This document shows positions 1-64,000 of a stretch of 64,000 nt of DNA, piece after piece; position 1 is the stretch's first letter, and every line of letters starts with the position of its first letter. The notes beneath the pieces were generated by a model. It searched no databases and was not told where the DNA came from. It worked only from the letters and a program-made list of their open reading frames with translations. A program made the translations under genes and the position numbers. The DNA is from Thiomicrorhabdus sp. zzn3 (GTDB lineage: Bacteria; Pseudomonadota; Gammaproteobacteria; Thiomicrospirales; Thiomicrospiraceae), in assembly GCF_029767755.1 (NCBI RefSeq), contig NZ_JARUQS010000001.1:434001-498000 (forward strand), given 5' to 3'.

Positions 1-1
1 T

Positions 2-1990
2 CTGCGTCCATTCGTCTATCGGCGCTATGTTGATTTCAGTGCGATGGAATCGCTGCGAGAGCTTAAGCGCATGATCGCCGTTGAAGTGAATAAAAAGGGC
101 ATGCAGGACAATATTAAGTTGGGCCCGGGCGGAATTCGTGAGATTGAGTTTATTGTTCAAGCCTTTCAGTTGGTTCATGGGGGGCGGGATCGAACTCTGC
201 AAGGACGATCGTTGATGCCGACTCTGTCTTTATTGTTGGAGCGTGGGTTTATCGAACAAGATGCCCACGATGGGTTAATGGCGGCGTATCACTTTTTGCG
301 CCGTGCCGAAAATCGGCTGCAAATGTGGATGGATCAGCAAGTCCATAGCCTCCCTGAGGAGTCACATCATAGAGAAATGTTGGCCCAGTCTATGGGGTTT
401 GAAAGCTATGAGGCGTTTGACCAGGTGCTGCAAACACACCGCGATTACGTCCAGGCCCAATTTGTTCAATTGTTTGCTGAAGAAGAGCAAACTGAAGAGG
501 CCTGTCAGTTGGCCAATGTCTGGTTGGGTGATCTGACCTCTGTTGATGATTTGAGTGGACTGGCTCTAGACGATAAGGAAGGCTTTCTCAAGCAACTGCG
601 AGACTTTAAGGCGACGCGTAGCGTAGGACGATTAAGTCGCGAGGGAGTGGAGCGTTTAAATGCGTTTATGCCATTGCTATTGAATGAGTTTATTCAGCAT
701 GGCAGTTCACTGGAGACCCTAAACCGCTTGTTAAAAGTGGTTGAAAGCGTGGTGCAGCGAAGCGTGTACTTGGTATTGCTTAAAGAAAACCCTAAGGCTT
801 TGAAGCATTTGGTGGATCTCTGCGAAGTCAGTCCTTGGCTGGCGGATATGTTGTCACGCTATCCGGCATTGATGGATCAGTTGTTGGATGAGCGAAGTCT
901 TTATGCCCCTTTGGAACTCGACGCGCTTAATCGAGAAGTGACGCGATTGCTGGATGAAGTCGGTGAAGATGAAGAGCGCTTTATGGAGCAGATTCGGCAG
1001 TGGCGACATGCCCAGGTTTTTAAGGTGGCCGCCGCCGATGTCACTGGGAGCGTGCCTATCATGAAAGTCAGTGATTATCTGACGTGGATTGCTGAGGCGG
1101 TGTTAAACGGCGTGGTGCAGTTCGCGTGGCAGTTTATGTTGAAGCGTAATGGAATTCCCGGTGGTTTGGATGCGGCTAATTTACGCAACCCTTTTTTGGT
1201 ATTGGGTTACGGTAAGCTGGGTGGAATCGAACTGGGTTATGGGTCAGATCTTGACATAGTGATGCTTTACCAGGGCCTAGAATCCGGTGCCTATGCAAAA
1301 AACGAGAGAGGGCGAGAGCTGGAAAATTCGCTTTATTTTGTCAGAATGGGGCAGAAAATCATTTCATTGATGACGACATTGATGCCATCGGGTGTGTTGT
1401 ATGAGGTCGATACCCGTTTGCGTCCAAACGGGGCTTCCGGTTTGATGGTGACCGACCTGGAAAGTTATAAAAGTTATATTGAGAATAAGGCGTGGAATTG
1501 GGAGCATCAAGCCTTGATTCGCGCTCGGGCGGTGGTTGGTGATCAGTCATCACGGCAAGCGTTTGATCAGTTTAGATGCCAGTTCCTGCAACAGGCCAGG
1601 GATGCGGAAAAGGTCAAAGCGGAAGTGGTGGAGATGCGCCAGAAAATGCGTGAGTCGCTCGACAAATCCGATCAAGCGATTTTTGATCTTAAACATGGCG
1701 AAGGGGGAATTGTCGATATTGAATTTATGGTGCAATATCTTGTTTTGGCGTGTTCGGCACACTATCCGCAATTGGCTGTCTACAGCGACAATATTCGTAT
1801 TCTGGAAGCTCTTCAGGAAACCGGCGTGTTGCAGGCGCGTCAGGTTGAGGCATTGACCAGCGCTTACAAGGTATACCGTTCCAAGTATCACCGTGTGGCT
1901 CTTCAGAATCAAAAACCTCTGGTTGAGCAGAGCTGTTATCTTCAAGAGCGGGAGTCGGTCAAAGCGATTTGGCAGCAATTGATGCGGTAG
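2..1990 (+). CDS. glnE: Glutamine synthetase adenylyltransferase/adenylyl-removing enzyme GlnE, C-terminal part
   Basis: Bifunctional enzyme that adenylylates glutamine synthetase and removes the AMP again in response to PII and glutamine. The reading frame is already open at the window edge (RPFVYRRYVDF...), so the N-terminal part, including most of the adenylyl-removing catalytic domain, lies outside. Visible parts are the end of that domain (GPGGIREIEF), the central helical linker, and the adenylyl-transfer nucleotidyltransferase domain with GYGSDLDIVMLY. A second EGGIVDIEFMVQYL block follows near the C-terminus. It converges on its own target gene glnA, and the two share a bidirectional terminator. 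Identification is secure; the true start cannot be seen. Confidence 0.95.
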   Translation: MRPFVYRRYVDFSAMESLRELKRMIAVEVNKKGMQDNIKLGPGGIREIEFIVQAFQLVHGGRDRTLQGRSLMPTLSLLLERGFIEQDAHDGLMAAYHFLRRAENRLQMWMDQQVHSLPEESHHREMLAQSMGFESYEAFDQVLQTHRDYVQAQFVQLFAEEEQTEEACQLANVWLGDLTSVDDLSGLALDDKEGFLKQLRDFKATRSVGRLSREGVERLNAFMPLLLNEFIQHGSSLETLNRLLKVVESVVQRSVYLVLLKENPKALKHLVDLCEVSPWLADMLSRYPALMDQLLDERSLYAPLELDALNREVTRLLDEVGEDEERFMEQIRQWRHAQVFKVAAADVTGSVPIMKVSDYLTWIAEAVLNGVVQFAWQFMLKRNGIPGGLDAANLRNPFLVLGYGKLGGIELGYGSDLDIVMLYQGLESGAYAKNERGRELENSLYFVRMGQKIISLMTTLMPSGVLYEVDTRLRPNGASGLMVTDLESYKSYIENKAWNWEHQALIRARAVVGDQSSRQAFDQFRCQFLQQARDAEKVKAEVVEMRQKMRESLDKSDQAIFDLKHGEGGIVDIEFMVQYLVLACSAHYPQLAVYSDNIRILEALQETGVLQARQVEALTSAYKVYRSKYHRVALQNQKPLVEQSCYLQERESVKAIWQQLMR

Positions 1991-2013
1991 AGCATCGAGG
2001 ATGGGGTTCTGAC

Positions 2014-2021
2014 CAGGCCTG
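2014..2021. repeat. CAGGCCTG palindrome copy
   Basis: Intergenic copy (context GACCAGGCCTGATT) between the end of glnE and the glnE/glnA terminator. See the finding on the CAGGCCTG family. Confidence 0.7.
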
Positions 2022-2056
2022 ATTGATTTTGTTTTGTTGTCGGTGAAATAAGCTAT

Positions 2057-2084
2057 AAAAAAACCCGCATAAAGCGGGTTTTTT
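2057..2084. terminator. Bidirectional terminator between glnE and glnA
   Basis: AAAAAAACCCGC, a 5-nt loop, then GCGGGTTTTTT. The A-rich left arm gives a U-tract on the minus strand, so it can serve both convergent genes. Confidence 0.9.
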
Positions 2085-2102
2085 GCTTTTGGGCTAACTG
2101 AA

Positions 2103-3509
2103 TTAGCTAGAGTAGTACATGTCGAACTCGATTGGGTGAGTCGTTGCGCGCATACGAGTAACGTCTTCCATTTTTAATTTAATGTAAGAGTCGATCGCAG
2201 CGTCAGTAAATACGCCACCCGCTTTCAAGAATTCGCGGTCTTTATCCAATGCATCTAGCGCTTCTTCCAAAGACGCACAGACTGTGTTGTAAGTCGCTTC
2301 TTCTTCCGGCGGTAGATCGTATAGATCTTTTTCCGCTGGCTCGCCTGGATCGATCTTGTTAAGAATACCGTCAAGGCCGGCCATCAAGCTGGCAGCGAAC
2401 GCTAAGTATGGGTTGGCTGTCGGATCAGGGAAGCGCAGCTCAACACGGCGTGAACGCTCAGATGGTGCATATGGGATACGGATAGACGCTGAACGGTTTG
2501 AGCCTGAGTAAGCTAGTAGAATGGGCGCCTCAAACCCAGGAACCAAACGCTTGTATGAGTTGGTGCCAGGGTTGGTGAAAGCGTTCAATGCACGCGCATG
2601 CTTCATCAAACCGCCGATATACCATAGGGCTTCTTGTGAAAGGCCTGAGTAGACATCACCCGCGAAGATGTTCTTGCCATCTTTGGAAAGGGATTGGTTG
2701 ATGTGCATACCGGAACCATTGTCGCCAACGATAGGCTTAGGCATGAAAGTGGCCGTTTTCCCTAGAGCGTGACAGGTGTTGTGAACCGCATACTTAAGGA
2801 TTTGAACTTCATCCGCTTTAGCGGTTAGGGTGTTACCGGCAACTGCAAGCTCACACTGGCCGCCAGCCGCTACTTCGTGGTGGTGCGCTTCTAGGGTAAG
2901 CCCCATTTCTTCTGCCATAGCACAGATGTCAGCACGCACTTCATGCAACTGATCCACTGGAGGAACAGGGAAGTAACCACCTTTAACTTTAGGACGGTGA
3001 CCGATGTTACCATCGTCGTACACTTTTTCAGAATCCCATGCAGACTCACCTGATTCGATCTTAACGAAGCAGCCTGACATATCTGCGCCCCAGCGAACGT
3101 CGTCAAAGATGAAGAATTCAGGTTCCGGGCCGAAGAATGCCGTGTCAGCCACACCGGTTGATTTCAGGTAAGCTTCCGCTTTCTTTGCAATGCCACGAGG
3201 ATCTTTTTCGTAAGATTCCATGGTGGATGGTTCAACGATCATACAACGAATGATCAAAGTAGGATCATTGGTGAATGGGTCCATGTAGTAGCCGTCTGTC
3301 TGAGGCATTAACAACATGTCGGAATTGTGAATTCCCTTCCAGCCTTGGATAGATGAGCCGTCAAACGTTTCACCGTCGGTGAAGAAATCTTCGTCAACTT
3401 TAGAAGCTGGGATGGTGACGTGCTGTTCTTTACCATGGGTGTCGGTAAAGCGCAGATCAACCCATTTGACGTCGTTGTCTTTAATTAAATCTAAGATTGC
3501 TTGTGGCAT
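2103..3509 (-). CDS. glnA: Glutamine synthetase type I
   Basis: ATP-dependent synthesis of glutamine from glutamate and ammonia; a cytoplasmic dodecamer. The 468-residue length is typical of bacterial GSI-beta. Signatures seen: [12 protein letters not shown] near residue 50, the ATP-binding [17 protein letters not shown], and NRSASIRIP with the arginines of the active site. The adenylylation tyrosine is present in [11 protein letters not shown], consistent with control by the neighbouring GlnE. A purine-rich RBS (GAAGGACAG) precedes the ATG. Upstream lie a sigma54-type promoter and NtrC-like sites, so expression is probably nitrogen-regulated. Confidence 0.98.
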
Positions 3510-3560
3510 TTTAATCTGTCCTTCTAAGGTGGTTTTATAAAATTTTCACGTGTCTGATAA

Positions 3561-3577
3561 TAGCTTGAACCGTGCCA
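3561..3577 (-). promoter_or_regulatory. Sigma54-type promoter of glnA
   Basis: On the minus strand TGGCACGGTTCAAGCTA has the -24 GG and -12 GC dinucleotides separated by exactly 10 nt, matching the TGGCAC-N5-TTGCW class except for AAGC in place of TTGC. The predicted transcription start is about 40 nt upstream of the glnA ATG. Confidence 0.65.
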
Positions 3578-3675
3578 AATTTCCAATAAATTTTATTCCA
3601 AGAGCAACCCTTTGATTTGGCGTTGTTTTTAGCAAAAATGACGGGAGGGTCGGAGGATTAGGGGGTGAAATTTCA

Positions 3676-3711
3676 TGAACCTAAATGGTGCCATTGATTA
3701 TTTTTGGTGCG
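3676..3711 (-). promoter_or_regulatory. NtrC-like enhancer sites for glnA
   Basis: TGAACCTAAATGGTGCC matches the NtrC operator TGCACCAAAATGGTGCA at 14 of 17 positions by eye. A second site, TGATTATTTTTGGTGCG, keeps one good half. They lie roughly 125-160 bp upstream of the predicted glnA start, the usual enhancer distance. No search was run. Confidence 0.55.
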
Positions 3712-3784
3712 TATAAAGCCATGTTTATGGCGTTGAACTCCTTTAGAATAGGCGATTCAAAGTTCAAGGGTAAAAATTTCTAAA

Positions 3785-3818
3785 ATGAAACCTATTTGTA
3801 ACATAAAAAAAGTATAGT
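3785..3818 (+). promoter_or_regulatory. PhoB box and -10 element upstream of pstC
   Basis: ATGAAACCTATTTGTAAC matches an 18-bp Pho box (CTGTCATAAATCTGTAAC) at about 11 positions. It is followed by exactly 10 bp and then TATAGT, the geometry of PhoB-activated promoters, where the box replaces the -35. It is weaker than the pstS box. Confidence 0.5.
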
Positions 3819-3871
3819 ACGTGCAAAATTCAATTTATAGTCAGCTCATCGAGTTGTAGGGTAGTAATTTT

Positions 3872-6142
3872 ATGAATAGTCAAACGCAACAAATGTTGGA
3901 TAAGGCCTTAAAGGGGCCGGAGTTCGAAAAGCGCGTCAGACGCCGAAATGCAAAAGATACGGCTTCAAAGGTGGGAATTTCTGTCGGCGGTGTCGGAGTC
4001 ATTCTTTCGGTATTGTTGATTATGTTCTTCTTGCTTTATGTGGTGTTGCCGCTGTTTGCACCTGCAACAGTCAATAAAAGCGTTGAATATGCTATTCCAG
4101 GTTCCGATAGTGAAACTACTCTTTATTATGGTATGGATGAGTACCAAGAAACAGCCTTGCGTTTTACCCAGTCCGGGAGGTTGTTCGGTTTTGATGTGGT
4201 GCAAGGAAAGCTGATTTCAGAAGACGTTTTACCACTGCAGGGGCAAACGATTACCAGTTTTTCGGTGATTTCTGAAATGGATAACTTGCTTGCATTTGGA
4301 CTTTCCAGTGGAGGCGTGCTGGTCGCCAAATATGAATACTCGGTTAGCTACCCGAATAATGTCCGTACGATCACGCCCAAGGTGCTCTTTCCATTCGGTG
4401 AGGAGGCTGTTGAGTTAGGCACGGCTGAAATTGAAAAACTTGCCGTCAGAAAAATGGATTCCGATCTGGTGTTTGCTTATGCAGAAAAAGGCTCTCATGA
4501 GATCAAGATTAAACAGTTTTCGACAATTGAATCGATGCTAAGCGATACCATTTCTTTAGAGGAAGGCTATAGCGGTAGCTTTGTCAGCGAACAAGCGAGT
4601 GATTGGCTGCTGTTGGACGGCAGTATGCGTAATTTGTACGTGATCGATAAAACAGGACAAACCAGCTACTATGACATTCGCGATATTGAGTCGCCTCAGA
4701 AAGTTGAACAGGTGCAGATGTTGCAAGGCGATGAGACGCTGTCGACCGTGCGTTTCCTGCTGGGTGATTACTCTTTGATGCTTGGCACATCTAAAGGTCG
4801 TGTTATTCAGTGGTTCCCGGTACGTGGCGAAAATAATGAATTTTCTTTGCATGAGATTCGCAGCTTTAATGTGGGGGATGCACCGATTCACACGATTGCC
4901 ATTGAGAAGGCGCGTAAGGGGTTTGCGACAACAGACGCTTCTGGTGCATTTAACCTCTTTCACTCAACTGCGGAACGCCATCTGAACCAAACTCAGGTGT
5001 CAGACTCGTCGACAGGATTTGTCGTGATTTCAAATCGAGCGAACGGCGCTTTGGTTGAAACGGGAGACGGCCAGTTAGTCCATTACCTGATTGATAACCA
5101 GCACCCAGATGTTTCGGTCTCTAGCCTATGGGGCAAGGTTTGGTACGAAGGTTACACAGAGCCGGATTATGTTTGGCAGTCTTCATCTGCCAGTTCCGAC
5201 TTTGAACCTAAGTTTTCGATGATGCCGTTGACCTTCGGGACCATTAAGGCTGCACTATACTCGATGCTGTTTGCGGTCCCAATTGCCGTCTTGGCTGCGA
5301 TTTTTACCGCCTTCTTTATGGATAAGAAAACCCGTCAATGGGTGAAGCCTTCCGTCGAATTAATTGAAGCTTTGCCTACTGTAATCTTAGGTTTCTTAGC
5401 AGGCCTGTGGTTAGCGCCTTATATGGAAGCGAATCTACCTGGTTTCTTTGCCTTGTTGTTGGTGGTGCCCATCGGGATTTTGGCGTTTGGTTTTGCATGG
5501 TCCAGATTGCCAGAGCATATTCGTCTGCTGGTACCGGTAGGGAAGCGAGCAGTCTTAATGATTCCTGTGGTATTTTTTCTTGGGTGGTTTGCTCTGCAGT
5601 TAAGTGCGCCAATTGAAGATGCTCTGTTTAATGGGGATATGCGCCACTGGTTGACTTTTAGTGCCGGGATTGATTTCGACCAGCGAAATGCAATGGTTAT
5701 CGGGTTTGCGATGGGGTTTGCATTGATTCCGACGATTTTCTCAGTGACCGAGGATGCGATTTATAACGTGCCGAGCTATCTCGTGAACGGCTCCCTTGCT
5801 TTAGGTGCGAGTGGCTGGCAGACGTTGGTTGGTGTCGTGCTGCCGACAGCAAGCCCCGGGATTTTCTCGGCGATTATGCTCGGATTCGGCCGAGGGGTTG
5901 GGGAAACCATGATCGTACTGATGGCGTCAGGAAATACCCCGTTGATGGAGGTAAACCTGTTTGAAGGTTTGCGTACGCTTTCCGCCAACCTGGCTGTAGA
6001 AATGCCGGAAGCTGCGGTAGACAGCTCACACTATCGTGTGCTGTTCCTTTCCGGTTTGGTTCTGTTTATCTTTACCTTTATTTTTAACACTCTGGCCGAA
6101 GTTGTTCGTCAACGTATGCGCCGTAAATACGGATCGTTATAA
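3872..6142 (+). CDS. pstC: Phosphate ABC transporter permease PstC, long form
   Basis: Inner-membrane permease of the high-affinity phosphate importer. The protein has 756 residues, against roughly 320 in E. coli PstC. One membrane helix (about residues 36-60) is followed by a large extracytoplasmic insertion (about 62-445) of beta-rich sequence, then the MetI-type permease domain with the EAA-like loop ALGASGWQTLVGVVLPTASPGI. The long form is also known in other gammaproteobacteria. It is the first gene of pstCAB-phoU-phoBR and is preceded by a Pho box. pstS is not next to it; it lies about 7 kb downstream. Confidence 0.92.
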   Translation: MNSQTQQMLDKALKGPEFEKRVRRRNAKDTASKVGISVGGVGVILSVLLIMFFLLYVVLPLFAPATVNKSVEYAIPGSDSETTLYYGMDEYQETALRFTQSGRLFGFDVVQGKLISEDVLPLQGQTITSFSVISEMDNLLAFGLSSGGVLVAKYEYSVSYPNNVRTITPKVLFPFGEEAVELGTAEIEKLAVRKMDSDLVFAYAEKGSHEIKIKQFSTIESMLSDTISLEEGYSGSFVSEQASDWLLLDGSMRNLYVIDKTGQTSYYDIRDIESPQKVEQVQMLQGDETLSTVRFLLGDYSLMLGTSKGRVIQWFPVRGENNEFSLHEIRSFNVGDAPIHTIAIEKARKGFATTDASGAFNLFHSTAERHLNQTQVSDSSTGFVVISNRANGALVETGDGQLVHYLIDNQHPDVSVSSLWGKVWYEGYTEPDYVWQSSSASSDFEPKFSMMPLTFGTIKAALYSMLFAVPIAVLAAIFTAFFMDKKTRQWVKPSVELIEALPTVILGFLAGLWLAPYMEANLPGFFALLLVVPIGILAFGFAWSRLPEHIRLLVPVGKRAVLMIPVVFFLGWFALQLSAPIEDALFNGDMRHWLTFSAGIDFDQRNAMVIGFAMGFALIPTIFSVTEDAIYNVPSYLVNGSLALGASGWQTLVGVVLPTASPGIFSAIMLGFGRGVGETMIVLMASGNTPLMEVNLFEGLRTLSANLAVEMPEAAVDSSHYRVLFLSGLVLFIFTFIFNTLAEVVRQRMRRKYGSL

Positions 6143-6153
6143 GGAGTCTGCGC

Positions 6154-7800
6154 ATGAAAGATTGGTTTAGAAAAGGCGAACATTGGATTTGGTTTAGCGC
6201 ATCCACAGTCAGCATCAGTATGGTGCTGGTTTTTGGTCTGTTGGGCATGATTGCCTACAAAGGGTTGATTCATTTTTGGCCGCATGAGGTGTATCACGTT
6301 GAAGTACTGCATGCTGACGGCCAGAAAGAGATTGTCGTGGGTGAACTGCATGATTCTAAAACCAAAGAGGTTGAAGATCCTACGGCGGAAAATGGCCATA
6401 GAGAAATGGCGCAATACCTTTTTAAAGTCGGTAACCGAGATGTTTATGGTATTGACTTTAGATGGATTAATGCGGATGAGATTGTCGGCGGAATTAATGA
6501 GCTTGAACAAGACGTGCTGGTTATCGAACGCTATGAGTATGGTAATGTTTATGGCCACATTCAGTCGGTCAGTGTAGACGGCCAGACGATTTCGGATAAG
6601 AAGCAGGCATTGAAAATTTTGCAACAGCAGGTCGAAAAAGGGAGTCGCCTGCATAGCGAAATTCGCCATATAGAGAAAATCAGCATTGGTGAGATCAACT
6701 ATAAAATTGAAGGATTGCGCCTCGAAGAGAAGAAGTTGCGCGCCAACAATGCGTTTGATGCACAGGAAGAAGCGCGTTTGCAGGCTGAACGATCGGCGCT
6801 TCAAGAAGAGTTTGATGTTCAGCATGCCAGTGTGCAGTTGCTTTACAAGCAGGCGGATAGTCTAGGTCAGGTGACCGTCGAGATTGCTGGCGGCAAGCAG
6901 CTGGTCGTGCCGGTTAAAAAGATTGTGCATTTCTGGCAGCCAAACAATATGACCTTTGCTCAGGAAGTTGGGTTTTTCTTTAATGCGGTGGGTAATTTCC
7001 TGGTCGATGATCCTCGGGAAGCGAATACTGAAGGCGGCGTGTTCCCGGCTATTGTCGGTACGGTGACGATGGTGATGCTCATGGCCGTATTCGTGACTCC
7101 TATGGGGGTCATTGCCGCGATTTATATGAGTGAGTATGCGAAGGAAGGTACCGTTCTAAAAATGGTGCGCATCTCGATCAATAACCTCGCCGGTGTGCCG
7201 TCGATTGTGTTTGGTATCTTCGGTCTGGGCTTTTTTGTTTACATCATGGGGTCGTCGATCGATGAGCTATTCTATAGTTATGCGTTGCCAAGCCCAACCT
7301 TTGGAAGCCCGGGGCTTTTGTGGGCTTCCTTGACGATGGCGCTGCTTACGCTACCGGTGGTGATTGTGTCGACACAGGAAGGTTTGTCTCGAATTCCTCG
7401 TGCGTTGCGAGAAGGAGGCCTGGCTTTAGGGGCGACTAAATCCGAAACCATTATGCGTATTATTCTGCCGATGACCATGCCTGCGATTATGACCGGGTTG
7501 ATCCTGGCGATTGCGCGTGCAGCGGGTGAGGTGGCGCCGTTAATGTTAGTGGGTGTGGTCAAGCTGGCACCGGAGTTGCCTTTGGATACGATTGCCCCGT
7601 TTGTGCATTTGGACCGTAAGTTTATGCACCTTGGTTTCCATATTTATGACGTTGGTTTTCAAAGTCCTAACGTAGAGGCATCGCAGCCTCTGGTCTATGC
7701 AACTTCGCTGCTATTGGTTCTGGTGATTTTGAGCCTGAACTTTGGTGCGATTACGATTCGTAACAAGTTGCGTGAAAAATATAAGTCATTGGATAACTAA
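6154..7800 (+). CDS. pstA: Phosphate ABC transporter permease PstA, long form
   Basis: Second permease subunit of the Pst importer, 548 residues against about 300 in E. coli. A first membrane helix (about residues 16-38) is followed by an insertion of about 240 residues with a charged helical stretch (roughly residues 185-225). The conserved permease domain then follows, with ALREGGLALGATKSETIMRI as the NBD-contacting loop. The RBS AAGGAG is well placed, 11 nt after the pstC stop. The insertion in PstC and this one probably face each other in the periplasm; that is an inference. Confidence 0.93.
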   Translation: MKDWFRKGEHWIWFSASTVSISMVLVFGLLGMIAYKGLIHFWPHEVYHVEVLHADGQKEIVVGELHDSKTKEVEDPTAENGHREMAQYLFKVGNRDVYGIDFRWINADEIVGGINELEQDVLVIERYEYGNVYGHIQSVSVDGQTISDKKQALKILQQQVEKGSRLHSEIRHIEKISIGEINYKIEGLRLEEKKLRANNAFDAQEEARLQAERSALQEEFDVQHASVQLLYKQADSLGQVTVEIAGGKQLVVPVKKIVHFWQPNNMTFAQEVGFFFNAVGNFLVDDPREANTEGGVFPAIVGTVTMVMLMAVFVTPMGVIAAIYMSEYAKEGTVLKMVRISINNLAGVPSIVFGIFGLGFFVYIMGSSIDELFYSYALPSPTFGSPGLLWASLTMALLTLPVVIVSTQEGLSRIPRALREGGLALGATKSETIMRIILPMTMPAIMTGLILAIARAAGEVAPLMLVGVVKLAPELPLDTIAPFVHLDRKFMHLGFHIYDVGFQSPNVEASQPLVYATSLLLVLVILSLNFGAITIRNKLREKYKSLDN

Positions 7801-7903
7801 TAAAGGACAGCACCGGATTGGATAGGTGTATTGGCATTCAGAATATTAGGATTGATTAACTAGCCTGTTGCAGGTGTGGAATAGGTTGAAAGGATTAAGA
7901 AAG

Positions 7904-8722
7904 ATGAGCGAGCAAAATATTAATGTAGCCTTGGATCGAGATCATCGCAGCTTGTCGCTGGAAAACGAAAAGGTCGCAATGGAGGTGAAAGACTGGAATC
8001 TTTATTATGGTTCTAAGCAAGCCTTAAAAGGAATCAATATGATTGTCCCGGAAAACCGCGTTACCGCGTTTATCGGTCCGTCAGGGTGTGGTAAATCGAC
8101 GCTGTTACGTTGTTTTAACCGTATGAATGATCTGATTGATATTGTTCGCGTTGAAGGTCAAATGACATTGCATGGTGACGATGTCTACGCTAAAGAAATG
8201 AACGTGGCTTCCTTGCGCCGTCGAGTGGGAATGGTGTTTCAAAAACCGAATCCGTTTCCGAAATCAATCTATGAAAATGTGGCTTATGGCCTGCGTTTGC
8301 AAGGCATCAGTGATAAGAATGTATTGGATGAAACCGTTGAGTGGGCTCTAAAAGGAGCTGGGCTGTGGGACGAGGTCAAAGACCGTTTGAATGAAAATGC
8401 TTTGGGCATGTCGGGGGGGCAGCAGCAACGTCTGTGTATTGCTCGCGCGATTGCAATCAAGCCTGAAGTGTTGTTGCTTGATGAGCCGACCTCCGCTTTG
8501 GATCCTATTTCAACCTTGGCGATCGAAGAACTGATTTTTGAATTGAAAAAAGAGTTTACGATTTTGATTGTGACCCACAATATGCAACAGGCGGCACGTG
8601 TTTCTGATTATACGGCTTTTATGTATATGGGGGAGTTGATTGAGTATACTGATACCGATAGCTTGTTTACCAACCCGCAAGTTAAGCGAACTGAAGACTA
8701 CATTACCGGACGTTACGGTTAA
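7904..8722 (+). CDS. pstB: Phosphate ABC transporter ATP-binding protein
   Basis: ATPase subunit of the phosphate importer, 272 residues from the ATG chosen here. Walker A is GPSGCGKST, the Q-loop region [13 protein letters not shown] is diagnostic for PstB, the signature is MSGGQQQR and Walker B is [13 protein letters not shown]. An in-frame TTG lies 36 nt upstream, but the ATG follows GAAAGGATTAAGAAAG and fits better. A gap of about 100 bp separates it from pstA, with no promoter recognised in it. Confidence 0.96.
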
Positions 8723-8776
8723 TTGTCTGTAGTGAAGATTATCGATTTCCGGTAGATCAGATTAAGAGGATAGGTC

Positions 8777-9508
8777 ATGGAAAGAACAGAATTTAAAAGC
8801 CATATTTCAGAACAGCTTAACCGTAACTTGGAGGATCTGTTCAATCAGGTCCTTGAGATGGGTGGGTTGATTGAGCGTCAGCTTGAAAATGCGGTAACAG
8901 CGGTACAAAATGCCGATGTTAAGCTAGCCAAGCAGGTATTGAAGCTCGATAAAGTCATTAATAATGAAGAGCTTGAAATTGATCGTTTATGCGCGCGCGT
9001 TTTAGCCCGCCAACAACCGACCGCATCTGATTTACGCTTAATTATCATCGCTATTCGTATCGCAGTTGATTTAGAGCGCATGGGAGATGAAGTGGTAAAA
9101 ACAGCCAAATTAGTGATTAAGATGGATGAAGAAGGCGTTGCTTGCCACACTTTACCCGGATTCTCTTCATTATTGGAAATCACTACCTGTGCGAACTCGA
9201 TGCTTAAAAAGGTCCTAAATGCGTTTGCACGTTTGGATCTTTCCGAAGTGATGGACGTGATGGATGATGAAGAGCGTATGGATGAAACCTTAAAATCGGC
9301 TCTGGCCGAGGTAACGGAAGGGTTTAAGACATCTGATCTCCCGCCCGAGTGTTTGCTGGAAATGGTTTATTCGCTGAAAGCGAGTGAAAGGGTGACCGAT
9401 CATGCGGCTAACATCGCTGAAAGCATCGTTTACCTTGTAAAAGGCCAAGAAGTTCGTAATATCGATCCAGAAAAACTGGCAGAATACCTGCAATCTGTTA
9501 CTGAATAA
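8777..9508 (+). CDS. phoU: Phosphate-specific transport system accessory protein PhoU
   Basis: Negative modulator linking the state of the Pst transporter to PhoR; a peripheral metal-binding all-helical protein. The 243-residue length and the two repeated three-helix bundles fit PhoU, with DLERMGDEVVKTAKL in the first half and ASERVTDHAANIAESIVYL in the second. The second is the E(R)-x3-D metal motif. RBS AAGAGGATAGG precedes the ATG. Its place between pstB and phoB fits its role in Pho signalling. Confidence 0.96.
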   Translation: MERTEFKSHISEQLNRNLEDLFNQVLEMGGLIERQLENAVTAVQNADVKLAKQVLKLDKVINNEELEIDRLCARVLARQQPTASDLRLIIIAIRIAVDLERMGDEVVKTAKLVIKMDEEGVACHTLPGFSSLLEITTCANSMLKKVLNAFARLDLSEVMDVMDDEERMDETLKSALAEVTEGFKTSDLPPECLLEMVYSLKASERVTDHAANIAESIVYLVKGQEVRNIDPEKLAEYLQSVTE

Positions 9509-9537
9509 GTCTATCTTGATAAGGAACCTGTGACTTC

Positions 9538-10236
9538 ATGAGCAAGCACACCATACTGATTATCGAAGACGAAGCGGCCATCCGCGATATGCTTAAATTT
9601 ACCTTAAGTTCTGCGGAGTACGATGTGCTGGAAGCGCCTAATGCCGAACAGGGCTGGCAGATCGCTTCCGAGAAACAGCCGGATCTGATTTTATTGGATT
9701 GGATGCTGCCCGGTGTCAGCGGTGTTTCGTTAGCGCAACGCATTCGACAAAATGAAAAGACGCGCGCCATTCCTATTGTCATGTTAACGGCAAAAGGAGA
9801 GGAAGATGATCAGGTGCAAGGCTTTGAAGCGGGTGCGGATGACTATGTGGTTAAGCCATTCTCTCCACGAGCTCTGGTGGCCAGAATTAAGGCGTTATTG
9901 CGCCGTCAAGACACGGAAGCCGGTGAAGAAGAAAAAATGGTAGCGGGTCAAATGACGCTGGATTTAAGCAGTCACCGTTTTATGGTGGATGATCAAGAGG
10001 TCCGTTTGGGACCGACCGAATTCAAGTTGATTCATTTCTTTATGACGCATCCAAACCGTGTGTATTCGCGAGTTCAGTTATTGGATCGTGTCTGGGGTGA
10101 AAACGTGGTGGTGGAAGAGCGCACCGTCGATGTGCACATTCGGCGCTTGCGTAAATTGCTTGAACCGGTTGGCGTCGCCGATTACATTCAGACAATTCGC
10201 GGTTCGGGTTACCGTTTTTCCGTCGTAGAGGCCTGA
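9538..10236 (+). CDS. phoB: Phosphate regulon response regulator PhoB
   Basis: OmpR-family regulator of the Pho regulon, 232 residues. The receiver domain has the phospho-acceptor Asp in LILLDWMLPGVSG, the Thr in MLTAKGEE and the Lys in VVKPFSP. The C-terminal winged helix contains RVWGENVVVEERTVDVHIRRL. RBS AAGGAAC. It very likely binds the Pho boxes seen upstream of pstC and pstS. The phoR frame begins one base after its stop. Confidence 0.97.
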   Translation: MSKHTILIIEDEAAIRDMLKFTLSSAEYDVLEAPNAEQGWQIASEKQPDLILLDWMLPGVSGVSLAQRIRQNEKTRAIPIVMLTAKGEEDDQVQGFEAGADDYVVKPFSPRALVARIKALLRRQDTEAGEEEKMVAGQMTLDLSSHRFMVDDQEVRLGPTEFKLIHFFMTHPNRVYSRVQLLDRVWGENVVVEERTVDVHIRRLRKLLEPVGVADYIQTIRGSGYRFSVVEA

Positions 10237-10237
10237 A

Positions 10238-11548
10238 TTGTTCTCATCGGGTGTCACGCGTGAATTGACATGGGTGATTACCACTCTGTGGTTACTTCTG
10301 TTTTTCTGCTGGCTCACGGATTGGTGGGTTGAAAGTTTAATTGCCTATCTTGTGCTCTATATCTTTCGTCAGTTATGGAGTATGCGCAAGTTTGAAAAAT
10401 GGATTGAAGGCGGCACGGTTAAAGCCTTTCCTCCTGCCTCCGGTTTTTGGAGTCAGCTGACTTATCTTGTTTCACGTAAACAGCGCGCATTAGAAAAACA
10501 TGCGGATCTGCAACTCTACAAATCCGAGCAGTTTAAGTCCGCCTCCATGTTGATCCCTGACGCGATCGTATCGCTTGATCAAGAAAACCATATTGAGTGG
10601 TTTAATGCCTCATCTGCAAAAATCCTGGAGCTAAGACGTCAGGATGTCGGACGCAAAATAGAAGGGTTGATTCGTCAGCCGGAATTTATCCACTATCTAA
10701 AAGACGAACAGTACCAGGACACCTTAACCATTCATTCTTTGCAAGGTGTGCAACGGACCTTTAGTGTGCGTGTGATTCCTTATTTTGATAGCCATAAGCT
10801 GTTAATCGTTAAAGACATTACCGAGCTTTATAATCTGGCGCAGATTCGCCGCGATTTCATTGCCAATGCTTCTCATGAACTTCGCACTCCGTTAACGGTT
10901 CTTAAGGGGTATTTGGAGGCGATGATCGATACGCCCGGTGAACACCAGAAAATGTGGGCGCCGGCTTTGCAGAACATGCAAAACCAGTCTGATCGCATGC
11001 AGGCGATTATTGAAGACCTTTTGACGCTCTCCAAAATGGAATCGGAAACCTTTTCGTCAGAAGTTGAAGTGGTGGATGTTCCCGCTATGTTGACCAGACT
11101 CAGGGTCGAGGTCGAGCAGTTAAGTCAAGGGCAGCACCAATTTAGCTTTCATATTGATCAAGATTTGAAGCTGAAAGGGTATGCCGAACCTTTAAAAAGT
11201 GTGTTCATGAACCTGGTCTCTAATGCGGTGCGTTATACGCCCGAACAGGGTCGCATTGAAGTACGCTGGTTTTCTGACTCAGACGGTGCGCATTTTGAGG
11301 TGGAAGATAACGGTATTGGGATCGCCAAGGAGCACATACCGCGTTTGACAGAACGTTTCTACCGAGTCGATACGGCACGTTCCCGCGCGACTGGCGGTAC
11401 CGGTTTGGGGCTTGCGATCGTCAAACATGTGCTTGAGCGTCATCAGGCGACTTTGCATGTGGATAGCCTGATCGGCAGAGGTTCCATTTTCAGTTGTAAT
11501 TTCCCTGTGCAGCGCGTGGTCCATCAGCGTTCGGATTCGGCGTTGTAA
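10238..11548 (+). CDS. phoR: Phosphate regulon sensor histidine kinase PhoR
   Basis: Membrane sensor kinase for PhoB, 436 residues. Two hydrophobic N-terminal segments (about residues 10-45) are followed by a PAS region (IVSLDQENHIEWFNASS). HisKA carries the phospho-accepting His in ANASHELRTPLTVLKGYLE, and HATPase_c has NAVRYTP and GGTGLGLAIVKH. The start is taken as TTG one base after the phoB stop, with AGAGG six bases upstream. This implies translational coupling; a later in-frame TTG or GTG remains possible. Confidence 0.94.
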   Translation: MFSSGVTRELTWVITTLWLLLFFCWLTDWWVESLIAYLVLYIFRQLWSMRKFEKWIEGGTVKAFPPASGFWSQLTYLVSRKQRALEKHADLQLYKSEQFKSASMLIPDAIVSLDQENHIEWFNASSAKILELRRQDVGRKIEGLIRQPEFIHYLKDEQYQDTLTIHSLQGVQRTFSVRVIPYFDSHKLLIVKDITELYNLAQIRRDFIANASHELRTPLTVLKGYLEAMIDTPGEHQKMWAPALQNMQNQSDRMQAIIEDLLTLSKMESETFSSEVEVVDVPAMLTRLRVEVEQLSQGQHQFSFHIDQDLKLKGYAEPLKSVFMNLVSNAVRYTPEQGRIEVRWFSDSDGAHFEVEDNGIGIAKEHIPRLTERFYRVDTARSRATGGTGLGLAIVKHVLERHQATLHVDSLIGRGSIFSCNFPVQRVVHQRSDSAL

Positions 11549-11596
11549 AGCTTTAAAAAAACGCATCTTGCAACTTTGAAACGGCAAGATAAGGTT

Positions 11597-11612
11597 TGAA
11601 CAGGCCTGTTCA
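11597..11612. repeat. Extended CAGGCCTG palindrome (TGAACAGGCCTGTTCA)
   Basis: A 16-bp perfect palindrome in the convergent gap between phoR and the Pit gene; a full-length form of the repeated element. Confidence 0.75.
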
Positions 11613-11682
11613 GTTTGGTGAACATCCGTACTTGTATCTTGGGTTATTCGCTGTAGTGGCTTTTAATGTGTTTTCAGAGAGG

Positions 11683-11709
11683 CAACAGGTCAGGCGTGCT
11701 GACCTGTTG
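11683..11709. terminator. Strong hairpin between phoR and pit, without a clear U-tract
   Basis: CAACAGGTCAG and CTGACCTGTTG form a perfect 11-bp stem around GCGTG. Neither strand has a run of T after it, so it may be a factor-assisted terminator or an RNA-stabilising 3' hairpin for the convergent genes. Confidence 0.5.
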
Positions 11710-11724
11710 AGGGCATTCGAAGGG

Positions 11725-13296
11725 TTAGGGAAGCATCATGCCGCGAATCGCAAAATAGAAGATGGCCGCTAAGGTGGCTGATGCCGGAACCGTAATGACC
11801 CATGCCGCTACAATTTTCAAGAAGGCGGAACGTTTAACAAGCTCTTTTTGATAAACCTTATTCAGTGATTTGCGTTCTTTTTTAGTCAGTTCAATATCCG
11901 CTTTTTTCTGTTTTAACTGAGCCAGCATCTCTTTTTTCTCTGCCAAAGACGCTTTTTCAAACTTTTGAATAAACAGATCAACTTCTACTTGGTCCTGTCC
12001 CTGATAGTGATCGCGAATCTCTTGAATGGTTTTGGCGTAACTGCGTTTAAGGTACTCACGCAGGAAGCCAACCCCGAAAATGCCGCCGACAGCGATATGG
12101 GTGGAACTGACGGGTAACCCGAGCTGGGAGGCAATAATAACGGTAATCGCTGCCGCCATGGCGATGGAGTAGGCGCGCATTTGATCGAGTTCGGTAATTT
12201 CCTGGCCGACCGTGCGAATCAGTTTCGGGCCGAACAGGAGCAGACCTAAACTGATCCCCAGTGCGCCGATCAGCATCACCCACAATGGAATTTCCGCTTT
12301 GGTGGAAACACCGTGGGTCTGGATGGCATCATTGATCGCCGCCAGAGGGCCGACGGCATTGGCGACGTCGTTAGCACCATGCGCAAAGCTGAGCAGGGCC
12401 GCAGCAAAAATCAAAGGGATGGTAAACAGTGAGTTAACACTGGCTTTGCTGTTTTGCAAGGCTTGGGCTTGTCGGGCGATCATTGGTTTGACGATCAGGT
12501 AGATGGCGACAGCCATCGCCAGTCCAAGGAGTAAGGCAGTCATGAAATCGACCTTCCATACCTTTTTTAACCCTTTCATAATCAGGTAGGTTGAGAAGGC
12601 CCACGCCATAATGGCGATCAACAGCGGCAGCATTTTCTTGGACGCCGCAATCATATCGTCCTTATAGGTGATGCTGCGTTTGATCCACATTAAAAAGGTC
12701 GCGGCAATTAACCCGCCTATCACCGGAGAGATCACCCAGCTTGCAGCAATGGCGCCCATTTTATCCCAGTTGGCAATTTGCCAGCCGGCGGCGGCAATAC
12801 CTGCGCCTAAAACCCCGCCCACAATCGAGTGCGTCGTCGAGACCGGTGCGCCAATCGCCGTAGCGACATTTAGCCACATAGCGCCGGCGAGAAGAGCCGC
12901 GATCATCAGCCAGATAAAGGTATCGCTGTCGCCGATCAGGGCCGGGTCAATAATGCCTTTTTTGATGGTGCTGACCACGTCCCCCCCGGCAATCAGGGCT
13001 CCGGAAGACTCAAATATGGCCGCGAGAATAATCGCGCCGGTCAAGGTCAAAGCTTTGGAACCCACCGCTGGGCCGACATTGTTGGCGACGTCGTTGGCAC
13101 CGATATTCAATGCCATATAGCCACCGATCATGGCGGCAATCACCAGTTCAACACTCACCACACCGGTACCGGTTTGCAGGTTGGCGGTAAACAGCATGAT
13201 GAGAATAATGAACAGAAGGGCCGTTCCGAAACGGAACATCTCTTTACGGCTTTTATGCGTGGCGTGTTCAATGTCGTTGATATCGCGGAATTCCAT
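11725..13296 (-). CDS. pit: Inorganic phosphate transporter, PiT family
   Basis: Low-affinity phosphate permease (PHO4 domain), 523 residues from the ATG chosen here. The two inverted halves each carry the family signature, GANDVANNVGPAVG and GANDVANAVGPLAA. About ten membrane helices are visible, with a charged cytoplasmic loop (roughly residues 405-470). An in-frame GTG 39 nt upstream is less likely. It is divergent from pstS and convergent with phoR, placing a second phosphate uptake system inside the Pho block. No Pho box is seen on its own strand. Confidence 0.93.
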   Translation of the reverse strand: MEFRDINDIEHATHKSRKEMFRFGTALLFIILIMLFTANLQTGTGVVSVELVIAAMIGGYMALNIGANDVANNVGPAVGSKALTLTGAIILAAIFESSGALIAGGDVVSTIKKGIIDPALIGDSDTFIWLMIAALLAGAMWLNVATAIGAPVSTTHSIVGGVLGAGIAAAGWQIANWDKMGAIAASWVISPVIGGLIAATFLMWIKRSITYKDDMIAASKKMLPLLIAIMAWAFSTYLIMKGLKKVWKVDFMTALLLGLAMAVAIYLIVKPMIARQAQALQNSKASVNSLFTIPLIFAAALLSFAHGANDVANAVGPLAAINDAIQTHGVSTKAEIPLWVMLIGALGISLGLLLFGPKLIRTVGQEITELDQMRAYSIAMAAAITVIIASQLGLPVSSTHIAVGGIFGVGFLREYLKRSYAKTIQEIRDHYQGQDQVEVDLFIQKFEKASLAEKKEMLAQLKQKKADIELTKKERKSLNKVYQKELVKRSAFLKIVAAWVITVPASATLAAIFYFAIRGMMLP

Positions 13297-13433
13297 AATT
13301 GAATCTCTGAGCTTGTAAGTTGAGCGAGACCGCACAATACAGGCGCTATCGGTTGTGTCGCGCCTGATTGTTCAATAGGCCTGGACCGGGTCCCGAATTG
13401 AATCTTCGCATATTGTAAGGGGTTTGCATGCGT

Positions 13434-13489
13434 CTGTCATATATATGTCATAATTCCTTAAAAATACTGTTATGGACGCTTCCTATAAT
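13434..13489 (+). promoter_or_regulatory. Tandem PhoB boxes and -10 element of pstS
   Basis: Four 7-bp units repeat in an 11-bp phase: CTGTCAT, ATGTCAT, CCTTAAA and CTGTTAT. The first two with their spacer form an almost consensus 18-bp box. The last unit is followed by exactly 10 bp and then TATAAT. The arrangement closely parallels the double Pho box of E. coli pstS. Confidence 0.9.
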
Positions 13490-13537
13490 TTGCCCTGTTG
13501 AAACGATTTACTTTTTTTCTATTTGGAGAATACTCAC

Positions 13538-14503
13538 ATGTTGAAACGTCAAGTGCTTCTAGCAATGGGTCTGGCTACAGCGGTAGCTTCACAAACAGCT
13601 TACGCAGCAGTCGATGCAGATCTGCCAACTTATGAAAAAGTTTCTGGTGTCTCTGGTAACTTGAACTCAGTCGGTTCTGATACTTTGGCTAACCTAATGA
13701 CTCTATGGGCTGAAGAGTTTAAGCGTAACTATCCTAACGTAAACATTCAGATCCAGGCCGCTGGCTCTTCTACTGCACCTCCAGCCTTGACTGAAGGAAC
13801 TTCAAACGTCGGTCCTATGAGCCGTAAAATGAAGTCTAAAGAAGAAACGGCATTTGAAAAGAAATGGGGTTACAAGCCGACTCCAATCGCAGTGGCGATC
13901 GACGCTTTGGCCGTTTATGTGAACAAAGACAACCCAATCAAAGGTTTGAGCATTCCACAAGTTGATGCGATTTTCTCTTCTACGCGCAAGTGTGGTCACG
14001 CTACTGACATCACGACTTGGGGTGAAGCAGGTGTTGAAGGTGCTTTAGCGGCTAAGTCTATCCAGATTTACGGACGTAACTCAGTATCTGGTACTTACGG
14101 TTACTACAAGAAAAAAGCCTTGTGTAAAGGTGACTACAAGTCTTCTGTTAACGAACAGCCTGGTTCAGCGTCTGTCGTCCAGTCTGTATCAGCTTCTATC
14201 AACGCGATCGGTTACTCTGGTATCGGTTACAAGACGGCCGGTGTAAAAGCCGTTCCGTTGACCAAGAAAGAAGGTGGTAAATTCATCGAAGCAACCAACG
14301 AAAACGCGTTGAACGGAACTTACCCTCTGTCTCGTCTGCTTTACGTTTATGTAAACAAAGCGCCTAACAAGCAAGTTGAACCAGTTGTTAAAGAGTTCTT
14401 CAAGTTGGTTCTTTCTAAGAGCGGTCAGCAAGTGGTAGAAAAAGATGGTTACATCCCGCTACCAGCTAAAGTGGCTGCTAAAGAGTTGGCAAAATTGAAC
14501 TAA
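13538..14503 (+). CDS. pstS: Phosphate-binding periplasmic protein PstS
   Basis: Periplasmic binding subunit of the Pst importer, 321 residues. The signal peptide has a basic start, a hydrophobic core and a likely cleavage after QTAYAA. Phosphate-ligating motifs seen are [23 protein letters not shown] and [17 protein letters not shown]. The last resembles PstS proteins of other marine gammaproteobacteria rather than E. coli. GGAG is well placed before the ATG. Codon use looks more selected than in neighbours, as expected for a highly expressed protein. It is separated from pstCAB but has its own strong Pho promoter. Confidence 0.96.
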
Positions 14504-14525
14504 GTTCAACTTAGCTAAGTCGGAT

Positions 14526-14553
14526 AAAAACCCCGCTTATGCGGGGTTTTTTT
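14526..14553 (+). terminator. Terminator of pstS
   Basis: AAAAACCCCGC, loop TTAT, GCGGGGTTTTTTT; 23 bases after the pstS stop. Confidence 0.92.
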
Positions 14554-14592
14554 ATTTCTGAACAGCAGACTTCCCCGATCTAGGGGCTTAAA

Positions 14593-14612
14593 TTTGAACA
14601 GGCCTGTTCAAA
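14593..14612. repeat. Extended CAGGCCTG palindrome (20 bp)
   Basis: TTTGAACAGGCCTGTTCAAA, a perfect 20-bp palindrome between the pstS terminator and the convergent ferredoxin gene. Confidence 0.75.
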
Positions 14613-14661
14613 CTCTATTGGACGAACCCCGTTTCGTAGTTACGAATGGTCCCGCCTTGAT

Positions 14662-14913
14662 TTAAAGCAGTTCGATCTCAACGTCGGTTAAAGGAATGAC
14701 GCTGCACGTCAAAATTTCGCCTTCGCGAACATCATAGGCTGGAGATTGAATTTCTTCGACATCACCTGATAAAAGCTTGACCGCGCAAGCTCCGCAATTC
14801 CCTCCGCGGCAGCTGTAAGGCATATCAAACCCATTCTCATCCAAGGCTTCGAGCATGGAGAATTGTCCTTCAAATTCACATTCACCTTGTCCGACGACTG
14901 TAATTTTTGCCAT
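14662..14913 (-). CDS. Small 2Fe-2S ferredoxin, YfaE-like
   Basis: An 83-residue plant-type ferredoxin. The four cluster cysteines are visible: C35, C40 and C43 in SCRGGNCGACAV, and C70 in ILTCSV. Length and layout match E. coli YfaE, which maintains the ribonucleotide reductase cofactor, but no nrd gene is adjacent, so the partner is unknown. The ATG starting MAKITVV is preferred; an in-frame TTG 27 nt upstream would add a lysine-rich leader unlike the family. Confidence 0.85.
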   Translation of the reverse strand: MAKITVVGQGECEFEGQFSMLEALDENGFDMPYSCRGGNCGACAVKLLSGDVEEIQSPAYDVREGEILTCSVIPLTDVEIELL

Positions 14914-15028
14914 TTTTAATATCCCGATTTTTTTATTCAAAGCTGCATTTTAACAATTTTAATTACAGGCCATTTGAGTAGAATATACAAAAAATTTATA
15001 GCAGGTTAATAGAGGTTTATAAAGCATA

Positions 15029-15859
15029 ATGACTTGGCAAGATTTTCAGTTGAATTTTCAACGTATTAGAGACAATAAGCTGTTTGAGATCTTTGTGATT
15101 ACCATCATTTTATTCTCTTCCTTAATGATCGGTATTCGCACCTATCAACTGCACCCGATTGCGGAGAATGTATTAGCGTTTCTCGATTATGCCGTCACGC
15201 TGTTCTTTTTGGTCGAGATTCTGATTCGCATGGCCGCAGAGCCGCGCCTGCGCGACTTTTTCAAGAAGGGATGGAATGTCTTTGATTTTGTCATCGTCGT
15301 CGTCAGTTTGATTCCGTTGGACGATTCCGAATACGCCTTGATTGCGCGCATGCTGCGTCTGTTCCGCGTGATGCGTTTGATCTCTTTTATTCCGGAGCTG
15401 CGCGTTTTGGTCTCAGCCCTGATCAGTGCGTTGCCACGCATGGGGTATGTGGCCTTATTGATGTTTATCATTTTTTATCTGTATGCGGTCATCGGTAATC
15501 TACTGTTTTCGCAGATCAATCCTCAGCTTTGGGGAGATTTGGGGATCGCCTTGCTGACTTTGTTCCGTGTCGCCACTTTCGAGGATTGGACCGATGTCAT
15601 GTATGAAACCATGGCCGTCTATAGCCTAAGCTGGATGTACTATATTTCGTTTATCTTTTTCTCGGCATTCGTGTTTCTGAATATGATGATTGGGATTGTG
15701 GTGGATGTCTTGGATGAAGAGCATAAAAAAATGGCAGCGGAAAAGCTGGGGGAGACATTGGAAGAGCATGAAACGTTCGAAAAACGGATTGAGTTAGAAG
15801 TGGCTGAATTGCATCGTAAACTGGATCGTCTTTTAGAGCAGAAAAGTACCCGGCCCTGA
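15029..15859 (+). CDS. One-repeat voltage-gated cation channel (bacterial Nav/Cav-like)
   Basis: A 276-residue ion-transport-domain protein of the NaChBac type, predicted to form tetramers in the inner membrane. Six hydrophobic segments are visible. S4 carries R107, R110, R113 and R116 at three-residue spacing (ARMLRLFRVMRL). The pore loop between S5 and S6 has TFEDWTDV (residues 183-190) where NaChBac has TLESWAS. An acidic/basic C-terminal helix (about 228-272) looks like a tetramerising coiled coil. Ion selectivity cannot be deduced; the acidic filter resembles eukaryotic Cav domain I (EGWTDV). It is a single gene between the ferredoxin and the ect operon. Confidence 0.9.
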   Translation: MTWQDFQLNFQRIRDNKLFEIFVITIILFSSLMIGIRTYQLHPIAENVLAFLDYAVTLFFLVEILIRMAAEPRLRDFFKKGWNVFDFVIVVVSLIPLDDSEYALIARMLRLFRVMRLISFIPELRVLVSALISALPRMGYVALLMFIIFYLYAVIGNLLFSQINPQLWGDLGIALLTLFRVATFEDWTDVMYETMAVYSLSWMYYISFIFFSAFVFLNMMIGIVVDVLDEEHKKMAAEKLGETLEEHETFEKRIELEVAELHRKLDRLLEQKSTRP

Positions 15860-15884
15860 TCTTTTTTCAGCGGTGATTTCGACC

Positions 15885-15913
15885 AGGCCTGTTCAGTTTG
15901 ACAGGCCTTTTTT
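15885..15913 (+). terminator. Terminator built from paired CAGGCCTG-type elements
   Basis: AGGCCTGT, an 8-nt loop, ACAGGCCT, then TTTTT, 26 bases after the channel gene. The left arm is part of a full CAGGCCTG copy at 15884-15891. Confidence 0.85.
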
Positions 15914-16027
15914 ATAAGTGGAATTCAGTAGTGGAATCGGCGGTTAAAACCAAAACTAATATCCTTTAAAAGGCTTGTTAATTCATAGGGTTATTGGGTG
16001 TTTAACAGATATTTAATTTTCAACTTC

Positions 16028-16056
16028 TTGATTTTTAAACTAATTTTATTTATAAT
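16028..16056 (+). promoter_or_regulatory. Sigma70-type promoter of the ectoine operon
   Basis: TTGATT, a 17-bp A/T-rich spacer, TATAAT. The expected start near 16063 gives a leader of about 300 nt before ectA. Confidence 0.7.
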
Positions 16057-16062
16057 GACGCA

Positions 16063-16363
16063 CTAAGTTAATAACCCAAAAGGTTAAACCATCAATTTAT
16101 CAGTTGTATCTAATACACTGTCATTTGCGTTTAGGCGCCTTTCTTATTTAGACCTGTATTTTGTCAAAAACGGGTCGAGTCTAATCCAAAGGACGAGTCC
16201 TGAGGAATCAATCGTATGGCTTTCGCCAAGCTCTATTCGTGACTTCTTTAAGTCTTTTGTAGCTCAGCATGCCATAGTCAGTCCTGTATCCTTGTTGATG
16301 CATATTTTCCTATTCCTGCGATTGGTTGAAACATTCACCTTCAAAGAAAAACGGTAAATCATC
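16063..16363 (+). promoter_or_regulatory. Long structured 5' leader of ectA
   Basis: The leader contains no large gene. GACCTGT (16151-16157) and ACGGGTC (16170-16176), extended by TTTT/AAAA inside, form a long hairpin. TTAGAC/GTCTAA (16148-16153/16179-16184) is a competing pairing. AGGAC-GA-GTCCT (16190-16201) follows, then a GAGGA-preceded 8-codon frame. GACTT-CTTT-AAGTC with TTTT (16241-16258) overlaps its stop codon like a weak terminator. Known riboswitch classes were not recognised. A regulatory role is inference. Confidence 0.35.
16216..16242 (+). CDS. Possible 8-codon leader peptide upstream of ectA
   Basis: The frame encodes MAFAKLYS and stops at TGA. GAGGA lies nine bases upstream of the ATG. 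Its stop overlaps a small terminator-like hairpin. Such short frames occur by chance, so this is only a candidate. Confidence 0.2.
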   Translation: MAFAKLYS

Positions 16364-16915
16364 ATGGAGACCGATACGTCAAAGAAGACGACATCAAAAA
16401 CAACAGACAACACCCCAACCCATTATTCAGACATTTCATTTCGCCACCCGTTGCTTGCCGATGGCAAAGCAATTTATGAATTGATCCGGCGTTCACCGCC
16501 TTTGGATCTGAATTCACGCTACCTCTATTTTCTGCAGGCCAGTCACTTTGCCGATACCTGTGTGATTGCGGAGTCTGAGCAAAGAATCGTCGGGTTCATC
16601 TCGGCTTATTTCAAACCCAATGAACCCGACAACTTATTTGTCTGGCAGGTCGCGGTGGATGAAACCATGCGGGGCAGAGGGTTGGGCGTCAAACTGCTTG
16701 AAGAGTTGGTTGCTTTGCAGAATAACAGCGAGCTTAACCGAATCTCAGCGACGATCAGCCCGTCTAACATCGCTTCACAAAAGCTTTTTGCACGTTTTGC
16801 GAGCCAACATGGTTATCAGGTTCATAAGGAATCCTATATTGAAGCCGAACAGTTTGGCGAAGATGCCCATGAAGCGGAAGAGCTCTATACCTTAACCCGT
16901 ATAGAAACGGAGTAG
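16364..16915 (+). CDS. ectA: L-2,4-diaminobutyrate acetyltransferase EctA
   Basis: GNAT enzyme that acetylates diaminobutyrate to N-gamma-acetyldiaminobutyrate, the second step of ectoine synthesis. 183 residues, with FRHPLLADGKAIYELIRRS, LDLNSRYLYFL and the acetyl-CoA-binding VDETMRGRGLGVKLL. The conserved TISPSNIASQKLF region follows. The first 25 residues are a Thr/Lys/Ser-rich extension of no clear function. The RBS is weak (AACGG), unlike those of ectB and ectC. First gene of ectABC; no ectD hydroxylase and no ectR regulator are present in the window. Confidence 0.95.
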   Translation: METDTSKKTTSKTTDNTPTHYSDISFRHPLLADGKAIYELIRRSPPLDLNSRYLYFLQASHFADTCVIAESEQRIVGFISAYFKPNEPDNLFVWQVAVDETMRGRGLGVKLLEELVALQNNSELNRISATISPSNIASQKLFARFASQHGYQVHKESYIEAEQFGEDAHEAEELYTLTRIETE

Positions 16916-17023
16916 GGCGACACACCAGAATAATCCAAATTAACGTTTAATTTTTCCTCGGCCTAGTGGGGTTGGGGAAGCTATGTAATTTTTATTTAAG
17001 TAGAGTGATTAAAAGGAAAAATC

Positions 17024-18283
17024 ATGTCTTTATCTATTTTTGACCAGTATGAATCTGAAGTGCGCGGTTATATTCGTTCGTTTCCGACGACGTTTGCCAA
17101 GTCCAAAGGCGCGGAAATCTGGGACGAAGCCGGGAAGCGCTATATTGACTTTTTTGCCGGTGCCGGTGCCTTGAACTATGGACACAACAATCCGGTTATC
17201 AACAACGCGGTGATTGATTATCTGCAAAATGACGGCATCGGCCACGCGCTGGATATGGCGACCGTCGCCAAACGCAATTTTATTGAAGGCTTTGTGAATA
17301 ATGTGCTTAAGCCACGTAATCTCGATTACAAATTGCAATTTGTCGGGCCGACCGGAACCAATGCGGTGGAAACGGCACTGAAAATTGCACGTAAAGTAAA
17401 AAAACGCACTCAGGTGATGTCTTTTACCAACGGATTCCATGGTATGACCATGGGCTCTTTGAGTATTACCGGTAACAGTTATTACCTGGACGAAAACTAC
17501 GGTGTGCCGGCTTATACCACTCAGGTGCCATTCCATAACTATCTGGGATCGGAAGTGAACACCATCGCCTATTTGCGCAAAATTCTTGAAGATGAATCGA
17601 GTGGAACCGAGTTGCCTGCGGCTATTGTCCTGGAAACCATTCAGGCCGAAGGCGGGATTAACGTCGCCGGGGCGGAGTGGCTGAAAGAGCTAAGAAAAAT
17701 TTGTGATGATTTCGACATTCTCATGATCGTCGATGACATTCAGGCCGGTAACGGACGTTCAAGCGACTTCTTCAGCTTTGAACGCGCCGGTATTGAGCCG
17801 GATATTGTGACCCTTTCCAAGTCAATTGGTGGTGGACATCCCATGTCATTAGTGTTGTTGAAGCCGGAACTGGATAAGTGGAGTCCGGGGGAGCACTCCG
17901 GTACTTTCCGCGGAAACAACCTGGCGTTCGTTGCGGCCAATGCGGCGATTCGTGAATACTGGGGCGACGACCAATTCTCTACCGAGGTCAAAGCTAAATC
18001 ACAGCTGGTCGAAAGCAAAATGCGCGACATGCAGGCGAAGTACCCTGAGCAGATTGTTGACGTGCGCGGTCACGGCATGATCTGGGGGGCCGAGTTTAAA
18101 GACCCTGAACTGGTTTCCAATACTTGCAGTATTGCTTTCGACAAGGGGTTGGTGATTGAAACCGCCGGATCGGAAGGTCAGGTGATTAAGTTCTTGGGGC
18201 CATTGATCATTAGCGAAGCATTGATCGAAGAAGGCTTCGCCATTCTGGAAGCGGCTTTGCAAGCTGCGATGCAACGAGCCTAA
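17024..18283 (+). CDS. ectB: Diaminobutyrate-2-oxoglutarate transaminase EctB
   Basis: PLP class III aminotransferase that makes L-2,4-diaminobutyrate from aspartate semialdehyde, committing carbon to ectoine. 419 residues, the usual EctB length. It begins FDQYESEVRGYIRSFP, has the cofactor region VGPTGTNAVETALKIARK, the Asp of MIVDDIQAGNGR and the PLP lysine in TLSKSIGGGHPM. RBS AAAGGAAAAATC. The gap to ectA is 108 bp with no terminator seen. Confidence 0.97.
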   Translation: MSLSIFDQYESEVRGYIRSFPTTFAKSKGAEIWDEAGKRYIDFFAGAGALNYGHNNPVINNAVIDYLQNDGIGHALDMATVAKRNFIEGFVNNVLKPRNLDYKLQFVGPTGTNAVETALKIARKVKKRTQVMSFTNGFHGMTMGSLSITGNSYYLDENYGVPAYTTQVPFHNYLGSEVNTIAYLRKILEDESSGTELPAAIVLETIQAEGGINVAGAEWLKELRKICDDFDILMIVDDIQAGNGRSSDFFSFERAGIEPDIVTLSKSIGGGHPMSLVLLKPELDKWSPGEHSGTFRGNNLAFVAANAAIREYWGDDQFSTEVKAKSQLVESKMRDMQAKYPEQIVDVRGHGMIWGAEFKDPELVSNTCSIAFDKGLVIETAGSEGQVIKFLGPLIISEALIEEGFAILEAALQAAMQRA

Positions 18284-18308
18284 TAACTCTCAAAGGAAAA
18301 GAAGATAG

Positions 18309-18704
18309 ATGATTGTTCGAAATTTATATGACGACATTATTGGTACCGAAGCCGATGTAGACAGCAAACAGTGGAACAGCCGACGTTTGTTGCTGGCTAA
18401 AGACGGCATGGGCTTCTCGTTGCACGACACCTTGATTAAAGAGGGCGAGGATCTGCACCTGTGGTACAAAAACCACTTGGAAGCGGTCTACTGCATCGAA
18501 GGTGAGGGCGAGATCGTTGAGAAAAAAGACGGTACCGTACACCCGATTCGTGAAGGCACCGTGTATGCGCTGAACGAACATGACCAGCATATTTTGCGTG
18601 CCAACAAAGGGGTGGCGATGCGTATGGTTTGCGTGTTCAATCCACCGGTAACCGGGCGAGAAGTCCATGATGAAGACGGCTCGTATTCTTTGCCTGACGC
18701 CTAA
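18309..18704 (+). CDS. ectC: L-ectoine synthase EctC
   Basis: Cupin enzyme closing N-gamma-acetyldiaminobutyrate to ectoine, 131 residues. The characteristic MIVRNLYDDIIGTE start, the HLWYKNHLEAVYCIEGEGE metal/substrate strand and the LNEHDQHILRA cupin motif are all present. RBS AAAGGAAAAG. It lies 25 bases after ectB, clearly in the same operon. Confidence 0.98.
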   Translation: MIVRNLYDDIIGTEADVDSKQWNSRRLLLAKDGMGFSLHDTLIKEGEDLHLWYKNHLEAVYCIEGEGEIVEKKDGTVHPIREGTVYALNEHDQHILRANKGVAMRMVCVFNPPVTGREVHDEDGSYSLPDA

Positions 18705-18737
18705 GACTTATCCTGAAAAACTGATTTAAGGCGAAAA

Positions 18738-18761
18738 AAACCCAACAGGCCTGTTGGGTTT
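18738..18761. terminator. 24-bp perfect palindrome between ectC and ask, with CAGGCCTG core
   Basis: AAACCCAACAGG followed directly by its reverse complement. Preceded by A7 and followed by TTT, it can form a hairpin in the transcript and may reduce read-through from ectC into the aspartokinase gene. Confidence 0.6.
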
Positions 18762-18813
18762 CCATTCGTTACCTTCAATCGGACTTAAGTGAAATACACA
18801 TCCTAAAGGAACC

Positions 18814-20244
18814 ATGTCACAGTTAACAGTTGAAAAAATTGGTGGCACGTCAATGAGTGACTACCAAGCGGTAAGAGACAATATTATTCTTTACCCGGAA
18901 AATCCCTATCAACGCATTTTTGTCGTCTCGGCTTACGGCGGCATTACCGATGATCTTTTAGAGCATAAAAAAACCGGACAGCCAGGCGTGTATGGCCTGT
19001 TCGCCAATGACGATGTCGAAGACGATTGGCGCATTGCGCTGGATCGACTCAGTCTGAAAATGAATAAAATCAACGCGCGACTGTTTGCCGATGAACGCCT
19101 GCGCAGCATGGCCAATGATTTTATTGACGAACGCATCGCCGAAACCAAGCAGCTGCTCAATCACCTGCAAGATTTGTGCAGTCACGGCCATTTTTCACTG
19201 GAACAGCACCTGTTGACCGTCCGTGAACTGCTTGCTTCCATTGGCGAAGCGCACAGTGCCTGGAACCTGGCTCACCTGCTGCAAACCGAGGGGGTGAACG
19301 CACGCTTTGTCGACCTTTCCGGTTGGCAGTCTAATGAGACTTTGCCGCTCGATGAGATGATTCAGAAGCATCTGACGCACATCGATTTTTCACAAGAATT
19401 GCCGATTGTCACCGGTTATGCGCACTGTCGCGAAAACCTGATGCACACCTTTGACCGAGGGTACAGTGAGATGACGTTCAGTCGCATCGCTGTGTTGACA
19501 CAGGCGCATGAGGCGGTCATCCATAAGGAGTATCACCTGAGCAGCGCTGACCCTCGTCTGGTAGGCGAGGAGTGTGTGGTGCCGATTGGAAAAACCAACT
19601 ACGATATTGCCGATCAGCTGGCGAATTTGGGGATGGAGGCGATTCATCCCAAGGCGGCGAAAGGGTTGCGTCAGGCACAAATTCCTTTACGCATCAAAAA
19701 CACGTTTGAACCAGAGCATCACGGCACGCTGATCACCGACGATTACGTTTCTGAATCGCCACAAGTTGAGATCATTGCCGGCATGAAAAACCTCATCGCC
19801 GTTGAGGTGTTCGATCAGGAGATGTTGGGGCAGCAGGCGGATTATGAGCGTGAGCTGCTGAATATTCTGCAGCGTTTGCGCTGTCAGGTGGTCACTAAGG
19901 ATTTTAACGCCAATACCATTACCCTGTATGTGAATGCCAGCTTGAAAAAAGTGAAGCAGCTGACCGGGCAGATCGAAACCGCCTTGCCATGCGCAGCCGT
20001 TTCAACCAGTAAAGTGTGCCTGGTCTCGGCGATGGGAAGCGATATGGCCATCAAAGGATTACTGTCAAAAGCCGTGCAGACGCTGTATGAACAGAACATT
20101 AACATTGAAGCGTTGCACCAGAATACACGCCAGGTTGAGATGCAGTTTTTACTCAATGAATCCGATTTTGAAACTGCAGTACAGGCTCTGCACGCGGTTT
20201 TGATTGAAGTCCACGATCACGGTACCGCGATATGCGAACATTAA
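18814..20244 (+). CDS. ask: Ectoine-type aspartate kinase
   Basis: Aspartokinase dedicated to ectoine synthesis (Ask_Ect), 476 residues. It starts VEKIGGTSMSDYQAVRDNI instead of the usual KFGGTS, a hallmark of this subfamily, and continues IFVVSAYGGITDDLLEHKKTGQPGV. Two C-terminal ACT-type regions (about 330-470) are visible. The family is reported as less feedback-inhibited than housekeeping enzymes; that is family knowledge. RBS AAAGGAACC. Its last 13 bases overlap the next gene. Confidence 0.95.
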   Translation: MSQLTVEKIGGTSMSDYQAVRDNIILYPENPYQRIFVVSAYGGITDDLLEHKKTGQPGVYGLFANDDVEDDWRIALDRLSLKMNKINARLFADERLRSMANDFIDERIAETKQLLNHLQDLCSHGHFSLEQHLLTVRELLASIGEAHSAWNLAHLLQTEGVNARFVDLSGWQSNETLPLDEMIQKHLTHIDFSQELPIVTGYAHCRENLMHTFDRGYSEMTFSRIAVLTQAHEAVIHKEYHLSSADPRLVGEECVVPIGKTNYDIADQLANLGMEAIHPKAAKGLRQAQIPLRIKNTFEPEHHGTLITDDYVSESPQVEIIAGMKNLIAVEVFDQEMLGQQADYERELLNILQRLRCQVVTKDFNANTITLYVNASLKKVKQLTGQIETALPCAAVSTSKVCLVSAMGSDMAIKGLLSKAVQTLYEQNINIEALHQNTRQVEMQFLLNESDFETAVQALHAVLIEVHDHGTAICEH

Positions 20245-21107
20245 TTTTTACTTTGTTGCTGGCGTTGCTTCCAGCTTTTGCACAAAGCGCAGAAGAGCGT
20301 CACGACAAGCAGACACATTCTTTGGAAGAGCTCAATTCGCTTGATGAGCCGATGTACAACCCGTTTATAGAGCGCTATGTCATAGACGAACTGCGTCAGT
20401 TGCGGGTGGATATGAATGATCTGCACGTTGAGGTGACCAAAGAGGTGACCAATCGGGAGTTGGAAGCAACGACCTTGGCCGTCACCTATGCGTCGGATAC
20501 GGTGACCTATTTTTTCTATCTGATCGCCGGAGTCTCCTCCATTTTGGTGTTGGTGGGCTGGAATTCGATTCGAGACATTAAAGAGAAGGTGCATAGCCTG
20601 GCCGATACCAAGGTCAATCAGGTGATTACCGAGTATGAACAGCGTTTGGAACATCTCGAAGAGGAGCTGAATCGCAAATCTCGCGGGATCACCAGTGCGC
20701 AAAAACGCATCAGTCAACATCAGGATATTCACAGCCTATGGCTGAAGGCCGGCCAGGAATCGATCCTAAGTAATCGCATGGCGATTTACGATCAGATCCT
20801 GGAATTGGACCCGGAAAATACCGAAGCCTTGACCTACAAAGCGGATGTGGCTCTGGAGATGAACGAACCTCAATGGGCTTTGAATCTGTGTAATCAAGCC
20901 TTGAGGATTGATGGGGATAATAAACACGCTTTCTATCAAATGGCAGGTGCTTACGCGTTATTGTCCAAGCCCTCGGATGCGATCGAATATCTCAAAAAAG
21001 CGTTAGAAGACTCGGAAGGGTATAAGGATCAGGTCAAAAACGATCCGGTATTTGACTCGCTGCATGAGCATGAAGAATTTCAAGCACTGATTGAAATGAA
21101 AGAGTAG
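20232..21107 (+). CDS. Exported membrane-anchored TPR protein coupled to ask
   Basis: No specific function recognised. The 291 residues are, in order: a signal peptide (1-20, ending AQSA), a helical segment, a membrane helix (about 91-110), a coiled coil (about 115-165), and TPR repeats (about 168-288, for example EALTYKADVALEMNEPQWAL). The signal peptide and the internal helix place residues 21-90 in the periplasm and the coiled coil and TPR part probably in the cytoplasm. The ATG lies inside the last codons of ask, so translation is probably coupled. I know of no standard role for such a protein in ectoine synthesis. Confidence 0.85.
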   Translation: MRTLIFTLLLALLPAFAQSAEERHDKQTHSLEELNSLDEPMYNPFIERYVIDELRQLRVDMNDLHVEVTKEVTNRELEATTLAVTYASDTVTYFFYLIAGVSSILVLVGWNSIRDIKEKVHSLADTKVNQVITEYEQRLEHLEEELNRKSRGITSAQKRISQHQDIHSLWLKAGQESILSNRMAIYDQILELDPENTEALTYKADVALEMNEPQWALNLCNQALRIDGDNKHAFYQMAGAYALLSKPSDAIEYLKKALEDSEGYKDQVKNDPVFDSLHEHEEFQALIEMKE

Positions 21108-21128
21108 AGGGGCTGCCCTTGTCGCTTG

Positions 21129-21164
21129 GTCTAAAAAAACCGCCATAGAGCGGTTTTTTTAGAC
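21129..21164. terminator. Bidirectional terminator after the ect operon
   Basis: GTCTAAAAAAACCGC, loop, GCGGTTTTTTTAGAC; a perfect 15-bp inverted repeat serving the TPR gene and the convergent dsrE-like gene. Confidence 0.93.
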
Positions 21165-21190
21165 TGTATCGCTAGCTATCAGGAAAAGGG

Positions 21191-21712
21191 TTACCATACA
21201 AGAAGCTTATAGCCTTCTTCTTGCAATTCCATTAGCGCTGCAGCACCTACTTCTGCGTATTCGGCAAACGGACGGATGTCCGAGTGGTTCCAGTGAATCG
21301 TATTCATCGTATTGCCGCAGGCAATCCAACGTACCTTGTAGTCCTTGGCAAAGCTTTCAATGCGATCGTAAGTGAGAGGGTCTACCTCTCTTTGGGGTTC
21401 TTTCGCCAAGGCATGCAGCCCCGGACCGATTGCCACCACCGCGATTTCGACGTTGTCGCCATACTTTTTAATCATCGCTTTGATCGAGTTGAGAATCGCT
21501 GTCTGATAAGCGGCGTCCGCTTTATTCCACATATAGACGGCCTTATGTTCCGCCGGATCGCCTGGAAAGCGGTCGCTTGGTGGGTCTTGCAATTCCGGCA
21601 CGGGTTTCAGTACGAAGGTCGGGTTCGTCGATTCGCCAGCCGAACTGGCTGCAAATACCGTACTGGTCATTAACAAGCTCAATGCCATGATTGCGATCTT
21701 GGTAACGGGCAT
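21191..21712 (-). CDS. Exported DsrE/DsrF-like protein
   Basis: A 173-residue protein with a signal peptide (cleavage probably after VFAAS). The DsrE-like core is AVYMWNKADAAYQTAILNSI followed by VEIAVVAIGPGLHAL. A single cysteine in WIACGNTMN stands where the family carries its sulfur-binding cysteine. Family members handle persulfide sulfur, which would fit a sulfur oxidiser; the exact role is unknown. AGGAG precedes the ATG. It is a single gene with its own terminator. Confidence 0.8.
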   Translation of the reverse strand: MPVTKIAIMALSLLMTSTVFAASSAGESTNPTFVLKPVPELQDPPSDRFPGDPAEHKAVYMWNKADAAYQTAILNSIKAMIKKYGDNVEIAVVAIGPGLHALAKEPQREVDPLTYDRIESFAKDYKVRWIACGNTMNTIHWNHSDIRPFAEYAEVGAAALMELQEEGYKLLVW

Positions 21713-21867
21713 AACAAAACTCCTAATATTTTAATTTCTTATGCATTATACTGAGGAATTTCGATAAGATGAGAAGGTTGGGATATAAAATCTTTTTATA
21801 AAGAGGGTTGCAATCCGTCAGGCTTTTTCACGGCTTTAATTTAGTGTTATGTTTAAGAGGTAGGGCC

Positions 21868-22167
21868 ATGTCAATTCAGTCTCAGATTGAACAAGCGATT
21901 CAATCAAACTTTAAGATTTCTTTTTTTGATTTGAAAAACGAAAGTCATATGCATGCCGGCCCGGATACGGAATCGCATTTCAAATTGACCTTGGTATCGG
22001 AGGATTTTGACGGCGTTACCAAGGTGAAGCGTCAGCAAGCGGTCTATCGTGCTTTAAAAGAGATTATGCCGAAGTTTCATGCCTTGGCATTACATACCTA
22101 TACGCCACAAGAGTGGGGAGAACTTCAACAGGTTCCGGCGTCTCCTCGCTGTAGCGGCGGACACTAA
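21868..22167 (+). CDS. bolA: BolA-family protein
   Basis: A 99-residue BolA-like protein; these partner monothiol glutaredoxins in iron-sulfur metabolism. Seen are the class II KH-like fold pattern, the conserved RQQAVYRALKEIM helix and ALALHTYTPQEW at the C-terminal strand, with His available for cluster ligation. GAGGTAGGG before the internal ATG decides the start; an upstream in-frame start would add about 20 unrelated residues. No glutaredoxin gene is adjacent. Confidence 0.88.
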   Translation: MSIQSQIEQAIQSNFKISFFDLKNESHMHAGPDTESHFKLTLVSEDFDGVTKVKRQQAVYRALKEIMPKFHALALHTYTPQEWGELQQVPASPRCSGGH

Positions 22168-22183
22168 AAGCCTAAAGCAGGTT

Positions 22184-22780
22184 TTATGCGCTCTGTTCCG
22201 CTTCCGAATCCGCTTCCTCATCCGCAACCAATTCCGGATGTTGTAAGTGCCAGATTTTGGTGAATTTTTCCAGTTTTAACTGAGTTTGCAGTAAAGCGAC
22301 GGCTTGAATGTACTGATCGATATACATATAGCGGCCTTTACGCAGCGATTGCCAGAGATGACGATATTTCTCCGGCAAAAAGTCTTTAAAGTGCGGCACC
22401 AGGCCAAATTCACCTTCGGTGGCGGCAATGCGTTGAATGACCACATTGCGTGCCTGAAGACGAAACTGCTGATCGTATTGGTCCAGCAGGCGGGCGATAA
22501 AATAGAGCAGGCCTGCTGAGATGAGAAAGCTGGCAATCAGGGCATTAAACAGAAAGGCGCCGAGCAAAGTAAACAGAACCAATAGGATGGCGCTCACCGG
22601 GATAGTCAGGATCGAAATCCACTGTTTGTTGCCCTTAAGCTGATTGGTGGTTTCAATCACATCAAACTGTGCTAAATCGACCGATTTTAAACGGTTAAAC
22701 ATCTCTTCCGCACTAGGAACCGTCGGTTCCTGCTGAAGGTTTTCCGCTTCTTCGATCGGCGCTTGTTGTGCTGCATCCAT
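22184..22780 (-). CDS. Unknown membrane protein with two helices
   Basis: Not recognised. The 198 residues have an acidic Glu/Gln/Ala-rich start (1-30), an SVDLAQFDVIETTNQLKG segment, then a hydrophobic hairpin (about residues 54-95) of two membrane helices. A basic cytoplasmic region follows (RNVVIQRIAATEGEFGLVPHF, then KYRHLWQSLRKGRYMYIDQY), with an acidic tail. The tail carries no recognised motif. It is convergent with bolA and lies about 70 bp upstream of apaH on the same strand. Confidence 0.7.
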   Translation of the reverse strand: MDAAQQAPIEEAENLQQEPTVPSAEEMFNRLKSVDLAQFDVIETTNQLKGNKQWISILTIPVSAILLVLFTLLGAFLFNALIASFLISAGLLYFIARLLDQYDQQFRLQARNVVIQRIAATEGEFGLVPHFKDFLPEKYRHLWQSLRKGRYMYIDQYIQAVALLQTQLKLEKFTKIWHLQHPELVADEEADSEAEQSA

Positions 22781-22852
22781 AGACGGGTTAGCTCTCTGTT
22801 ATTTTAAGCATACGGGTCGGTTTGGTTTCGACCGCATCATGCCGTGGGTGAA

Positions 22853-23701
22853 CTATTTTTTCTTCTTTTTAGGTTTGCTGTGCTGCTTGCAGGCAAGTGT
22901 ATGCCGCTTGCGGGTTTCCAAGCAATAAGCCGTTAGTTTACCGCCCCATAAACAGCCGGTATCCGTTGCATGAACCTGGTAGGCGTCGATTTCACCCAAG
23001 GTAGACCAATGCCCAAAAAAGATTTCATGGGTTTTGTTTTTACGGTTGTCGAAGACAAACCATGGTTGATATGGCGTATCGTGCTGACCGGGTGCGGATT
23101 TGAGTTTAAACTCTAATTCGCCATCGGCATCGCAGTAACGCATGCGTGCAAACGCATTTACAATATAACGAATTCGTTCCCAGCCGCCAAGCGTATCGTT
23201 CCAACGATTAGGTTCGCTGCCAAACAGGTGTTCGGTCACGAAAGTCTGCCAGTCTTCGGCTTGAAGATGTGCCTCGACTTCTTTTGCATGGCTCTGAGCT
23301 TCAGAAATGGTCCATTGCGGTGGAATGCCGGCATGAACCATCACCGCTTCATAAACCGGGTGGCTGACCATCAGTGGCTGATGACGCAGCCAGTCAATCA
23401 ATTCGGGGGCGTCGTGTGCTTCAAAAATCGGGTCCAGAGTATCCGATTTGGACTGAAAACGTTTCAGGCCGGAATAGGCGGCCAACAAGTGAAAATCGTG
23501 ATTGCCCAGAACCATCTGCGCCTGGCCTTGCTGTTGCAGTTGTTTGACAAAACGCAGGCACTCTAGAGACTTGGGGCCACGATTGACAATATCGCCGACA
23601 AACCACAAGTGATCGGTTTCCGGACGGTAGTCGATCTGTTGCAACAGGGCTTGCAGTTCGTCGAAACAGCCTTGGAGGTCGCCGATCACATAAGTGGCCA
23701 T
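22853..23701 (-). CDS. apaH: Symmetrical bis(5'-nucleosyl)-tetraphosphatase
   Basis: Hydrolyses Ap4A to two ADP, and can also remove Ap4 caps from RNA. The metallophosphatase motifs are clear: YVIGDLQGCFDEL, WFVGDIVNRGPKSL and MVLGNHDFHLLA. 282 residues, slightly longer than usual because of a lysine-rich C-terminus (KPKKKKK). It follows rsmA by eight bases. The apaG gene normally found between them in this cluster is absent. Confidence 0.95.
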   Translation of the reverse strand: MATYVIGDLQGCFDELQALLQQIDYRPETDHLWFVGDIVNRGPKSLECLRFVKQLQQQGQAQMVLGNHDFHLLAAYSGLKRFQSKSDTLDPIFEAHDAPELIDWLRHQPLMVSHPVYEAVMVHAGIPPQWTISEAQSHAKEVEAHLQAEDWQTFVTEHLFGSEPNRWNDTLGGWERIRYIVNAFARMRYCDADGELEFKLKSAPGQHDTPYQPWFVFDNRKNKTHEIFFGHWSTLGEIDAYQVHATDTGCLWGGKLTAYCLETRKRHTLACKQHSKPKKKKK

Positions 23702-23708
23702 AATGGGG

Positions 23709-24557
23709 TTATTCCTGTGTATTGTCCGGGTTAGAGGTTTTGAGTTGGGTAAAATAATTACTCAGTTGCACAAATTGTGCCACACTCAGGCTTTCCGCGC
23801 GGGCACCAGGGTCAACATCGCAGGCTTCTATCTGCTCGCTGTTCAGCCAGCCTTTCAGGGTATTGCGCAATGTTTTGCGTTTTTGACTGAACGCCTGTTT
23901 GACCAGGTCGGCAAAATCGCTCTCATTTTCGGCGACAAAAGGCTTTTGCGCGTAGGGTACCAAACGAACAATGGCCGAGTCGACCTTGGGCGGCGGGGTG
24001 AAGTTTTCCGGCCCGACGGTAAACAGGTACTCGGTCTGGCAGGCGTATTGCATCATGACGCTCAAACGGCCAAAGGTTTTGCTGCCCGGTTCGGCGCAGA
24101 TACGGTCCACCACCTCTTTTTGCAGCATAAAATGCATGTCACGAATATGCGGGGCGTAGTTAAGCAGATGGAATAGCAGTGGACTGGAAATATTGTAGGG
24201 CAAATTGCCGACCACGCGAACCATTTCACGGTCGTGTTCCAAGAGCGTGGCGTAGTCCAGGCTCAAGGCATCGGTATGGTGCAGATGAAACGCCGGGTTG
24301 GTTCCAAAACGTCGGGTTAGGGGAGCGATCAGATCGGTATCGATTTCAATGATGTCCATCTTGCGGACAACCTGCAACAGCGGTTCGGTCAAAGCCGCTT
24401 CCCCCGGACCGATTTCAATCAGGTGGTCGTCGCTTTGCGGACGAATTGCGGCGACAATCTGATCAATAATGCGCGGATTGTTGAGAAAGTTCTGCCCGAA
24501 CTGTTTTTTATGTTTGTGTCCGCTTCCTTTTGGAGAACGTTTTTTTTGCATGGCCAT
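23709..24557 (-). CDS. rsmA: 16S rRNA dimethyladenosine transferase RsmA (KsgA)
   Basis: Dimethylates A1518 and A1519 of 16S rRNA. 282 residues from the chosen start. SAM-binding IEIGPGEAALTEPLL, VGNLPYNISSPLLF (the NLPY catalytic motif) and FTPPPKVDSAIVRLVP are all present, after the KKQFGQNFLNNPRIID start typical of KsgA. An in-frame start further upstream overlaps the end of pdxA and adds a non-conserved leader; a weak RBS leaves the choice open. Confidence 0.94.
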   Translation of the reverse strand: MAMQKKRSPKGSGHKHKKQFGQNFLNNPRIIDQIVAAIRPQSDDHLIEIGPGEAALTEPLLQVVRKMDIIEIDTDLIAPLTRRFGTNPAFHLHHTDALSLDYATLLEHDREMVRVVGNLPYNISSPLLFHLLNYAPHIRDMHFMLQKEVVDRICAEPGSKTFGRLSVMMQYACQTEYLFTVGPENFTPPPKVDSAIVRLVPYAQKPFVAENESDFADLVKQAFSQKRKTLRNTLKGWLNSEQIEACDVDPGARAESLSVAQFVQLSNYFTQLKTSNPDNTQE

Positions 24558-24582
24558 AGTTGTCTGATCGGCTTGGTTATTT

Positions 24583-25575
24583 TTAGTTAGAAGAGGTCGG
24601 CGTTGCATGGATCATCTGCAAGGCGACCTCGATGGCATAACGGAAACTGCCGGTATCCGCTTTTCCGGTTCCGGCCAGCTCCAGCGCGGTACCGTGATCG
24701 ACCGAGGTGCGCACGAACGGCAAGCCGAGGGTGACGTTAACCGCCTTGCCGAATCCCATGTGTTTGAGCACCGGCAGTCCTTGGTCATGGTACATGGCGA
24801 CTACCGCATCCGCCTGCTCCAGATATTTCGGGGTAAACAGGGTGTCCGCTGGCAGTGGTCCGTAAAGTGCCATCTGCGCCCTTAAGGTTTCCAGAACCGG
24901 TTCGATGATTTCAATCTCTTCACGCCCCATATGACCGTTTTCACCGGCGTGCGGGTTCAGTCCGGCGACGAGCATTTTGGGATCCGCAATGCCAAACTGC
25001 TCCACCAAGGCGCGGTGAGTAATGGTGAGGATTTCGGTCAGCAGGGGCTGAGTGATGGCTTTAGGGACATCCGCCAAGGGCAGGTGGGTGGTGGCCAGCG
25101 CCACACGTAAGCCGGGGGTGGCGAGCATCATTACCACTCGATCGGTATTGCTCTCTTCAGCCAGAAGTTCGGTGTGGCCGCTGAAAGGCAATCCGGCTTC
25201 GTTAATGACGCCTTTATGCACCGGGCCGGTGACCATGCCGGCAAATTCGCCACTCAAACAGCCGTGAATGGCGCGTTTCAGCATGGCAATCACACTCATG
25301 GCATTGGCCGGGTTCAGTTTGCCGGGTATCACCGTTTCGGCAACTGGAACGGACTCCAGGATCATCTCGCCGGCACGACTTGGTTGAGGGGAGGCTTCGG
25401 CATCGTAGGATTTGAAGTCGATGTCAACATTCAGCTGACGAGCCCGTTCGGCGATTACCTTATGATCGCCAAGAATCACCAGCTCCACTGGCCAATCCGA
25501 TTGAGCCAGTTGCAAAACCAGGTCAGGGCCGATACCGGCCGGTTCGCCAGAGGTGATTACCAAACGCTGTGTCAT
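24583..25575 (-). CDS. pdxA: 4-hydroxythreonine-4-phosphate dehydrogenase
   Basis: NAD-dependent enzyme of pyridoxal 5'-phosphate synthesis, 330 residues. It begins [15 protein letters not shown] and has [19 protein letters not shown], the metal-binding His of [27 protein letters not shown] and the histidine in [14 protein letters not shown]. Its position between surA and rsmA is the usual one. The gap to surA carries an inverted pair of CAGGCCTG. Confidence 0.96.
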
Positions 25576-25598
25576 AGAGTCATGTTCCTAAAAGCGCG

Positions 25599-25631
25599 CA
25601 GGCCTGCTGAGAGTGAAGGTGAGCAGGCCTG
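25599..25631. repeat. Inverted pair of CAGGCCTG elements between surA and pdxA
   Basis: CAGGCCTGCT (25599-25608) and AGCAGGCCTG (25622-25631) form a 10-bp stem with a 13-nt loop. No U-tract follows, so it may attenuate or stabilise the surA-pdxA transcript rather than terminate it. Confidence 0.7.
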
Positions 25632-25670
25632 GCCAAAGTGTGAAAAGCGCGGCTGATCGCCGGGCTTTAT

Positions 25671-26969
25671 TTACAGTCGAATATCAATAAAGGCTTCATC
25701 TTTTAAGCGGCGCAGCCAGATTTCAAAGGTTTCGTTGGCTTTGCGCATGCGGATCGCTTGAATCGCTTGTTGGCGCTCATTTTCTTCGTCGGCATTGACT
25801 TGACGGATGCCTTCAACAAAGAACAGCACCCAGCCATTGTCCACTGCCACGGGGGGAGCCATCTGTTCAGGCGCTAATTGTCCTATGTCACGCTGCAGGG
25901 CCGGGGTCATCTCTTGTGCCGTTTTCCAACCTAAATCCATATTGGCATTCAGGTCGGCAGGCAGGTCGGAATAGCGTTCTTTTAACTTGTTGAACTCCTC
26001 TACGGAGTTGATTTCGCGTACCAGTTGTAGGATTTCCAATGGCACTTGATCATGTTCCGCTTGATCGCTCAAAATCATAAAGCGGTGAAGATGGTACTGA
26101 GTAATGGTTTTCTGGCTGCTGTCGCGCGTTTCCACCAGTTTAATCAGATGGAAGCCGCTTGGGCTGCTGATGACGTCACTGGTCTGGCCGTCTTCGAGAC
26201 CATCCAGGGCGTCGGTAAAGAAGGTCGGTATTTGATCGCGCTTGAGCCACCCGAGATCACCGCCGCTTAACGCTTTGCTGCCTTTGGAATAACGCACCGC
26301 GAGCTGGCTGAAGGATTCGCCCTGGTTAAGACGTTGCGCAATGTCGTCAATTTGGTTGCGCGCTTGCAGGCGCTGCGCTTCGGTGGCCGATTCCGGAAGG
26401 GTAATCAGAATATGCCGCAAATGGTATTCGGTTGAACGGGTGTCTAATTTGCTGCGTTGCAGGTAGTTGTCGATCTCTTCCTGGGTCACCAGAGTGCGGC
26501 TGATGATCTCTTTGTCACGCAGTTTTTGAATCAGGATTTGCTGTTGCAGCTTGTCGCGAAATTGCGAGAAGCCGTTGGGGGCTTGGGCATTCAGGCGATC
26601 GCGCAATTGCAAAATCGACAACTGGTTCTGATTGGCGATTTTGAGCAGCTGTTCGTTGACCTCTTCATCCGCAACCGACAGTCCGAGTTCTTTGGCGCGC
26701 TGCTTCTGCAGAATTTCCAGAATCATATTGTCCAAGACCTTGGCTTGCAGCTCTTGCAGACTGTTGATAGGAATCTGCTTGGCCATCAGTTCCTGGGCGG
26801 TTTCCTGAGTACGTTGTTGAAGCTGGCTTTGCAGCACGATCTGATCATTGACGACGGCGACCACTTTATCCAACAGGCGATCTGCGTGTGCCGCAGGGCT
26901 TAAGGCCATAAAAACCGCTAACAGCGAAAAAAGTGTAAAGTTGAAAAGCTGTGAGGAACGTTTTGTCAT
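25671..26969 (-). CDS. surA: Periplasmic chaperone and peptidyl-prolyl isomerase SurA
   Basis: Assists outer-membrane protein folding, including that of LptD encoded just upstream. 432 residues. The signal peptide ends AAHA. The N-terminal SurA domain starts LLDKVVAVVNDQIVLQSQL. The first parvulin domain has LRHILITLPES and GGDLGWLKRDQIPTFF. The second parvulin domain is more divergent (YHLHRFMILSD, DLGWKTAQEM). A C-terminal helix completes the chaperone module. Part of lptD-surA-pdxA-rsmA-apaH. Confidence 0.96.
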   Translation of the reverse strand: MTKRSSQLFNFTLFSLLAVFMALSPAAHADRLLDKVVAVVNDQIVLQSQLQQRTQETAQELMAKQIPINSLQELQAKVLDNMILEILQKQRAKELGLSVADEEVNEQLLKIANQNQLSILQLRDRLNAQAPNGFSQFRDKLQQQILIQKLRDKEIISRTLVTQEEIDNYLQRSKLDTRSTEYHLRHILITLPESATEAQRLQARNQIDDIAQRLNQGESFSQLAVRYSKGSKALSGGDLGWLKRDQIPTFFTDALDGLEDGQTSDVISSPSGFHLIKLVETRDSSQKTITQYHLHRFMILSDQAEHDQVPLEILQLVREINSVEEFNKLKERYSDLPADLNANMDLGWKTAQEMTPALQRDIGQLAPEQMAPPVAVDNGWVLFFVEGIRQVNADEENERQQAIQAIRMRKANETFEIWLRRLKDEAFIDIRL

Positions 26970-27005
26970 TCTATAGACCTGTCGTCAATTTAAAGGTGGA
27001 TCGAT

Positions 27006-29399
27006 TTAAAAATTGAGCCGTCGGCTGAGGGTATCTTTGAAGGTTCGGCCGCTGGTACTCAAGCCCTTAAGTTCAATCATAAACTGAAAGCTGTAATTAT
27101 ACAGACCATTTTCCAGTTGTGTCTCTTCTACGGAAAATTCTCCGGCCCAGCAGCAATCATCGTAACGCAGCGCATATTGCACTTCGTTGCGGATTTCCTG
27201 GGTAAAGTCGTAATTCCAGTAAGCCCCGCCTTGCCACTTGTTGGCAATTTCAAAGGTGGCACCTAATCCGAGGGTGGCCTGTTCGGTCGGTAAATTATTG
27301 TCGGTGAGGGTGTAGTTCACCAGAACCTTATCGGTATCGGAGAGATCCCAGCGTAGGCGGCTGTTACTGTTCACCAGATCGGTGTCTTCTTGGGAGAACT
27401 GGCTGGTTGAATAGAAATAGAGAGCCTGAGCGGTCACGCCGAGTTTGACGAAATAATCCGATTGTTCCGCGGTTTCCAGAGTGTTGCCGCTTAAGCTTAC
27501 TTGACGGTCATCCAGATAAAAAATCTGCCCGATGCCCGCTTCAAGCAGCGGGGTGCCGTTTTGGTTGAGGATTTTGCTGGTCAAAGCGGCGGAAACCTGA
27601 GTGGTATCGCCGATGCGGTCATAACCGGAAAAGCGGTTCAAAGCAAACAGATTGGAAAAGTGCAGACTTTTGTTGGTGGTGTCAAACAGCGGCACGTCAG
27701 ACTGGTCTACATAGGGAACATGCAGATATTGCAGCTCCGGCTCCAGGGTTTGAATCAACGGCACGCCGGAAAAGTCAAAGTCGCGTTCAAAGACCAAGCC
27801 GCCACGCAGTGCATATTGCATGACGGTGTGTTCAATATCCAGCTCATCGCCGCTGTAATTGCCGTTGTCGTGAATGGAATAGCGCAGGTGGTTAGCGGTC
27901 ACGCTGGCCTGCAGGTTGCCCCAAGGTTGGTACATCCCGTAGCGAATTTCCGGCACCAGGCGTGCGCGCAGAGCTTCCGGTTTGTTATGCGAGCTTAGCG
28001 GAACATCAAATTCGGTCGCTTCGCTGAGAACCGACCACTGGAAATCGCCGAACTCATTCTGATAGCGCGCGCCCACTTCCGGGCGCTTTTCATAGTTGAC
28101 CGGCGCGTCTCTCAAACGCAAGTAGCTGTACAGCTGCGTATAGGCCTGCCAATGGGCATCGCGATAATTTAATGTCACATAACGCGGGGTGGAGGTCACG
28201 GTTTTCAGCGCGTTTTCCACCGGGATGTCGGAGAAGAAATTTTCGTCAGACGTTTCATGCCATAAAATCTGGCTGGTCAGCCCCGGAGCCCATTGCTGAC
28301 TGGCGAGTAGTTTGCCGCGCCAGCGTTGTTCGATGGGTTCGCCGTAGACCACATCGTCGCCCAGCAGATAGGCCAGACCCTCGCTGGCGGTCTGCTGATC
28401 ATTCAAGAAGGTGGCGGTAAACTCCGCTTGATGACGAACCGAACCGCTTTTGGCCAGATAGCGGAATTCGTTTTCCAATATCGGCCCGCGGTTTTCCATA
28501 TACATCAGCGTCAAGGTGTCGTCGTAATTGGGTGCCAAATTGAAGTAGTACGGCAGCTTGACGTAAAAACTGGAACGGTCTTCGGTAATCGCTTTATAAC
28601 CGCCAAATTCGGGAAACAGCAATCCGCTGGCGCGATCATCCAAGGGGTAGTCGAAATAGGGGGTGTAGAAAATCGGCACATCATGGAACAGCAGCGTGGT
28701 GTGTTTGCCGATCACTCGGCGGTTGTGGTTGTTGATCTCCAAGTCGTCAAACTTCAGCTGCCAGGCCACCTGTTCCTGGTTTTCCGAAGCCAGGGTGCCG
28801 TCCTGCAACCGGTTTTGAATCGGGCAGGTGGTGAGGGTGGCCTGGTGCAGATGCGCCACCTCTTTTTGCTGATTCAGGTCAATGGTTTTGGCGTGACCGT
28901 GAGTGCGGCTCGGTATAAGCTGGTAGCGGGTGTGTTGCAGTTTTGCGGTTTGCTGTTGATTGTCCAGCTTCGCGTGCTGTGCGGTGAGCAGCAGGTCGTT
29001 GCGGTGCAATTCCACCTGACCGCTGGCCTGCGCCTGCTGAGTGTCTCTGCGGTAGCGAATTTCGTCGGCCAGCAACACGGAACCCGGGTGATGCACTTCG
29101 GCTGAACCGGTCAGACGAAATTCGTTCTGGTCGGGTTGAGTCAAACGGTCGGCTTCCATTTGGGTAGCTTGGGGAGTGGTTTGGTCTGTTTGCTCTGCGG
29201 GCACCTCGATCGGCTGGGCAATCCATTGCGGCAGACACTCCGCCGCACGTTGTTCTGCTACGGGCAACAGGGGTTGCGTTTGTGCCAAGGTCGGCTGACT
29301 CAATAGCGCTACGCTTGCACTCAGCGTGATGACCTTGCAATTTGAACAGGCCTGGTGGCTTTGAAAAAGTCTGTAAAAGCGTACAATCCGGTTTGACAT
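27006..29399 (-). CDS. lptD: LPS assembly outer-membrane protein LptD
   Basis: Outer-membrane beta-barrel that inserts lipopolysaccharide on the cell surface. About 797 residues. A signal-like hydrophobic stretch ends TLAQTQ. The OstA jellyroll (roughly residues 80-200) contains LLADEIRYRRDTQQAQASG, and the barrel holds FYTPYFDYPLDDRASGLLFPEFGG, the classic LptD block. Cysteines near the start of the mature part (C53) and in the late DDCCW pair could form the disulfides of the family. An alternative ATG lies 15 bases upstream; neither has a clear RBS. Confidence 0.94.
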   Translation of the reverse strand: MSNRIVRFYRLFQSHQACSNCKVITLSASVALLSQPTLAQTQPLLPVAEQRAAECLPQWIAQPIEVPAEQTDQTTPQATQMEADRLTQPDQNEFRLTGSAEVHHPGSVLLADEIRYRRDTQQAQASGQVELHRNDLLLTAQHAKLDNQQQTAKLQHTRYQLIPSRTHGHAKTIDLNQQKEVAHLHQATLTTCPIQNRLQDGTLASENQEQVAWQLKFDDLEINNHNRRVIGKHTTLLFHDVPIFYTPYFDYPLDDRASGLLFPEFGGYKAITEDRSSFYVKLPYYFNLAPNYDDTLTLMYMENRGPILENEFRYLAKSGSVRHQAEFTATFLNDQQTASEGLAYLLGDDVVYGEPIEQRWRGKLLASQQWAPGLTSQILWHETSDENFFSDIPVENALKTVTSTPRYVTLNYRDAHWQAYTQLYSYLRLRDAPVNYEKRPEVGARYQNEFGDFQWSVLSEATEFDVPLSSHNKPEALRARLVPEIRYGMYQPWGNLQASVTANHLRYSIHDNGNYSGDELDIEHTVMQYALRGGLVFERDFDFSGVPLIQTLEPELQYLHVPYVDQSDVPLFDTTNKSLHFSNLFALNRFSGYDRIGDTTQVSAALTSKILNQNGTPLLEAGIGQIFYLDDRQVSLSGNTLETAEQSDYFVKLGVTAQALYFYSTSQFSQEDTDLVNSNSRLRWDLSDTDKVLVNYTLTDNNLPTEQATLGLGATFEIANKWQGGAYWNYDFTQEIRNEVQYALRYDDCCWAGEFSVEETQLENGLYNYSFQFMIELKGLSTSGRTFKDTLSRRLNF

Positions 29400-29457
29400 C
29401 AAGCAGAGAATCATTAATTATTCGTGAATTGTCTTATTTTAACCGAGTATTTTCTTT

Positions 29458-30498
29458 ATGAATGAAAGATTTCAATGGATGTTGGACTGGTTGGATGCCT
29501 TGCCTATTTTGCAAGGGCGTGCAGTCAGCCAGCCGGTTTCCGCGTCCAGCGATGCCAGCTTCCGCCGTTATTTCCGCATTGAGGTAAACGGTCCGCAAGA
29601 AAAGGATCTTGCCAGCTACATTATTATGGATGCGCCGCCCGAACATGAGGATTGCGAACCCTTTATCCATGTTTCCGCTCAAATGGCGAAGTTGGGGCTG
29701 AACGTCCCCAAGGTGTTAGCGCAAAATCTACAGCAGGGGTTCTTACTGTTGACGGATTTGGGCAGCACCACCTACCTTTCGGTTTTGAATTCGGCCGATG
29801 AAAGCGAGGTGGATCGCTTGTATTGCGACGCTTTGAACGCCTTGGTGATCTTGCAGGAAAAGGGCGCGCAGGCCGCCCCGGAGTTGCCAGCGTATGATGA
29901 GACCTTGCTGAATAACGAGATGAACCTGTTCAGCGATTGGCTGCTCGGCACGCATCTGGAAATGCCTTTGAGTGTGCACCAGCAAATGGACTGGCAGCAG
30001 ATTAAAACCCTGTTGACGCAGTCGGCACTGGCGCAGCCTAAAACCTATGTGCATCGCGATTACCACAGCCGCAACCTGATGGTGACAAGTCAGGGCAATC
30101 CTGGCATTTTGGATTTTCAGGACGCGGTCTATGGCCCGTTAACTTACGATGCAGTGTCGTTGCTGCGCGATTGTTATATCGCCTGGCCAAGCGATCAGGT
30201 GCGCGAGTGGCAGCGTTATTATTTTCTCAAATTGTGTGAGGTCAATCTGCTCAAGCGGGATGAATGGCACGGCTTCTTAAAGGCGATGGATTTTATGGGG
30301 ATTCAGCGTCATCTGAAAGCGTCGGGCATCTTTGCACGCCTCTATCACCGTGACGGCAAGGACGGCTATTTGAACGACATTCCGCAAACCCTACAATATA
30401 TCGTCGATGTCGGGCGCGACTATCCGGAAATGAAATGGCTGGTTGAGTGGGTGGAAAACCGCATGTTGCCGCATACACTTCTGCAAAAAGCCGGGTAA
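29458..30498 (+). CDS. amgK: N-acetylmuramate/N-acetylglucosamine kinase AmgK
   Basis: Aminoglycoside-phosphotransferase-fold kinase that phosphorylates the anomeric position of MurNAc during cell-wall recycling. 346 residues. Glycine-poor start VSASSDASFRRYFRI, catalytic HRDYHSRNLMV and metal-binding GILDFQDAVYGPLTYD are present. It is divergent from lptD and followed at once by murU, the arrangement known from Pseudomonas, where the pair bypasses de novo UDP-MurNAc synthesis. Function is assigned from family and context. Confidence 0.9.
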   Translation: MNERFQWMLDWLDALPILQGRAVSQPVSASSDASFRRYFRIEVNGPQEKDLASYIIMDAPPEHEDCEPFIHVSAQMAKLGLNVPKVLAQNLQQGFLLLTDLGSTTYLSVLNSADESEVDRLYCDALNALVILQEKGAQAAPELPAYDETLLNNEMNLFSDWLLGTHLEMPLSVHQQMDWQQIKTLLTQSALAQPKTYVHRDYHSRNLMVTSQGNPGILDFQDAVYGPLTYDAVSLLRDCYIAWPSDQVREWQRYYFLKLCEVNLLKRDEWHGFLKAMDFMGIQRHLKASGIFARLYHRDGKDGYLNDIPQTLQYIVDVGRDYPEMKWLVEWVENRMLPHTLLQKAG

Positions 30499-30502
30499 TG
30501 CC

Positions 30503-31207
30503 ATGACGCAAGCTTCACGACCTGTCAAAGCGATGATTCTCGCCGCCGGACGCGGCAACCGTCTGCGGCCGCTGACCGATTCGATTCCCAAGCCGTTGGT
30601 GCCGCTGTGCGGCAAACCGCTGATTGAGTATCACATCGAAAAACTGGCCGCCGCCGGCGTGCAGGAGATTGTCATCAATCACGCCTGGTTGGGTGAACAG
30701 ATCGAGCAAACTTTGGGCAACGGTAAGCACTGGGGGATTAAAATTCATTATTCGCCGGAACCGGAAGGCGGCCTGGAGACCGCCGGCGGGATTATCAACG
30801 CCTTGCCACTATTGGGCAAGGAACCGTTTCTGGTAATCAACGGCGACGTCTTTTGTGAATTCGATTTTGCCGAATTGATTGCCCAGGCCTGTTCACTTTC
30901 ACAAAACACTTTGGCGCATCTGGTTCTGGTGCCCAGCCCCGAGTTCAATGCCAAGGGGGATTTCGGCTTGAGTCAAGCAGACTCAACAGGCCGAGTAGCA
31001 AGCCAAGGGCAATATACCTTTGCCGGTCTCAGTGTGATTCATCCAGACCTATTCAAAAACATGGCCGTCGATTTCATCAAACTCGCGCCGATTCTGCGTG
31101 AGGCGATGGACGCCAACCGGGTTAGCGGCCAACTCTACCAAGGACTCTGGTCTGACATCGGCACCTTGGAACGTTTGCAGGAGATGGAGCAAACGCTTTG
31201 CCAATGA
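30503..31207 (+). CDS. murU: N-acetylmuramate alpha-1-phosphate uridylyltransferase MurU
   Basis: Nucleotidyltransferase that converts MurNAc-1-phosphate to UDP-MurNAc, completing the AmgK-MurU recycling route. 234 residues. N-terminal AMILAAGRGNRLRPLTD with the nucleotide-binding loop, PKPLVPLCGKPLIEYH, and the metal Asp of FLVINGDVFCEFDF. It starts four bases after the amgK stop; a longer in-frame start inside amgK is less likely. Carries one CAGGCCTG in its coding sequence. Confidence 0.92.
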   Translation: MTQASRPVKAMILAAGRGNRLRPLTDSIPKPLVPLCGKPLIEYHIEKLAAAGVQEIVINHAWLGEQIEQTLGNGKHWGIKIHYSPEPEGGLETAGGIINALPLLGKEPFLVINGDVFCEFDFAELIAQACSLSQNTLAHLVLVPSPEFNAKGDFGLSQADSTGRVASQGQYTFAGLSVIHPDLFKNMAVDFIKLAPILREAMDANRVSGQLYQGLWSDIGTLERLQEMEQTLCQ

Positions 31208-31208
31208 G

Positions 31209-31216
31209 CAGGCCTG
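31209..31216. repeat. CAGGCCTG palindrome copy
   Basis: Copy placed directly after the murU stop, in the 26-bp gap before the pseudouridine synthase gene. Confidence 0.7.
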
Positions 31217-31233
31217 TTTAAATCCAATTAATC

Positions 31234-31935
31234 ATGCGCATTAACCGATATCTCAGTCAGGCCGGTCTGTGTTCCAAGCGTGAAGCCGATCGCTGGATCG
31301 AACAGGGGCGGGTGCGAGTAAACGGCGAACCGGCCAGTTTGGGAATGCGACTCTCCGACAGCGATCGGGTGACGGTGGACGGCGAGCCGGCTCCCTCTTT
31401 TCCTGAGCCGGTCCACCTGCTGTATCACAAACCGGTCGGGGTAACCTGCACACACGATGAAGATGTGGAAGGCAATTTGACCGAAGCGGTGGGCTATCCG
31501 CAGAAAGTGTTTGCCGTGGGGCGTTTGGACAAGGCGTCCGAAGGCTTGCTGTTGCTGACCAATCAGGGCGAACTGTTCAATAAAATCCTGCGCGCGCAGA
31601 ACGGCCACGAAAAAGAGTATCTCGTCACCGTGGATCGTCCGCTCAGTGAGGCGTTTCTGGAGCAGATGCGCAGCGGAGTGGAGGTCTTGAATACCGTTAC
31701 CTTGCCCTGTAAGGTGGAGAGGTTGGATAGTCACCGTTTTAAAATCATCCTCAAACAAGGTTTGAACCGCCAGATTCGGCGCATGTGCAAAGCCTTGGGT
31801 TACCGGGTAATGCGTTTGCAACGACTGCGGATCATGAATCTGCACCTGGATGATCTGCCGAGTGGTCAGTGGCGGCCGCTTTCTTCGCATCAACAAGCGA
31901 CTTTATTGGCGCAGTTGGCCGACTCTGAATCGTAG
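31234..31935 (+). CDS. RluF-like 23S rRNA pseudouridine synthase
   Basis: RsuA-family pseudouridine synthase, 233 residues. N-terminal S4 domain MRINRYLSQAGLCSKREADR, catalytic AVGRLDKASEGLLLLTNQG with the essential Asp, and KIILKQGLNRQIRRMCKALGY. The late RLRIMNLHLDDLPSGQWR resembles RluF (U2604 of 23S rRNA) more than RluB or RluE. The exact target is inferred. Confidence 0.88.
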   Translation: MRINRYLSQAGLCSKREADRWIEQGRVRVNGEPASLGMRLSDSDRVTVDGEPAPSFPEPVHLLYHKPVGVTCTHDEDVEGNLTEAVGYPQKVFAVGRLDKASEGLLLLTNQGELFNKILRAQNGHEKEYLVTVDRPLSEAFLEQMRSGVEVLNTVTLPCKVERLDSHRFKIILKQGLNRQIRRMCKALGYRVMRLQRLRIMNLHLDDLPSGQWRPLSSHQQATLLAQLADSES

Positions 31936-32078
31936 AAATGCGCTTAAATGGCTTTCAATATAAGCAAAGGCTTAATCTCAGATAAGTTTCGATGCGCTTT
32001 TGCAGCGACTCTGCGGTTTTGTTCTAAAATGAAATTAAAGGAAATGCACTTTCATTACTCAAAGAAGAGGACAAACCT

Positions 32079-32345
32079 ATGAGCCATAAACATAAAGCCA
32101 TTATTGAAAAGATTTTTGCGCATCCAATTGCGACCAATATTGACTGGAAAAAACTGGAGCATGCGTTGGAGCACTTTGGTGCCGAAATCGAAATCTCCAA
32201 TTCCAACCGTGCCAAGATCGTGCTGAACGGTCAGGAATTGAGCATCAGTTTGCCGCATCATGGTCATGAAATTGCGGATAAAACTGAAGTCACCCAGCTG
32301 CGACACTTTTTAGAAGCGGCGGGAATTACTCCGGATGCAGTGTGA
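32079..32345 (+). CDS. Solitary HicA-like double-stranded-RNA-binding-fold protein
   Basis: An 88-residue protein of the HicA-toxin-like family. Seen are the TNIDWKKLEHALEHFGAEIE strand-helix core, the basic NRAKIVLNGQELSISLPHHGH segment with the His expected in HicA-type active sites, and a VTQLRHFLEAAGI helix at the end. No HicB-like antitoxin gene is adjacent on either strand. Members of this solitary group may not be toxins. RBS AAAGAAGAGGAC; it is followed by a strong terminator. Confidence 0.7.
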   Translation: MSHKHKAIIEKIFAHPIATNIDWKKLEHALEHFGAEIEISNSNRAKIVLNGQELSISLPHHGHEIADKTEVTQLRHFLEAAGITPDAV

Positions 32346-32378
32346 TAATTTCATCTGAATAAGAAAACAGCAAAATAG

Positions 32379-32413
32379 ACAGGCCTGGTAGGAGTGATTC
32401 CTACCAGGCCTGT
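32379..32413. terminator. Terminator formed by an inverted pair of CAGGCCTG elements
   Basis: ACAGGCCTGGTAGGA, loop GTGAT, TCCTACCAGGCCTGT: a perfect 15-bp stem containing two complete CAGGCCTG copies, followed by TTTGTTTT. It sits between the convergent HicA-like and MFS genes. Confidence 0.9.
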
Positions 32414-32429
32414 TTGTTTTCGGATGGCG

Positions 32430-33617
32430 TTACCGATTTGGAGAGTATAAAGGCAATATGTTTTTGAATATCGTGATCGTCAAGAGCACGGAAACCAGTC
32501 CAACGACTGAAAACTCCAATGCCCAAATTGCGCCAAACTGTTCCCATATTTGCCCGATAATCAGGCTGCCAACTGCCGTCGCCAGCGCGGTTCCCAAATA
32601 AAAAATGCCATAAGCACGCCCTTTTTTATGTTCGGTCTGCCCGATGCGGCTGCGCATGGCATTCAAACCGGTCACCATAAACACTCCCTGAAAAACAAAT
32701 GCCAACACCAGGCTGACCGGGCTTTGCATTAACAGCAGGCCTGCTGAGATCACCCCCGCCCAAAGACTTGTCTGCATTAAAAAACGTGCGCCATTGAACT
32801 GGCCGGTAGCATCTACACGTTTACCCGCCCGGTAGCTGATAAGGGTTTGAGTAAGGGCCGAGCTGACCATTAACAGCGGCAGCCATTGTGTGGCAATGCC
32901 GATCTCACTGCCTCTAATCACCATAAAGGCATCGCTTAACATAAAGAATACGGCCAAAAAGTAGATTGTAAACCAGCCCCATAATGAGCTGTCCATCTGA
33001 CCTGAGGTCGTTTCTGGTGCAAGGGGTTTAGGCTGTTTTTGAATCAGGTCTTTGACCCAAAAAATCAGGATAAACAAGCCTAGCAGACCCGGCAGCAGGC
33101 TGAGCTCAAAAATGATTCTGATCCAGTGTTCTGATTGCCCCAGCCAAGTTAACAGTAAAAAGGCCAGAATGCCGCCGAGCATTTCTCCGGCAATGTCGAG
33201 GGTTTTATGCACGCCAAAGGCGCGCCCCTGTTGTTGTGGTTGCGCCGAAGCAGAAATAAGCACATCTTTGGGTGCGCTGCGGATCGCTTTACCCAACCGT
33301 TCGGTTGCACTGATGGCCGCCACGCTTCCCCAGTTTTCGGCCAAAGAGAAAAGCGGTTTCATAATGGTGGACAGGGCGTAACCGATCAGCAGCAGCGGTT
33401 TGGTTACCTGCAGGGTGTCGCTCAGCCAGCCTCCAAACCAGCGGAACAGATAAGACACCAGAGTGGTAATGGCGATGACATAACCGAGTTTGTCGACCCC
33501 CTGATGAAGTACGAGTACCACATAGATCGGGATGAGCGGTTTGATCATCGCGGTGGCCAGGTCGGTAAAAAAACTGACCCAGCCCAGTGCCCAGATATTT
33601 TTGGAAATGGTGGACAT
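32430..33617 (-). CDS. Major facilitator superfamily transporter
   Basis: A 395-residue inner-membrane carrier with about 11-12 hydrophobic helices. The motif ATERLGKAIRSAPKDVLISA and the early LGWVSFFTDLATAMIKPLIP place it in a subgroup of MFS proteins of unknown substrate. Downstream in transcription is the paired-repeat terminator. The next gene upstream is the bile-acid-symporter-family carrier on the same strand, 43 bases away, so both may be co-transcribed. Confidence 0.85.
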   Translation of the reverse strand: MSTISKNIWALGWVSFFTDLATAMIKPLIPIYVVLVLHQGVDKLGYVIAITTLVSYLFRWFGGWLSDTLQVTKPLLLIGYALSTIMKPLFSLAENWGSVAAISATERLGKAIRSAPKDVLISASAQPQQQGRAFGVHKTLDIAGEMLGGILAFLLLTWLGQSEHWIRIIFELSLLPGLLGLFILIFWVKDLIQKQPKPLAPETTSGQMDSSLWGWFTIYFLAVFFMLSDAFMVIRGSEIGIATQWLPLLMVSSALTQTLISYRAGKRVDATGQFNGARFLMQTSLWAGVISAGLLLMQSPVSLVLAFVFQGVFMVTGLNAMRSRIGQTEHKKGRAYGIFYLGTALATAVGSLIIGQIWEQFGAIWALEFSVVGLVSVLLTITIFKNILPLYSPNR

Positions 33618-33659
33618 AACGGATGTCGACCTGGCGGCTCTCAGAGAGCGTTGGTGTTT

Positions 33660-34520
33660 CTATGCCTGTTTGCGGTTGACCCACCAGGCAAAGGCGGCAC
33701 CGCTGACGAACATCAACAGAGAATAGGTCACGGCTGGAATCATCATAGCACTGTTTCCGATTAAAGTGCCGGCAACGACCAATGCCAGGGTACCGTTTTG
33801 AATCCCCACTTCAAATCCAATTGAAACCGCTTGCGGATGATTCAGCTTCGCCCACTTGGCGATCTGATAACCCAATAATAGAACGCTGGCATTGAGCAGC
33901 AGGGTCGCGATTCCCGCCTGGGCAAAGAAGCTGGCCATGTTGTTGGCATTTTTCAAGACGATAAGAGCAATAATCAGCAGCAAAAAGAGCACCGCAAACC
34001 ATTTGAGAATCTGTTCAATCTTGGTTGCGGCATTTGGCCAGCGTGAAAGAACCAACATGCCCAATGCCACCGGAATGACGGTGATGACTAAAAGTTGCAC
34101 AATGGTTTGGACGATCGGCAAGCTGAACTCGGTGCTGTTGCCCATGAAATAGGTCATGGACAGGGCGGAGATGATCGGAATGGTGAAGGGAGTGATCAGG
34201 CTGACCAGGGCGGTCAGGCTGATGGAGAGCGACACATCGCCTTTCGCCAGATAGGTGAACATATTGGAGGTGGCGCCACCGGGTGCCAAGGCGATAATCA
34301 TCAATCCCACAGCGACTTCCTCCGGTAGCTGTAATATGACCGCAATGGCAAATGCGATCAGCGGCAACAGAATCATTTGCCCGAGCAGACCGATTGAAAC
34401 GGCTTTGGGGGCACGCACGACCGCTTTGAAATCCGCCACTTTTAAAGAGAGCCCCATGCCAAACATAATCAGAAACAGGGCGGCGGGCAGAATGACTTTG
34501 GTTAGAATATCGGGGGACAT
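33660..34520 (-). CDS. Bile acid:sodium symporter family (BASS/YocS-like) transporter
   Basis: A 286-residue protein with 9-10 membrane helices. MFGMGLSLKVADFKAV near the start, LAPGGATSNMFTYLAKGDV in the sodium-binding region and VGIQNGTLALVVAG near the end are typical of bacterial BASS proteins. The substrate is unknown; relatives carry organic anions with sodium. GGAG six bases before the ATG decides the start over an in-frame codon 24 nt upstream. Confidence 0.9.
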   Translation of the reverse strand: MSPDILTKVILPAALFLIMFGMGLSLKVADFKAVVRAPKAVSIGLLGQMILLPLIAFAIAVILQLPEEVAVGLMIIALAPGGATSNMFTYLAKGDVSLSISLTALVSLITPFTIPIISALSMTYFMGNSTEFSLPIVQTIVQLLVITVIPVALGMLVLSRWPNAATKIEQILKWFAVLFLLLIIALIVLKNANNMASFFAQAGIATLLLNASVLLLGYQIAKWAKLNHPQAVSIGFEVGIQNGTLALVVAGTLIGNSAMMIPAVTYSLLMFVSGAAFAWWVNRKQA

Positions 34521-34584
34521 GGTGGCTCCGTGGTTGGTTATCAATCAGTCACGGATTTTAGCCTAAAGCGTTCTGCCGGCCTAT

Positions 34585-34622
34585 TAAAAAGCCTTATTCG
34601 CCAACAAGTCGGAATAAGGCTT
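34585..34622 (-). terminator. Terminator of the rhodanese genes
   Basis: On the minus strand AAGCCTTATTC, a 12-nt loop, GAATAAGGCTT, then TTT. It lies 27 bases after the stop of the second rhodanese gene. Confidence 0.85.
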
Positions 34623-34648
34623 ACAGAGCGATATCGGAAACGTTCGGG

Positions 34649-35326
34649 TTAAAAAGCATCCGCACCGGCGACCGTTAATCCCACTGAGGTCCAGTCCTGC
34701 ATGCCGCCTCGATAGTATTTGATTTTTTCTGGCGGATACCCCAGTTTAAGCAGAGAGTAGGGGGCGTATTTGACTGCATAAGGCGTCATGGCGCAGAAAT
34801 GGCCGTTTGAGTAGGCAATGACGGTTTTGGCGTCGTTGAAGTTCAGTTCACCGGAATCGGTGGTGGTGACATTCAGTTTGCGCTCCAGCACTTCGATGGC
34901 GGCGAATTCGTTTTTAAAGAGCCGTGGCGGAATATTGATGGCGCCGGGAATATGTAAACGTTCATAAGGCAGAAAAGGGCGCGTATCCACCAGAACAATG
35001 GAGTCATCGGTTTGCATTTTCCGCATCCATGCAAGCACTTCCAGTTCTCCCAGCGTCTCTACGCTCGGGGCGAGTTGTATAGGCTGCAGAAATCCTACCG
35101 TGGTATTGGTAAACAGTGGCGTCAAGGTCACATTGGGGTCTTGATTGCGCTGAATCAGCCAAGATTGCCCCTGCAATTGCAGCGACACCTCTCGAACATC
35201 GTGAGTGATGAGCACTTCGCCTGGTTTTGGTGTTTCAACGGTCGGATCTGTGGGGTCAGGATAGGCGCGCGGGGTCAGTACCAGCCCACAGAACACAGTC
35301 ATCAGAATCGCTTGTAAAGCCGTCAT
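34649..35326 (-). CDS. Exported rhodanese-domain paralogue with Ser at the catalytic position
   Basis: 225 residues with a short signal-like hydrophobic N-terminus (about 5-19). An extracytoplasmic strand-rich segment (QGQSWLIQRNQDPNVTLTP) precedes a rhodanese domain (about 90-215). The active-site loop reads AYSNGHFCAM, with Ser173 where the tandem paralogue has Cys. A cysteine remains five positions later (C178), as in the paralogue. AGGAGG precedes the ATG. It lies about 130 bp downstream of the paralogue on the same strand. Sulfur-transferase activity is doubtful unless C178 serves. Confidence 0.85.
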   Translation of the reverse strand: MTALQAILMTVFCGLVLTPRAYPDPTDPTVETPKPGEVLITHDVREVSLQLQGQSWLIQRNQDPNVTLTPLFTNTTVGFLQPIQLAPSVETLGELEVLAWMRKMQTDDSIVLVDTRPFLPYERLHIPGAINIPPRLFKNEFAAIEVLERKLNVTTTDSGELNFNDAKTVIAYSNGHFCAMTPYAVKYAPYSLLKLGYPPEKIKYYRGGMQDWTSVGLTVAGADAF

Positions 35327-35458
35327 GACAACCTCCTGCTTTAGAGGGCATGACTTAATTTTACTTTAAATGAGAGTGATTATTGATTGAATTTACTTTT
35401 GAGGTTTCATGCCTTATTGGTTATTTTTATTCTATGAGGCAACGGTTTGGAGCCGTTT

Positions 35459-36097
35459 TCAGTTAAAGGCTTCTTCACCGATGACTGTCAAGCCAACCGA
35501 GGTCCAGGCTTGCATGCCACCGCGGTAGTATTTGATTTTCTCAGGCGGGTAGCCGAGTTTGAGCAGGCTGTAATCCGCATGTTTGATGGCGTCCGGGGTG
35601 TAACCACAAAAATGGCCGTTACAGTAGGCGACGATGGTTTTGGCCTGGGAAAAATCAAGTTCACCGTTGGCGTTGGTTTTGACATTAAATAGTTTTTCCA
35701 ACGTTTCAGTTGCGGTCAGTTCGTTCTCAAAGGTCGCGGGCGGCACATCAACCGCACCGGGAATACGAATGCGGTCAAACCAGGATTTAGGGCGGGTATC
35801 AATTAAAATAATCGAGTCATCCGTCTGCATGCGTTGTAAATAATCCAGGACCTCAACTTCGCCGATGGTTTCCACCCCCGGGGCAAGATGAATCGGCTGC
35901 AATTTACCGACCGTGGTATTGGTGTAGAGACTGGTGATGGTAATGGTGGGATCTTGGTTGCGCTGAATGACATAGGTTTGATTACCAAGAGTAAGGGTAA
36001 TGGATTTAACATGCGGTCTGAGCAGCACTTCGCCAGAATAAGCTGCTTGAGAGAAAGTCAGCACTAGAGCTGTTAGCAGGAAAATAAACAGTTTCAT
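35459..36097 (-). CDS. Exported rhodanese-domain protein
   Basis: 212 residues. Signal peptide MKLFIFLLTALVLTFSQAAY, a strand-rich region (LGNQTYVIQRNQDPTITITS) and a rhodanese domain (about 75-205). The loop AYCNGHFCGY supplies the presumed catalytic Cys159 and a second Cys164. The IDTRPKSWFDRIRIPGAVDVP motif is typical. A perfect AGGAGG fixes the start. With its neighbour it looks like a tandem duplication; the C-terminal LLKLGYPPEKIKYYRGGMQ is identical in both. Probable role: periplasmic sulfur handling; substrate unknown. Confidence 0.88.
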   Translation of the reverse strand: MKLFIFLLTALVLTFSQAAYSGEVLLRPHVKSITLTLGNQTYVIQRNQDPTITITSLYTNTTVGKLQPIHLAPGVETIGEVEVLDYLQRMQTDDSIILIDTRPKSWFDRIRIPGAVDVPPATFENELTATETLEKLFNVKTNANGELDFSQAKTIVAYCNGHFCGYTPDAIKHADYSLLKLGYPPEKIKYYRGGMQAWTSVGLTVIGEEAFN

Positions 36098-36176
36098 GGT
36101 ACCTCCTGGGTTACCGATATGGATTCGGTAAGGATGTATTAAATACAATGGTACCTTAGCTTGTGCGTTCAAGCAC

Positions 36177-37433
36177 TTATTTATTGTCGTTAATGTTCGG
36201 ATGAAGAAAGAATCTTTGCCTTTGCTGAGGGGCTGATGGTGAGCGATTGTGTTTCCGTAAACAGTCCATCAGCATGGCCGCCGGCATGGGTTTGGCAAAT
36301 AAAAAACCTTGTCCGATATCGCACTCCATGGCTTTGAGGTGTTGGGCCGTTTCCACGTCTTCAATGCCTTCTGCGACGACGGTTAAATTTAAGTTATGGG
36401 CCATTTTTATCGTATCGTTGGTGATGCTTTCCAAGCGCCGGTCGTGAATGAGTTTATCCACAAAAACGCGATCAATTTTGAGCTCGGTGAAAGGCATGCG
36501 TTTGATATTTTCGAGCACCGCTGTTCCGGTGCCAAAATCATCTATCGAGAGTTTGAAACCTTTTAAACGGAGTCGCGCAAGAATATCCAGGCCGGTCCTT
36601 AAATGTTTAATCGCGCTGCTTTCGGTGATCTCAATCACAAAATTTTCTGGAGAAATTCCCGTCTCCTTGGCTTGTTGGGCTAGGATGTCTGGAAATTCCA
36701 GATTATTCAGGTCAAGCGCAGAGACGTTAATCGAAATATTTAACTGGGGGTAGTCGCTAAAGTATTTTTGGTAATCGATCATGAGCTGATCAAGGATTTG
36801 TTTTAAAAATAACGTATTCAACCCGGAGGCTTCAATAGTCGGTATGAATAGAGCAGGAGGAACAATGGTGCCGTCCTGTTTTTTTAGGCGGGCCAATGTT
36901 TCAAGTCCGATGACTGCATAATCACGTAAACGAACCTGAGGCTGATAGTAGAGTTCAATACGTGATTCACGAAAGGCCTGTTCTATTTCAGAAGCATTAA
37001 GCGGTTTTTCGCTGCCCGCTACAGCATAAGAGGGCTTTTTATTATTGTCTGGAGAGTGAAAAACAAATTCAGAGATCAGGTTTTTAATACTCTCTATACT
37101 GAACGGTTTTTTTAAGCTGGGTAGCAGGTTGAGTTCATAGCTTTCTGCCAGGTCATAGGCGGTGCTTAAAACACTCTCATCAAAACCGCTCATTAAGACG
37201 AGAGCACCGTCAAAGTTTTGGTTGCCTAGGGAGCGAATGATTTCAACCCCATCCCGTTCCGGCATATTGAGATCTAAGAAAATGATTTGCGTGTGCGGAT
37301 ATTTCGCAAGTTCCGCTTCAAACTGTGAGGGTTGGGAGGTGTAAGCCGCCCCTATACCTACCATTTCTGATACTTCTGCAATCAATTCACCAAAGTCGGG
37401 ATCGTCATCCATAATAAATATTTTAACGTTCAT
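36177..37433 (-). CDS. Response regulator with c-di-GMP phosphodiesterase (EAL) output
   Basis: 418 residues. The receiver domain (about 1-125) has the phospho-acceptor Asp in IIFLDLNMPERDG and a KKPFS lysine. The EAL domain (about 155-400) reads LETLARL, a variant keeping E-x-L-x-R. Other catalytic residues look intact: SINVSALDLNN, FVIEITESS, LSIDDFGTGTAV, ELKIDRVFV and VAEGIEDVE. It is therefore probably an active phosphodiesterase. It overlaps the kinase gene by ATGA, giving a kinase-to-EAL pathway that should lower c-di-GMP on an unknown signal. Confidence 0.93.
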   Translation of the reverse strand: MNVKIFIMDDDPDFGELIAEVSEMVGIGAAYTSQPSQFEAELAKYPHTQIIFLDLNMPERDGVEIIRSLGNQNFDGALVLMSGFDESVLSTAYDLAESYELNLLPSLKKPFSIESIKNLISEFVFHSPDNNKKPSYAVAGSEKPLNASEIEQAFRESRIELYYQPQVRLRDYAVIGLETLARLKKQDGTIVPPALFIPTIEASGLNTLFLKQILDQLMIDYQKYFSDYPQLNISINVSALDLNNLEFPDILAQQAKETGISPENFVIEITESSAIKHLRTGLDILARLRLKGFKLSIDDFGTGTAVLENIKRMPFTELKIDRVFVDKLIHDRRLESITNDTIKMAHNLNLTVVAEGIEDVETAQHLKAMECDIGQGFLFAKPMPAAMLMDCLRKHNRSPSAPQQRQRFFLHPNINDNK

Positions 37434-40045
37434 GGCTTGTTTCCCCTTTTAAAAGCTTTAGCAAGTGCTTCTTCTAAGGCCTTTCTTTGGTAAGGTTTGC
37501 GAAGGAAAATAAAATCTTGCGGGAGTTTTTGCTGGTTGTGTAGCATCTCCTCTGAAAAGCCGCTACTGAGGATAAAACGTATATTCGGGTATTGCGCTTT
37601 TGCCTGATGGTATAAGGCGAGCCCATCCAGTTTGCCAGGCATGACAATATCGGAAAGAATGAGGTCATACTCTTTTTTCTGCAGTTGTTCCCAGGCTTCA
37701 TCGGCATTGTGGCATACCTCGCAAGCAAACCCTAAGTGGCTTAAAAAAGACTCGGCGACTTCAGCCAGGTCGGTCTCATCATCAATCACCAACGCTTTAA
37801 GGCCCAGATAGTTTTCCGAGAATTCAATTTGAGGATAGGTGGCTTTATCCCGGTTTTCAGACTCCGTTTCTTGTGCGACCGGAAGGTAAAGGTGTATGCT
37901 GGTGCCACGTCCAACTTCACTGTAAATTCTCATATGGCCATGAGACTGCTTAATAAAACCGTAGATCATCGCCAGCCCCAGTCCCGTGCCTTTGCCTTTT
38001 TCTTTGGTGGTGAAGAAAGGCTCCAGAACCTTATTAATCAGTTCTCTGGGGATGCCTTCTCCGGTGTCGCTGACCTCAATTAAGACATAATCCCCGGTGT
38101 CGATTTTCTCAGGCAGGGTGCGAATGTATTCTTCGGATAGAATGACATGAGAAGCATTGATCTCAATCACACCGCCTTCGGGCATGGCGTCTCGTGCGTT
38201 GACCGCCAGGTTGATTATGGCATTGGTGAGTTCATTAGGATCGGCATTGATTAAGGGCAGATTATCTTCAAGATTTAATGTTAACTTTATCTGGCCTTTA
38301 ATGCTGTGTTTGAGAATAGCGACGACTTCCTCCAAAAGCGGTTTGAGCCCCAAGGTTTCGTTTTGTAAGGCTTTTTTTCTTGAGAAAGCGAGCAGTTTTT
38401 GGGTGAGTTCGGCCGCAGACAGTACCGCTTTTTTGATCTTGGTAAGCTGTTGAAAGGCTTTGCTGTCTGGCTCGATCTGCATTTCCATGAGTTCCAGGTT
38501 TCCGAGAATGATTCCAAGCAAGTTGTTGAAATCATGAGCGATTCCGCCGGTAAGCTGGCCGAGCGCTTCCATTTTTTGTTTTTGGCGGATCTGTTCCTGG
38601 TAAGAGTGTTGTTCCGTGACATCATGGATCAGAGTAATGGCTTTGACTTCCTTGCCAACCCTTACGGGATCGATCATGACTTCAATCAGGCGTTGGTGTC
38701 CACTTGGATGCGTGTATTGAAACGGGTGGTTTCGAGTCGCATGAATCCGTCTTGGGGATTTATTGAACTGCTGGCGGTAGGTTTTGTGTTTTTCCTGGAA
38801 AGATTTCGGCATGAGGGATTCAACGTCATTTCCCAGCAATTCAGACTCTAAGCGTCCTAGCATGACTTCGGCGGCCGGATTGACTTGCTCTATCGTGCCG
38901 TTGTGACCCACAACAAGCAGACCATCGGGGATGGCATTGAGCAGTGTTTGGAATTGATCGTTGGCTTCTCTTAAATCCCCTTCTCTTTTGGATAGGGTTT
39001 TGACCAAACTGCTCAGGCGGTTTCCTGTTTTTAGCGCAAAAACACCAATAAGGCTGAGCAGTAAGGCGATGAGATAAGGCCATTGGTTTTGCCACCAAAA
39101 ACCGTTGATCGCGCTGTTTTTATTGAGTTTAGCCAAAATGTACCAGGGAAGATCTCTGGCCTGGGTGGCAAGCATGTTTGCGGCAGGGTGTTGATCACAC
39201 TCGCCCAGTCCACAGATTTTATGGAAGCTGTAATAGTGGTCTTGAACCTCCAATTCACTAACAGGTCCAGATTGTTGCATTTGTTGCCAGAGAACCGGAT
39301 CTATGGCGCTAAGCGAAGCGCTTTTTTGATTAAACATAAACCCCCATAGAGGGAAGGTCTTGTCGGTACTAAACAGGATGTAGCCGTTCCGGTTTAAAAT
39401 TGAAAATTCCCCTAAATCCTTATTTAATAAATAATCCACTTTGGTTAAGAGCCGGGTGGCGTCATAGTTGAGGATCATATAACCGATGGTTGTTTGACCG
39501 CTGTAGTCCGTGATGGGGGTGGCGAAACGGAGCATCGGTTTCCATGGCGTTTCAATCTCGCCGTTTTCTACGTTCAGGTCAAGTTGGGATTGGTATATTT
39601 CCCCCGGTTTTAGCTTTTCTGACTCTGCAAAATAGTAGCGGTCCGCCTTATTTTGTAATCTGTTTTCCTCGATTCTGAAGCTGCGACCTTTTTCCCGATC
39701 GATTCGCACCACTTCTTGGCCGGTTATATCCAAAAGACGTATTTGTGCATACCTTTTGTTTTGTTCCGAGAAGAGAAGGTATTCGTTACATAGATGATTG
39801 GTAATCGCGGTGCTTTCGCCAAGCAAAACCTCTCTCGCTTTGGTTTGATGGCTTAGGTAAGTGAGATCGGCATACACTTGAGAGAGTTCATTAACAATGG
39901 TATGGCTGATCTGTTGAACCGTGTTATTGAGCTGTTTTTGACTGGCTTGCTGACGTAGCTGTTTATCCATATAAAACACAGCCAGCATTAATCCTATAAT
40001 CAGGATGAAAACGGGAATTAAGAATAGATACTGGCGTTGTTTCAT
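37430..40045 (-). CDS. Hybrid sensor histidine kinase with periplasmic sensor, PAS and receiver
   Basis: 871 residues from the chosen ATG (RBS AAGGATC). A membrane helix at about 7-25, a periplasmic Cache-like sensor region (about 30-290), a second helix (about 297-315) and a PAS domain (LLNAIPDGLLVVGHNG). The phospho-accepting His is in GGIAHDFNNLLGIILGN. HATPase_c (ELTNAIINLAVNARDAM, GKGTGLGLAMIYGF) and a C-terminal receiver with Asp in DLILSDIVMPGKLD follow. No Hpt domain is seen in it or its partner. An in-frame upstream start is unlikely. Confidence 0.93.
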   Translation of the reverse strand: MKQRQYLFLIPVFILIIGLMLAVFYMDKQLRQQASQKQLNNTVQQISHTIVNELSQVYADLTYLSHQTKAREVLLGESTAITNHLCNEYLLFSEQNKRYAQIRLLDITGQEVVRIDREKGRSFRIEENRLQNKADRYYFAESEKLKPGEIYQSQLDLNVENGEIETPWKPMLRFATPITDYSGQTTIGYMILNYDATRLLTKVDYLLNKDLGEFSILNRNGYILFSTDKTFPLWGFMFNQKSASLSAIDPVLWQQMQQSGPVSELEVQDHYYSFHKICGLGECDQHPAANMLATQARDLPWYILAKLNKNSAINGFWWQNQWPYLIALLLSLIGVFALKTGNRLSSLVKTLSKREGDLREANDQFQTLLNAIPDGLLVVGHNGTIEQVNPAAEVMLGRLESELLGNDVESLMPKSFQEKHKTYRQQFNKSPRRIHATRNHPFQYTHPSGHQRLIEVMIDPVRVGKEVKAITLIHDVTEQHSYQEQIRQKQKMEALGQLTGGIAHDFNNLLGIILGNLELMEMQIEPDSKAFQQLTKIKKAVLSAAELTQKLLAFSRKKALQNETLGLKPLLEEVVAILKHSIKGQIKLTLNLEDNLPLINADPNELTNAIINLAVNARDAMPEGGVIEINASHVILSEEYIRTLPEKIDTGDYVLIEVSDTGEGIPRELINKVLEPFFTTKEKGKGTGLGLAMIYGFIKQSHGHMRIYSEVGRGTSIHLYLPVAQETESENRDKATYPQIEFSENYLGLKALVIDDETDLAEVAESFLSHLGFACEVCHNADEAWEQLQKKEYDLILSDIVMPGKLDGLALYHQAKAQYPNIRFILSSGFSEEMLHNQQKLPQDFIFLRKPYQRKALEEALAKAFKRGNKP

Positions 40046-40263
40046 AAAGATCCTTAACAATCTTTGACATTTTTCAACACAAAGGCATACGCCTGATTCA
40101 ATCATAACGCTGTATTATTACCAGGATAATAATTTTTACTTATGTATAAGGTGTTTTTTTAAATAACCTATCTTTTCAGTAGGAAATTATAGAATGTGGG
40201 GGGTTCGCAGTAAGAGAATGTTTTATAATGTTCCGGTTAAGTTTAGAAAAGAGGATTGGGTCG

Positions 40264-41040
40264 ATGTTGATGCTTGTTTCCCCCGCTAAATCACTGGACG
40301 AAAGTACGCCCGTACAAACTGAAATGCATTCACAATGCGCTCTGTTGGATCAAGCGGCACAGCTGATCGACGAGTTAAAGCAGATGGGGCCGGTAGAGAT
40401 CGCTCAGTTAATGCATATCAGCGATAAATTGGCGGAACTGAACTATGAGCGCTTTCAGGAGTGGCAATTGCCGTTTCCTGAAGAGAAAGCCAAGCAAGCG
40501 GCCTGGTTGTTTAAAGGCGATGTGTATCAAGGATTAGATGCCTATTCGTTAGACGAAAAAGGGGTTAACTACATTCAAAACCACCTGCGTATTCTGTCCG
40601 GGCTGTATGGGGTGTTGAAACCCTGCGATGATATGCTGCCGTATCGCCTGGAGATGGGGACCAAATTTGCCAATGCCCGAGGCAAGGACCTATATGCGTT
40701 TTGGGGAAGTCGCATTACGGAATTGCTAAACACAGACTTGGTGGAGCAGGGCAGTCAAACCGTTGTTAACCTGGCGTCCAACGAATATTTCAAAGCGGTC
40801 AAGAAAAAAGAACTTAACGGGCGCATCATTACGCCGATTTTTAAGGATTGGAAAAACGGTCAGTATAAAATCATCAGTTTTTACGCGAAAAAAGCGCGTG
40901 GCTTGATGGCGCGTTATGCCGCGGATCATCAAGTGGAAAATGCTGAGGATTTGAAATATTTCGATTATGAAGGCTATGCGTTTGCCCCGGATCTTTCCTC
41001 CGAGAGTGACTGGGTCTTTACCCGCAAGCTTGACGCTTAA
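40264..41040 (+). CDS. yaaA: Peroxide stress protein YaaA (DUF328)
   Basis: 258 residues. It opens [15 protein letters not shown] and carries [21 protein letters not shown] and [15 protein letters not shown], all characteristic of YaaA. In E. coli the protein limits free iron and damage under peroxide stress and binds DNA. The chosen ATG matches the family start; earlier in-frame starts add a non-conserved leader. It is divergent from the hybrid kinase and ends in a paired-repeat terminator. Confidence 0.95.
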
Positions 41041-41062
41041 TCGCACGCGTTAAAGTTATCTG

Positions 41063-41111
41063 AAACGGAACAGGCCTGGTAGGAATGCCTGTTACCCGGC
41101 CTGTTCCGTTT
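41063..41111. terminator. Terminator between yaaA and hslO with CAGGCCTG in the stem
   Basis: AAACGGAACAGGC and GCCTGTTCCGTTT form a 13-bp stem around a 23-nt loop that itself holds further short pairings. A full CAGGCCTG (41071-41078) lies in the left arm. TTT follows on the plus strand and AAA precedes, so it can act both ways. Confidence 0.8.
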
Positions 41112-41123
41112 TGATGAGCAGGT

Positions 41124-42002
41124 TTATTGCAAAGTGGTACTCACATCATCGTCTTTTTTCTGATCGGTAAAGAGGGCGTCAATGTCCTCAGCATTAAATC
41201 GCATATGGAAATTACAGATTTCATTGTGAATGACGATTTCCCCCTGTTCTTCCAGCAGACGGCGTAACTCTTCCTCTCCCAACGATTTGAGCATGGCTTC
41301 CACGCATTCACGGTCTTGCGGGCATTCATAGATCACTTCTTCTTCTTTGAAGAGCTCGATGGTCTCTTCATGGAACAGACGGTGCAGTAATTCCTCTGCT
41401 TGGAGATTCAGCAGCTCGTCGTCTTGGACGGTGGTGGTGAGGTGGGTGATGCGATCCCAGCCGTCCTCATCGTGTTTGTCGGTCTCCGGCATTTTTTGAA
41501 TCATCACGCCGCCAATATGGGCTTCATCAGCCGCCAGCCAGATCTTCGACGGCAGCTGTTCCGATTGACTCAAGAAGGCTTCAAAGGCTTCACTGATGCT
41601 GTGGCCTTCGCGAGGCACAAACGATTGGAAATGGTGGTTGGTCTGGGTGTTTTCCAAGGTCATCAAAATTTGCCCGTCGCCCAACAGCTCATCCAAGGAG
41701 GTCTGTTCCCCTACCGTCTGATTGGTTTTTGCGACGCCGCGAATTTTCAGGTCGTGCGTCACTTCGACTACCAGCAGGGTCACCGGCCCGGAGCCTTGTA
41801 CTTGAAAAGTAATGCGGCCCTGATGCTTCATGCCGTTGGCCATTAACACTGACATGGCGGTCAATTCACCCAGCAGCTTGATAATAGGCTGTGGATAATG
41901 GCGGTCTGTCACCATCTTTTGCCAGCTCTCCTGCAGGCGAATATGTTGACCGCGGATATTCAGTTCTTTAAACAAAAAGCGTTGAACAGCGTTGTCTGAC
42001 AT
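41124..42002 (-). CDS. hslO: Hsp33 redox chaperone with altered zinc site
   Basis: A 292-residue Hsp33-type holdase. The N-terminal domain is typical (LGELTAMSVLMANGMKHQGR, FQVQGSGPVTLLVVE, RGVAK). The C-terminal redox switch is not. Standard Hsp33 has C-x-C followed about 30 residues later by C-x2-C. Here the first motif reads YECPQDREC (C227, C233) and the second IHNEIC (C263 only, with H259 nearby). Zinc could still be held by C227, C233, H259 and C263, or redox activation may be lost. Adjacent genes give no hint. Confidence 0.92.
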   Translation of the reverse strand: MSDNAVQRFLFKELNIRGQHIRLQESWQKMVTDRHYPQPIIKLLGELTAMSVLMANGMKHQGRITFQVQGSGPVTLLVVEVTHDLKIRGVAKTNQTVGEQTSLDELLGDGQILMTLENTQTNHHFQSFVPREGHSISEAFEAFLSQSEQLPSKIWLAADEAHIGGVMIQKMPETDKHDEDGWDRITHLTTTVQDDELLNLQAEELLHRLFHEETIELFKEEEVIYECPQDRECVEAMLKSLGEEELRRLLEEQGEIVIHNEICNFHMRFNAEDIDALFTDQKKDDDVSTTLQ

Positions 42003-42051
42003 GGTTGCAATTACTCACACTCAAAATAGTTTAGTTTAACCGCCTCACCCT

Positions 42052-43083
42052 TTAGTGGGCGATCTCTTTGGCCTGTAAGTCGGCGTGATACGAGGATCGT
42101 ACCATCGGGCCGGAGGCCACGTTGGTGAAGCCCATTTCATAACCGGCTTCTTCAATCTGTTTGAACTCTTCCGGTGTCCAATATTTTTTGACGGCTAAAT
42201 GGTAAACGCTGGGTTGCAGGTACTGGCCGACGGTGAGCATTTCCACATCGTGTGCACGCAGATCGCGCATGACCTGCAGCAGTTCATCCATGGTTTCGCC
42301 CAAACCAACCATGAGACCGGATTTGGTGGCGACCTTGGGATTCATGGCTTTAAAACGTTTAAGCAAATCTAGAGAGGCCTGGTAGTCGGCACCGGGACGT
42401 GCTTCCTCATACAGGCGTGGGACGGTTTCCAGGTTGTGATTCAGGACGTCAGGCGGATTTTGACTCAAGGTCTCCAGGGCGACGCTCAATCGGCCGCGGA
42501 AATCGGGCACCAAGGTTTCAATCTTAAGTTCCGGCAGGGCTTGACGCAGTTCACTGACGCAGTCGTTAAAGTGCCGGGCTCCGCCGTCACGCAGATCGTC
42601 GCGGTCGACCGAGGTGATGACGACATACTTCAGACGCATGGCTTCAACAGTTTCTGCCAGATGTTTAGGTTCATTTTTATCCAAAGGCTTGGGTCGGCCG
42701 TGAGTCACATCGCAGAACGGACATTTACGGGTGCAGATGTCGCCCATAATCATAAAGGTGGCGGTACCATGGCCGAAACACTCTCCCAGATTCGGGCAGG
42801 AGGCTTCTTCGCATACGGAATGCAGACCTTTTTCGCGCATAATCGCTTTGAGTTCGGCGACGCGATGAATGTCTTTGGCCTTGGGAAGCCGGGCTTTGAT
42901 CCAGCGAGGTTTTTTCAGGCGTTCGGCATTCGGATCAGGACGATGCTTCAGGGACTTGGTTTTATATTGCCCCTTCGGCATTGCTTGATTGCGTTCTTTA
43001 AGGCTTTGGTCATGCTTGCGGTTGCCGATGGCGTCCAGCCCGATTTCCTGAATTTGAGGAGATTGAGACATCTGATCGTTCAC
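42052..43083 (-). CDS. lipA: Lipoyl synthase
   Basis: Radical SAM enzyme that inserts two sulfurs into protein-bound octanoyl groups. 343 residues. The auxiliary cluster motif [12 protein letters not shown] and the radical SAM motif CTRKCPFC are both present, as are [12 protein letters not shown] and the C-terminal VRSSYHA serine ligand. The N-terminal 60 residues are a basic extension ([20 protein letters not shown]). It follows lipB by 24 bases on the same strand. Confidence 0.97.
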
Positions 43084-43107
43084 AACTTAGTGGTTAAGTG
43101 ACGCCTA

Positions 43108-43758
43108 TTATAAAGGATTACGCGATGGCTTGCTTGCACCGCTATGCTGGAGGATATTTTGCGCTAACAGCTTGGAGAGTTGCTCTCCGAGTTCAGTCAA
43201 ATCTGGACAGGCCTGGTCAATTAACCGATCACACAGCTGGGTCATCTGCATGCCTTGCAGTCCGCATGGATTGATCATTTGAAAAGGGGTGAGGTCCATT
43301 GCCACATTCAACGCCAGCCCGTGATAGCTTTTCTGTTTGCGGATTTTAAGGCCTAAAGAGGCAATTTTTTGCCCTGACACATAAACGCCCGGGGCATCGG
43401 TTCGTGCCTGCGAGACAATGTTGAAGCGGTTCAGCAGCTCGATAATCGACTCTTCCATTGCGGTGACCAGGGCGCGCACTCCAAGTTGCGCGCGCTTTAA
43501 GTCCACTAATACATAAATTACCAGCTGGCCCGGACCGTGATAGGTGACTTGACCGCCGCGGTCAGTTTGCACCAGGGGGATTTGCGGAGCCAATGCCAGC
43601 AGGTGTTCCGCTTTGCCATTCAGCCCCTGAGTGAACACCGGCGGGTGCTCAACCACCCACAACTCATCGGGCGTATCGGCATTACGTTGATCGGTAAAGG
43701 TCTGCATGGCCTGCCAGGTTTCCCGATAAGGACGCAGGCCGAGGTAACGTATTTTCAT
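43108..43758 (-). CDS. lipB: Octanoyl-[acyl-carrier-protein]:protein octanoyltransferase
   Basis: Transfers octanoate from ACP to lipoyl domains, the step before LipA. 216 residues from the ATG beginning [15 protein letters not shown], which matches the family. Active-site features: [41 protein letters not shown] and the catalytic cysteine in [16 protein letters not shown] longer in-frame reading would run into the DUF493 gene and is not supported. Confidence 0.95.
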
Positions 43759-43784
43759 GAAAGGCGCGGAGTAACAGCAAAAAG

Positions 43785-44069
43785 CTAGAGGGTCATCAAT
43801 ACTTCGGGGTGCTTTTTCAAGTCGCCGTAGATTCCGTGAATCTGTTCGATGCAAGTGGCGTAGAAAGTGATGTTGACGGAAATGAATTTCTTTCCTTTGG
43901 AATCTTTGATTTCGATGTGCTCACGCGTAACGCCGGGCGCGTATTTTTTAGTCACTTCAAATACCAGATCAATAAAGGCTTCGGTATTGTGTCCCATCGC
44001 TTTCAGGCGGTAGTCACAAGGAAACTCAATTAGGCTCTCACTGTCGGGGGCGTGTAAGTCTTTGGTCAT
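43785..44069 (-). CDS. DUF493 (YbeD-like) protein
   Basis: 94 residues. [21 protein letters not shown] at the start, [20 protein letters not shown] and a final [14 protein letters not shown] identify the YbeD family, whose members sit between dacA and lipB in many gammaproteobacteria, as here. The fold resembles ACT-like regulatory domains; the function is unknown. AAGAG precedes the ATG. Confidence 0.92.
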
Positions 44070-44190
44070 AAAGTTACTCTTTTGGGTTACTCTCAAATCG
44101 CGCAGTTAAAATGTTGATAGCGCATATTATAGAGGTTTTTTGCATGAAAAACCGCGTCTTTGATTTTAAATGTCTATAGGTTTCAACTGG

Positions 44191-45087
44191 TTAGCTGTTC
44201 TGTTGGGCAGAGATAAAGGCTTCTTTGTAGTGCTGATAATGTTTGCGAAGCACTTGCCACATAGGGCCCGGCTGCCCGTTTCCAATCGGCTGCCCATCCA
44301 GCTGGGTGACCGGCAAAGCCTCTTTGGTCGACGACGTCAGCCAAATTTCATCGGCCTGTTGCAGGTCTTCGAGTGTCAGCTCTTGTTCGTTAAGTGTAAT
44401 TTGGTGTTCAGCGACGACTTTTTCAATGACTGTGCGCGTGACGCCTGGCAGAATTTTATGACTGTTTGGCGGTGTCAGCAGGGTATTGTTTTTGACAATG
44501 AATACGTTGCTGGCCGTGCCTTCGGTGATCTTGCCTTCACGGGAGACCAAAATAGCGTCATCGGCTCCCTGCTGTTTTGCGGCTAATTTCATCATGACAT
44601 TCGGCAGCAGGGTGATGGCTTTAATGTCACAGCGCAACCAGCGTATGTCTTCCAGAGAGATGACTTTAATGCCGTTCTGCAACACACTCTCGGCGAGCGG
44701 TTTTAATGGATTGGTATAGGCGTAAATGGTTGGGGTTAGGCAGTCGGCAGGCAGATGATCACGTTGCATCTGGATGCCGCGCGTGACCTGCAGATAGATA
44801 AATTGATCTTGCCAAGGGTGCTGTTCAACCAGGCCTGCTAGCATGGAAAGCCACTCTTCGTCTGTCAATGGGTTGGGAATGCTAACGGCTTCTAAGCTGT
44901 TTTTTAAACGTTGCAAATGTTCCGGCCAGGCAAACAGTTTTTTGCTGTAGACCGGAATGACTTCATAAATTCCGTCGCCAAATAAGAACCCGCGATCTTG
45001 AGTCGAGATTTGAGATTCGCACATTGGCAGATATTGACCGTTTAGATAAACGACTTGCTGTTCAATGACAGAGGCAGTTTGAGTCAT
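44191..45087 (-). CDS. dat: Class IV aminotransferase, probable D-alanine transaminase
   Basis: PLP fold-type IV enzyme, 298 residues. VYLNGQYLPMCESQISTQDRGFLFGDGIYEV, the PLP lysine in CDIKAITLLPNVMMKLAAK and EGTASNVFIVKNNTLLTPP are typical. The fold covers D-amino-acid, branched-chain and aminodeoxychorismate enzymes. The place between dacA and the lipoate genes favours D-amino-acid transaminase, but the substrate is not certain. An in-frame GTG 15 nt upstream is an alternative start. Confidence 0.85.
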   Translation of the reverse strand: MTQTASVIEQQVVYLNGQYLPMCESQISTQDRGFLFGDGIYEVIPVYSKKLFAWPEHLQRLKNSLEAVSIPNPLTDEEWLSMLAGLVEQHPWQDQFIYLQVTRGIQMQRDHLPADCLTPTIYAYTNPLKPLAESVLQNGIKVISLEDIRWLRCDIKAITLLPNVMMKLAAKQQGADDAILVSREGKITEGTASNVFIVKNNTLLTPPNSHKILPGVTRTVIEKVVAEHQITLNEQELTLEDLQQADEIWLTSSTKEALPVTQLDGQPIGNGQPGPMWQVLRKHYQHYKEAFISAQQNS

Positions 45088-45244
45088 GTATGTAGTTTCC
45101 ACAAAAGGCTTAAAAGCCGGTTTTTAAAGAGCGTTAAGTGAAAGTGAATGGGCTTGTTCAAAACGTCAGAAGGGTGGCGCAATGCCACCCTTCCTTGGTG
45201 TCTCAATTAGCCGGGATTCGGCGGTTGCCGTGTTTTCTCGGCGG

Positions 45245-46441
45245 TTAATCCAAAAAGCTGAAAATGGAGCTGAACATGCGCTTGATCTGATCAATCAGCT
45301 TTTTAAAGAAAGAACCTTCTTCAACGTCAGATAGGGCAACCAATGGTTGTTCTACCAACACCTCACCATTTAATGAAACATGCAATTGTCCCAGTTCCTG
45401 GCCAGTCGTGATTGGTGCTACGATTTCAGGCTGCAGGCTGGTCTCAATGTTCAGGTTTTTATACTGTCCGCGCGGAATGGTGATAAACAAATCGTTTTTC
45501 AGTCCCACACCCAACACATCTTTGCTGCCTTCCCAGACTTTGACGTCGTTTAGACGCTGGTTGGCTTTATACAATGGATGGGTTTCAAAGAAACGGAAGC
45601 CGTAATTCAACAACTTCTGACTTTCTTGAATACGCTTTTCCATGCTATTGGTACCGAGCACGACACTGATCAAGCGCATGCCGTCACGTTTGGCAGAGGA
45701 AACCAGACAGTAACCGGCCGACTCGGTATGGCCGGTTTTTAAGCCGTCAACGCTTGGGTCTTGCCATAGCAGTTTATTGCGGTTGTATTGGGTAATGCCG
45801 TTAAAGGTAAATTTCTTTTCGGAGTACCATTTGTACTCTTCCGGGAATTTGGTGATGAGCGCTTTAGTCAGAATCGCCAGGTCGCGTGCCGTTGTGTAGT
45901 GGTCTGGGTGAGGCAGGCCGGTGGCATTCATGTAATGCGTGTTGTTCATGCCCAACGCTTTGGCGTATTTGTTCATCAGTTGAGCAAAGACTTCTTCACT
46001 TCCGGCAATGTATTCCGCTAAGGCTACACTGGCATCGTTACCCGATTGAATGACCATCCCCTTGATCAAGTCGCGTACCGACACTTTTTTGCCGACTTCA
46101 ATGAACATTTTAGACCCCGGCATTTTCCAAGCTTTTTCACTGATGGTAACCATTTCGTCCAAGCTCATATTGCCGTTTGTCAGCTCGTTGATGACAACGT
46201 AGCCGGTCATGATTTTGGTCAGACTGGCTGGTTCAACTCGACTGTCTGCGTCCTTTTCGGCGAGTATTTTACCGCTGTCAAAGTCAATCAGCAGGTGCGA
46301 CGTTCCCGAAACTTGTGGTGCTGAAGGCACAACATGCGGGATGGCCGGTGCCGGGACAGCGAGTGGTTGCGTATCAGCATGAGCAAAAAAAGGAATCAAC
46401 AAGAAAAGTAGAGCGAGGAAGCGAGAACTGAGTGTTTGCAT
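45245..46441 (-). CDS. dacA: D-alanyl-D-alanine carboxypeptidase (PBP5/6 family)
   Basis: Trims the terminal D-alanine of peptidoglycan side chains; exported and anchored by a C-terminal amphipathic helix. 398 residues. Signal peptide ending FAHA, active-site SLTKIM (SxxK), SGND (SxN) and KTGHT (KTG). The final LIDQIKRMFSSIFSFLD is the likely membrane-associating helix. It stands downstream of rodA on the same strand, as usual in this cluster. Confidence 0.96.
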   Translation of the reverse strand: MQTLSSRFLALLFLLIPFFAHADTQPLAVPAPAIPHVVPSAPQVSGTSHLLIDFDSGKILAEKDADSRVEPASLTKIMTGYVVINELTNGNMSLDEMVTISEKAWKMPGSKMFIEVGKKVSVRDLIKGMVIQSGNDASVALAEYIAGSEEVFAQLMNKYAKALGMNNTHYMNATGLPHPDHYTTARDLAILTKALITKFPEEYKWYSEKKFTFNGITQYNRNKLLWQDPSVDGLKTGHTESAGYCLVSSAKRDGMRLISVVLGTNSMEKRIQESQKLLNYGFRFFETHPLYKANQRLNDVKVWEGSKDVLGVGLKNDLFITIPRGQYKNLNIETSLQPEIVAPITTGQELGQLHVSLNGEVLVEQPLVALSDVEEGSFFKKLIDQIKRMFSSIFSFLD

Positions 46442-46576
46442 AATATCCACTGTGAATCATTTAAGCGTTCGGTTAAAAGAATCGGCCTTGAAAAAGCGAT
46501 TGCCCGCCAGCTTCGGCGAACCATTGAGTGGGTTAATTTACCATATTACGGGGCAAATCTAAACGCTAAACTCGGC

Positions 46577-47704
46577 TCATTTTGTGAGCATTTTCTTGTG
46601 GGTGTGAATTGACATTAAGATCCCAAAACTGATCATCAGGGTAACAAGAGCGCTGCCTCCGTAACTGATTAAAGGCAGAGGCAGTCCCACCACGGGTAAC
46701 AGGCCACTTACCATGCCGATATTGACCAAGACATAGATGAACAATGTCATCATTAAGCTGGCTGCGATCAGGCGTGTAAAGTTGTCCTGTGCTTGAGTGG
46801 CGATGTACAGGCCGCGAGCGATGACAAAGACATACACCGAAAGCAGAATGATCACCCCGATCAGGCCGAACTCTTCGGCGAGTACGGAAAAAATAAAGTC
46901 GGTGGTGCTTTCGGGTAAAAACTCTAGATGCGCTTGGGTGCTCCCCATAAAGCCTTTGCCTTCAATACCGCCCGAACCGATGGCGATTTTTGATTGAATA
47001 ATGTGATAACCGCTGCCCAAGGGATCGGATTCCGGGTTAAGAAAAGTGAGAACGCGTTGTTTCTGGTAAGCGTGCATAAAATGCCAGACGATGGGCAGGC
47101 TGACAATGGCGGCGAAAACCGCGCCTAAAATCACCTTCCAGGGCAGGCCTGCAAAAAACAGAACAAATAGGCCGCTCATGGCAATCAACAGCGAGGTTCC
47201 CAAATCTGGCTGAACCACGATAAGCCCTGCGGTGAAAGCAATCAGAGCCGCACCGAACAGAAGGCGTCGGTAACTGGGCGGAAAGCTCGAGTGCGCAAAC
47301 AGCCAGGCGACGGTCATTGGGAGAACCAGTTTCATTAATTCGGAAGGTTGGAAGCGCACAGGGCCAAAGTCAAGCCAGCGTTGTGCGCCTTTGCCTACAT
47401 CTCCAACCAGGATAACGGCGATCAGCATAAGGATGCCGATTCCAAACAGCCAGGGGGTGAATAGGTAGAGGATATTGGGTGGAATTTGTGCAAACAGCAG
47501 CATCAGCCCCATCGCAAAACCGATGCGTACTAAATGGCGATAGACAACATCCCAGTCCCCACCTGACGCGCTGTAGACGAGAAGGGTGCTCCCGGCTAAA
47601 AGCATAAGGATACCAAGCAGTAACCAGCCATCAATATGCAGGGCTTCTAGCAAGCCTTTGTTTTTGCGATAGACGGTTTGTGGGCTGTTCAGTGCGATTT
47701 TCAT
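46577..47704 (-). CDS. rodA: Rod-shape peptidoglycan polymerase RodA
   Basis: SEDS-family glycosyltransferase of the elongasome, 375 residues with about ten helices. GKGAQRWLDFGPVRFQPSEL, VVQPDLGTSLLIAMSG, GSGGIEGKGFMGSTQAHLEFLPESTTDF with the catalytic Glu/Asp region, and the C-terminal GLPLPLISYGGSAL are all family marks. It follows PBP2 by 28 bases, the usual mrdA-mrdB pairing. Confidence 0.97.
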   Translation of the reverse strand: MKIALNSPQTVYRKNKGLLEALHIDGWLLLGILMLLAGSTLLVYSASGGDWDVVYRHLVRIGFAMGLMLLFAQIPPNILYLFTPWLFGIGILMLIAVILVGDVGKGAQRWLDFGPVRFQPSELMKLVLPMTVAWLFAHSSFPPSYRRLLFGAALIAFTAGLIVVQPDLGTSLLIAMSGLFVLFFAGLPWKVILGAVFAAIVSLPIVWHFMHAYQKQRVLTFLNPESDPLGSGYHIIQSKIAIGSGGIEGKGFMGSTQAHLEFLPESTTDFIFSVLAEEFGLIGVIILLSVYVFVIARGLYIATQAQDNFTRLIAASLMMTLFIYVLVNIGMVSGLLPVVGLPLPLISYGGSALVTLMISFGILMSIHTHKKMLTK

Positions 47705-47732
47705 AGGTCAGCTATCAATTTATCCGCGGGGT

Positions 47733-49553
47733 TTACAGGTGTTCCTGCAGATATTTTTTCATTACATTCACCGCCATTGGAGCAGCGGTTCGGCTGCCGC
47801 TACCGCCGTTTTCAACAATGACGGCCACGGCGATTTTCGGGTTTTCAAATGGTGCAAAGCCGATAAACAGCGAATGGTCATGCAAACGTTTGTCGATATT
47901 TTCTTCTTCGTAATCGGCTTCATTCAGACTGAATACCTGAGCGGTTCCCGTTTTTCCAGCCATCTTGAACGGCAGTCCGATTCCGTGGCGTCGCGCCGTG
48001 CCTCTTGCACCGTGCATGACATCACGCATCGAAGCGATCACTCGGTTCCAGTTTTGACTGTTTTTGATCTCAATCTGTTCCGGCGGTGGTCTTTGCGCAT
48101 CTCTTACCAGGTGAGGTTGAATGATTTTTCCGCCATTTGCCAAAATCGCGGTTGCTTTGGCCAGCTGTAGCGGCGTGGTCAAATTATAACCTTGGCCGAT
48201 TGAGCTGATAATGGTTTCGCCACGATACCACGGCAAGCCCTTTGTTTCTCGTTTCCAGGCTTGTGAAGGCAGAATGCCTTTTGACTCGCCTGGAATGTCG
48301 ATGCCGGTTTTTTGCCCAAAGCCAAACGGGGAAAGGGCATCGTGAATAGTGTCAATCCCCATGTCCAGGCTGAGTTCATAGAAATAGGTGTCGCAAGATT
48401 GAACAATCGCATCGTGCATATCCACTAAACCGTGGCCGGTGCGTTTCCAGTCGCGATAACGGTGGTTTTTATACTCAAAGTAGCCGGGATCATAGATTTT
48501 TTTGTTGGGCGAGATAATGTTGTTTTCGATCGCGCCAAGGGCCACAAAGGGTTTGATGGTTGAACCGGGGGGGTATTTACCGTTAATTCCACGGTTAATA
48601 AAGGGTTTATGCGGGTTTTTCAAAAGGCTTGTATAAGACTTTTGATCGATACCATCCACAAAGAGGTTCGGGTCAAAAGTCGGCATGCTCACGTAAGCCA
48701 AGATTTCGCCATTTTGCGGATCCATTGCAACAATCGATCCCCGTTTGTGTTCTTTAAATTGGGATTCGGCAAATTGTTGAAGGCCGATATCGATGGTCAG
48801 CTGAATGTCTTCACCAGGAACGGCTGGAACGGTTTCGAGCTTTCGGAGTACGCGTCCACGTGCGTTGGTTTCGACCTGCTGGATACCGGGTAAGCCGTGC
48901 AATCTTTTCTCATAAAATTTTTCGATGCCCGACTTGCCAATGACTTCTGTACCCCGGTATTCGCTTTCGTTGAGTTTGCTGAGTTCTTTACTGTTGATTC
49001 GGCCTACGTAGCCTAAAGCGTGCACACCGGTTGCCCCAAACGGATAGGTGCGTTTTAGTCGAGCAGTTAGGGAAACCCCGGGAATCAGGTGGCTGCGTGC
49101 GGCAAAGCGCGCGGCCTCTTCTTCACTGAGGCTGTATGGGAGTAACAAGGATTTAGAACGGCTGGTTCTGCGGAGTTTTTCAAAGAAATCTTCTCGGCGC
49201 TGTTGGTCTAAGTTCGGTAGCAGTTCGGCAATCTGCTGCTCGACTTCATCCACATCGTTCATTTTTTCCCGTGTCATTTTGAGGGTGAACACCGGCTGAT
49301 TGTCGGCCAAAAGGATCTGGTTGCGGTCGTAAATTTTGCCTCGAGTCGGGGGGAGGGTTTCGACTGAAATACGATTATCTTCGGCCAGCAAGTGGTAGCG
49401 CTCGAAGTCAAACCACTGCAGATAGGCCATGCGTCCGATCAGTACCGAAAACAACAGTATAACCACTCCGAAAGCAAACAGAATACGGCCGCGAAACAGC
49501 TGTTTCATCGCTTGGGATTCGGCATCACTGTTGAAATCCAGGTGCGGTGTCAT
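47733..49553 (-). CDS. mrdA: Penicillin-binding protein 2 (elongation transpeptidase)
   Basis: Cross-links peptidoglycan during rod elongation with RodA. 606 residues: one membrane helix (about 26-46), the pedestal domain with LPPTRGKIYDRNQILLADN, and the transpeptidase domain with STIKPF (SxxK), SCDTYFYEL (SxD-type) and KTGTAQV (KTG). It is in the mreBCD-mrdAB cluster. Confidence 0.97.
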   Translation of the reverse strand: MTPHLDFNSDAESQAMKQLFRGRILFAFGVVILLFSVLIGRMAYLQWFDFERYHLLAEDNRISVETLPPTRGKIYDRNQILLADNQPVFTLKMTREKMNDVDEVEQQIAELLPNLDQQRREDFFEKLRRTSRSKSLLLPYSLSEEEAARFAARSHLIPGVSLTARLKRTYPFGATGVHALGYVGRINSKELSKLNESEYRGTEVIGKSGIEKFYEKRLHGLPGIQQVETNARGRVLRKLETVPAVPGEDIQLTIDIGLQQFAESQFKEHKRGSIVAMDPQNGEILAYVSMPTFDPNLFVDGIDQKSYTSLLKNPHKPFINRGINGKYPPGSTIKPFVALGAIENNIISPNKKIYDPGYFEYKNHRYRDWKRTGHGLVDMHDAIVQSCDTYFYELSLDMGIDTIHDALSPFGFGQKTGIDIPGESKGILPSQAWKRETKGLPWYRGETIISSIGQGYNLTTPLQLAKATAILANGGKIIQPHLVRDAQRPPPEQIEIKNSQNWNRVIASMRDVMHGARGTARRHGIGLPFKMAGKTGTAQVFSLNEADYEEENIDKRLHDHSLFIGFAPFENPKIAVAVIVENGGSGSRTAAPMAVNVMKKYLQEHL

Positions 49554-49588
49554 TGCACAATTCTCTGTCGGCTCGGTTTACGGGGCAA

Positions 49589-50092
49589 TTATTGGGTAAT
49601 CAGTTTTTGTGTTAGCCATCTCAAGCTGAGTGCCAGTAGCGGCCAAAAAACCAAAGCCGTCAACGGCATGATCCAATAATGAATCTGCTGGGTTTCTTCC
49701 AGCACCGGTGCAAACAGAACATAACCCATAAATTGATATGCGTAGAGGTAGAACGCAATGACCAGGGCTTGTTGTAGAACCGAGTGGGAACGAAACAGTA
49801 GGCGATAACGCAACATGATAAAGGTTAAGATGATGAACATGAGCGCGTGCGTACCGAGAACGGTTTGGTAAAGCGCGTCCAGTAACAGGCCAAGCACGAA
49901 AGCGGAAACAAAGTGGGTGTGCTTCAGAAATTGTGCGCTCCAGTACATTTGCAACAGCAGGGTGAACGGTGGAATCAGCAGGTTGGCGTTCTGCATAATC
50001 ATCATCGTGTCCAGGAACAGGGCGATCAGGTAGCTGAAAATAACCAGCCAGCGTGCCTGAGACAGTTCAAGGTTGATAAAACGGTCGGTCAC
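49589..50092 (-). CDS. mreD: Rod-shape-determining protein MreD
   Basis: Small inner-membrane protein of the elongasome, 167 residues with five or six hydrophobic helices. YLIALFLDTMMIMQNANLLIPPF and FVLGLLLDALYQTVLGTHAL match MreD. The ATG overlaps the mreC stop (ATGA), so translation is probably coupled. Confidence 0.93.
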   Translation of the reverse strand: MTDRFINLELSQARWLVIFSYLIALFLDTMMIMQNANLLIPPFTLLLQMYWSAQFLKHTHFVSAFVLGLLLDALYQTVLGTHALMFIILTFIMLRYRLLFRSHSVLQQALVIAFYLYAYQFMGYVLFAPVLEETQQIHYWIMPLTALVFWPLLALSLRWLTQKLITQ

Positions 50093-50925
50093 GGTTTTTT
50101 CTCCGCGTCGTAGGGGGAGATGATCAGAACTTTATGCGCCTGGCGGAGTTGGGCCACCGGAGTGGCAATGATCTCCAGATAGGGCTCCTCTTCCTGCTTA
50201 TTGATTTTGGTGACTCTCGCGACAGGATAGCCTGCGGGGAAAATCTCTCCGAGTCCCGAGCTTTCCAGCAAGTCACCGATTTCCACCGAGCTGTTTTGCG
50301 GAATGAATTGCAAGCTTAATGAATCATAACCGGTACCATTTAAGATTCCGCGTTGACCGGTGCGCTGAATGCGTACCGGAATTTGATGGTCCGGATCCGT
50401 GATCAGCAGAAGCCGAGACGTGGTCGGCGTGGTGTGGATAATCTGTCCCATAATCCCTTGCTCGTCGATGACAACCTGTCCAGCCTTCACTTCATCCAGT
50501 TGTCCCTTGTTTAAGGTTAGAAATTGCGAAAGGGGATTGCTGCTGAAAAAATTGACCGTAGCGATTTGAACTTTGCGGTCGTTCATTTTTCCGGTGGTGC
50601 CCAGCAGGCCTTCGAGGCGTTGAATTTCCAGTTCCATATTGGCGAGCTGTTGGGTCTTGGCTTTTAATAGCAAAATCTCCGTTTTGAGCTTTTGATTTTC
50701 CAGTTTCAGCTCGTCCATCGAGGTAAAGTCGGTGGTGACGAGATCGTAAACTTGTTTAGGGAAAGTGGCCGCCTGTTCGATTGGACTCAGAGTGGTTAGA
50801 AGTGCGGAGCGTACGCTTCCCATTAGCTGACCGTAATAGTCGGCTGCCATTAACGCAATGGCCAGAATGAATGCAATGACAAATTGCAGGCCATCTTGTT
50901 GTGGGGAAGTCGCGTTGAGGTTGAT
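50089..50925 (-). CDS. mreC: Rod-shape-determining protein MreC, apparently with an AUC start
   Basis: Periplasmic scaffold of the elongasome with one N-terminal membrane helix. The first in-frame ATG (50850) would remove the membrane anchor; translation upstream of it reads INLNATSPQQDG followed by LQFVIAFILAIALMAADYY, which is exactly the expected anchor. No ATG, GTG or TTG lies in this frame between the upstream stop (50967-50965) and 50850. AGGAG at 50937-50933 stands seven bases before ATC at 50925, so AUC is the likely start (278 residues). A coiled coil (about 70-95) and two beta-barrel halves with IMGQIIHTTPTTSRLLLITD follow. Confidence 0.9.
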   Translation of the reverse strand: MNLNATSPQQDGLQFVIAFILAIALMAADYYGQLMGSVRSALLTTLSPIEQAATFPKQVYDLVTTDFTSMDELKLENQKLKTEILLLKAKTQQLANMELEIQRLEGLLGTTGKMNDRKVQIATVNFFSSNPLSQFLTLNKGQLDEVKAGQVVIDEQGIMGQIIHTTPTTSRLLLITDPDHQIPVRIQRTGQRGILNGTGYDSLSLQFIPQNSSVEIGDLLESSGLGEIFPAGYPVARVTKINKQEEEPYLEIIATPVAQLRQAHKVLIISPYDAEKKP

Positions 50926-50937
50926 GACGGGTCTCCT
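50923..50937 (-). promoter_or_regulatory. RBS and AUC start codon of mreC
   Basis: AGGAG, seven bases, then ATC. This is the only well-spaced start signal for the conserved MreC N-terminus; see the separate finding. Confidence 0.55.
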
Positions 50938-51000
50938 GACGTTAACCGGCCCATTAAGAGTGTTTCAAATTAAGCCGGTTGAAAAGAATTGACGTTTCAA

Positions 51001-52535
<1,535 letters not shown>

Positions 52536-52823
52536 GTGTCTTTAGGAAAAACCGAAGTGGAATACATTTCTCGTTTGGCGGCGATTGCGGTGGACGAGAA
52601 TGAGGTGGAGCAGGTCGCCGGCAAATTGTCGAATATTCTCGATCTGTTTAAGCAGATGGAAGCGGCGGATACTGCCAATGTCGAGCCGATGGCGCATCCG
52701 TTGGATCAGGTTCAGCGTTTACGGCCGGATGTGATTACCGAAACCGATGAGCACGAAAAGTTGCAGTCGGTAGCGCCGGCCGCCCAAGACGGCCTTTATT
52801 TGGTGCCACAAGTGATTGAGTGA
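52536..52823 (+). CDS. gatC: Asp-tRNA(Asn)/Glu-tRNA(Gln) amidotransferase subunit C
   Basis: Stabilising subunit of GatCAB, 95 residues. It starts with GTG, fixed by AGGAG six bases upstream. [19 protein letters not shown] and the [19 protein letters not shown] segment, which wraps GatA, are typical. Stop and the following gatA start are about ten bases apart. Confidence 0.95.
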
Positions 52824-52833
52824 AGAAGACAAG

Positions 52834-54288
52834 ATGCACAATTTAACTATTAAACAAATGAGCGAAAAGCTGCATGCCGGGGAAATCACCAGTGTGCAAT
52901 TGACCCAACATTATCTGGATCGCATCTCAAAATACGATGCCGAGTTGAATGCCTATGTCACGGTGACGCCGGAACTGGCGATGGCGATGGCGGAAGAGGC
53001 GGACAGGCAGCTGTCGGAGGGCACAGCCGGTCTGCTAACCGGAATTCCGGTGGCGCATAAGGATATTTTCTGTACTGACGGCGTCAAAACGTCGTGCAGT
53101 TCCAAAATGCTGGATAACTTCATTGCACCGTATGATGCGCATGTGGTCACGCAACTGAAAAAAGCCGGTATGCCGATTTTGGGTAAAACCAATATGGATG
53201 AATTCGCCATGGGCTCCTCATCTGAAAGCAGTTATTACGGACCGACTAAAAACCCTTGGGATCATCAAGCGGTTCCAGGAGGGTCTTCCGGTGGTGCGGC
53301 GGCGGTGATCGCAGCCGGGCTGGCGCCTATGGCCACTGGAACCGATACCGGGGGTTCGATTCGTCAGCCGGCGTCTTTTTGCGGTATTACCGGGATCAAG
53401 CCGACTTACGGTACGGTATCGCGTTTCGGCATTGTCGCCTATGCCTCCAGTTTTGATCAGGCGGGTCCAATGACGCGTTCGGCGGAAGACGCCGCTTGGT
53501 TGTTGGATGCTATGGCCGGTTTTGATCAGCGCGATTCCACCAGTTTGCATCGCGAAAAAACCGATTACGCCGCCGGATTGAATAACTCGCTGAAAGGCTT
53601 GAAAGTAGGCGTGCCAGCGGAGTATTTCGGTGAAGGCTTGGATCCGCAAGTAGAGAAAATTGTTAAGGACGCGATTGCCGAAGTGGAAAAGCTGGGGGCG
53701 GAAATCGTGGAAGTGAGTCTGCCAAATAAAGATTTGGCGGTACCGGCCTATTATGTGTTGGCTCCGGCAGAGGCCTCTTCCAACCTGTCGCGTTTTGACG
53801 GTGTGCGTTTCGGGCACCGCTGCGAGAATCCGAAGGATTTGCAGGATTTGTATAACCGTTCCCGTTCCGAGGGGTTTGGTGCCGAAGTGAAACGCCGAAT
53901 CATGGTGGGCGCCTATGCATTGTCGGCCGGTTTCTACGACGCCTATTACGTGAAAGCGCAGAAATTGCGCCGTCTGGTGCGCGATGACTTCACGCGTGCG
54001 TTTGAACAATGCGATGTGATTATGGGGCCGGTCGCGCCAACACCGGCGTTTAATATCGGTGAAAAAACCGACGATCCGACCAGTATGTATCTGGCCGACC
54101 TGTATACGATCCCGGTCAACTTGGCAGGCCTGCCAGGCATGTCTGTTCCGGCTGGGTTTGTCAACGATCGTCCTGTTGGGCTGCATATTGTGGGGCCGTA
54201 CTTCAGCGAAACCAAGCTGTTGAATATTGCTCATCAATATCAACAAGTGACCGACTGGCATACGCGTATGCCGGCGCAGTACCAATAA
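52834..54288 (+). CDS. gatA: Asp-tRNA(Asn)/Glu-tRNA(Gln) amidotransferase subunit A
   Basis: Amidase that frees ammonia from glutamine for transamidation of mischarged tRNA. 484 residues. The Ser-cisSer-Lys triad is visible: Lys in [10 protein letters not shown], cis-Ser in [10 protein letters not shown] and nucleophile Ser in [15 protein letters not shown]. The ATG beginning [16 protein letters not shown] matches the family; an in-frame GTG overlapping gatC is less likely. Confidence 0.97.
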
Positions 54289-54305
54289 GCAGGGGGAGAG
54301 TATCA

Positions 54306-55739
54306 ATGAGTTGGGAAGTAGTGATCGGTTTGGAAATTCACGCGCAGTTGACCACCCAAACCAAGATTTTTTCCGGTTCCTCCATCGCTTATGGTGCGGA
54401 ACCGAATACACAGGCCTGTGCCATCGATTTGGGGATGCCGGGGATGTTGCCGGTGTTAAACGAGGCGGTGATTGGCAAGTCGATTCGATTAGCGCTGGCG
54501 TTGAATGCGGAAATCGGCAAAAAATCGGTGTTTGAGCGTAAAAACTATTTTTATCCGGATTTGCCAAAAGGCTATCAGACCTCGCAGTTGGAGTATCCGA
54601 TTGTCGGGAAAGGCCACTTGGAAATTGAAGTCGACGGCGAGAAGAAAAAAATCGGCGTTACCCGTGCGCACTTGGAAGAAGATGCCGGAAAGTCCGTGCA
54701 CGGTATTGTGCCAGGGATGAGCGGGATCGATTTGAACCGTGCCGGTACGCCGCTGCTGGAAATCGTTTCCGAACCGGATATGCGTTCTGCTAAAGAGGCG
54801 GTGGCCTATGCGCGCAAAATGCACGAGCTGGTTCAATATTTGGGTATTTGTGACGGCAACATGCAGGAAGGTTCTTTCCGTGTCGATTCTAACGTGTCTG
54901 TGCGTCGTCCGGGCGAGCCTTTAGGAACGCGTACCGAGCTGAAAAACATCAACTCCTTCCGCTTTATCGAGAAAGCGATCGAATTTGAGATCGAGCGCCA
55001 GATCGAAATCTTGGAAAGTGGTGGTAAAATCGTACAGGAAACCCGCCTGTATGATGCCGATAACGATGTGACGCGTTCAATGCGTACCAAAGAAGAGGCC
55101 AACGATTACCGTTACTTCCCATGCCCGGATTTGTTGCCGGTGATGATTACCGATGAAGATATTGAAGCGGTTCGTGCGCAGATGCCGGAATTGCCGGATG
55201 CCAAGCGTGCCCGATATGTCAGTGAATTCGGTTTGAACGACTACGATGCAGGGGTATTGACCGCGTCTCGTCAGCTGGCCGAGTATTATGAAGCGGTGGT
55301 GTCGCAGACTCAGGGTAAAGATCCAAAGCTATGCGCCAACTGGGTGATGACTGATCTGTCGGGGGCTTTGAATAAGGCAGGCCTGTCGATTTCCGACTCT
55401 CCGATTACAGCCGAGCAGCTGGCGGGGATGATTGAACGGATTTTGGACGACACCATTTCCGGCAAGATCGCCAAACAGGTGTTTGATGCGATGTGGAAAG
55501 GCGAAGGCACCGCGGATGAAATCATTGAAAGCAAAGGCTTGAAGCAGATCACCGACAGCAGTGCCATTGAAGCATTGGTGGATGAGGTTCTGGCGAACAA
55601 TCCTTCTCAGGTAGAAGCGTATAAAGGCGGTCAGGAGAAGATGCTAGGGTACTTTGTCGGTCAGGTGATGAAAGCGTCCGGCGGTCAAGCGAATCCTGGG
55701 CAGGTCAATCAAATCCTTAAAGCCAAGTTGAGCGATTAA
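54306..55739 (+). CDS. gatB: Asp-tRNA(Asn)/Glu-tRNA(Gln) amidotransferase subunit B
   Basis: Kinase/tRNA-binding subunit of GatCAB, 477 residues. [34 protein letters not shown], and the ENNSF-like [19 protein letters not shown] are clear. The C-terminal YqeY-like tail (about 325-475) is complete. Last gene of gatCAB, with a terminator about 50 bases after its stop. Confidence 0.97.
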
Positions 55740-55790
55740 CGCGGTGTTTTTCAAGTCTTAATGGCCTTGAAAAGTATTAGGATGGAACTT

Positions 55791-55824
55791 AAAAACGGAA
55801 CTCAGTGATTGGGTTCCGTTTTTT
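55791..55824 (+). terminator. Terminator of gatCAB
   Basis: AAAAACGGAAC, an 11-nt loop, GTTCCGTTTTTT. Confidence 0.9.
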
Positions 55825-55856
55825 ATATCGAATTCAATAAATAAATGCATTATTTG

Positions 55857-55884
55857 CTTGAAAGGTTATAAAAAAACCTTATAT
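55857..55884 (+). promoter_or_regulatory. Sigma32-like heat-shock promoter of htpX
   Basis: CTTGAAA, 13 bp, CCTTATAT, close to the CTTGAAA-N13-15-CCCCATNT class. It fits known heat-shock control of htpX in other proteobacteria. Confidence 0.5.
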
Positions 55885-55964
55885 TAATGATACGTTGAAT
55901 TAATCTATATAGTCGACGGAAGTGGTAAGGGCTTTCGCCGGATTCAGCCTTTAAGGAGAAAACA

Positions 55965-56861
55965 ATGAAGCGTATTGCTCTATTTCTGTTAACGAACATC
56001 GCTGTGATTGCTGTGGCGATGATTACCATGAATATTTTAGGTGTCGGTTCCTACATGGAAGGGACCAGCCTGAACTTGAATAACCTGTTTATGTTTGCCT
56101 TGATCTTCGGCTTTGCCGGATCGTTCGTCTCTTTGGCCATGTCGAAATGGATGGCCAAGATGTCAACCGGTGCGCAGGTGATTGAGCAGCCACGCAACGC
56201 GGATGAAGCTTGGTTGTTGGAAACTGTGCGCCGTCAGGCGGATAAAGCGGGCATTAAAATGCCGGAAGTGGCGATTTACGACTCGCCGGAACCGAATGCT
56301 TTTGCCACCGGGATGACGAAAAACAGTTCGTTGGTGGCGGTTTCAACCGGCCTGTTGCGTAATATGCGCCAGAACGAAGTGGAGGCGGTGCTGGGCCACG
56401 AAGTGGCGCACGTCGCCAATGGCGACATGGTGACCATGGCGTTGCTGCAAGGGGTAGTAAACACCTTTGTCATCTTCTTTGCCAAGATCGTCGCTTATGT
56501 CGTGGACCGCGTCGTTCTGAAAAACGAGGAGGAAGGCCACAGTTTAGCGTTTATCGTGGTGGATTTGGTTGCGCAGATTCTGTTCGGCATTCTGGCAAGC
56601 ATGATCACTATGTGGTTCTCACGTAAGCGTGAATTCCATGCTGATAACGGTGGGGCTTACCTAGCGGGTAAAGAGAATATGATTGCCGCATTGCGTCGAC
56701 TGCAAACCATGCATCCGGGTGAATTGCCGGATCAAATGGCGGCATTCGGTATCTCTGCCGGTGGCAGCAAGTTCGGTGCGCTGTTTATGTCTCACCCGCC
56801 GCTGGAAGATCGTATCGCGGCATTGGAAGCCACACCGAACAATGCGCTGAAAATCGCTTAA
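55965..56861 (+). CDS. htpX: Membrane zinc protease HtpX
   Basis: M48 metalloprotease of the inner membrane for quality control of membrane proteins. 298 residues: two N-terminal helices (about 5-25 and 38-58), the zinc motif [10 protein letters not shown] (HExxH), two further helices after it (about 160-220), and the third zinc ligand Glu in [27 protein letters not shown] heat-shock-type promoter lies about 80 bp upstream. Confidence 0.97.
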
Positions 56862-56890
56862 TTCAGTTTAAACGTTCCGTTTAATCTGAA

Positions 56891-56898
56891 CAGGCCTG
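56891..56898. repeat. CAGGCCTG palindrome copy
   Basis: Copy with context TGAACAGGCCTGGTCG between the htpX stop and the htpX/trpB terminator. Confidence 0.7.
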
Positions 56899-56923
56899 GT
56901 CGAACCGGGCTGACTTAAGCCAT

Positions 56924-56964
56924 AAAAAAGCCCGGAATGAGCTTGACTCATCCGGGCTTTTTTT
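56924..56964. terminator. Bidirectional terminator between htpX and trpB
   Basis: AAAAAAGCCCGGAATGAG and CTCATCCGGGCTTTTTTT form a long stem with one bulged A. Confidence 0.93.
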
Positions 56965-56987
56965 GTGCTTGTTACTAAGTTTCAGTC

Positions 56988-58184
56988 TTATTCACCGGTG
57001 CCGTAGTTGTCCACCACATAGTCGATGTCTTTATCGCCACGGCCGGAGAGGTTGATCAGGATGGTGCTTCCCGGATTCTCCTGACCATATTTCATTGCCC
57101 ACGCCACGGCATGTGAGCTTTCCAGCGCCGGAATGATCCCTTCCAGGCGTGACAATTTATAGAAGGCATCCAGAGTTTCGTCATCGGTCACGGCATGGTA
57201 ATTGACCTTGCCGATGGTTTTCAGATAGGAGTGTTCCGGACCGACCCCCGGGTAGTCCAGGCCGGAGGCGATCGAGTGCACCGGTGCAGGATTGCCTTGT
57301 TCGTCTTCCAGAACCAAACATTTAAAGCCGTGAATCATGCCCGGCTTGCCGTAGGTCATGGTGGCGGAGTGCTCACCGAGGTTGGTGCCACGCCCTAAGG
57401 GTTCAACGCCGTTTAGACCGACTTCGTCGTCGTCGATAAAGCCGGCGAACAGCCCCATGGCGTTGGAGCCGCCGCCGACACAGGCTCCGACCTGATCCGG
57501 GAGCTCGCCGGTCATTTCCAGGAATTGTTCACGCGCTTCATGTCCGACGACCGACTGGAAATTGCGCACCATCAATGGGAACGGGTGCGGTCCGACGACG
57601 GAACCGATGGCAAACAAAGCGGTATCCGCCTGCGGCACATAAGATTGGAAAGCGGAGTCCACCGCTTCTTTCAGGCTGCGTCCGCCGAAAGAGACCGGGA
57701 CCACCGTGGCACCCAGCAGCTTCATGCGGGTGACATTTGGGGCCTCTTTGGCAATGTCGATTTCCCCCATATGAATTTCACACTCCAAGCCGAAGTAGGC
57801 GGCCGCAGTAGCCAGTGCGACACCGTGTTGGCCAGCACCGGTTTCGGCAATCAGTTTGGTTTTACCCATGTGCTTGGCGAGCAGGGCTTCAGCCATGCAG
57901 TGGTTGAGTTTGTGTGCACCGGAATGGTTTAAATCTTCACGTTTAAGGTAGATGTGTGCCCCGGCGTGTTTGCTGAGATTGTGAGCATAGTAAACAGGTG
58001 TCGGGCGACCTTGATAATGTTTACGAATGTATTTCAGTTCATTAAGAAAATCCGCTGAACGCCCCAATTCCAGATACGCTTTATTGATCTCTTCAAAATG
58101 CGGTTCCAGCTCAGGCGGCAAAAAGGCACCGCCAAAGTCGCCAAAGTAACCCTCTGGATTTGGGGTGTTTTTTAAATAAGACAT
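56988..58184 (-). CDS. trpB: Tryptophan synthase beta chain, stand-alone
   Basis: PLP enzyme joining indole and serine to tryptophan. 398 residues. PLP lysine (K92) in HSGAHKLNH, catalytic [10 protein letters not shown], phosphate-binding [10 protein letters not shown], and ESSHAVAWA with LSGRGDKD near the end are all intact. There is no trpA or other trp gene next to it; neighbours are htpX and a SufE-like gene. The [14 protein letters not shown] and [17 protein letters not shown] stretches differ from the enteric sequence. It could be the main TrpB at a split locus or a second, divergent copy. Confidence 0.93.
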
Positions 58185-58362
58185 TCGTCATCCTCCATCC
58201 TGTTGTAATGGTTGTTTTATCATCCGTTTTGGTGAGATTAAAAGGATACCTTGAAATCAAAGACGGATGAAGGGGGGGGAAATGAAATTTTCGCTTTCAA
58301 GAAGAGAGGAATGAAAGCCGCAGTTGGAAAAGATAAGCGGCTTTATAAATCGGGTAACAGGG

Positions 58363-58836
58363 TTAGGCGGAAAGACGCTTTTGCCCTTCGCTCTGAATGC
58401 GTTTGATCATATGATAGAGGCCGGTTGAGCGGTTTGGGCTTAACTGTTGAAGCAAGCCGATTTTGCCCAAAAATTCCAGCGGGGCTGAGACGATTTCTTC
58501 AGGGGTGCGGCCATTATAGACGCGGAGCAGCAGGGCGATCAGACCGGAGACAATGGCGGCATCGCTCTTGGCTTGCATATAAAGACGGCCGTCATGTTCT
58601 TCGATATGAATCCATACTTGAGATTGGCAGCCATGGATGCGGTTCTCTTCGGTTTCAAAGCTGCTGTCCATCTGTTGTAGCTGTTTACCCATATCGATTA
58701 GGTATTTATAGCGATCCTTCGGATTGGCGAAATGGGTAAAGCGTTTAACCAAGTCGTTTTGCACTTCTTCAATGGTTTGTTGGGGAGGGGTCAATTCCAC
58801 ACTGTTTTCCTCGGTTATTCTGTTGGCGCACATCAT
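58363..58836 (-). CDS. SufE-like cysteine desulfurase activator
   Basis: About 157 residues. The sulfur-accepting cysteine is in RIHGCQSQVWIH, matching HGC(Q/R)S of SufE/CsdE; DRYKYLIDMGKQL and IVSGLIALLLRVYNGRTPEEI are also typical. Two adjacent in-frame ATG codons make the start uncertain by one residue, and longer readings add a non-conserved leader. No suf or csd desulfurase gene is next to it, so its partner is elsewhere. Confidence 0.9.
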   Translation of the reverse strand: MMCANRITEENSVELTPPQQTIEEVQNDLVKRFTHFANPKDRYKYLIDMGKQLQQMDSSFETEENRIHGCQSQVWIHIEEHDGRLYMQAKSDAAIVSGLIALLLRVYNGRTPEEIVSAPLEFLGKIGLLQQLSPNRSTGLYHMIKRIQSEGQKRLSA

Positions 58837-59001
58837 ACCATTTTTAAATACGTATCTGAAATAGAAGCCTTTTCGTCTGTCTGTCGGCTGGTGCCGGATA
58901 GATGACGTTTTGTGAACGTGAGATTGCGTATTGCGGTTTATAGATCGCACGAGTATAGTTGTCGGGTTAAATTTTTATGAATCATTTGGAGTATCGCACT
59001 T

Positions 59002-59997
59002 ATGAAACGTCGCGAGTTATTGAAATCTGCTTTCGGTTTGACTGCCGGTTTGGTCGGAATGTCGGCATTAAAGCCGCTCTATGCGAATACGGATTTAGAG
59101 TTTAAAGCGGATCCTATGTATGATGTGCCTGTGACTAAAGTCAGTGATCGCTGTTATTACATTTTGGCTAAGGATCCGGAGCCAACGCCTGAGAACCATG
59201 CCTTTTTTAATAACCCTGGTTTTATTGTAACCAGCGAAGGCGTGGTGGTGATTGATACCGGTAGTTCTGTCCAAATCGGTGAAATGGTGCTGCGCCAGAT
59301 TAAAACCGTGACCGACAAGCCAGTCATTGCTGTGATTAATACCCATTATCACGGTGATCACTGGTTGGGTAATCATGCCTTTATTGCACAGAATCCTAAG
59401 TTGGATATCTATTCTCACCAGGCCACAATCGACAATATCAAAAACGGCGGTGGCGAGTTCTGGGTTGGCTTTATGCAGCGCATGTCGAACAATGGTATTT
59501 CAGGCACGGTTGTGACTCCCCCGAATAAAACGCTTGAAGGCGGCGAAATCTTAACGTTTGGAGATACCACTGTGAAAGTTCACCAGTTCGGTAAAGCGCA
59601 TACTGAATGTGATTTAATCGTAGAAGTGGTTGAGGACAAAGTGGCCTTCTTGGGTGATACCGCGATGCGTCGTGTTGCCAATATGGCAGACGGTTCTTTC
59701 CCGGGTACGATTGAGACTATGAAGAAAGCCAAGGAATTAGGGTGTGATCAATATATTCTGGGGCATGGTCCTCATGATGGCAAGGCGATCTGTGACGACA
59801 TGCAGACCTTCTGTGAAGTGATCTACAATAACGCTGTTAAATACTATGATGAAGGTTTGTCTGACTTTGAGATGAAGCCTAAGATTATGGATGAACCGTT
59901 TATGAAAGAGGTGGCTTCAACATGGCCTGGTTATGAACATACTATTGGTAAGTTCATTGCTGTTGCAGTTGCCGAAGTAGAGAAAAACATGTTCTAA
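59002..59997 (+). CDS. Tat-exported metallo-beta-lactamase-fold hydrolase, SoxH-like
   Basis: 331 residues. The N-terminus MKRRELLKSAFGL, followed by a hydrophobic stretch ending YANT, is a twin-arginine signal. The metal motif is NTHYHGDHWLGN (HxHxDH, residues 115-120), with further ligands in GKAHTECD, FLGDTAMRR and LGHGPHDGK. Similar proteins occur as SoxH in thiosulfate-oxidation clusters and in quinoprotein-linked clusters; no sox gene is adjacent here, so substrate and name remain open. It has its own terminator. Confidence 0.82.
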   Translation: MKRRELLKSAFGLTAGLVGMSALKPLYANTDLEFKADPMYDVPVTKVSDRCYYILAKDPEPTPENHAFFNNPGFIVTSEGVVVIDTGSSVQIGEMVLRQIKTVTDKPVIAVINTHYHGDHWLGNHAFIAQNPKLDIYSHQATIDNIKNGGGEFWVGFMQRMSNNGISGTVVTPPNKTLEGGEILTFGDTTVKVHQFGKAHTECDLIVEVVEDKVAFLGDTAMRRVANMADGSFPGTIETMKKAKELGCDQYILGHGPHDGKAICDDMQTFCEVIYNNAVKYYDEGLSDFEMKPKIMDEPFMKEVASTWPGYEHTIGKFIAVAVAEVEKNMF

Positions 59998-60017
59998 AGC
60001 TTCTGGTGCTTGAAAAT

Positions 60018-60045
60018 AAAAAGCCGGCGTAATGCCGGCTTTTTT
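60018..60045 (+). terminator. Terminator of the SoxH-like gene
   Basis: AAAAAGCCGGC, loop GTAAT, GCCGGCTTTTTT. Confidence 0.93.
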
Positions 60046-60056
60046 ATGCGCATGAA

Positions 60057-60080
60057 AAACGGAACAGGCCTGTTCCGTTT
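60057..60080. repeat. 24-bp perfect palindrome with CAGGCCTG core
   Basis: AAACGGAACAGG followed directly by its reverse complement. It lies in the convergent gap, 32 bases from the serB stop, and may terminate serB. The same CGGAACAGG arm occurs in the yaaA terminator near 41066. Confidence 0.75.
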
Positions 60081-60112
60081 GAATGTGGTTTTGTGGAGTT
60101 TGTTTGCTGGAA

Positions 60113-60943
60113 TTAAGCAATAAAGTCCAGAATGGCATCCAATCCGCGGTAATTCAGCGCGGTATCCGCCTGCTCCTGAACCGTGGGTTTGGCGTGGTAG
60201 GCAACGCTTAAACCGGCTTCTTTCATCATCATCAAGTCATTGGCACCATCGCCGACGGCAATGGTCTGACTCATTAGAATTTCCATCTGATCGCACAATT
60301 CAATCAGAAAATCCGCCTTGGCTTGCGCCCCAACGATATCGCCGACAACGCGCCCGCTGAGTTGATGACCTTCTATTTCCAATACATTTGCACGGGTAAA
60401 GTCAATGCCCAAGCGTTCTTGCAGGCGTTGGGTAAAGAAGGTGAAGCCCCCGGAAACTAACGCGAACTTGATGCCTTGTTCTTTGAGCCCTTCAATCCAG
60501 GTTTCCGCGCCCGGATTTAGAGTGAGGCGTTCGTCATAGACGTGTTGTAAGGCATTGGTTTCTAAGCCTTTCAGTAGTGATACGCGTTCTGTTAACGACT
60601 CTTCAAAGTTAAGCTCACCACGCATGGCCGCTTCGGTAATCGCCGCCACTTGGGGTTTGACATTAATGAAGTCGGCAATTTCATCCACGCACTCAATGCT
60701 GATCAAGGTGGAATCCATGTCGCTGATCACCAGCTTGACGGTTTTGCTATCAAAGTTGGCTGGCAGTACATTGATGTCGAGTTCCAGTTCCTGTCTCAGC
60801 TGGACCAGTTGTTCGTGGGTTGGTGCGGTTTCGACTTCGGCGCGATAATGATTATGAACGGCGCTGAGTTTACCGAATTTACGCTCGAGTGTCTTGCTTT
60901 GCTCAAAGTTTAGGGTGTTACTGTGAATAATGATGGTGGCCAT
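60113..60943 (-). CDS. serB: Phosphoserine phosphatase
   Basis: Last step of serine synthesis; HAD-superfamily hydrolase, 276 residues. Nucleophile motif ISDMDSTLISIECVDEIADF, second motif ALVSGGFTFFTQRL, and VGDGANDLMMMKEAGLSVAYHAKP. The N-terminal 75 residues form the small regulatory region found in SerB of many gammaproteobacteria. Transcribed alone; a hairpin-forming palindrome follows its stop. Confidence 0.97.
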   Translation of the reverse strand: MATIIIHSNTLNFEQSKTLERKFGKLSAVHNHYRAEVETAPTHEQLVQLRQELELDINVLPANFDSKTVKLVISDMDSTLISIECVDEIADFINVKPQVAAITEAAMRGELNFEESLTERVSLLKGLETNALQHVYDERLTLNPGAETWIEGLKEQGIKFALVSGGFTFFTQRLQERLGIDFTRANVLEIEGHQLSGRVVGDIVGAQAKADFLIELCDQMEILMSQTIAVGDGANDLMMMKEAGLSVAYHAKPTVQEQADTALNYRGLDAILDFIA

Positions 60944-60996
60944 AAACGTCCTGTTAATGTTCAGTAGGTAGCCGTCTTCTCTTCAAACGGCTGGGC

Positions 60997-61410
60997 TTAG
61001 CTTTCGTAAATGGGCTCTATTTTAGTCTTTGCCAAGATATCCTGCAAAGATTGTCGTTTGGCGGAAGTGAATAGAGTGATCCAGCCGATTAAGCAGAACA
61101 GAACCGCGTAAATAAAGCGGATATTGGCATTATGCCGGGTCAAAAGGTAACCGTCTTCTCTGACCAGGCGTAGTTTCCAGGTGCGCAGTCCGGGTGTTTG
61201 TCCTGAATTCACCCAGAAATAGGTCAGGTAGAGATAAGTGATGGCCAGCAAGTAAATTTGGAAAGCAAAATTGGCCACCGGGCTGTCCTGAAATTCACCG
61301 CCTTGCCACATCACAAACGGAATGGCGGCGACGAACCAGACGGCGCACAATAGAATGAAGTCGTAGAGCAGGGCAAAAAGAATTTTAAATTGGTTCATAA
61401 CGTGAGCCAT
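60997..61410 (-). CDS. RDD-family membrane protein
   Basis: 137 residues with three to four hydrophobic segments. LLYDFILLCAVWFVAAIP with the R/Y-DD-like start, TPGLRTWKLRLVREDG and the final WITLFTSAKRQSLQDILAKT are typical of RDD proteins. Function unknown. It stands between serB and the CbiM-like gene; the start at the first ATG is preferred but lacks a clear RBS. Confidence 0.85.
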   Translation of the reverse strand: MAHVMNQFKILFALLYDFILLCAVWFVAAIPFVMWQGGEFQDSPVANFAFQIYLLAITYLYLTYFWVNSGQTPGLRTWKLRLVREDGYLLTRHNANIRFIYAVLFCLIGWITLFTSAKRQSLQDILAKTKIEPIYES

Positions 61411-61489
61411 TTATAATATTGGTCAGTATTGTACACTGTATTAACCGATCTGTTGGCTTAGACAAAAGCCGTTATGTAATGGAGAGAAT

Positions 61490-62152
61490 ATGAATTTGGT
61501 CGCAGACAGTTTTGCTTTGCATTGGCTGGTAGGCGGTCTGTTGATTTGGGCAGGCCTGTTTGCATGGGCGTTGAAAACCGCGCCCTGGTATAAGGTTCAA
61601 GGTGACAAGCCTGCGCAGCATGTGTTGTTGGGGGCGGCGTTTGTGGTGTTTTTGGTGTGGATTTTTGGTGCCAGCTTGGGGGATGGCATTACCTTTCACT
61701 TTCTGTTTATGACCACTTTGACGTTGATGTTTGGGCCGCAGTTTGCGTTTATGGCCATGAGTTTGGCGTTGCTTGGGGTAACCTTGCAGCTGGATCTCGG
61801 GTTAATGGCATTGGGTTTAAACGCGGTGTTAATGGGAGTGATCCCTATTTTGATTACCTGGTGGATGGCGCGTTGGGCTTTTCGTGTTTTGGACCGGAAT
61901 ATTTTCGTGTTTGTGTTTTTTAACGCCTTTTTATCCGCAGCGCTCGGCGTCGTGGTCTCGTTAGGCGTTGCAGCCTGGGTGCTTTATGCCGCCGATGTGC
62001 ACAGTTACAAGATGCTGAAACAGAGTTTTATTCCCTATATTCCTTTGTTGGCCACGCCTGAAGGCTTTGTGAACGGTATGTTGATGATGGCGTTTGTGCT
62101 GTTTAAGCCAGAGTGGGTCAGTTCGATAAATGATCGGGATTATTTTAAATAG
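61490..62152 (+). CDS. CbiM-like (energy-coupling-factor type) membrane protein
   Basis: 220 residues with six or seven helices. FGASLGDGITFHFLFMTTLTLMFGP and the late LLATPEGFVNGMLMMAFVLFKPEW match the predicted membrane proteins related to the CbiM substrate-binding subunit of cobalt/nickel ECF importers. The usual N-terminal MHI(x)nG metal-binding start is not present and no EcfT or ATPase gene is adjacent, so metal transport is not shown. AGAGAA precedes the ATG. Confidence 0.75.
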   Translation: MNLVADSFALHWLVGGLLIWAGLFAWALKTAPWYKVQGDKPAQHVLLGAAFVVFLVWIFGASLGDGITFHFLFMTTLTLMFGPQFAFMAMSLALLGVTLQLDLGLMALGLNAVLMGVIPILITWWMARWAFRVLDRNIFVFVFFNAFLSAALGVVVSLGVAAWVLYAADVHSYKMLKQSFIPYIPLLATPEGFVNGMLMMAFVLFKPEWVSSINDRDYFK

Positions 62153-62196
62153 GTCGGCTTTTCATGAAAAAAGGTTGGCGGCTGTGTGAAATATTT

Positions 62197-62240
62197 TAGG
62201 CATAAAAAAACCGGCCTAATGCCGGTTTTTTTATGCCTAA
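62197..62240. terminator. Perfect bidirectional terminator
   Basis: A 20-bp perfect inverted repeat (TTAGGCATAAAAAAACCGGC and its complement) around loop CTAA, serving the CbiM-like gene and the convergent lipoprotein gene. Confidence 0.95.
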
Positions 62241-62249
62241 GGCGAGAGA

Positions 62250-62579
62250 TTATTTTTCCCAAGCCGCCGTTAGGTTTTCGTTGTTTTTGATCTGGGCAAC
62301 TTCCGCTTTAGCTGTTTTCAAAGCTTCTTTCGCATATTTGACGGCAGCAGCTTCGTCGCCTTTCTCTTTTGCTTTAGCGGCTAGATCAAGGTAATGCTCA
62401 ACATATGGAAGCTTCATTTTTTTCTGTTTCCATACGTTATGCATTGCTTTTGCTTCAGCGTGAGTCGCAGTAGCTTCTGCTACGATAGAATCGTAAGAGT
62501 TGCTTTGTGTTGCCATGCTAGAGCAAGCGGTTAGGTTAAAGGCAGCGGCGATTGCAGCACCGATAAGAAGTTTCTTCAT
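62250..62579 (-). CDS. Small helical lipoprotein, possibly SoxXA-binding-protein (SoxK)-like
   Basis: 109 residues. The signal peptide ends in the lipobox LTAC at about residue 19. The mature part is almost wholly helical and rich in Ala, Lys and Glu: AEATATHAEAKAMHNVWKQ, then YLDLAAKAKEKGDEAAAVKYAKEAL. This layout resembles the SoxXA-binding protein of thiosulfate oxidisers, and would fit the SoxH-like protein nearby. The resemblance is by eye and other small lipoproteins look similar. GGAGG precedes the ATG. Confidence 0.8.
   Translation of the reverse strand: MKKLLIGAAIAAAFNLTACSSMATQSNSYDSIVAEATATHAEAKAMHNVWKQKKMKLPYVEHYLDLAAKAKEKGDEAAAVKYAKEALKTAKAEVAQIKNNENLTAAWEK

Positions 62580-64000
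<1,421 letters not shown>

Follow-up and report, generated by a model that had tools for sequence, protein, structure and literature searches.

The octamer CAGGCCTG, which is iterated throughout the genome of Thiomicrorhabdus sp. zzn3, reads best, with moderate confidence, as an uptake-sequence-like tag for self-recognition of DNA, pairs of which have in part been co-opted as terminators. Twenty-six copies occur in the 64-kb window (the whole stretch of DNA analysed here), as opposed to about one expected (0.99), and the genome total of 859, against 21 for a reversed-word control, amounts to a roughly 40-fold over-representation. CAGGCCTG is a perfect palindrome, being its own reverse complement, and forms the core of a symmetric 24-bp motif, AAwCTGAnCAGGCCTGnTCAGwTT. 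The flanking T residues, 10-12 bp from the centre, accompany intergenic sites and, more weakly, coding sites, which implies selection on the DNA and not on RNA hairpins alone. A directional sub-motif within the word was considered and rejected, as the flanks on either side score almost independently of each other (symmetric correlation 0.08 for intergenic and 0.11 for coding sites). No report of CAGGCCTG as a genomic repeat was found among the literature titles and opening parts of abstracts listed.

Dialects of the word and positions kept in relatives

High-copy CAGGCCTG, designated dialect d1, is found in 18 of 37 family genomes, while some close relatives are nearly devoid of it. A different word, ACCGGCCGGT (d2), reaches 1025 copies in G023, and the sister pair G020 and G004 carries the asymmetric AACAGGCCGGG (d3). 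GGCC at the centre, with an A/T tract at a distance of 10-12 bp, is common to all three dialects. When high and low copy number of CAGGCCTG are mapped onto a gatB tree, four changes suffice; shuffled labels require about 11. An alternative word, G-runs with AAATTT after them, may be in use in a clade of six genomes; this candidate lacks the GGCC core of d1-d3, and G-runs at old d1 positions gave it no support, the one informative gap having a run of 6 in one of four relatives. Weak word excesses were seen in low-copy relatives G003, G010, G012, G013, G019, G024, G026 and G031 (40-135 kb each), as exemplified by CCGATACC in G003, with 29 copies where 5.7 were expected. The excess word of G019 was rejected as a dispersed tag, being one local tandem repeat. 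Genomes G032 and G034 entered this search as samples of only 10 and 5 kb, and a separate search for gap-enriched octamers misses CAGGCCTG in its own control, so that its silence is uninformative.

The word recurs in the same gaps of related genomes. In G025 it is present in seven of nine orthologous gaps with a site in the window, compared with 1 of 24 without (p 6e-5); the corresponding figures are 5/6 and 2/17 in G014 (p 0.003) and, for the d3 word of G020, 4/7 and 2/22 (p 0.018). In G020 the word has been replaced in place, the d3 word standing at old d1 positions. Genic sites are identical in G025 in 9 of 11 cases, where random octamers give 12%. Only one of nine is identical in G014, which is the chance level and counts against the uptake-tag reading.

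Among individual genic sites, the octamers at 5400..5407 (in a PstC-like gene), 22508..22515, 44830..44837, 54125..54132 and 61551..61558 are identical in G025. The same holds for 30884..30891, where G020 has the d3 word CAGGCCGG, for 43208..43215, where it has CCGGCCTG, and for 47144..47151, where both G020 and G003 have CCGGCCTG. The gatB site at 54411..54418 is identical in four of five relatives, including G019, and is perhaps constrained by the protein. A second gatB site, 55378..55385, is not kept in G025 and corresponds to CCGGCCTG in G020. The site at 29347..29354, near the start of ORF 27006-29414, is likewise not kept in G025, and the ORF that contains 32736..32743 has no match in any of the five stretches used for comparison.

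Other possible functions for an iterated palindrome

Highly iterated octameric palindromes that are swapped for others in some relatives are known from cyanobacteria, namely HIP1 (GCGATCGC) and the alternate HIPs (PMC4390886). As proposed there, such a word would be kept by a DNA methyltransferase together with methylation-directed mismatch repair. We consider this explanation unlikely here, although CAGGCCTG is likewise octameric, GC-rich, palindromic and abundant, the different palindrome of G023 recalls the alternate HIPs of Elhai 2015 (PMC4390886), and the zzn3 genome encodes one PF01555 protein. A search for the usual cytosine methylase families, PF00145 and PF01555, found no PF00145 member in zzn3 and neither family in 8 of the 17 d1-d3 genomes searched for both, against one of eight word-free genomes; the families being missing from many word-bearing genomes, the cytosine methylase reading is weakened. 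The usual methylase site, moreover, does not extend as far from the centre as the tracts, which stand at 10-12 bp. In contrast to HIP1, the present system shows no consistent cytosine methylase family, has extended A/T tracts, and includes an asymmetric dialect: extensions are palindromic in d1 and d2 but not in d3, whereas those of HIP1 all are (PMC4390886). Facing pairs behind genes, a feature of the present word, go unmentioned for HIP1 in the available part of that source.

Slightly less probable again is a binding site for a chromosome-organising or nucleoid protein. The symmetric 24-bp motif would fit a dimer, and the genomic spread of sites is slightly evener than random (variance/mean 0.78 in 5-kb bins). 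A word-poor stretch, G000:C1:229-284 kb, has 7 sites per 55 kb, but was picked for its poverty and so provides no test. Site density is 4.99 per kb in convergent gaps and 0.29 per kb in divergent gaps, with sites clustering 3' of genes. For the site of an essential chromosome protein one would expect neither such a bias nor facing pairs, rewriting in place or near-absence from close relatives.

Close pairs, hairpins and terminators

The preliminary description had proposed that inverted pairs of the word form hairpins at gene ends, and that a dispersed word is there reused as a terminator. All four hairpins that it named do exist. The first, at 32379..32413, has a 15-bp stem made of two full copies with a start spacing of 25 and lies between two convergent ORFs, which end at 31935 and 32430; the folding energy is -31.1 kcal/mol for the minus strand (z -7.2) and -37.3 kcal/mol for the plus strand (z -10.0). 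In G025, G014, G020, G003 and G019, neither word turns up within 200 bases past the upstream gene. Two full copies, also at a start spacing of 25, form the 10-bp stem at 25599..25631, downstream of surA (25671-26969, minus strand; -21.7 kcal/mol, z -3.9), without a good U-run after it. The corresponding surA gap holds one CAGGCCTG in G025, one in G014 and a facing d3 pair in G020. Between yaaA (40228-41040, plus strand) and ORF 41124-42002 (minus strand), a full copy at 41063..41111 faces CCGGCCTG in a stem of at least 13 bp (-36.8 and -31.3 kcal/mol, z -7.8 and -6.7); here G025 has two CAGGCCTG copies in the gap and G020 a facing d3 pair behind yaaA. The fourth, on the plus strand at 15884..15913 after ORF 15029-15859, combines one full and one partial copy with a T-run as described (for 15885-15913), although its stem is of 9 bp and not 8. 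This stem, at 15885-15908, is followed by TTTTTT and folds at -18.0 kcal/mol (z -3.35), with 1 of 200 shuffles folding equally well. A terminator scan of positions 10000-29000, which leaves 32379 and 41063 outside, also lists the 15885 site; the scan found 26 sites as against 24.3 in shuffles, so a listing alone proves nothing.

The inverted arrangement itself, which had been offered as evidence, is automatic: CAGGCCTG being palindromic, any two copies count as an inverted pair, and orientation carries no evidence in the zzn3 genome. The number of close pairs does. The proposed genome-wide count gave 37 pairs at gaps of 0-30 bp where 9.66 were expected (Poisson P 1.7e-11), and 10 at 31-61 bp, which is the chance number. 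The commonest gap, found in 12 of the 37, is 17 bp; the resulting start spacing of 25, seen in both exact pairs of the window, is that of extended 24-bp motifs set side by side with one base to spare. Pair spacings leave the flanks of the extended motif intact. In a 464-kb sample, all 13 close pairs are intergenic. Asymmetry makes orientation visible in d3. In the first 437 kb of G020 contig C1, the part for which both strands were listed (81 places), all six d3 pairs with starts at most 40 bp apart face each other (+-) with A-tracts outside. Facing (+-) pairs likewise make up three of three among the listed places of G004 and four of four at up to 60 bp in a 166-kb part of G020, one of which is shared with the 437-kb set.

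These observations lend something to the view that the word is merely a preferred intrinsic terminator stem: hairpins stand at gene ends, convergent gaps are enriched, the hairpins have A/T tails, and mean folds in 60-nt windows are stronger at intergenic sites (-19.2 kcal/mol) than at genic sites (-14.9) or random places (-14.1). As with Rho-independent terminators, stable folds are formed by pairs and by certain long palindromes that stand singly, in some cases with U-runs. We nevertheless judge this view improbable, and terminator function as the main role was rejected on account of the genic sites and the separate terminators. Unlike such terminators, most copies are single (162 of 188 sites in the 464-kb sample are unpaired, and 54 of 80 intergenic sites lack a second exact copy within 40 bp), and 108 of 188 lie outside gaps, where coding sites still carry the flanks, if more weakly. 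A stem-loop with a U-run 3' of a gene describes 15885, 32379 and 41063, but not 25599, which has no good U-run, nor most other sites.

Of the single intergenic sites of the window, some stand out in their folds and others do not. Those at 2014..2021, 14599..14606 and 60065..60072 share their gaps with an ordinary terminator that is retained in word-free species: the first, in a convergent gap, adjoins a bidirectional one and is represented by a facing d3 pair in G020; the second, whose fold does not stand out (z -1.3), has its separate terminator at 14526-14551, and G020 carries a d3 word in the corresponding gap; the third, in a convergent gap, centres AAACGGAACAGGCCTGTTCCGTTT, stands out in its fold (z -4.3 and -3.1) and corresponds to the d1 word in G025 and G014 and the d3 word in G020. 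An octamer in a tandem gap at 18746..18753, centring the perfect palindrome AAACCCAACAGGCCTGTTGGGTTT, also stands out (z -3.85). Folds are not unusual at 11601..11608 (TTTGAACAGGCCTGTTCA, after phoR; z -0.7) or at 56891..56898 (convergent gap; z -1.8). Of the remaining two, 31209..31216 lies directly past the stop of ORF 30443-31207 and 52268..52275 in a divergent gap, the rare class. The proposal of reuse as a terminator is supported in part, by the excess of pairs and their intergenic, A/T-tailed hairpins, and needs amending for the unpaired majority and for gaps with terminators of their own. With most sites unpaired and ordinary terminators separate in several gaps, terminator use looks like a by-product, secondary to the main role.

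A mobile short repeat of the REP or MITE type, spread by transposition, is very improbable: copies are dispersed, in excess between genes and able to form hairpins, but measure only 8-24 bp, occur within genes too, where they fall in two main reading frames (50 and 46 of 102), and recur in the corresponding gaps of relatives whose mean protein identity is 73-79%, where G020 has the changed word.

Comparison with known uptake sequences

Well-described uptake tags come from two families, the Neisseriaceae and the Pasteurellaceae, and in Neisseria and Pasteurellaceae pairs of uptake sequences act as terminators (PMC1852404), as the preliminary description had stated. That likeness is incomplete, in that published uptake sequences are stated to be non-palindromic and a terminator role for them has been doubted (PMC1939737); the former counts against an uptake-tag reading of the palindromic CAGGCCTG. 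The DUS of Neisseriaceae resemble the present words in having hundreds to thousands of copies, dialects with a common core (there CTG) and word-free genomes within the family (PMC3630211), as well as terminators from facing +- pairs (PMC1852404), here predicted from folds. They differ in being an asymmetric 10-mer with a short extension, where d1 and d2 are palindromes, and in having ComP as receptor, where the pilin found here is a candidate and the uptake role putative. The USS of Pasteurellaceae likewise combine a core with A/T tracts at a set distance, and their pair spacings spare the extension (PMC1852404). USS tracts, however, follow the core on one side, behind leading A's, while those reported here flank the core on both sides in d1 and d2, and in d3 on a single side.

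Proposed mechanism and implications

On the uptake-tag reading, a sequence-specific DNA-binding protein would read the tag, most likely the DNA-receptor pilin of a type IV pilus uptake machine for natural transformation. The copies would be maintained by preferential uptake and recombination of DNA from the same species that bears the tag, and a species in which receptor specificity changed would have rewritten its tag genome-wide, of which the replacement in G020 may be an instance. Tags would accumulate just behind genes, where they do little harm; because copies gather there, two neighbours could easily fold into a hairpin with A and T tracts at its sides, and some of these pairs, to judge from their anatomy, may have been co-opted to terminate transcription. 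No uptake experiment for this family was found among literature titles and the beginnings of abstracts.

About evenly balanced, in our estimate, is the larger proposition that this family is the third among bacteria to have DNA-uptake tags throughout the genome and the first with a symmetric, both-strand tag, in which one lineage broke the symmetry (CAGGCCTG to CAGGCCGGGT, keeping a half-site and its A-tract), another adopted the new palindrome ACCGGCCGGT, and the six-genome clade may have a bare G-run in place of the core, with AAATTT kept. If so, GGCC-centred tags in an autotrophic group would extend uptake tags past the two well-described families, and the series of dialects would allow the co-evolution of tag and receptor specificity to be watched. 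The three dialects comprise some 20 genomes; together with a clade that may represent a fourth and with word-free relatives, these offer material for the study of tag gain, rewriting and loss. The asymmetry of d3 suggests that the reader contacts the core plus a single A/T tract; this would narrow the possible form of the receptor. The word could also serve as a quick marker of foreign DNA in these genomes.

Competence machinery and a candidate receptor

A receptor hunt using PF07963 and a six-sequence profile yielded a sole candidate, a solitary pilin between xerC and hslV. It is strongly matched in 9 of 21 d1-d3 genomes and in 1 of 16 others (p 0.02, kinship ignored); with the G-run clade counted as a dialect, the figures become 9/27 and 1/10 (p 0.23) and the association is gone. 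Strong matches are lacking in the high-copy genomes G008, G018, G033 and G036, and the candidate's distribution is too patchy to single it out as the receptor. N-methylated pilins occur in all 14 genomes searched, and 32 of the 37 family genomes have a ComEC match above the curated cut-off. ComEC was rejected as a discriminator, given that it and the pilins occur in word-free genomes too. In G020, a d3 genome, the ComEC match falls in two separate frames lying 37 kb from each other, and DNA uptake may therefore have been lost there.

Copy number and extended motif

The palindromic octamer CAGGCCTG occurs 26 times in the window against 0.99 expected, a count that no shuffle reached. It is the commonest octamer of the window on the given strand; the runner-up among palindromic octamers has 6 copies. 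The whole genome of Thiomicrorhabdus sp. zzn3 (2,366,806 bases scanned, 6 contigs) holds 859 copies, compared with 21 of the reversed word. Reading outward on both sides of intergenic sites, the preferred bases at positions 1-8 are T (50%), T (84%), C (50%), A (53%), G (51%), T (56%), T (63%) and T (64%). Most of these preferences recur, more weakly, at coding sites (T 62% at position 2, A 48% at position 4, T 44%, 46% and 49% at positions 6-8), and the two flanks of a site vary almost independently. Octamer variants altered at positions 3 or 4 stay at chance level (observed/expected 0.73-1.05). Only CCGGCCTG is raised among position-2 variants (1.5), along with GAGGCCTG and TAGGCCTG at position 1 (2.4 and 2.8).

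Gene context, close pairs and hairpins

Context and pairing were scored in a 464-kb sample, comprising the window and 20 stretches of 20 kb, with genes called by a scripted longest-ORF rule whose edges are approximate. Intergenic sites number 80 in 40,330 bases (1.98/kb), versus 108 sites (0.255/kb) outside gaps; a slightly different ORF rule gives 78 and 110. Density falls from 4.99/kb in convergent gaps to 1.82/kb in tandem and 0.29/kb in divergent gaps, and 31 of the 42 sites in tandem gaps lie closer to the upstream stop. A role in promoter regulation is disfavoured, because divergent gaps are depleted of the word.

The excess of facing pairs foreseen by the preliminary description is present genome-wide, with 37 pairs at gaps of 0-30 bp against 9.66 by random placement; at gaps of 31-61 bp there are 10, against the same 9.66. 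The 464-kb sample contains 13 pairs with starts at most 40 bp apart, seven in tandem gaps, six in convergent gaps and none intragenic. Counted by site, a second exact copy with its start 10-40 bp away accompanies 26/80 intergenic sites versus 0/106 genic sites (the other two of the 108 being too close to the edge of a stretch); for randomly chosen places the figure is 3.1%. The intergenic-genic difference has p 1.4e-11, taking genic sites as 0/108. The most frequent start spacing genome-wide is 25 (12/37 pairs), which fits two 24-bp extended motifs in succession, separated by a single base; passages of PMC1852404 give the same explanation for spacing peaks in Pasteurellaceae.

All four hairpins said to be built from facing copies at gene ends (32379-32413, 25599-25631, 15885-15913 and 41063-41111) do fold as there described, with qualifications. 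Inversion is automatic for any two copies, since the word reads identically on both strands. At window positions 18746 and 60065, lone octamers centre 24-bp perfect palindromes, which is a second route to a hairpin, one copy sufficing. Also in the window are ectB and a gene for aspartate kinase (17024-20244), which probably belong to an ectoine pathway.

Distribution among relatives and dialects

Copy numbers of CAGGCCTG divide the 37 family genomes (G000-G036) into 18 with 236-1173 and 19 with 3-74. In 21 genomes of other families the excess is modest at most (0-222 copies versus 0-91 for controls; 108 versus 15 in G049). A 21-kb locus of Thiomicrospira sp. WB1 has 7 copies versus 1.3 expected, and that of Hydrogenovibrio sp. 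JE_KL2, also 21 kb, has none; SurA identity to the loci of named relatives, these two among them, is 47-48%. Together with a zzn3 gene cluster for RuBisCO, the carboxysome and DabA, these loci suggest a position of zzn3 close to the two genera. On a gatB tree of 32 rows, high and low copy number require 4 changes versus about 11 when the labels are shuffled. The two outgroup genera on the tree, G033 and G035, belong to the high-copy group; a third high-copy genus, G036, lies outside the tree. Because of this distribution the word looks ancestral, several lineages having apparently lost or replaced it. In a word-poor 55 kb of zzn3 (L117-L119, G000:C1:229001-284000), integrase and macro-domain genes adjoin genes for RuBisCO, the carboxysome, DabA and urea amidolyase.

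Two further dialects accompany that of CAGGCCTG (d1). The d2 word, ACCGGCCGGT, has 1025 copies in G023; none of 39 further genomes, 24 from the genus and 15 from other families, exceeds 20 (G025-G036 were left out). The d3 word, AACAGGCCGGG, counted on both strands, has 511 copies in G020, 300 in its sister G004 and at most 9 in 26 other family genomes. Its longer consensus, AAACTCAACAGGCCGGGT, with more A ahead, is one d1 half-site, A-tract included, fused to CCGGGT. The A/T tract lies 10 bp from the GGCC centre in d1, 11 bp in d2 and 12 bp in d3; G014, a d1 genome, mostly uses the longer form ACCAGGCCTGGT. In G020 the ComEC match falls into two frames separated by 37 kb (G020:C1:50689-51309 and 88072-89325; loci L179 and L180), so the uptake channel of this d3 genome may no longer be intact, though its word is still abundant. 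In G019, L238:5514-5826 holds 27 tandem copies, at 12 bp, of a unit containing GAGCCTAAAC.

Conservation of position

Five relatives contributed stretches whose genes were matched to those of the window (mean protein identity 68.5-79.1%), and gaps were compared where both flanking genes are orthologous. The d1 word is found in 7/9 gaps of G025 that bear it in zzn3 versus 1/24 that do not, and in 5/6 versus 2/17 in G014. In G020, its own d3 word (here CAGGCCGG or CCGGCCTG) occupies 4/7 gaps that bear CAGGCCTG in zzn3 versus 2/22 others. G003 and G019, which do not use the word, have it in 0/5 and 0/8 site-bearing orthologous gaps and in none of the other gaps compared. Alignable genic sites are identical in 9/11 cases in G025 (12% for random octamers) and in 1/9 in G014 (8%); in G020, 1/11 is identical and 4/11 are the d3 word, for which 1/10 each in G003 and G019 gauges chance or ancestry. 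Positions in gaps thus survive greater divergence between genomes than positions within genes do. The gaps at 25599 and 41071 each have a facing d3 pair in G020 and neither word in G003 or G019; those at 2014, 14599 and 60065 have an additional ordinary terminator, retained in both of the latter.

Mechanism and candidate receptor

In its anatomy the word matches uptake sequences as described in PMC1852404 and PMC3630211: a dispersed word with extended A/T tracts and a common core, dialects, lack of the word in some relatives, its replacement in place, facing pairs downstream of genes and, in d3, the +- arrangement. By this likeness a receptor, presumably a minor pilin, would read the word, uptake bias would maintain it, and its pairs would terminate transcription. 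A rival, the HIP model (Elhai, part of PMC4390886), predicts a methylase for every high-copy genome. PF01555 is present in 9/25 genomes searched, zzn3 among them; PF00145 is in 16/37 and missing from zzn3. Of the genomes scanned for the two families, 8/17 with a d1-d3 word lack both, versus 1/8 others. Methylases of these two families therefore do not track the word.

That minor pilins can serve as DNA receptors is shown or suggested by FimT, ComP and the proposed ComN (PMC12616744). A solitary minor pilin of zzn3 (L167:5035-5571, G000:C1:301035-301571) is strongly conserved in its C-terminal half (FKATWGGSSGANYGLIAG) and, apart from the prepilin motif, matches no known family. We take its neighbours to be xerC and hslV. 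It has a strong match in 10/51 genomes and is a candidate receptor, but it is only weakly linked to the word. Some dialect genomes are just 82-88% complete. Searches of the open-access literature gave, in the titles and abstract openings listed, no report of CAGGCCTG as such or of uptake sequences in Thiomicrospiraceae, and the word is unmentioned in the passages searched of PMC5217627, PMC1939737 and PMC6501319.

A possible fourth dialect

Six genomes low in CAGGCCTG (G001, G011, G016, G022, G028 and G029) form one gatB clade with 2.4-6.1 runs of at least 7 G or C per 10 kb, versus 0-0.5 in 14 other family genomes. Observed runs number 14-44 versus 2.4-5.3 simulated, and this expected number is itself too high because the simulation learned from the very sequence under test. 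The common form, dense in 6/6 genomes (L035, L045, L046, L070, L242-L260), is 7-11 G with A ahead (80%) and A-R-AAATTT behind; it has no GGCC centre. While 116/150 runs lie outside gaps, their density is 2.05/kb in convergent, 1.01/kb in tandem and 0.26/kb in divergent gaps, and close pairs follow no orientation rule (3 -+, 2 +-). When former d1 positions were compared, just one gap was informative; there 1 of 4 relatives has a G-run, 6 long, which lends replacement in place no support. The runs could be phase-variable tracts or assembly effects of fragmented genomes; as a lead, G-run plus A-R-AAATTT is a possible fourth dialect of this clade.
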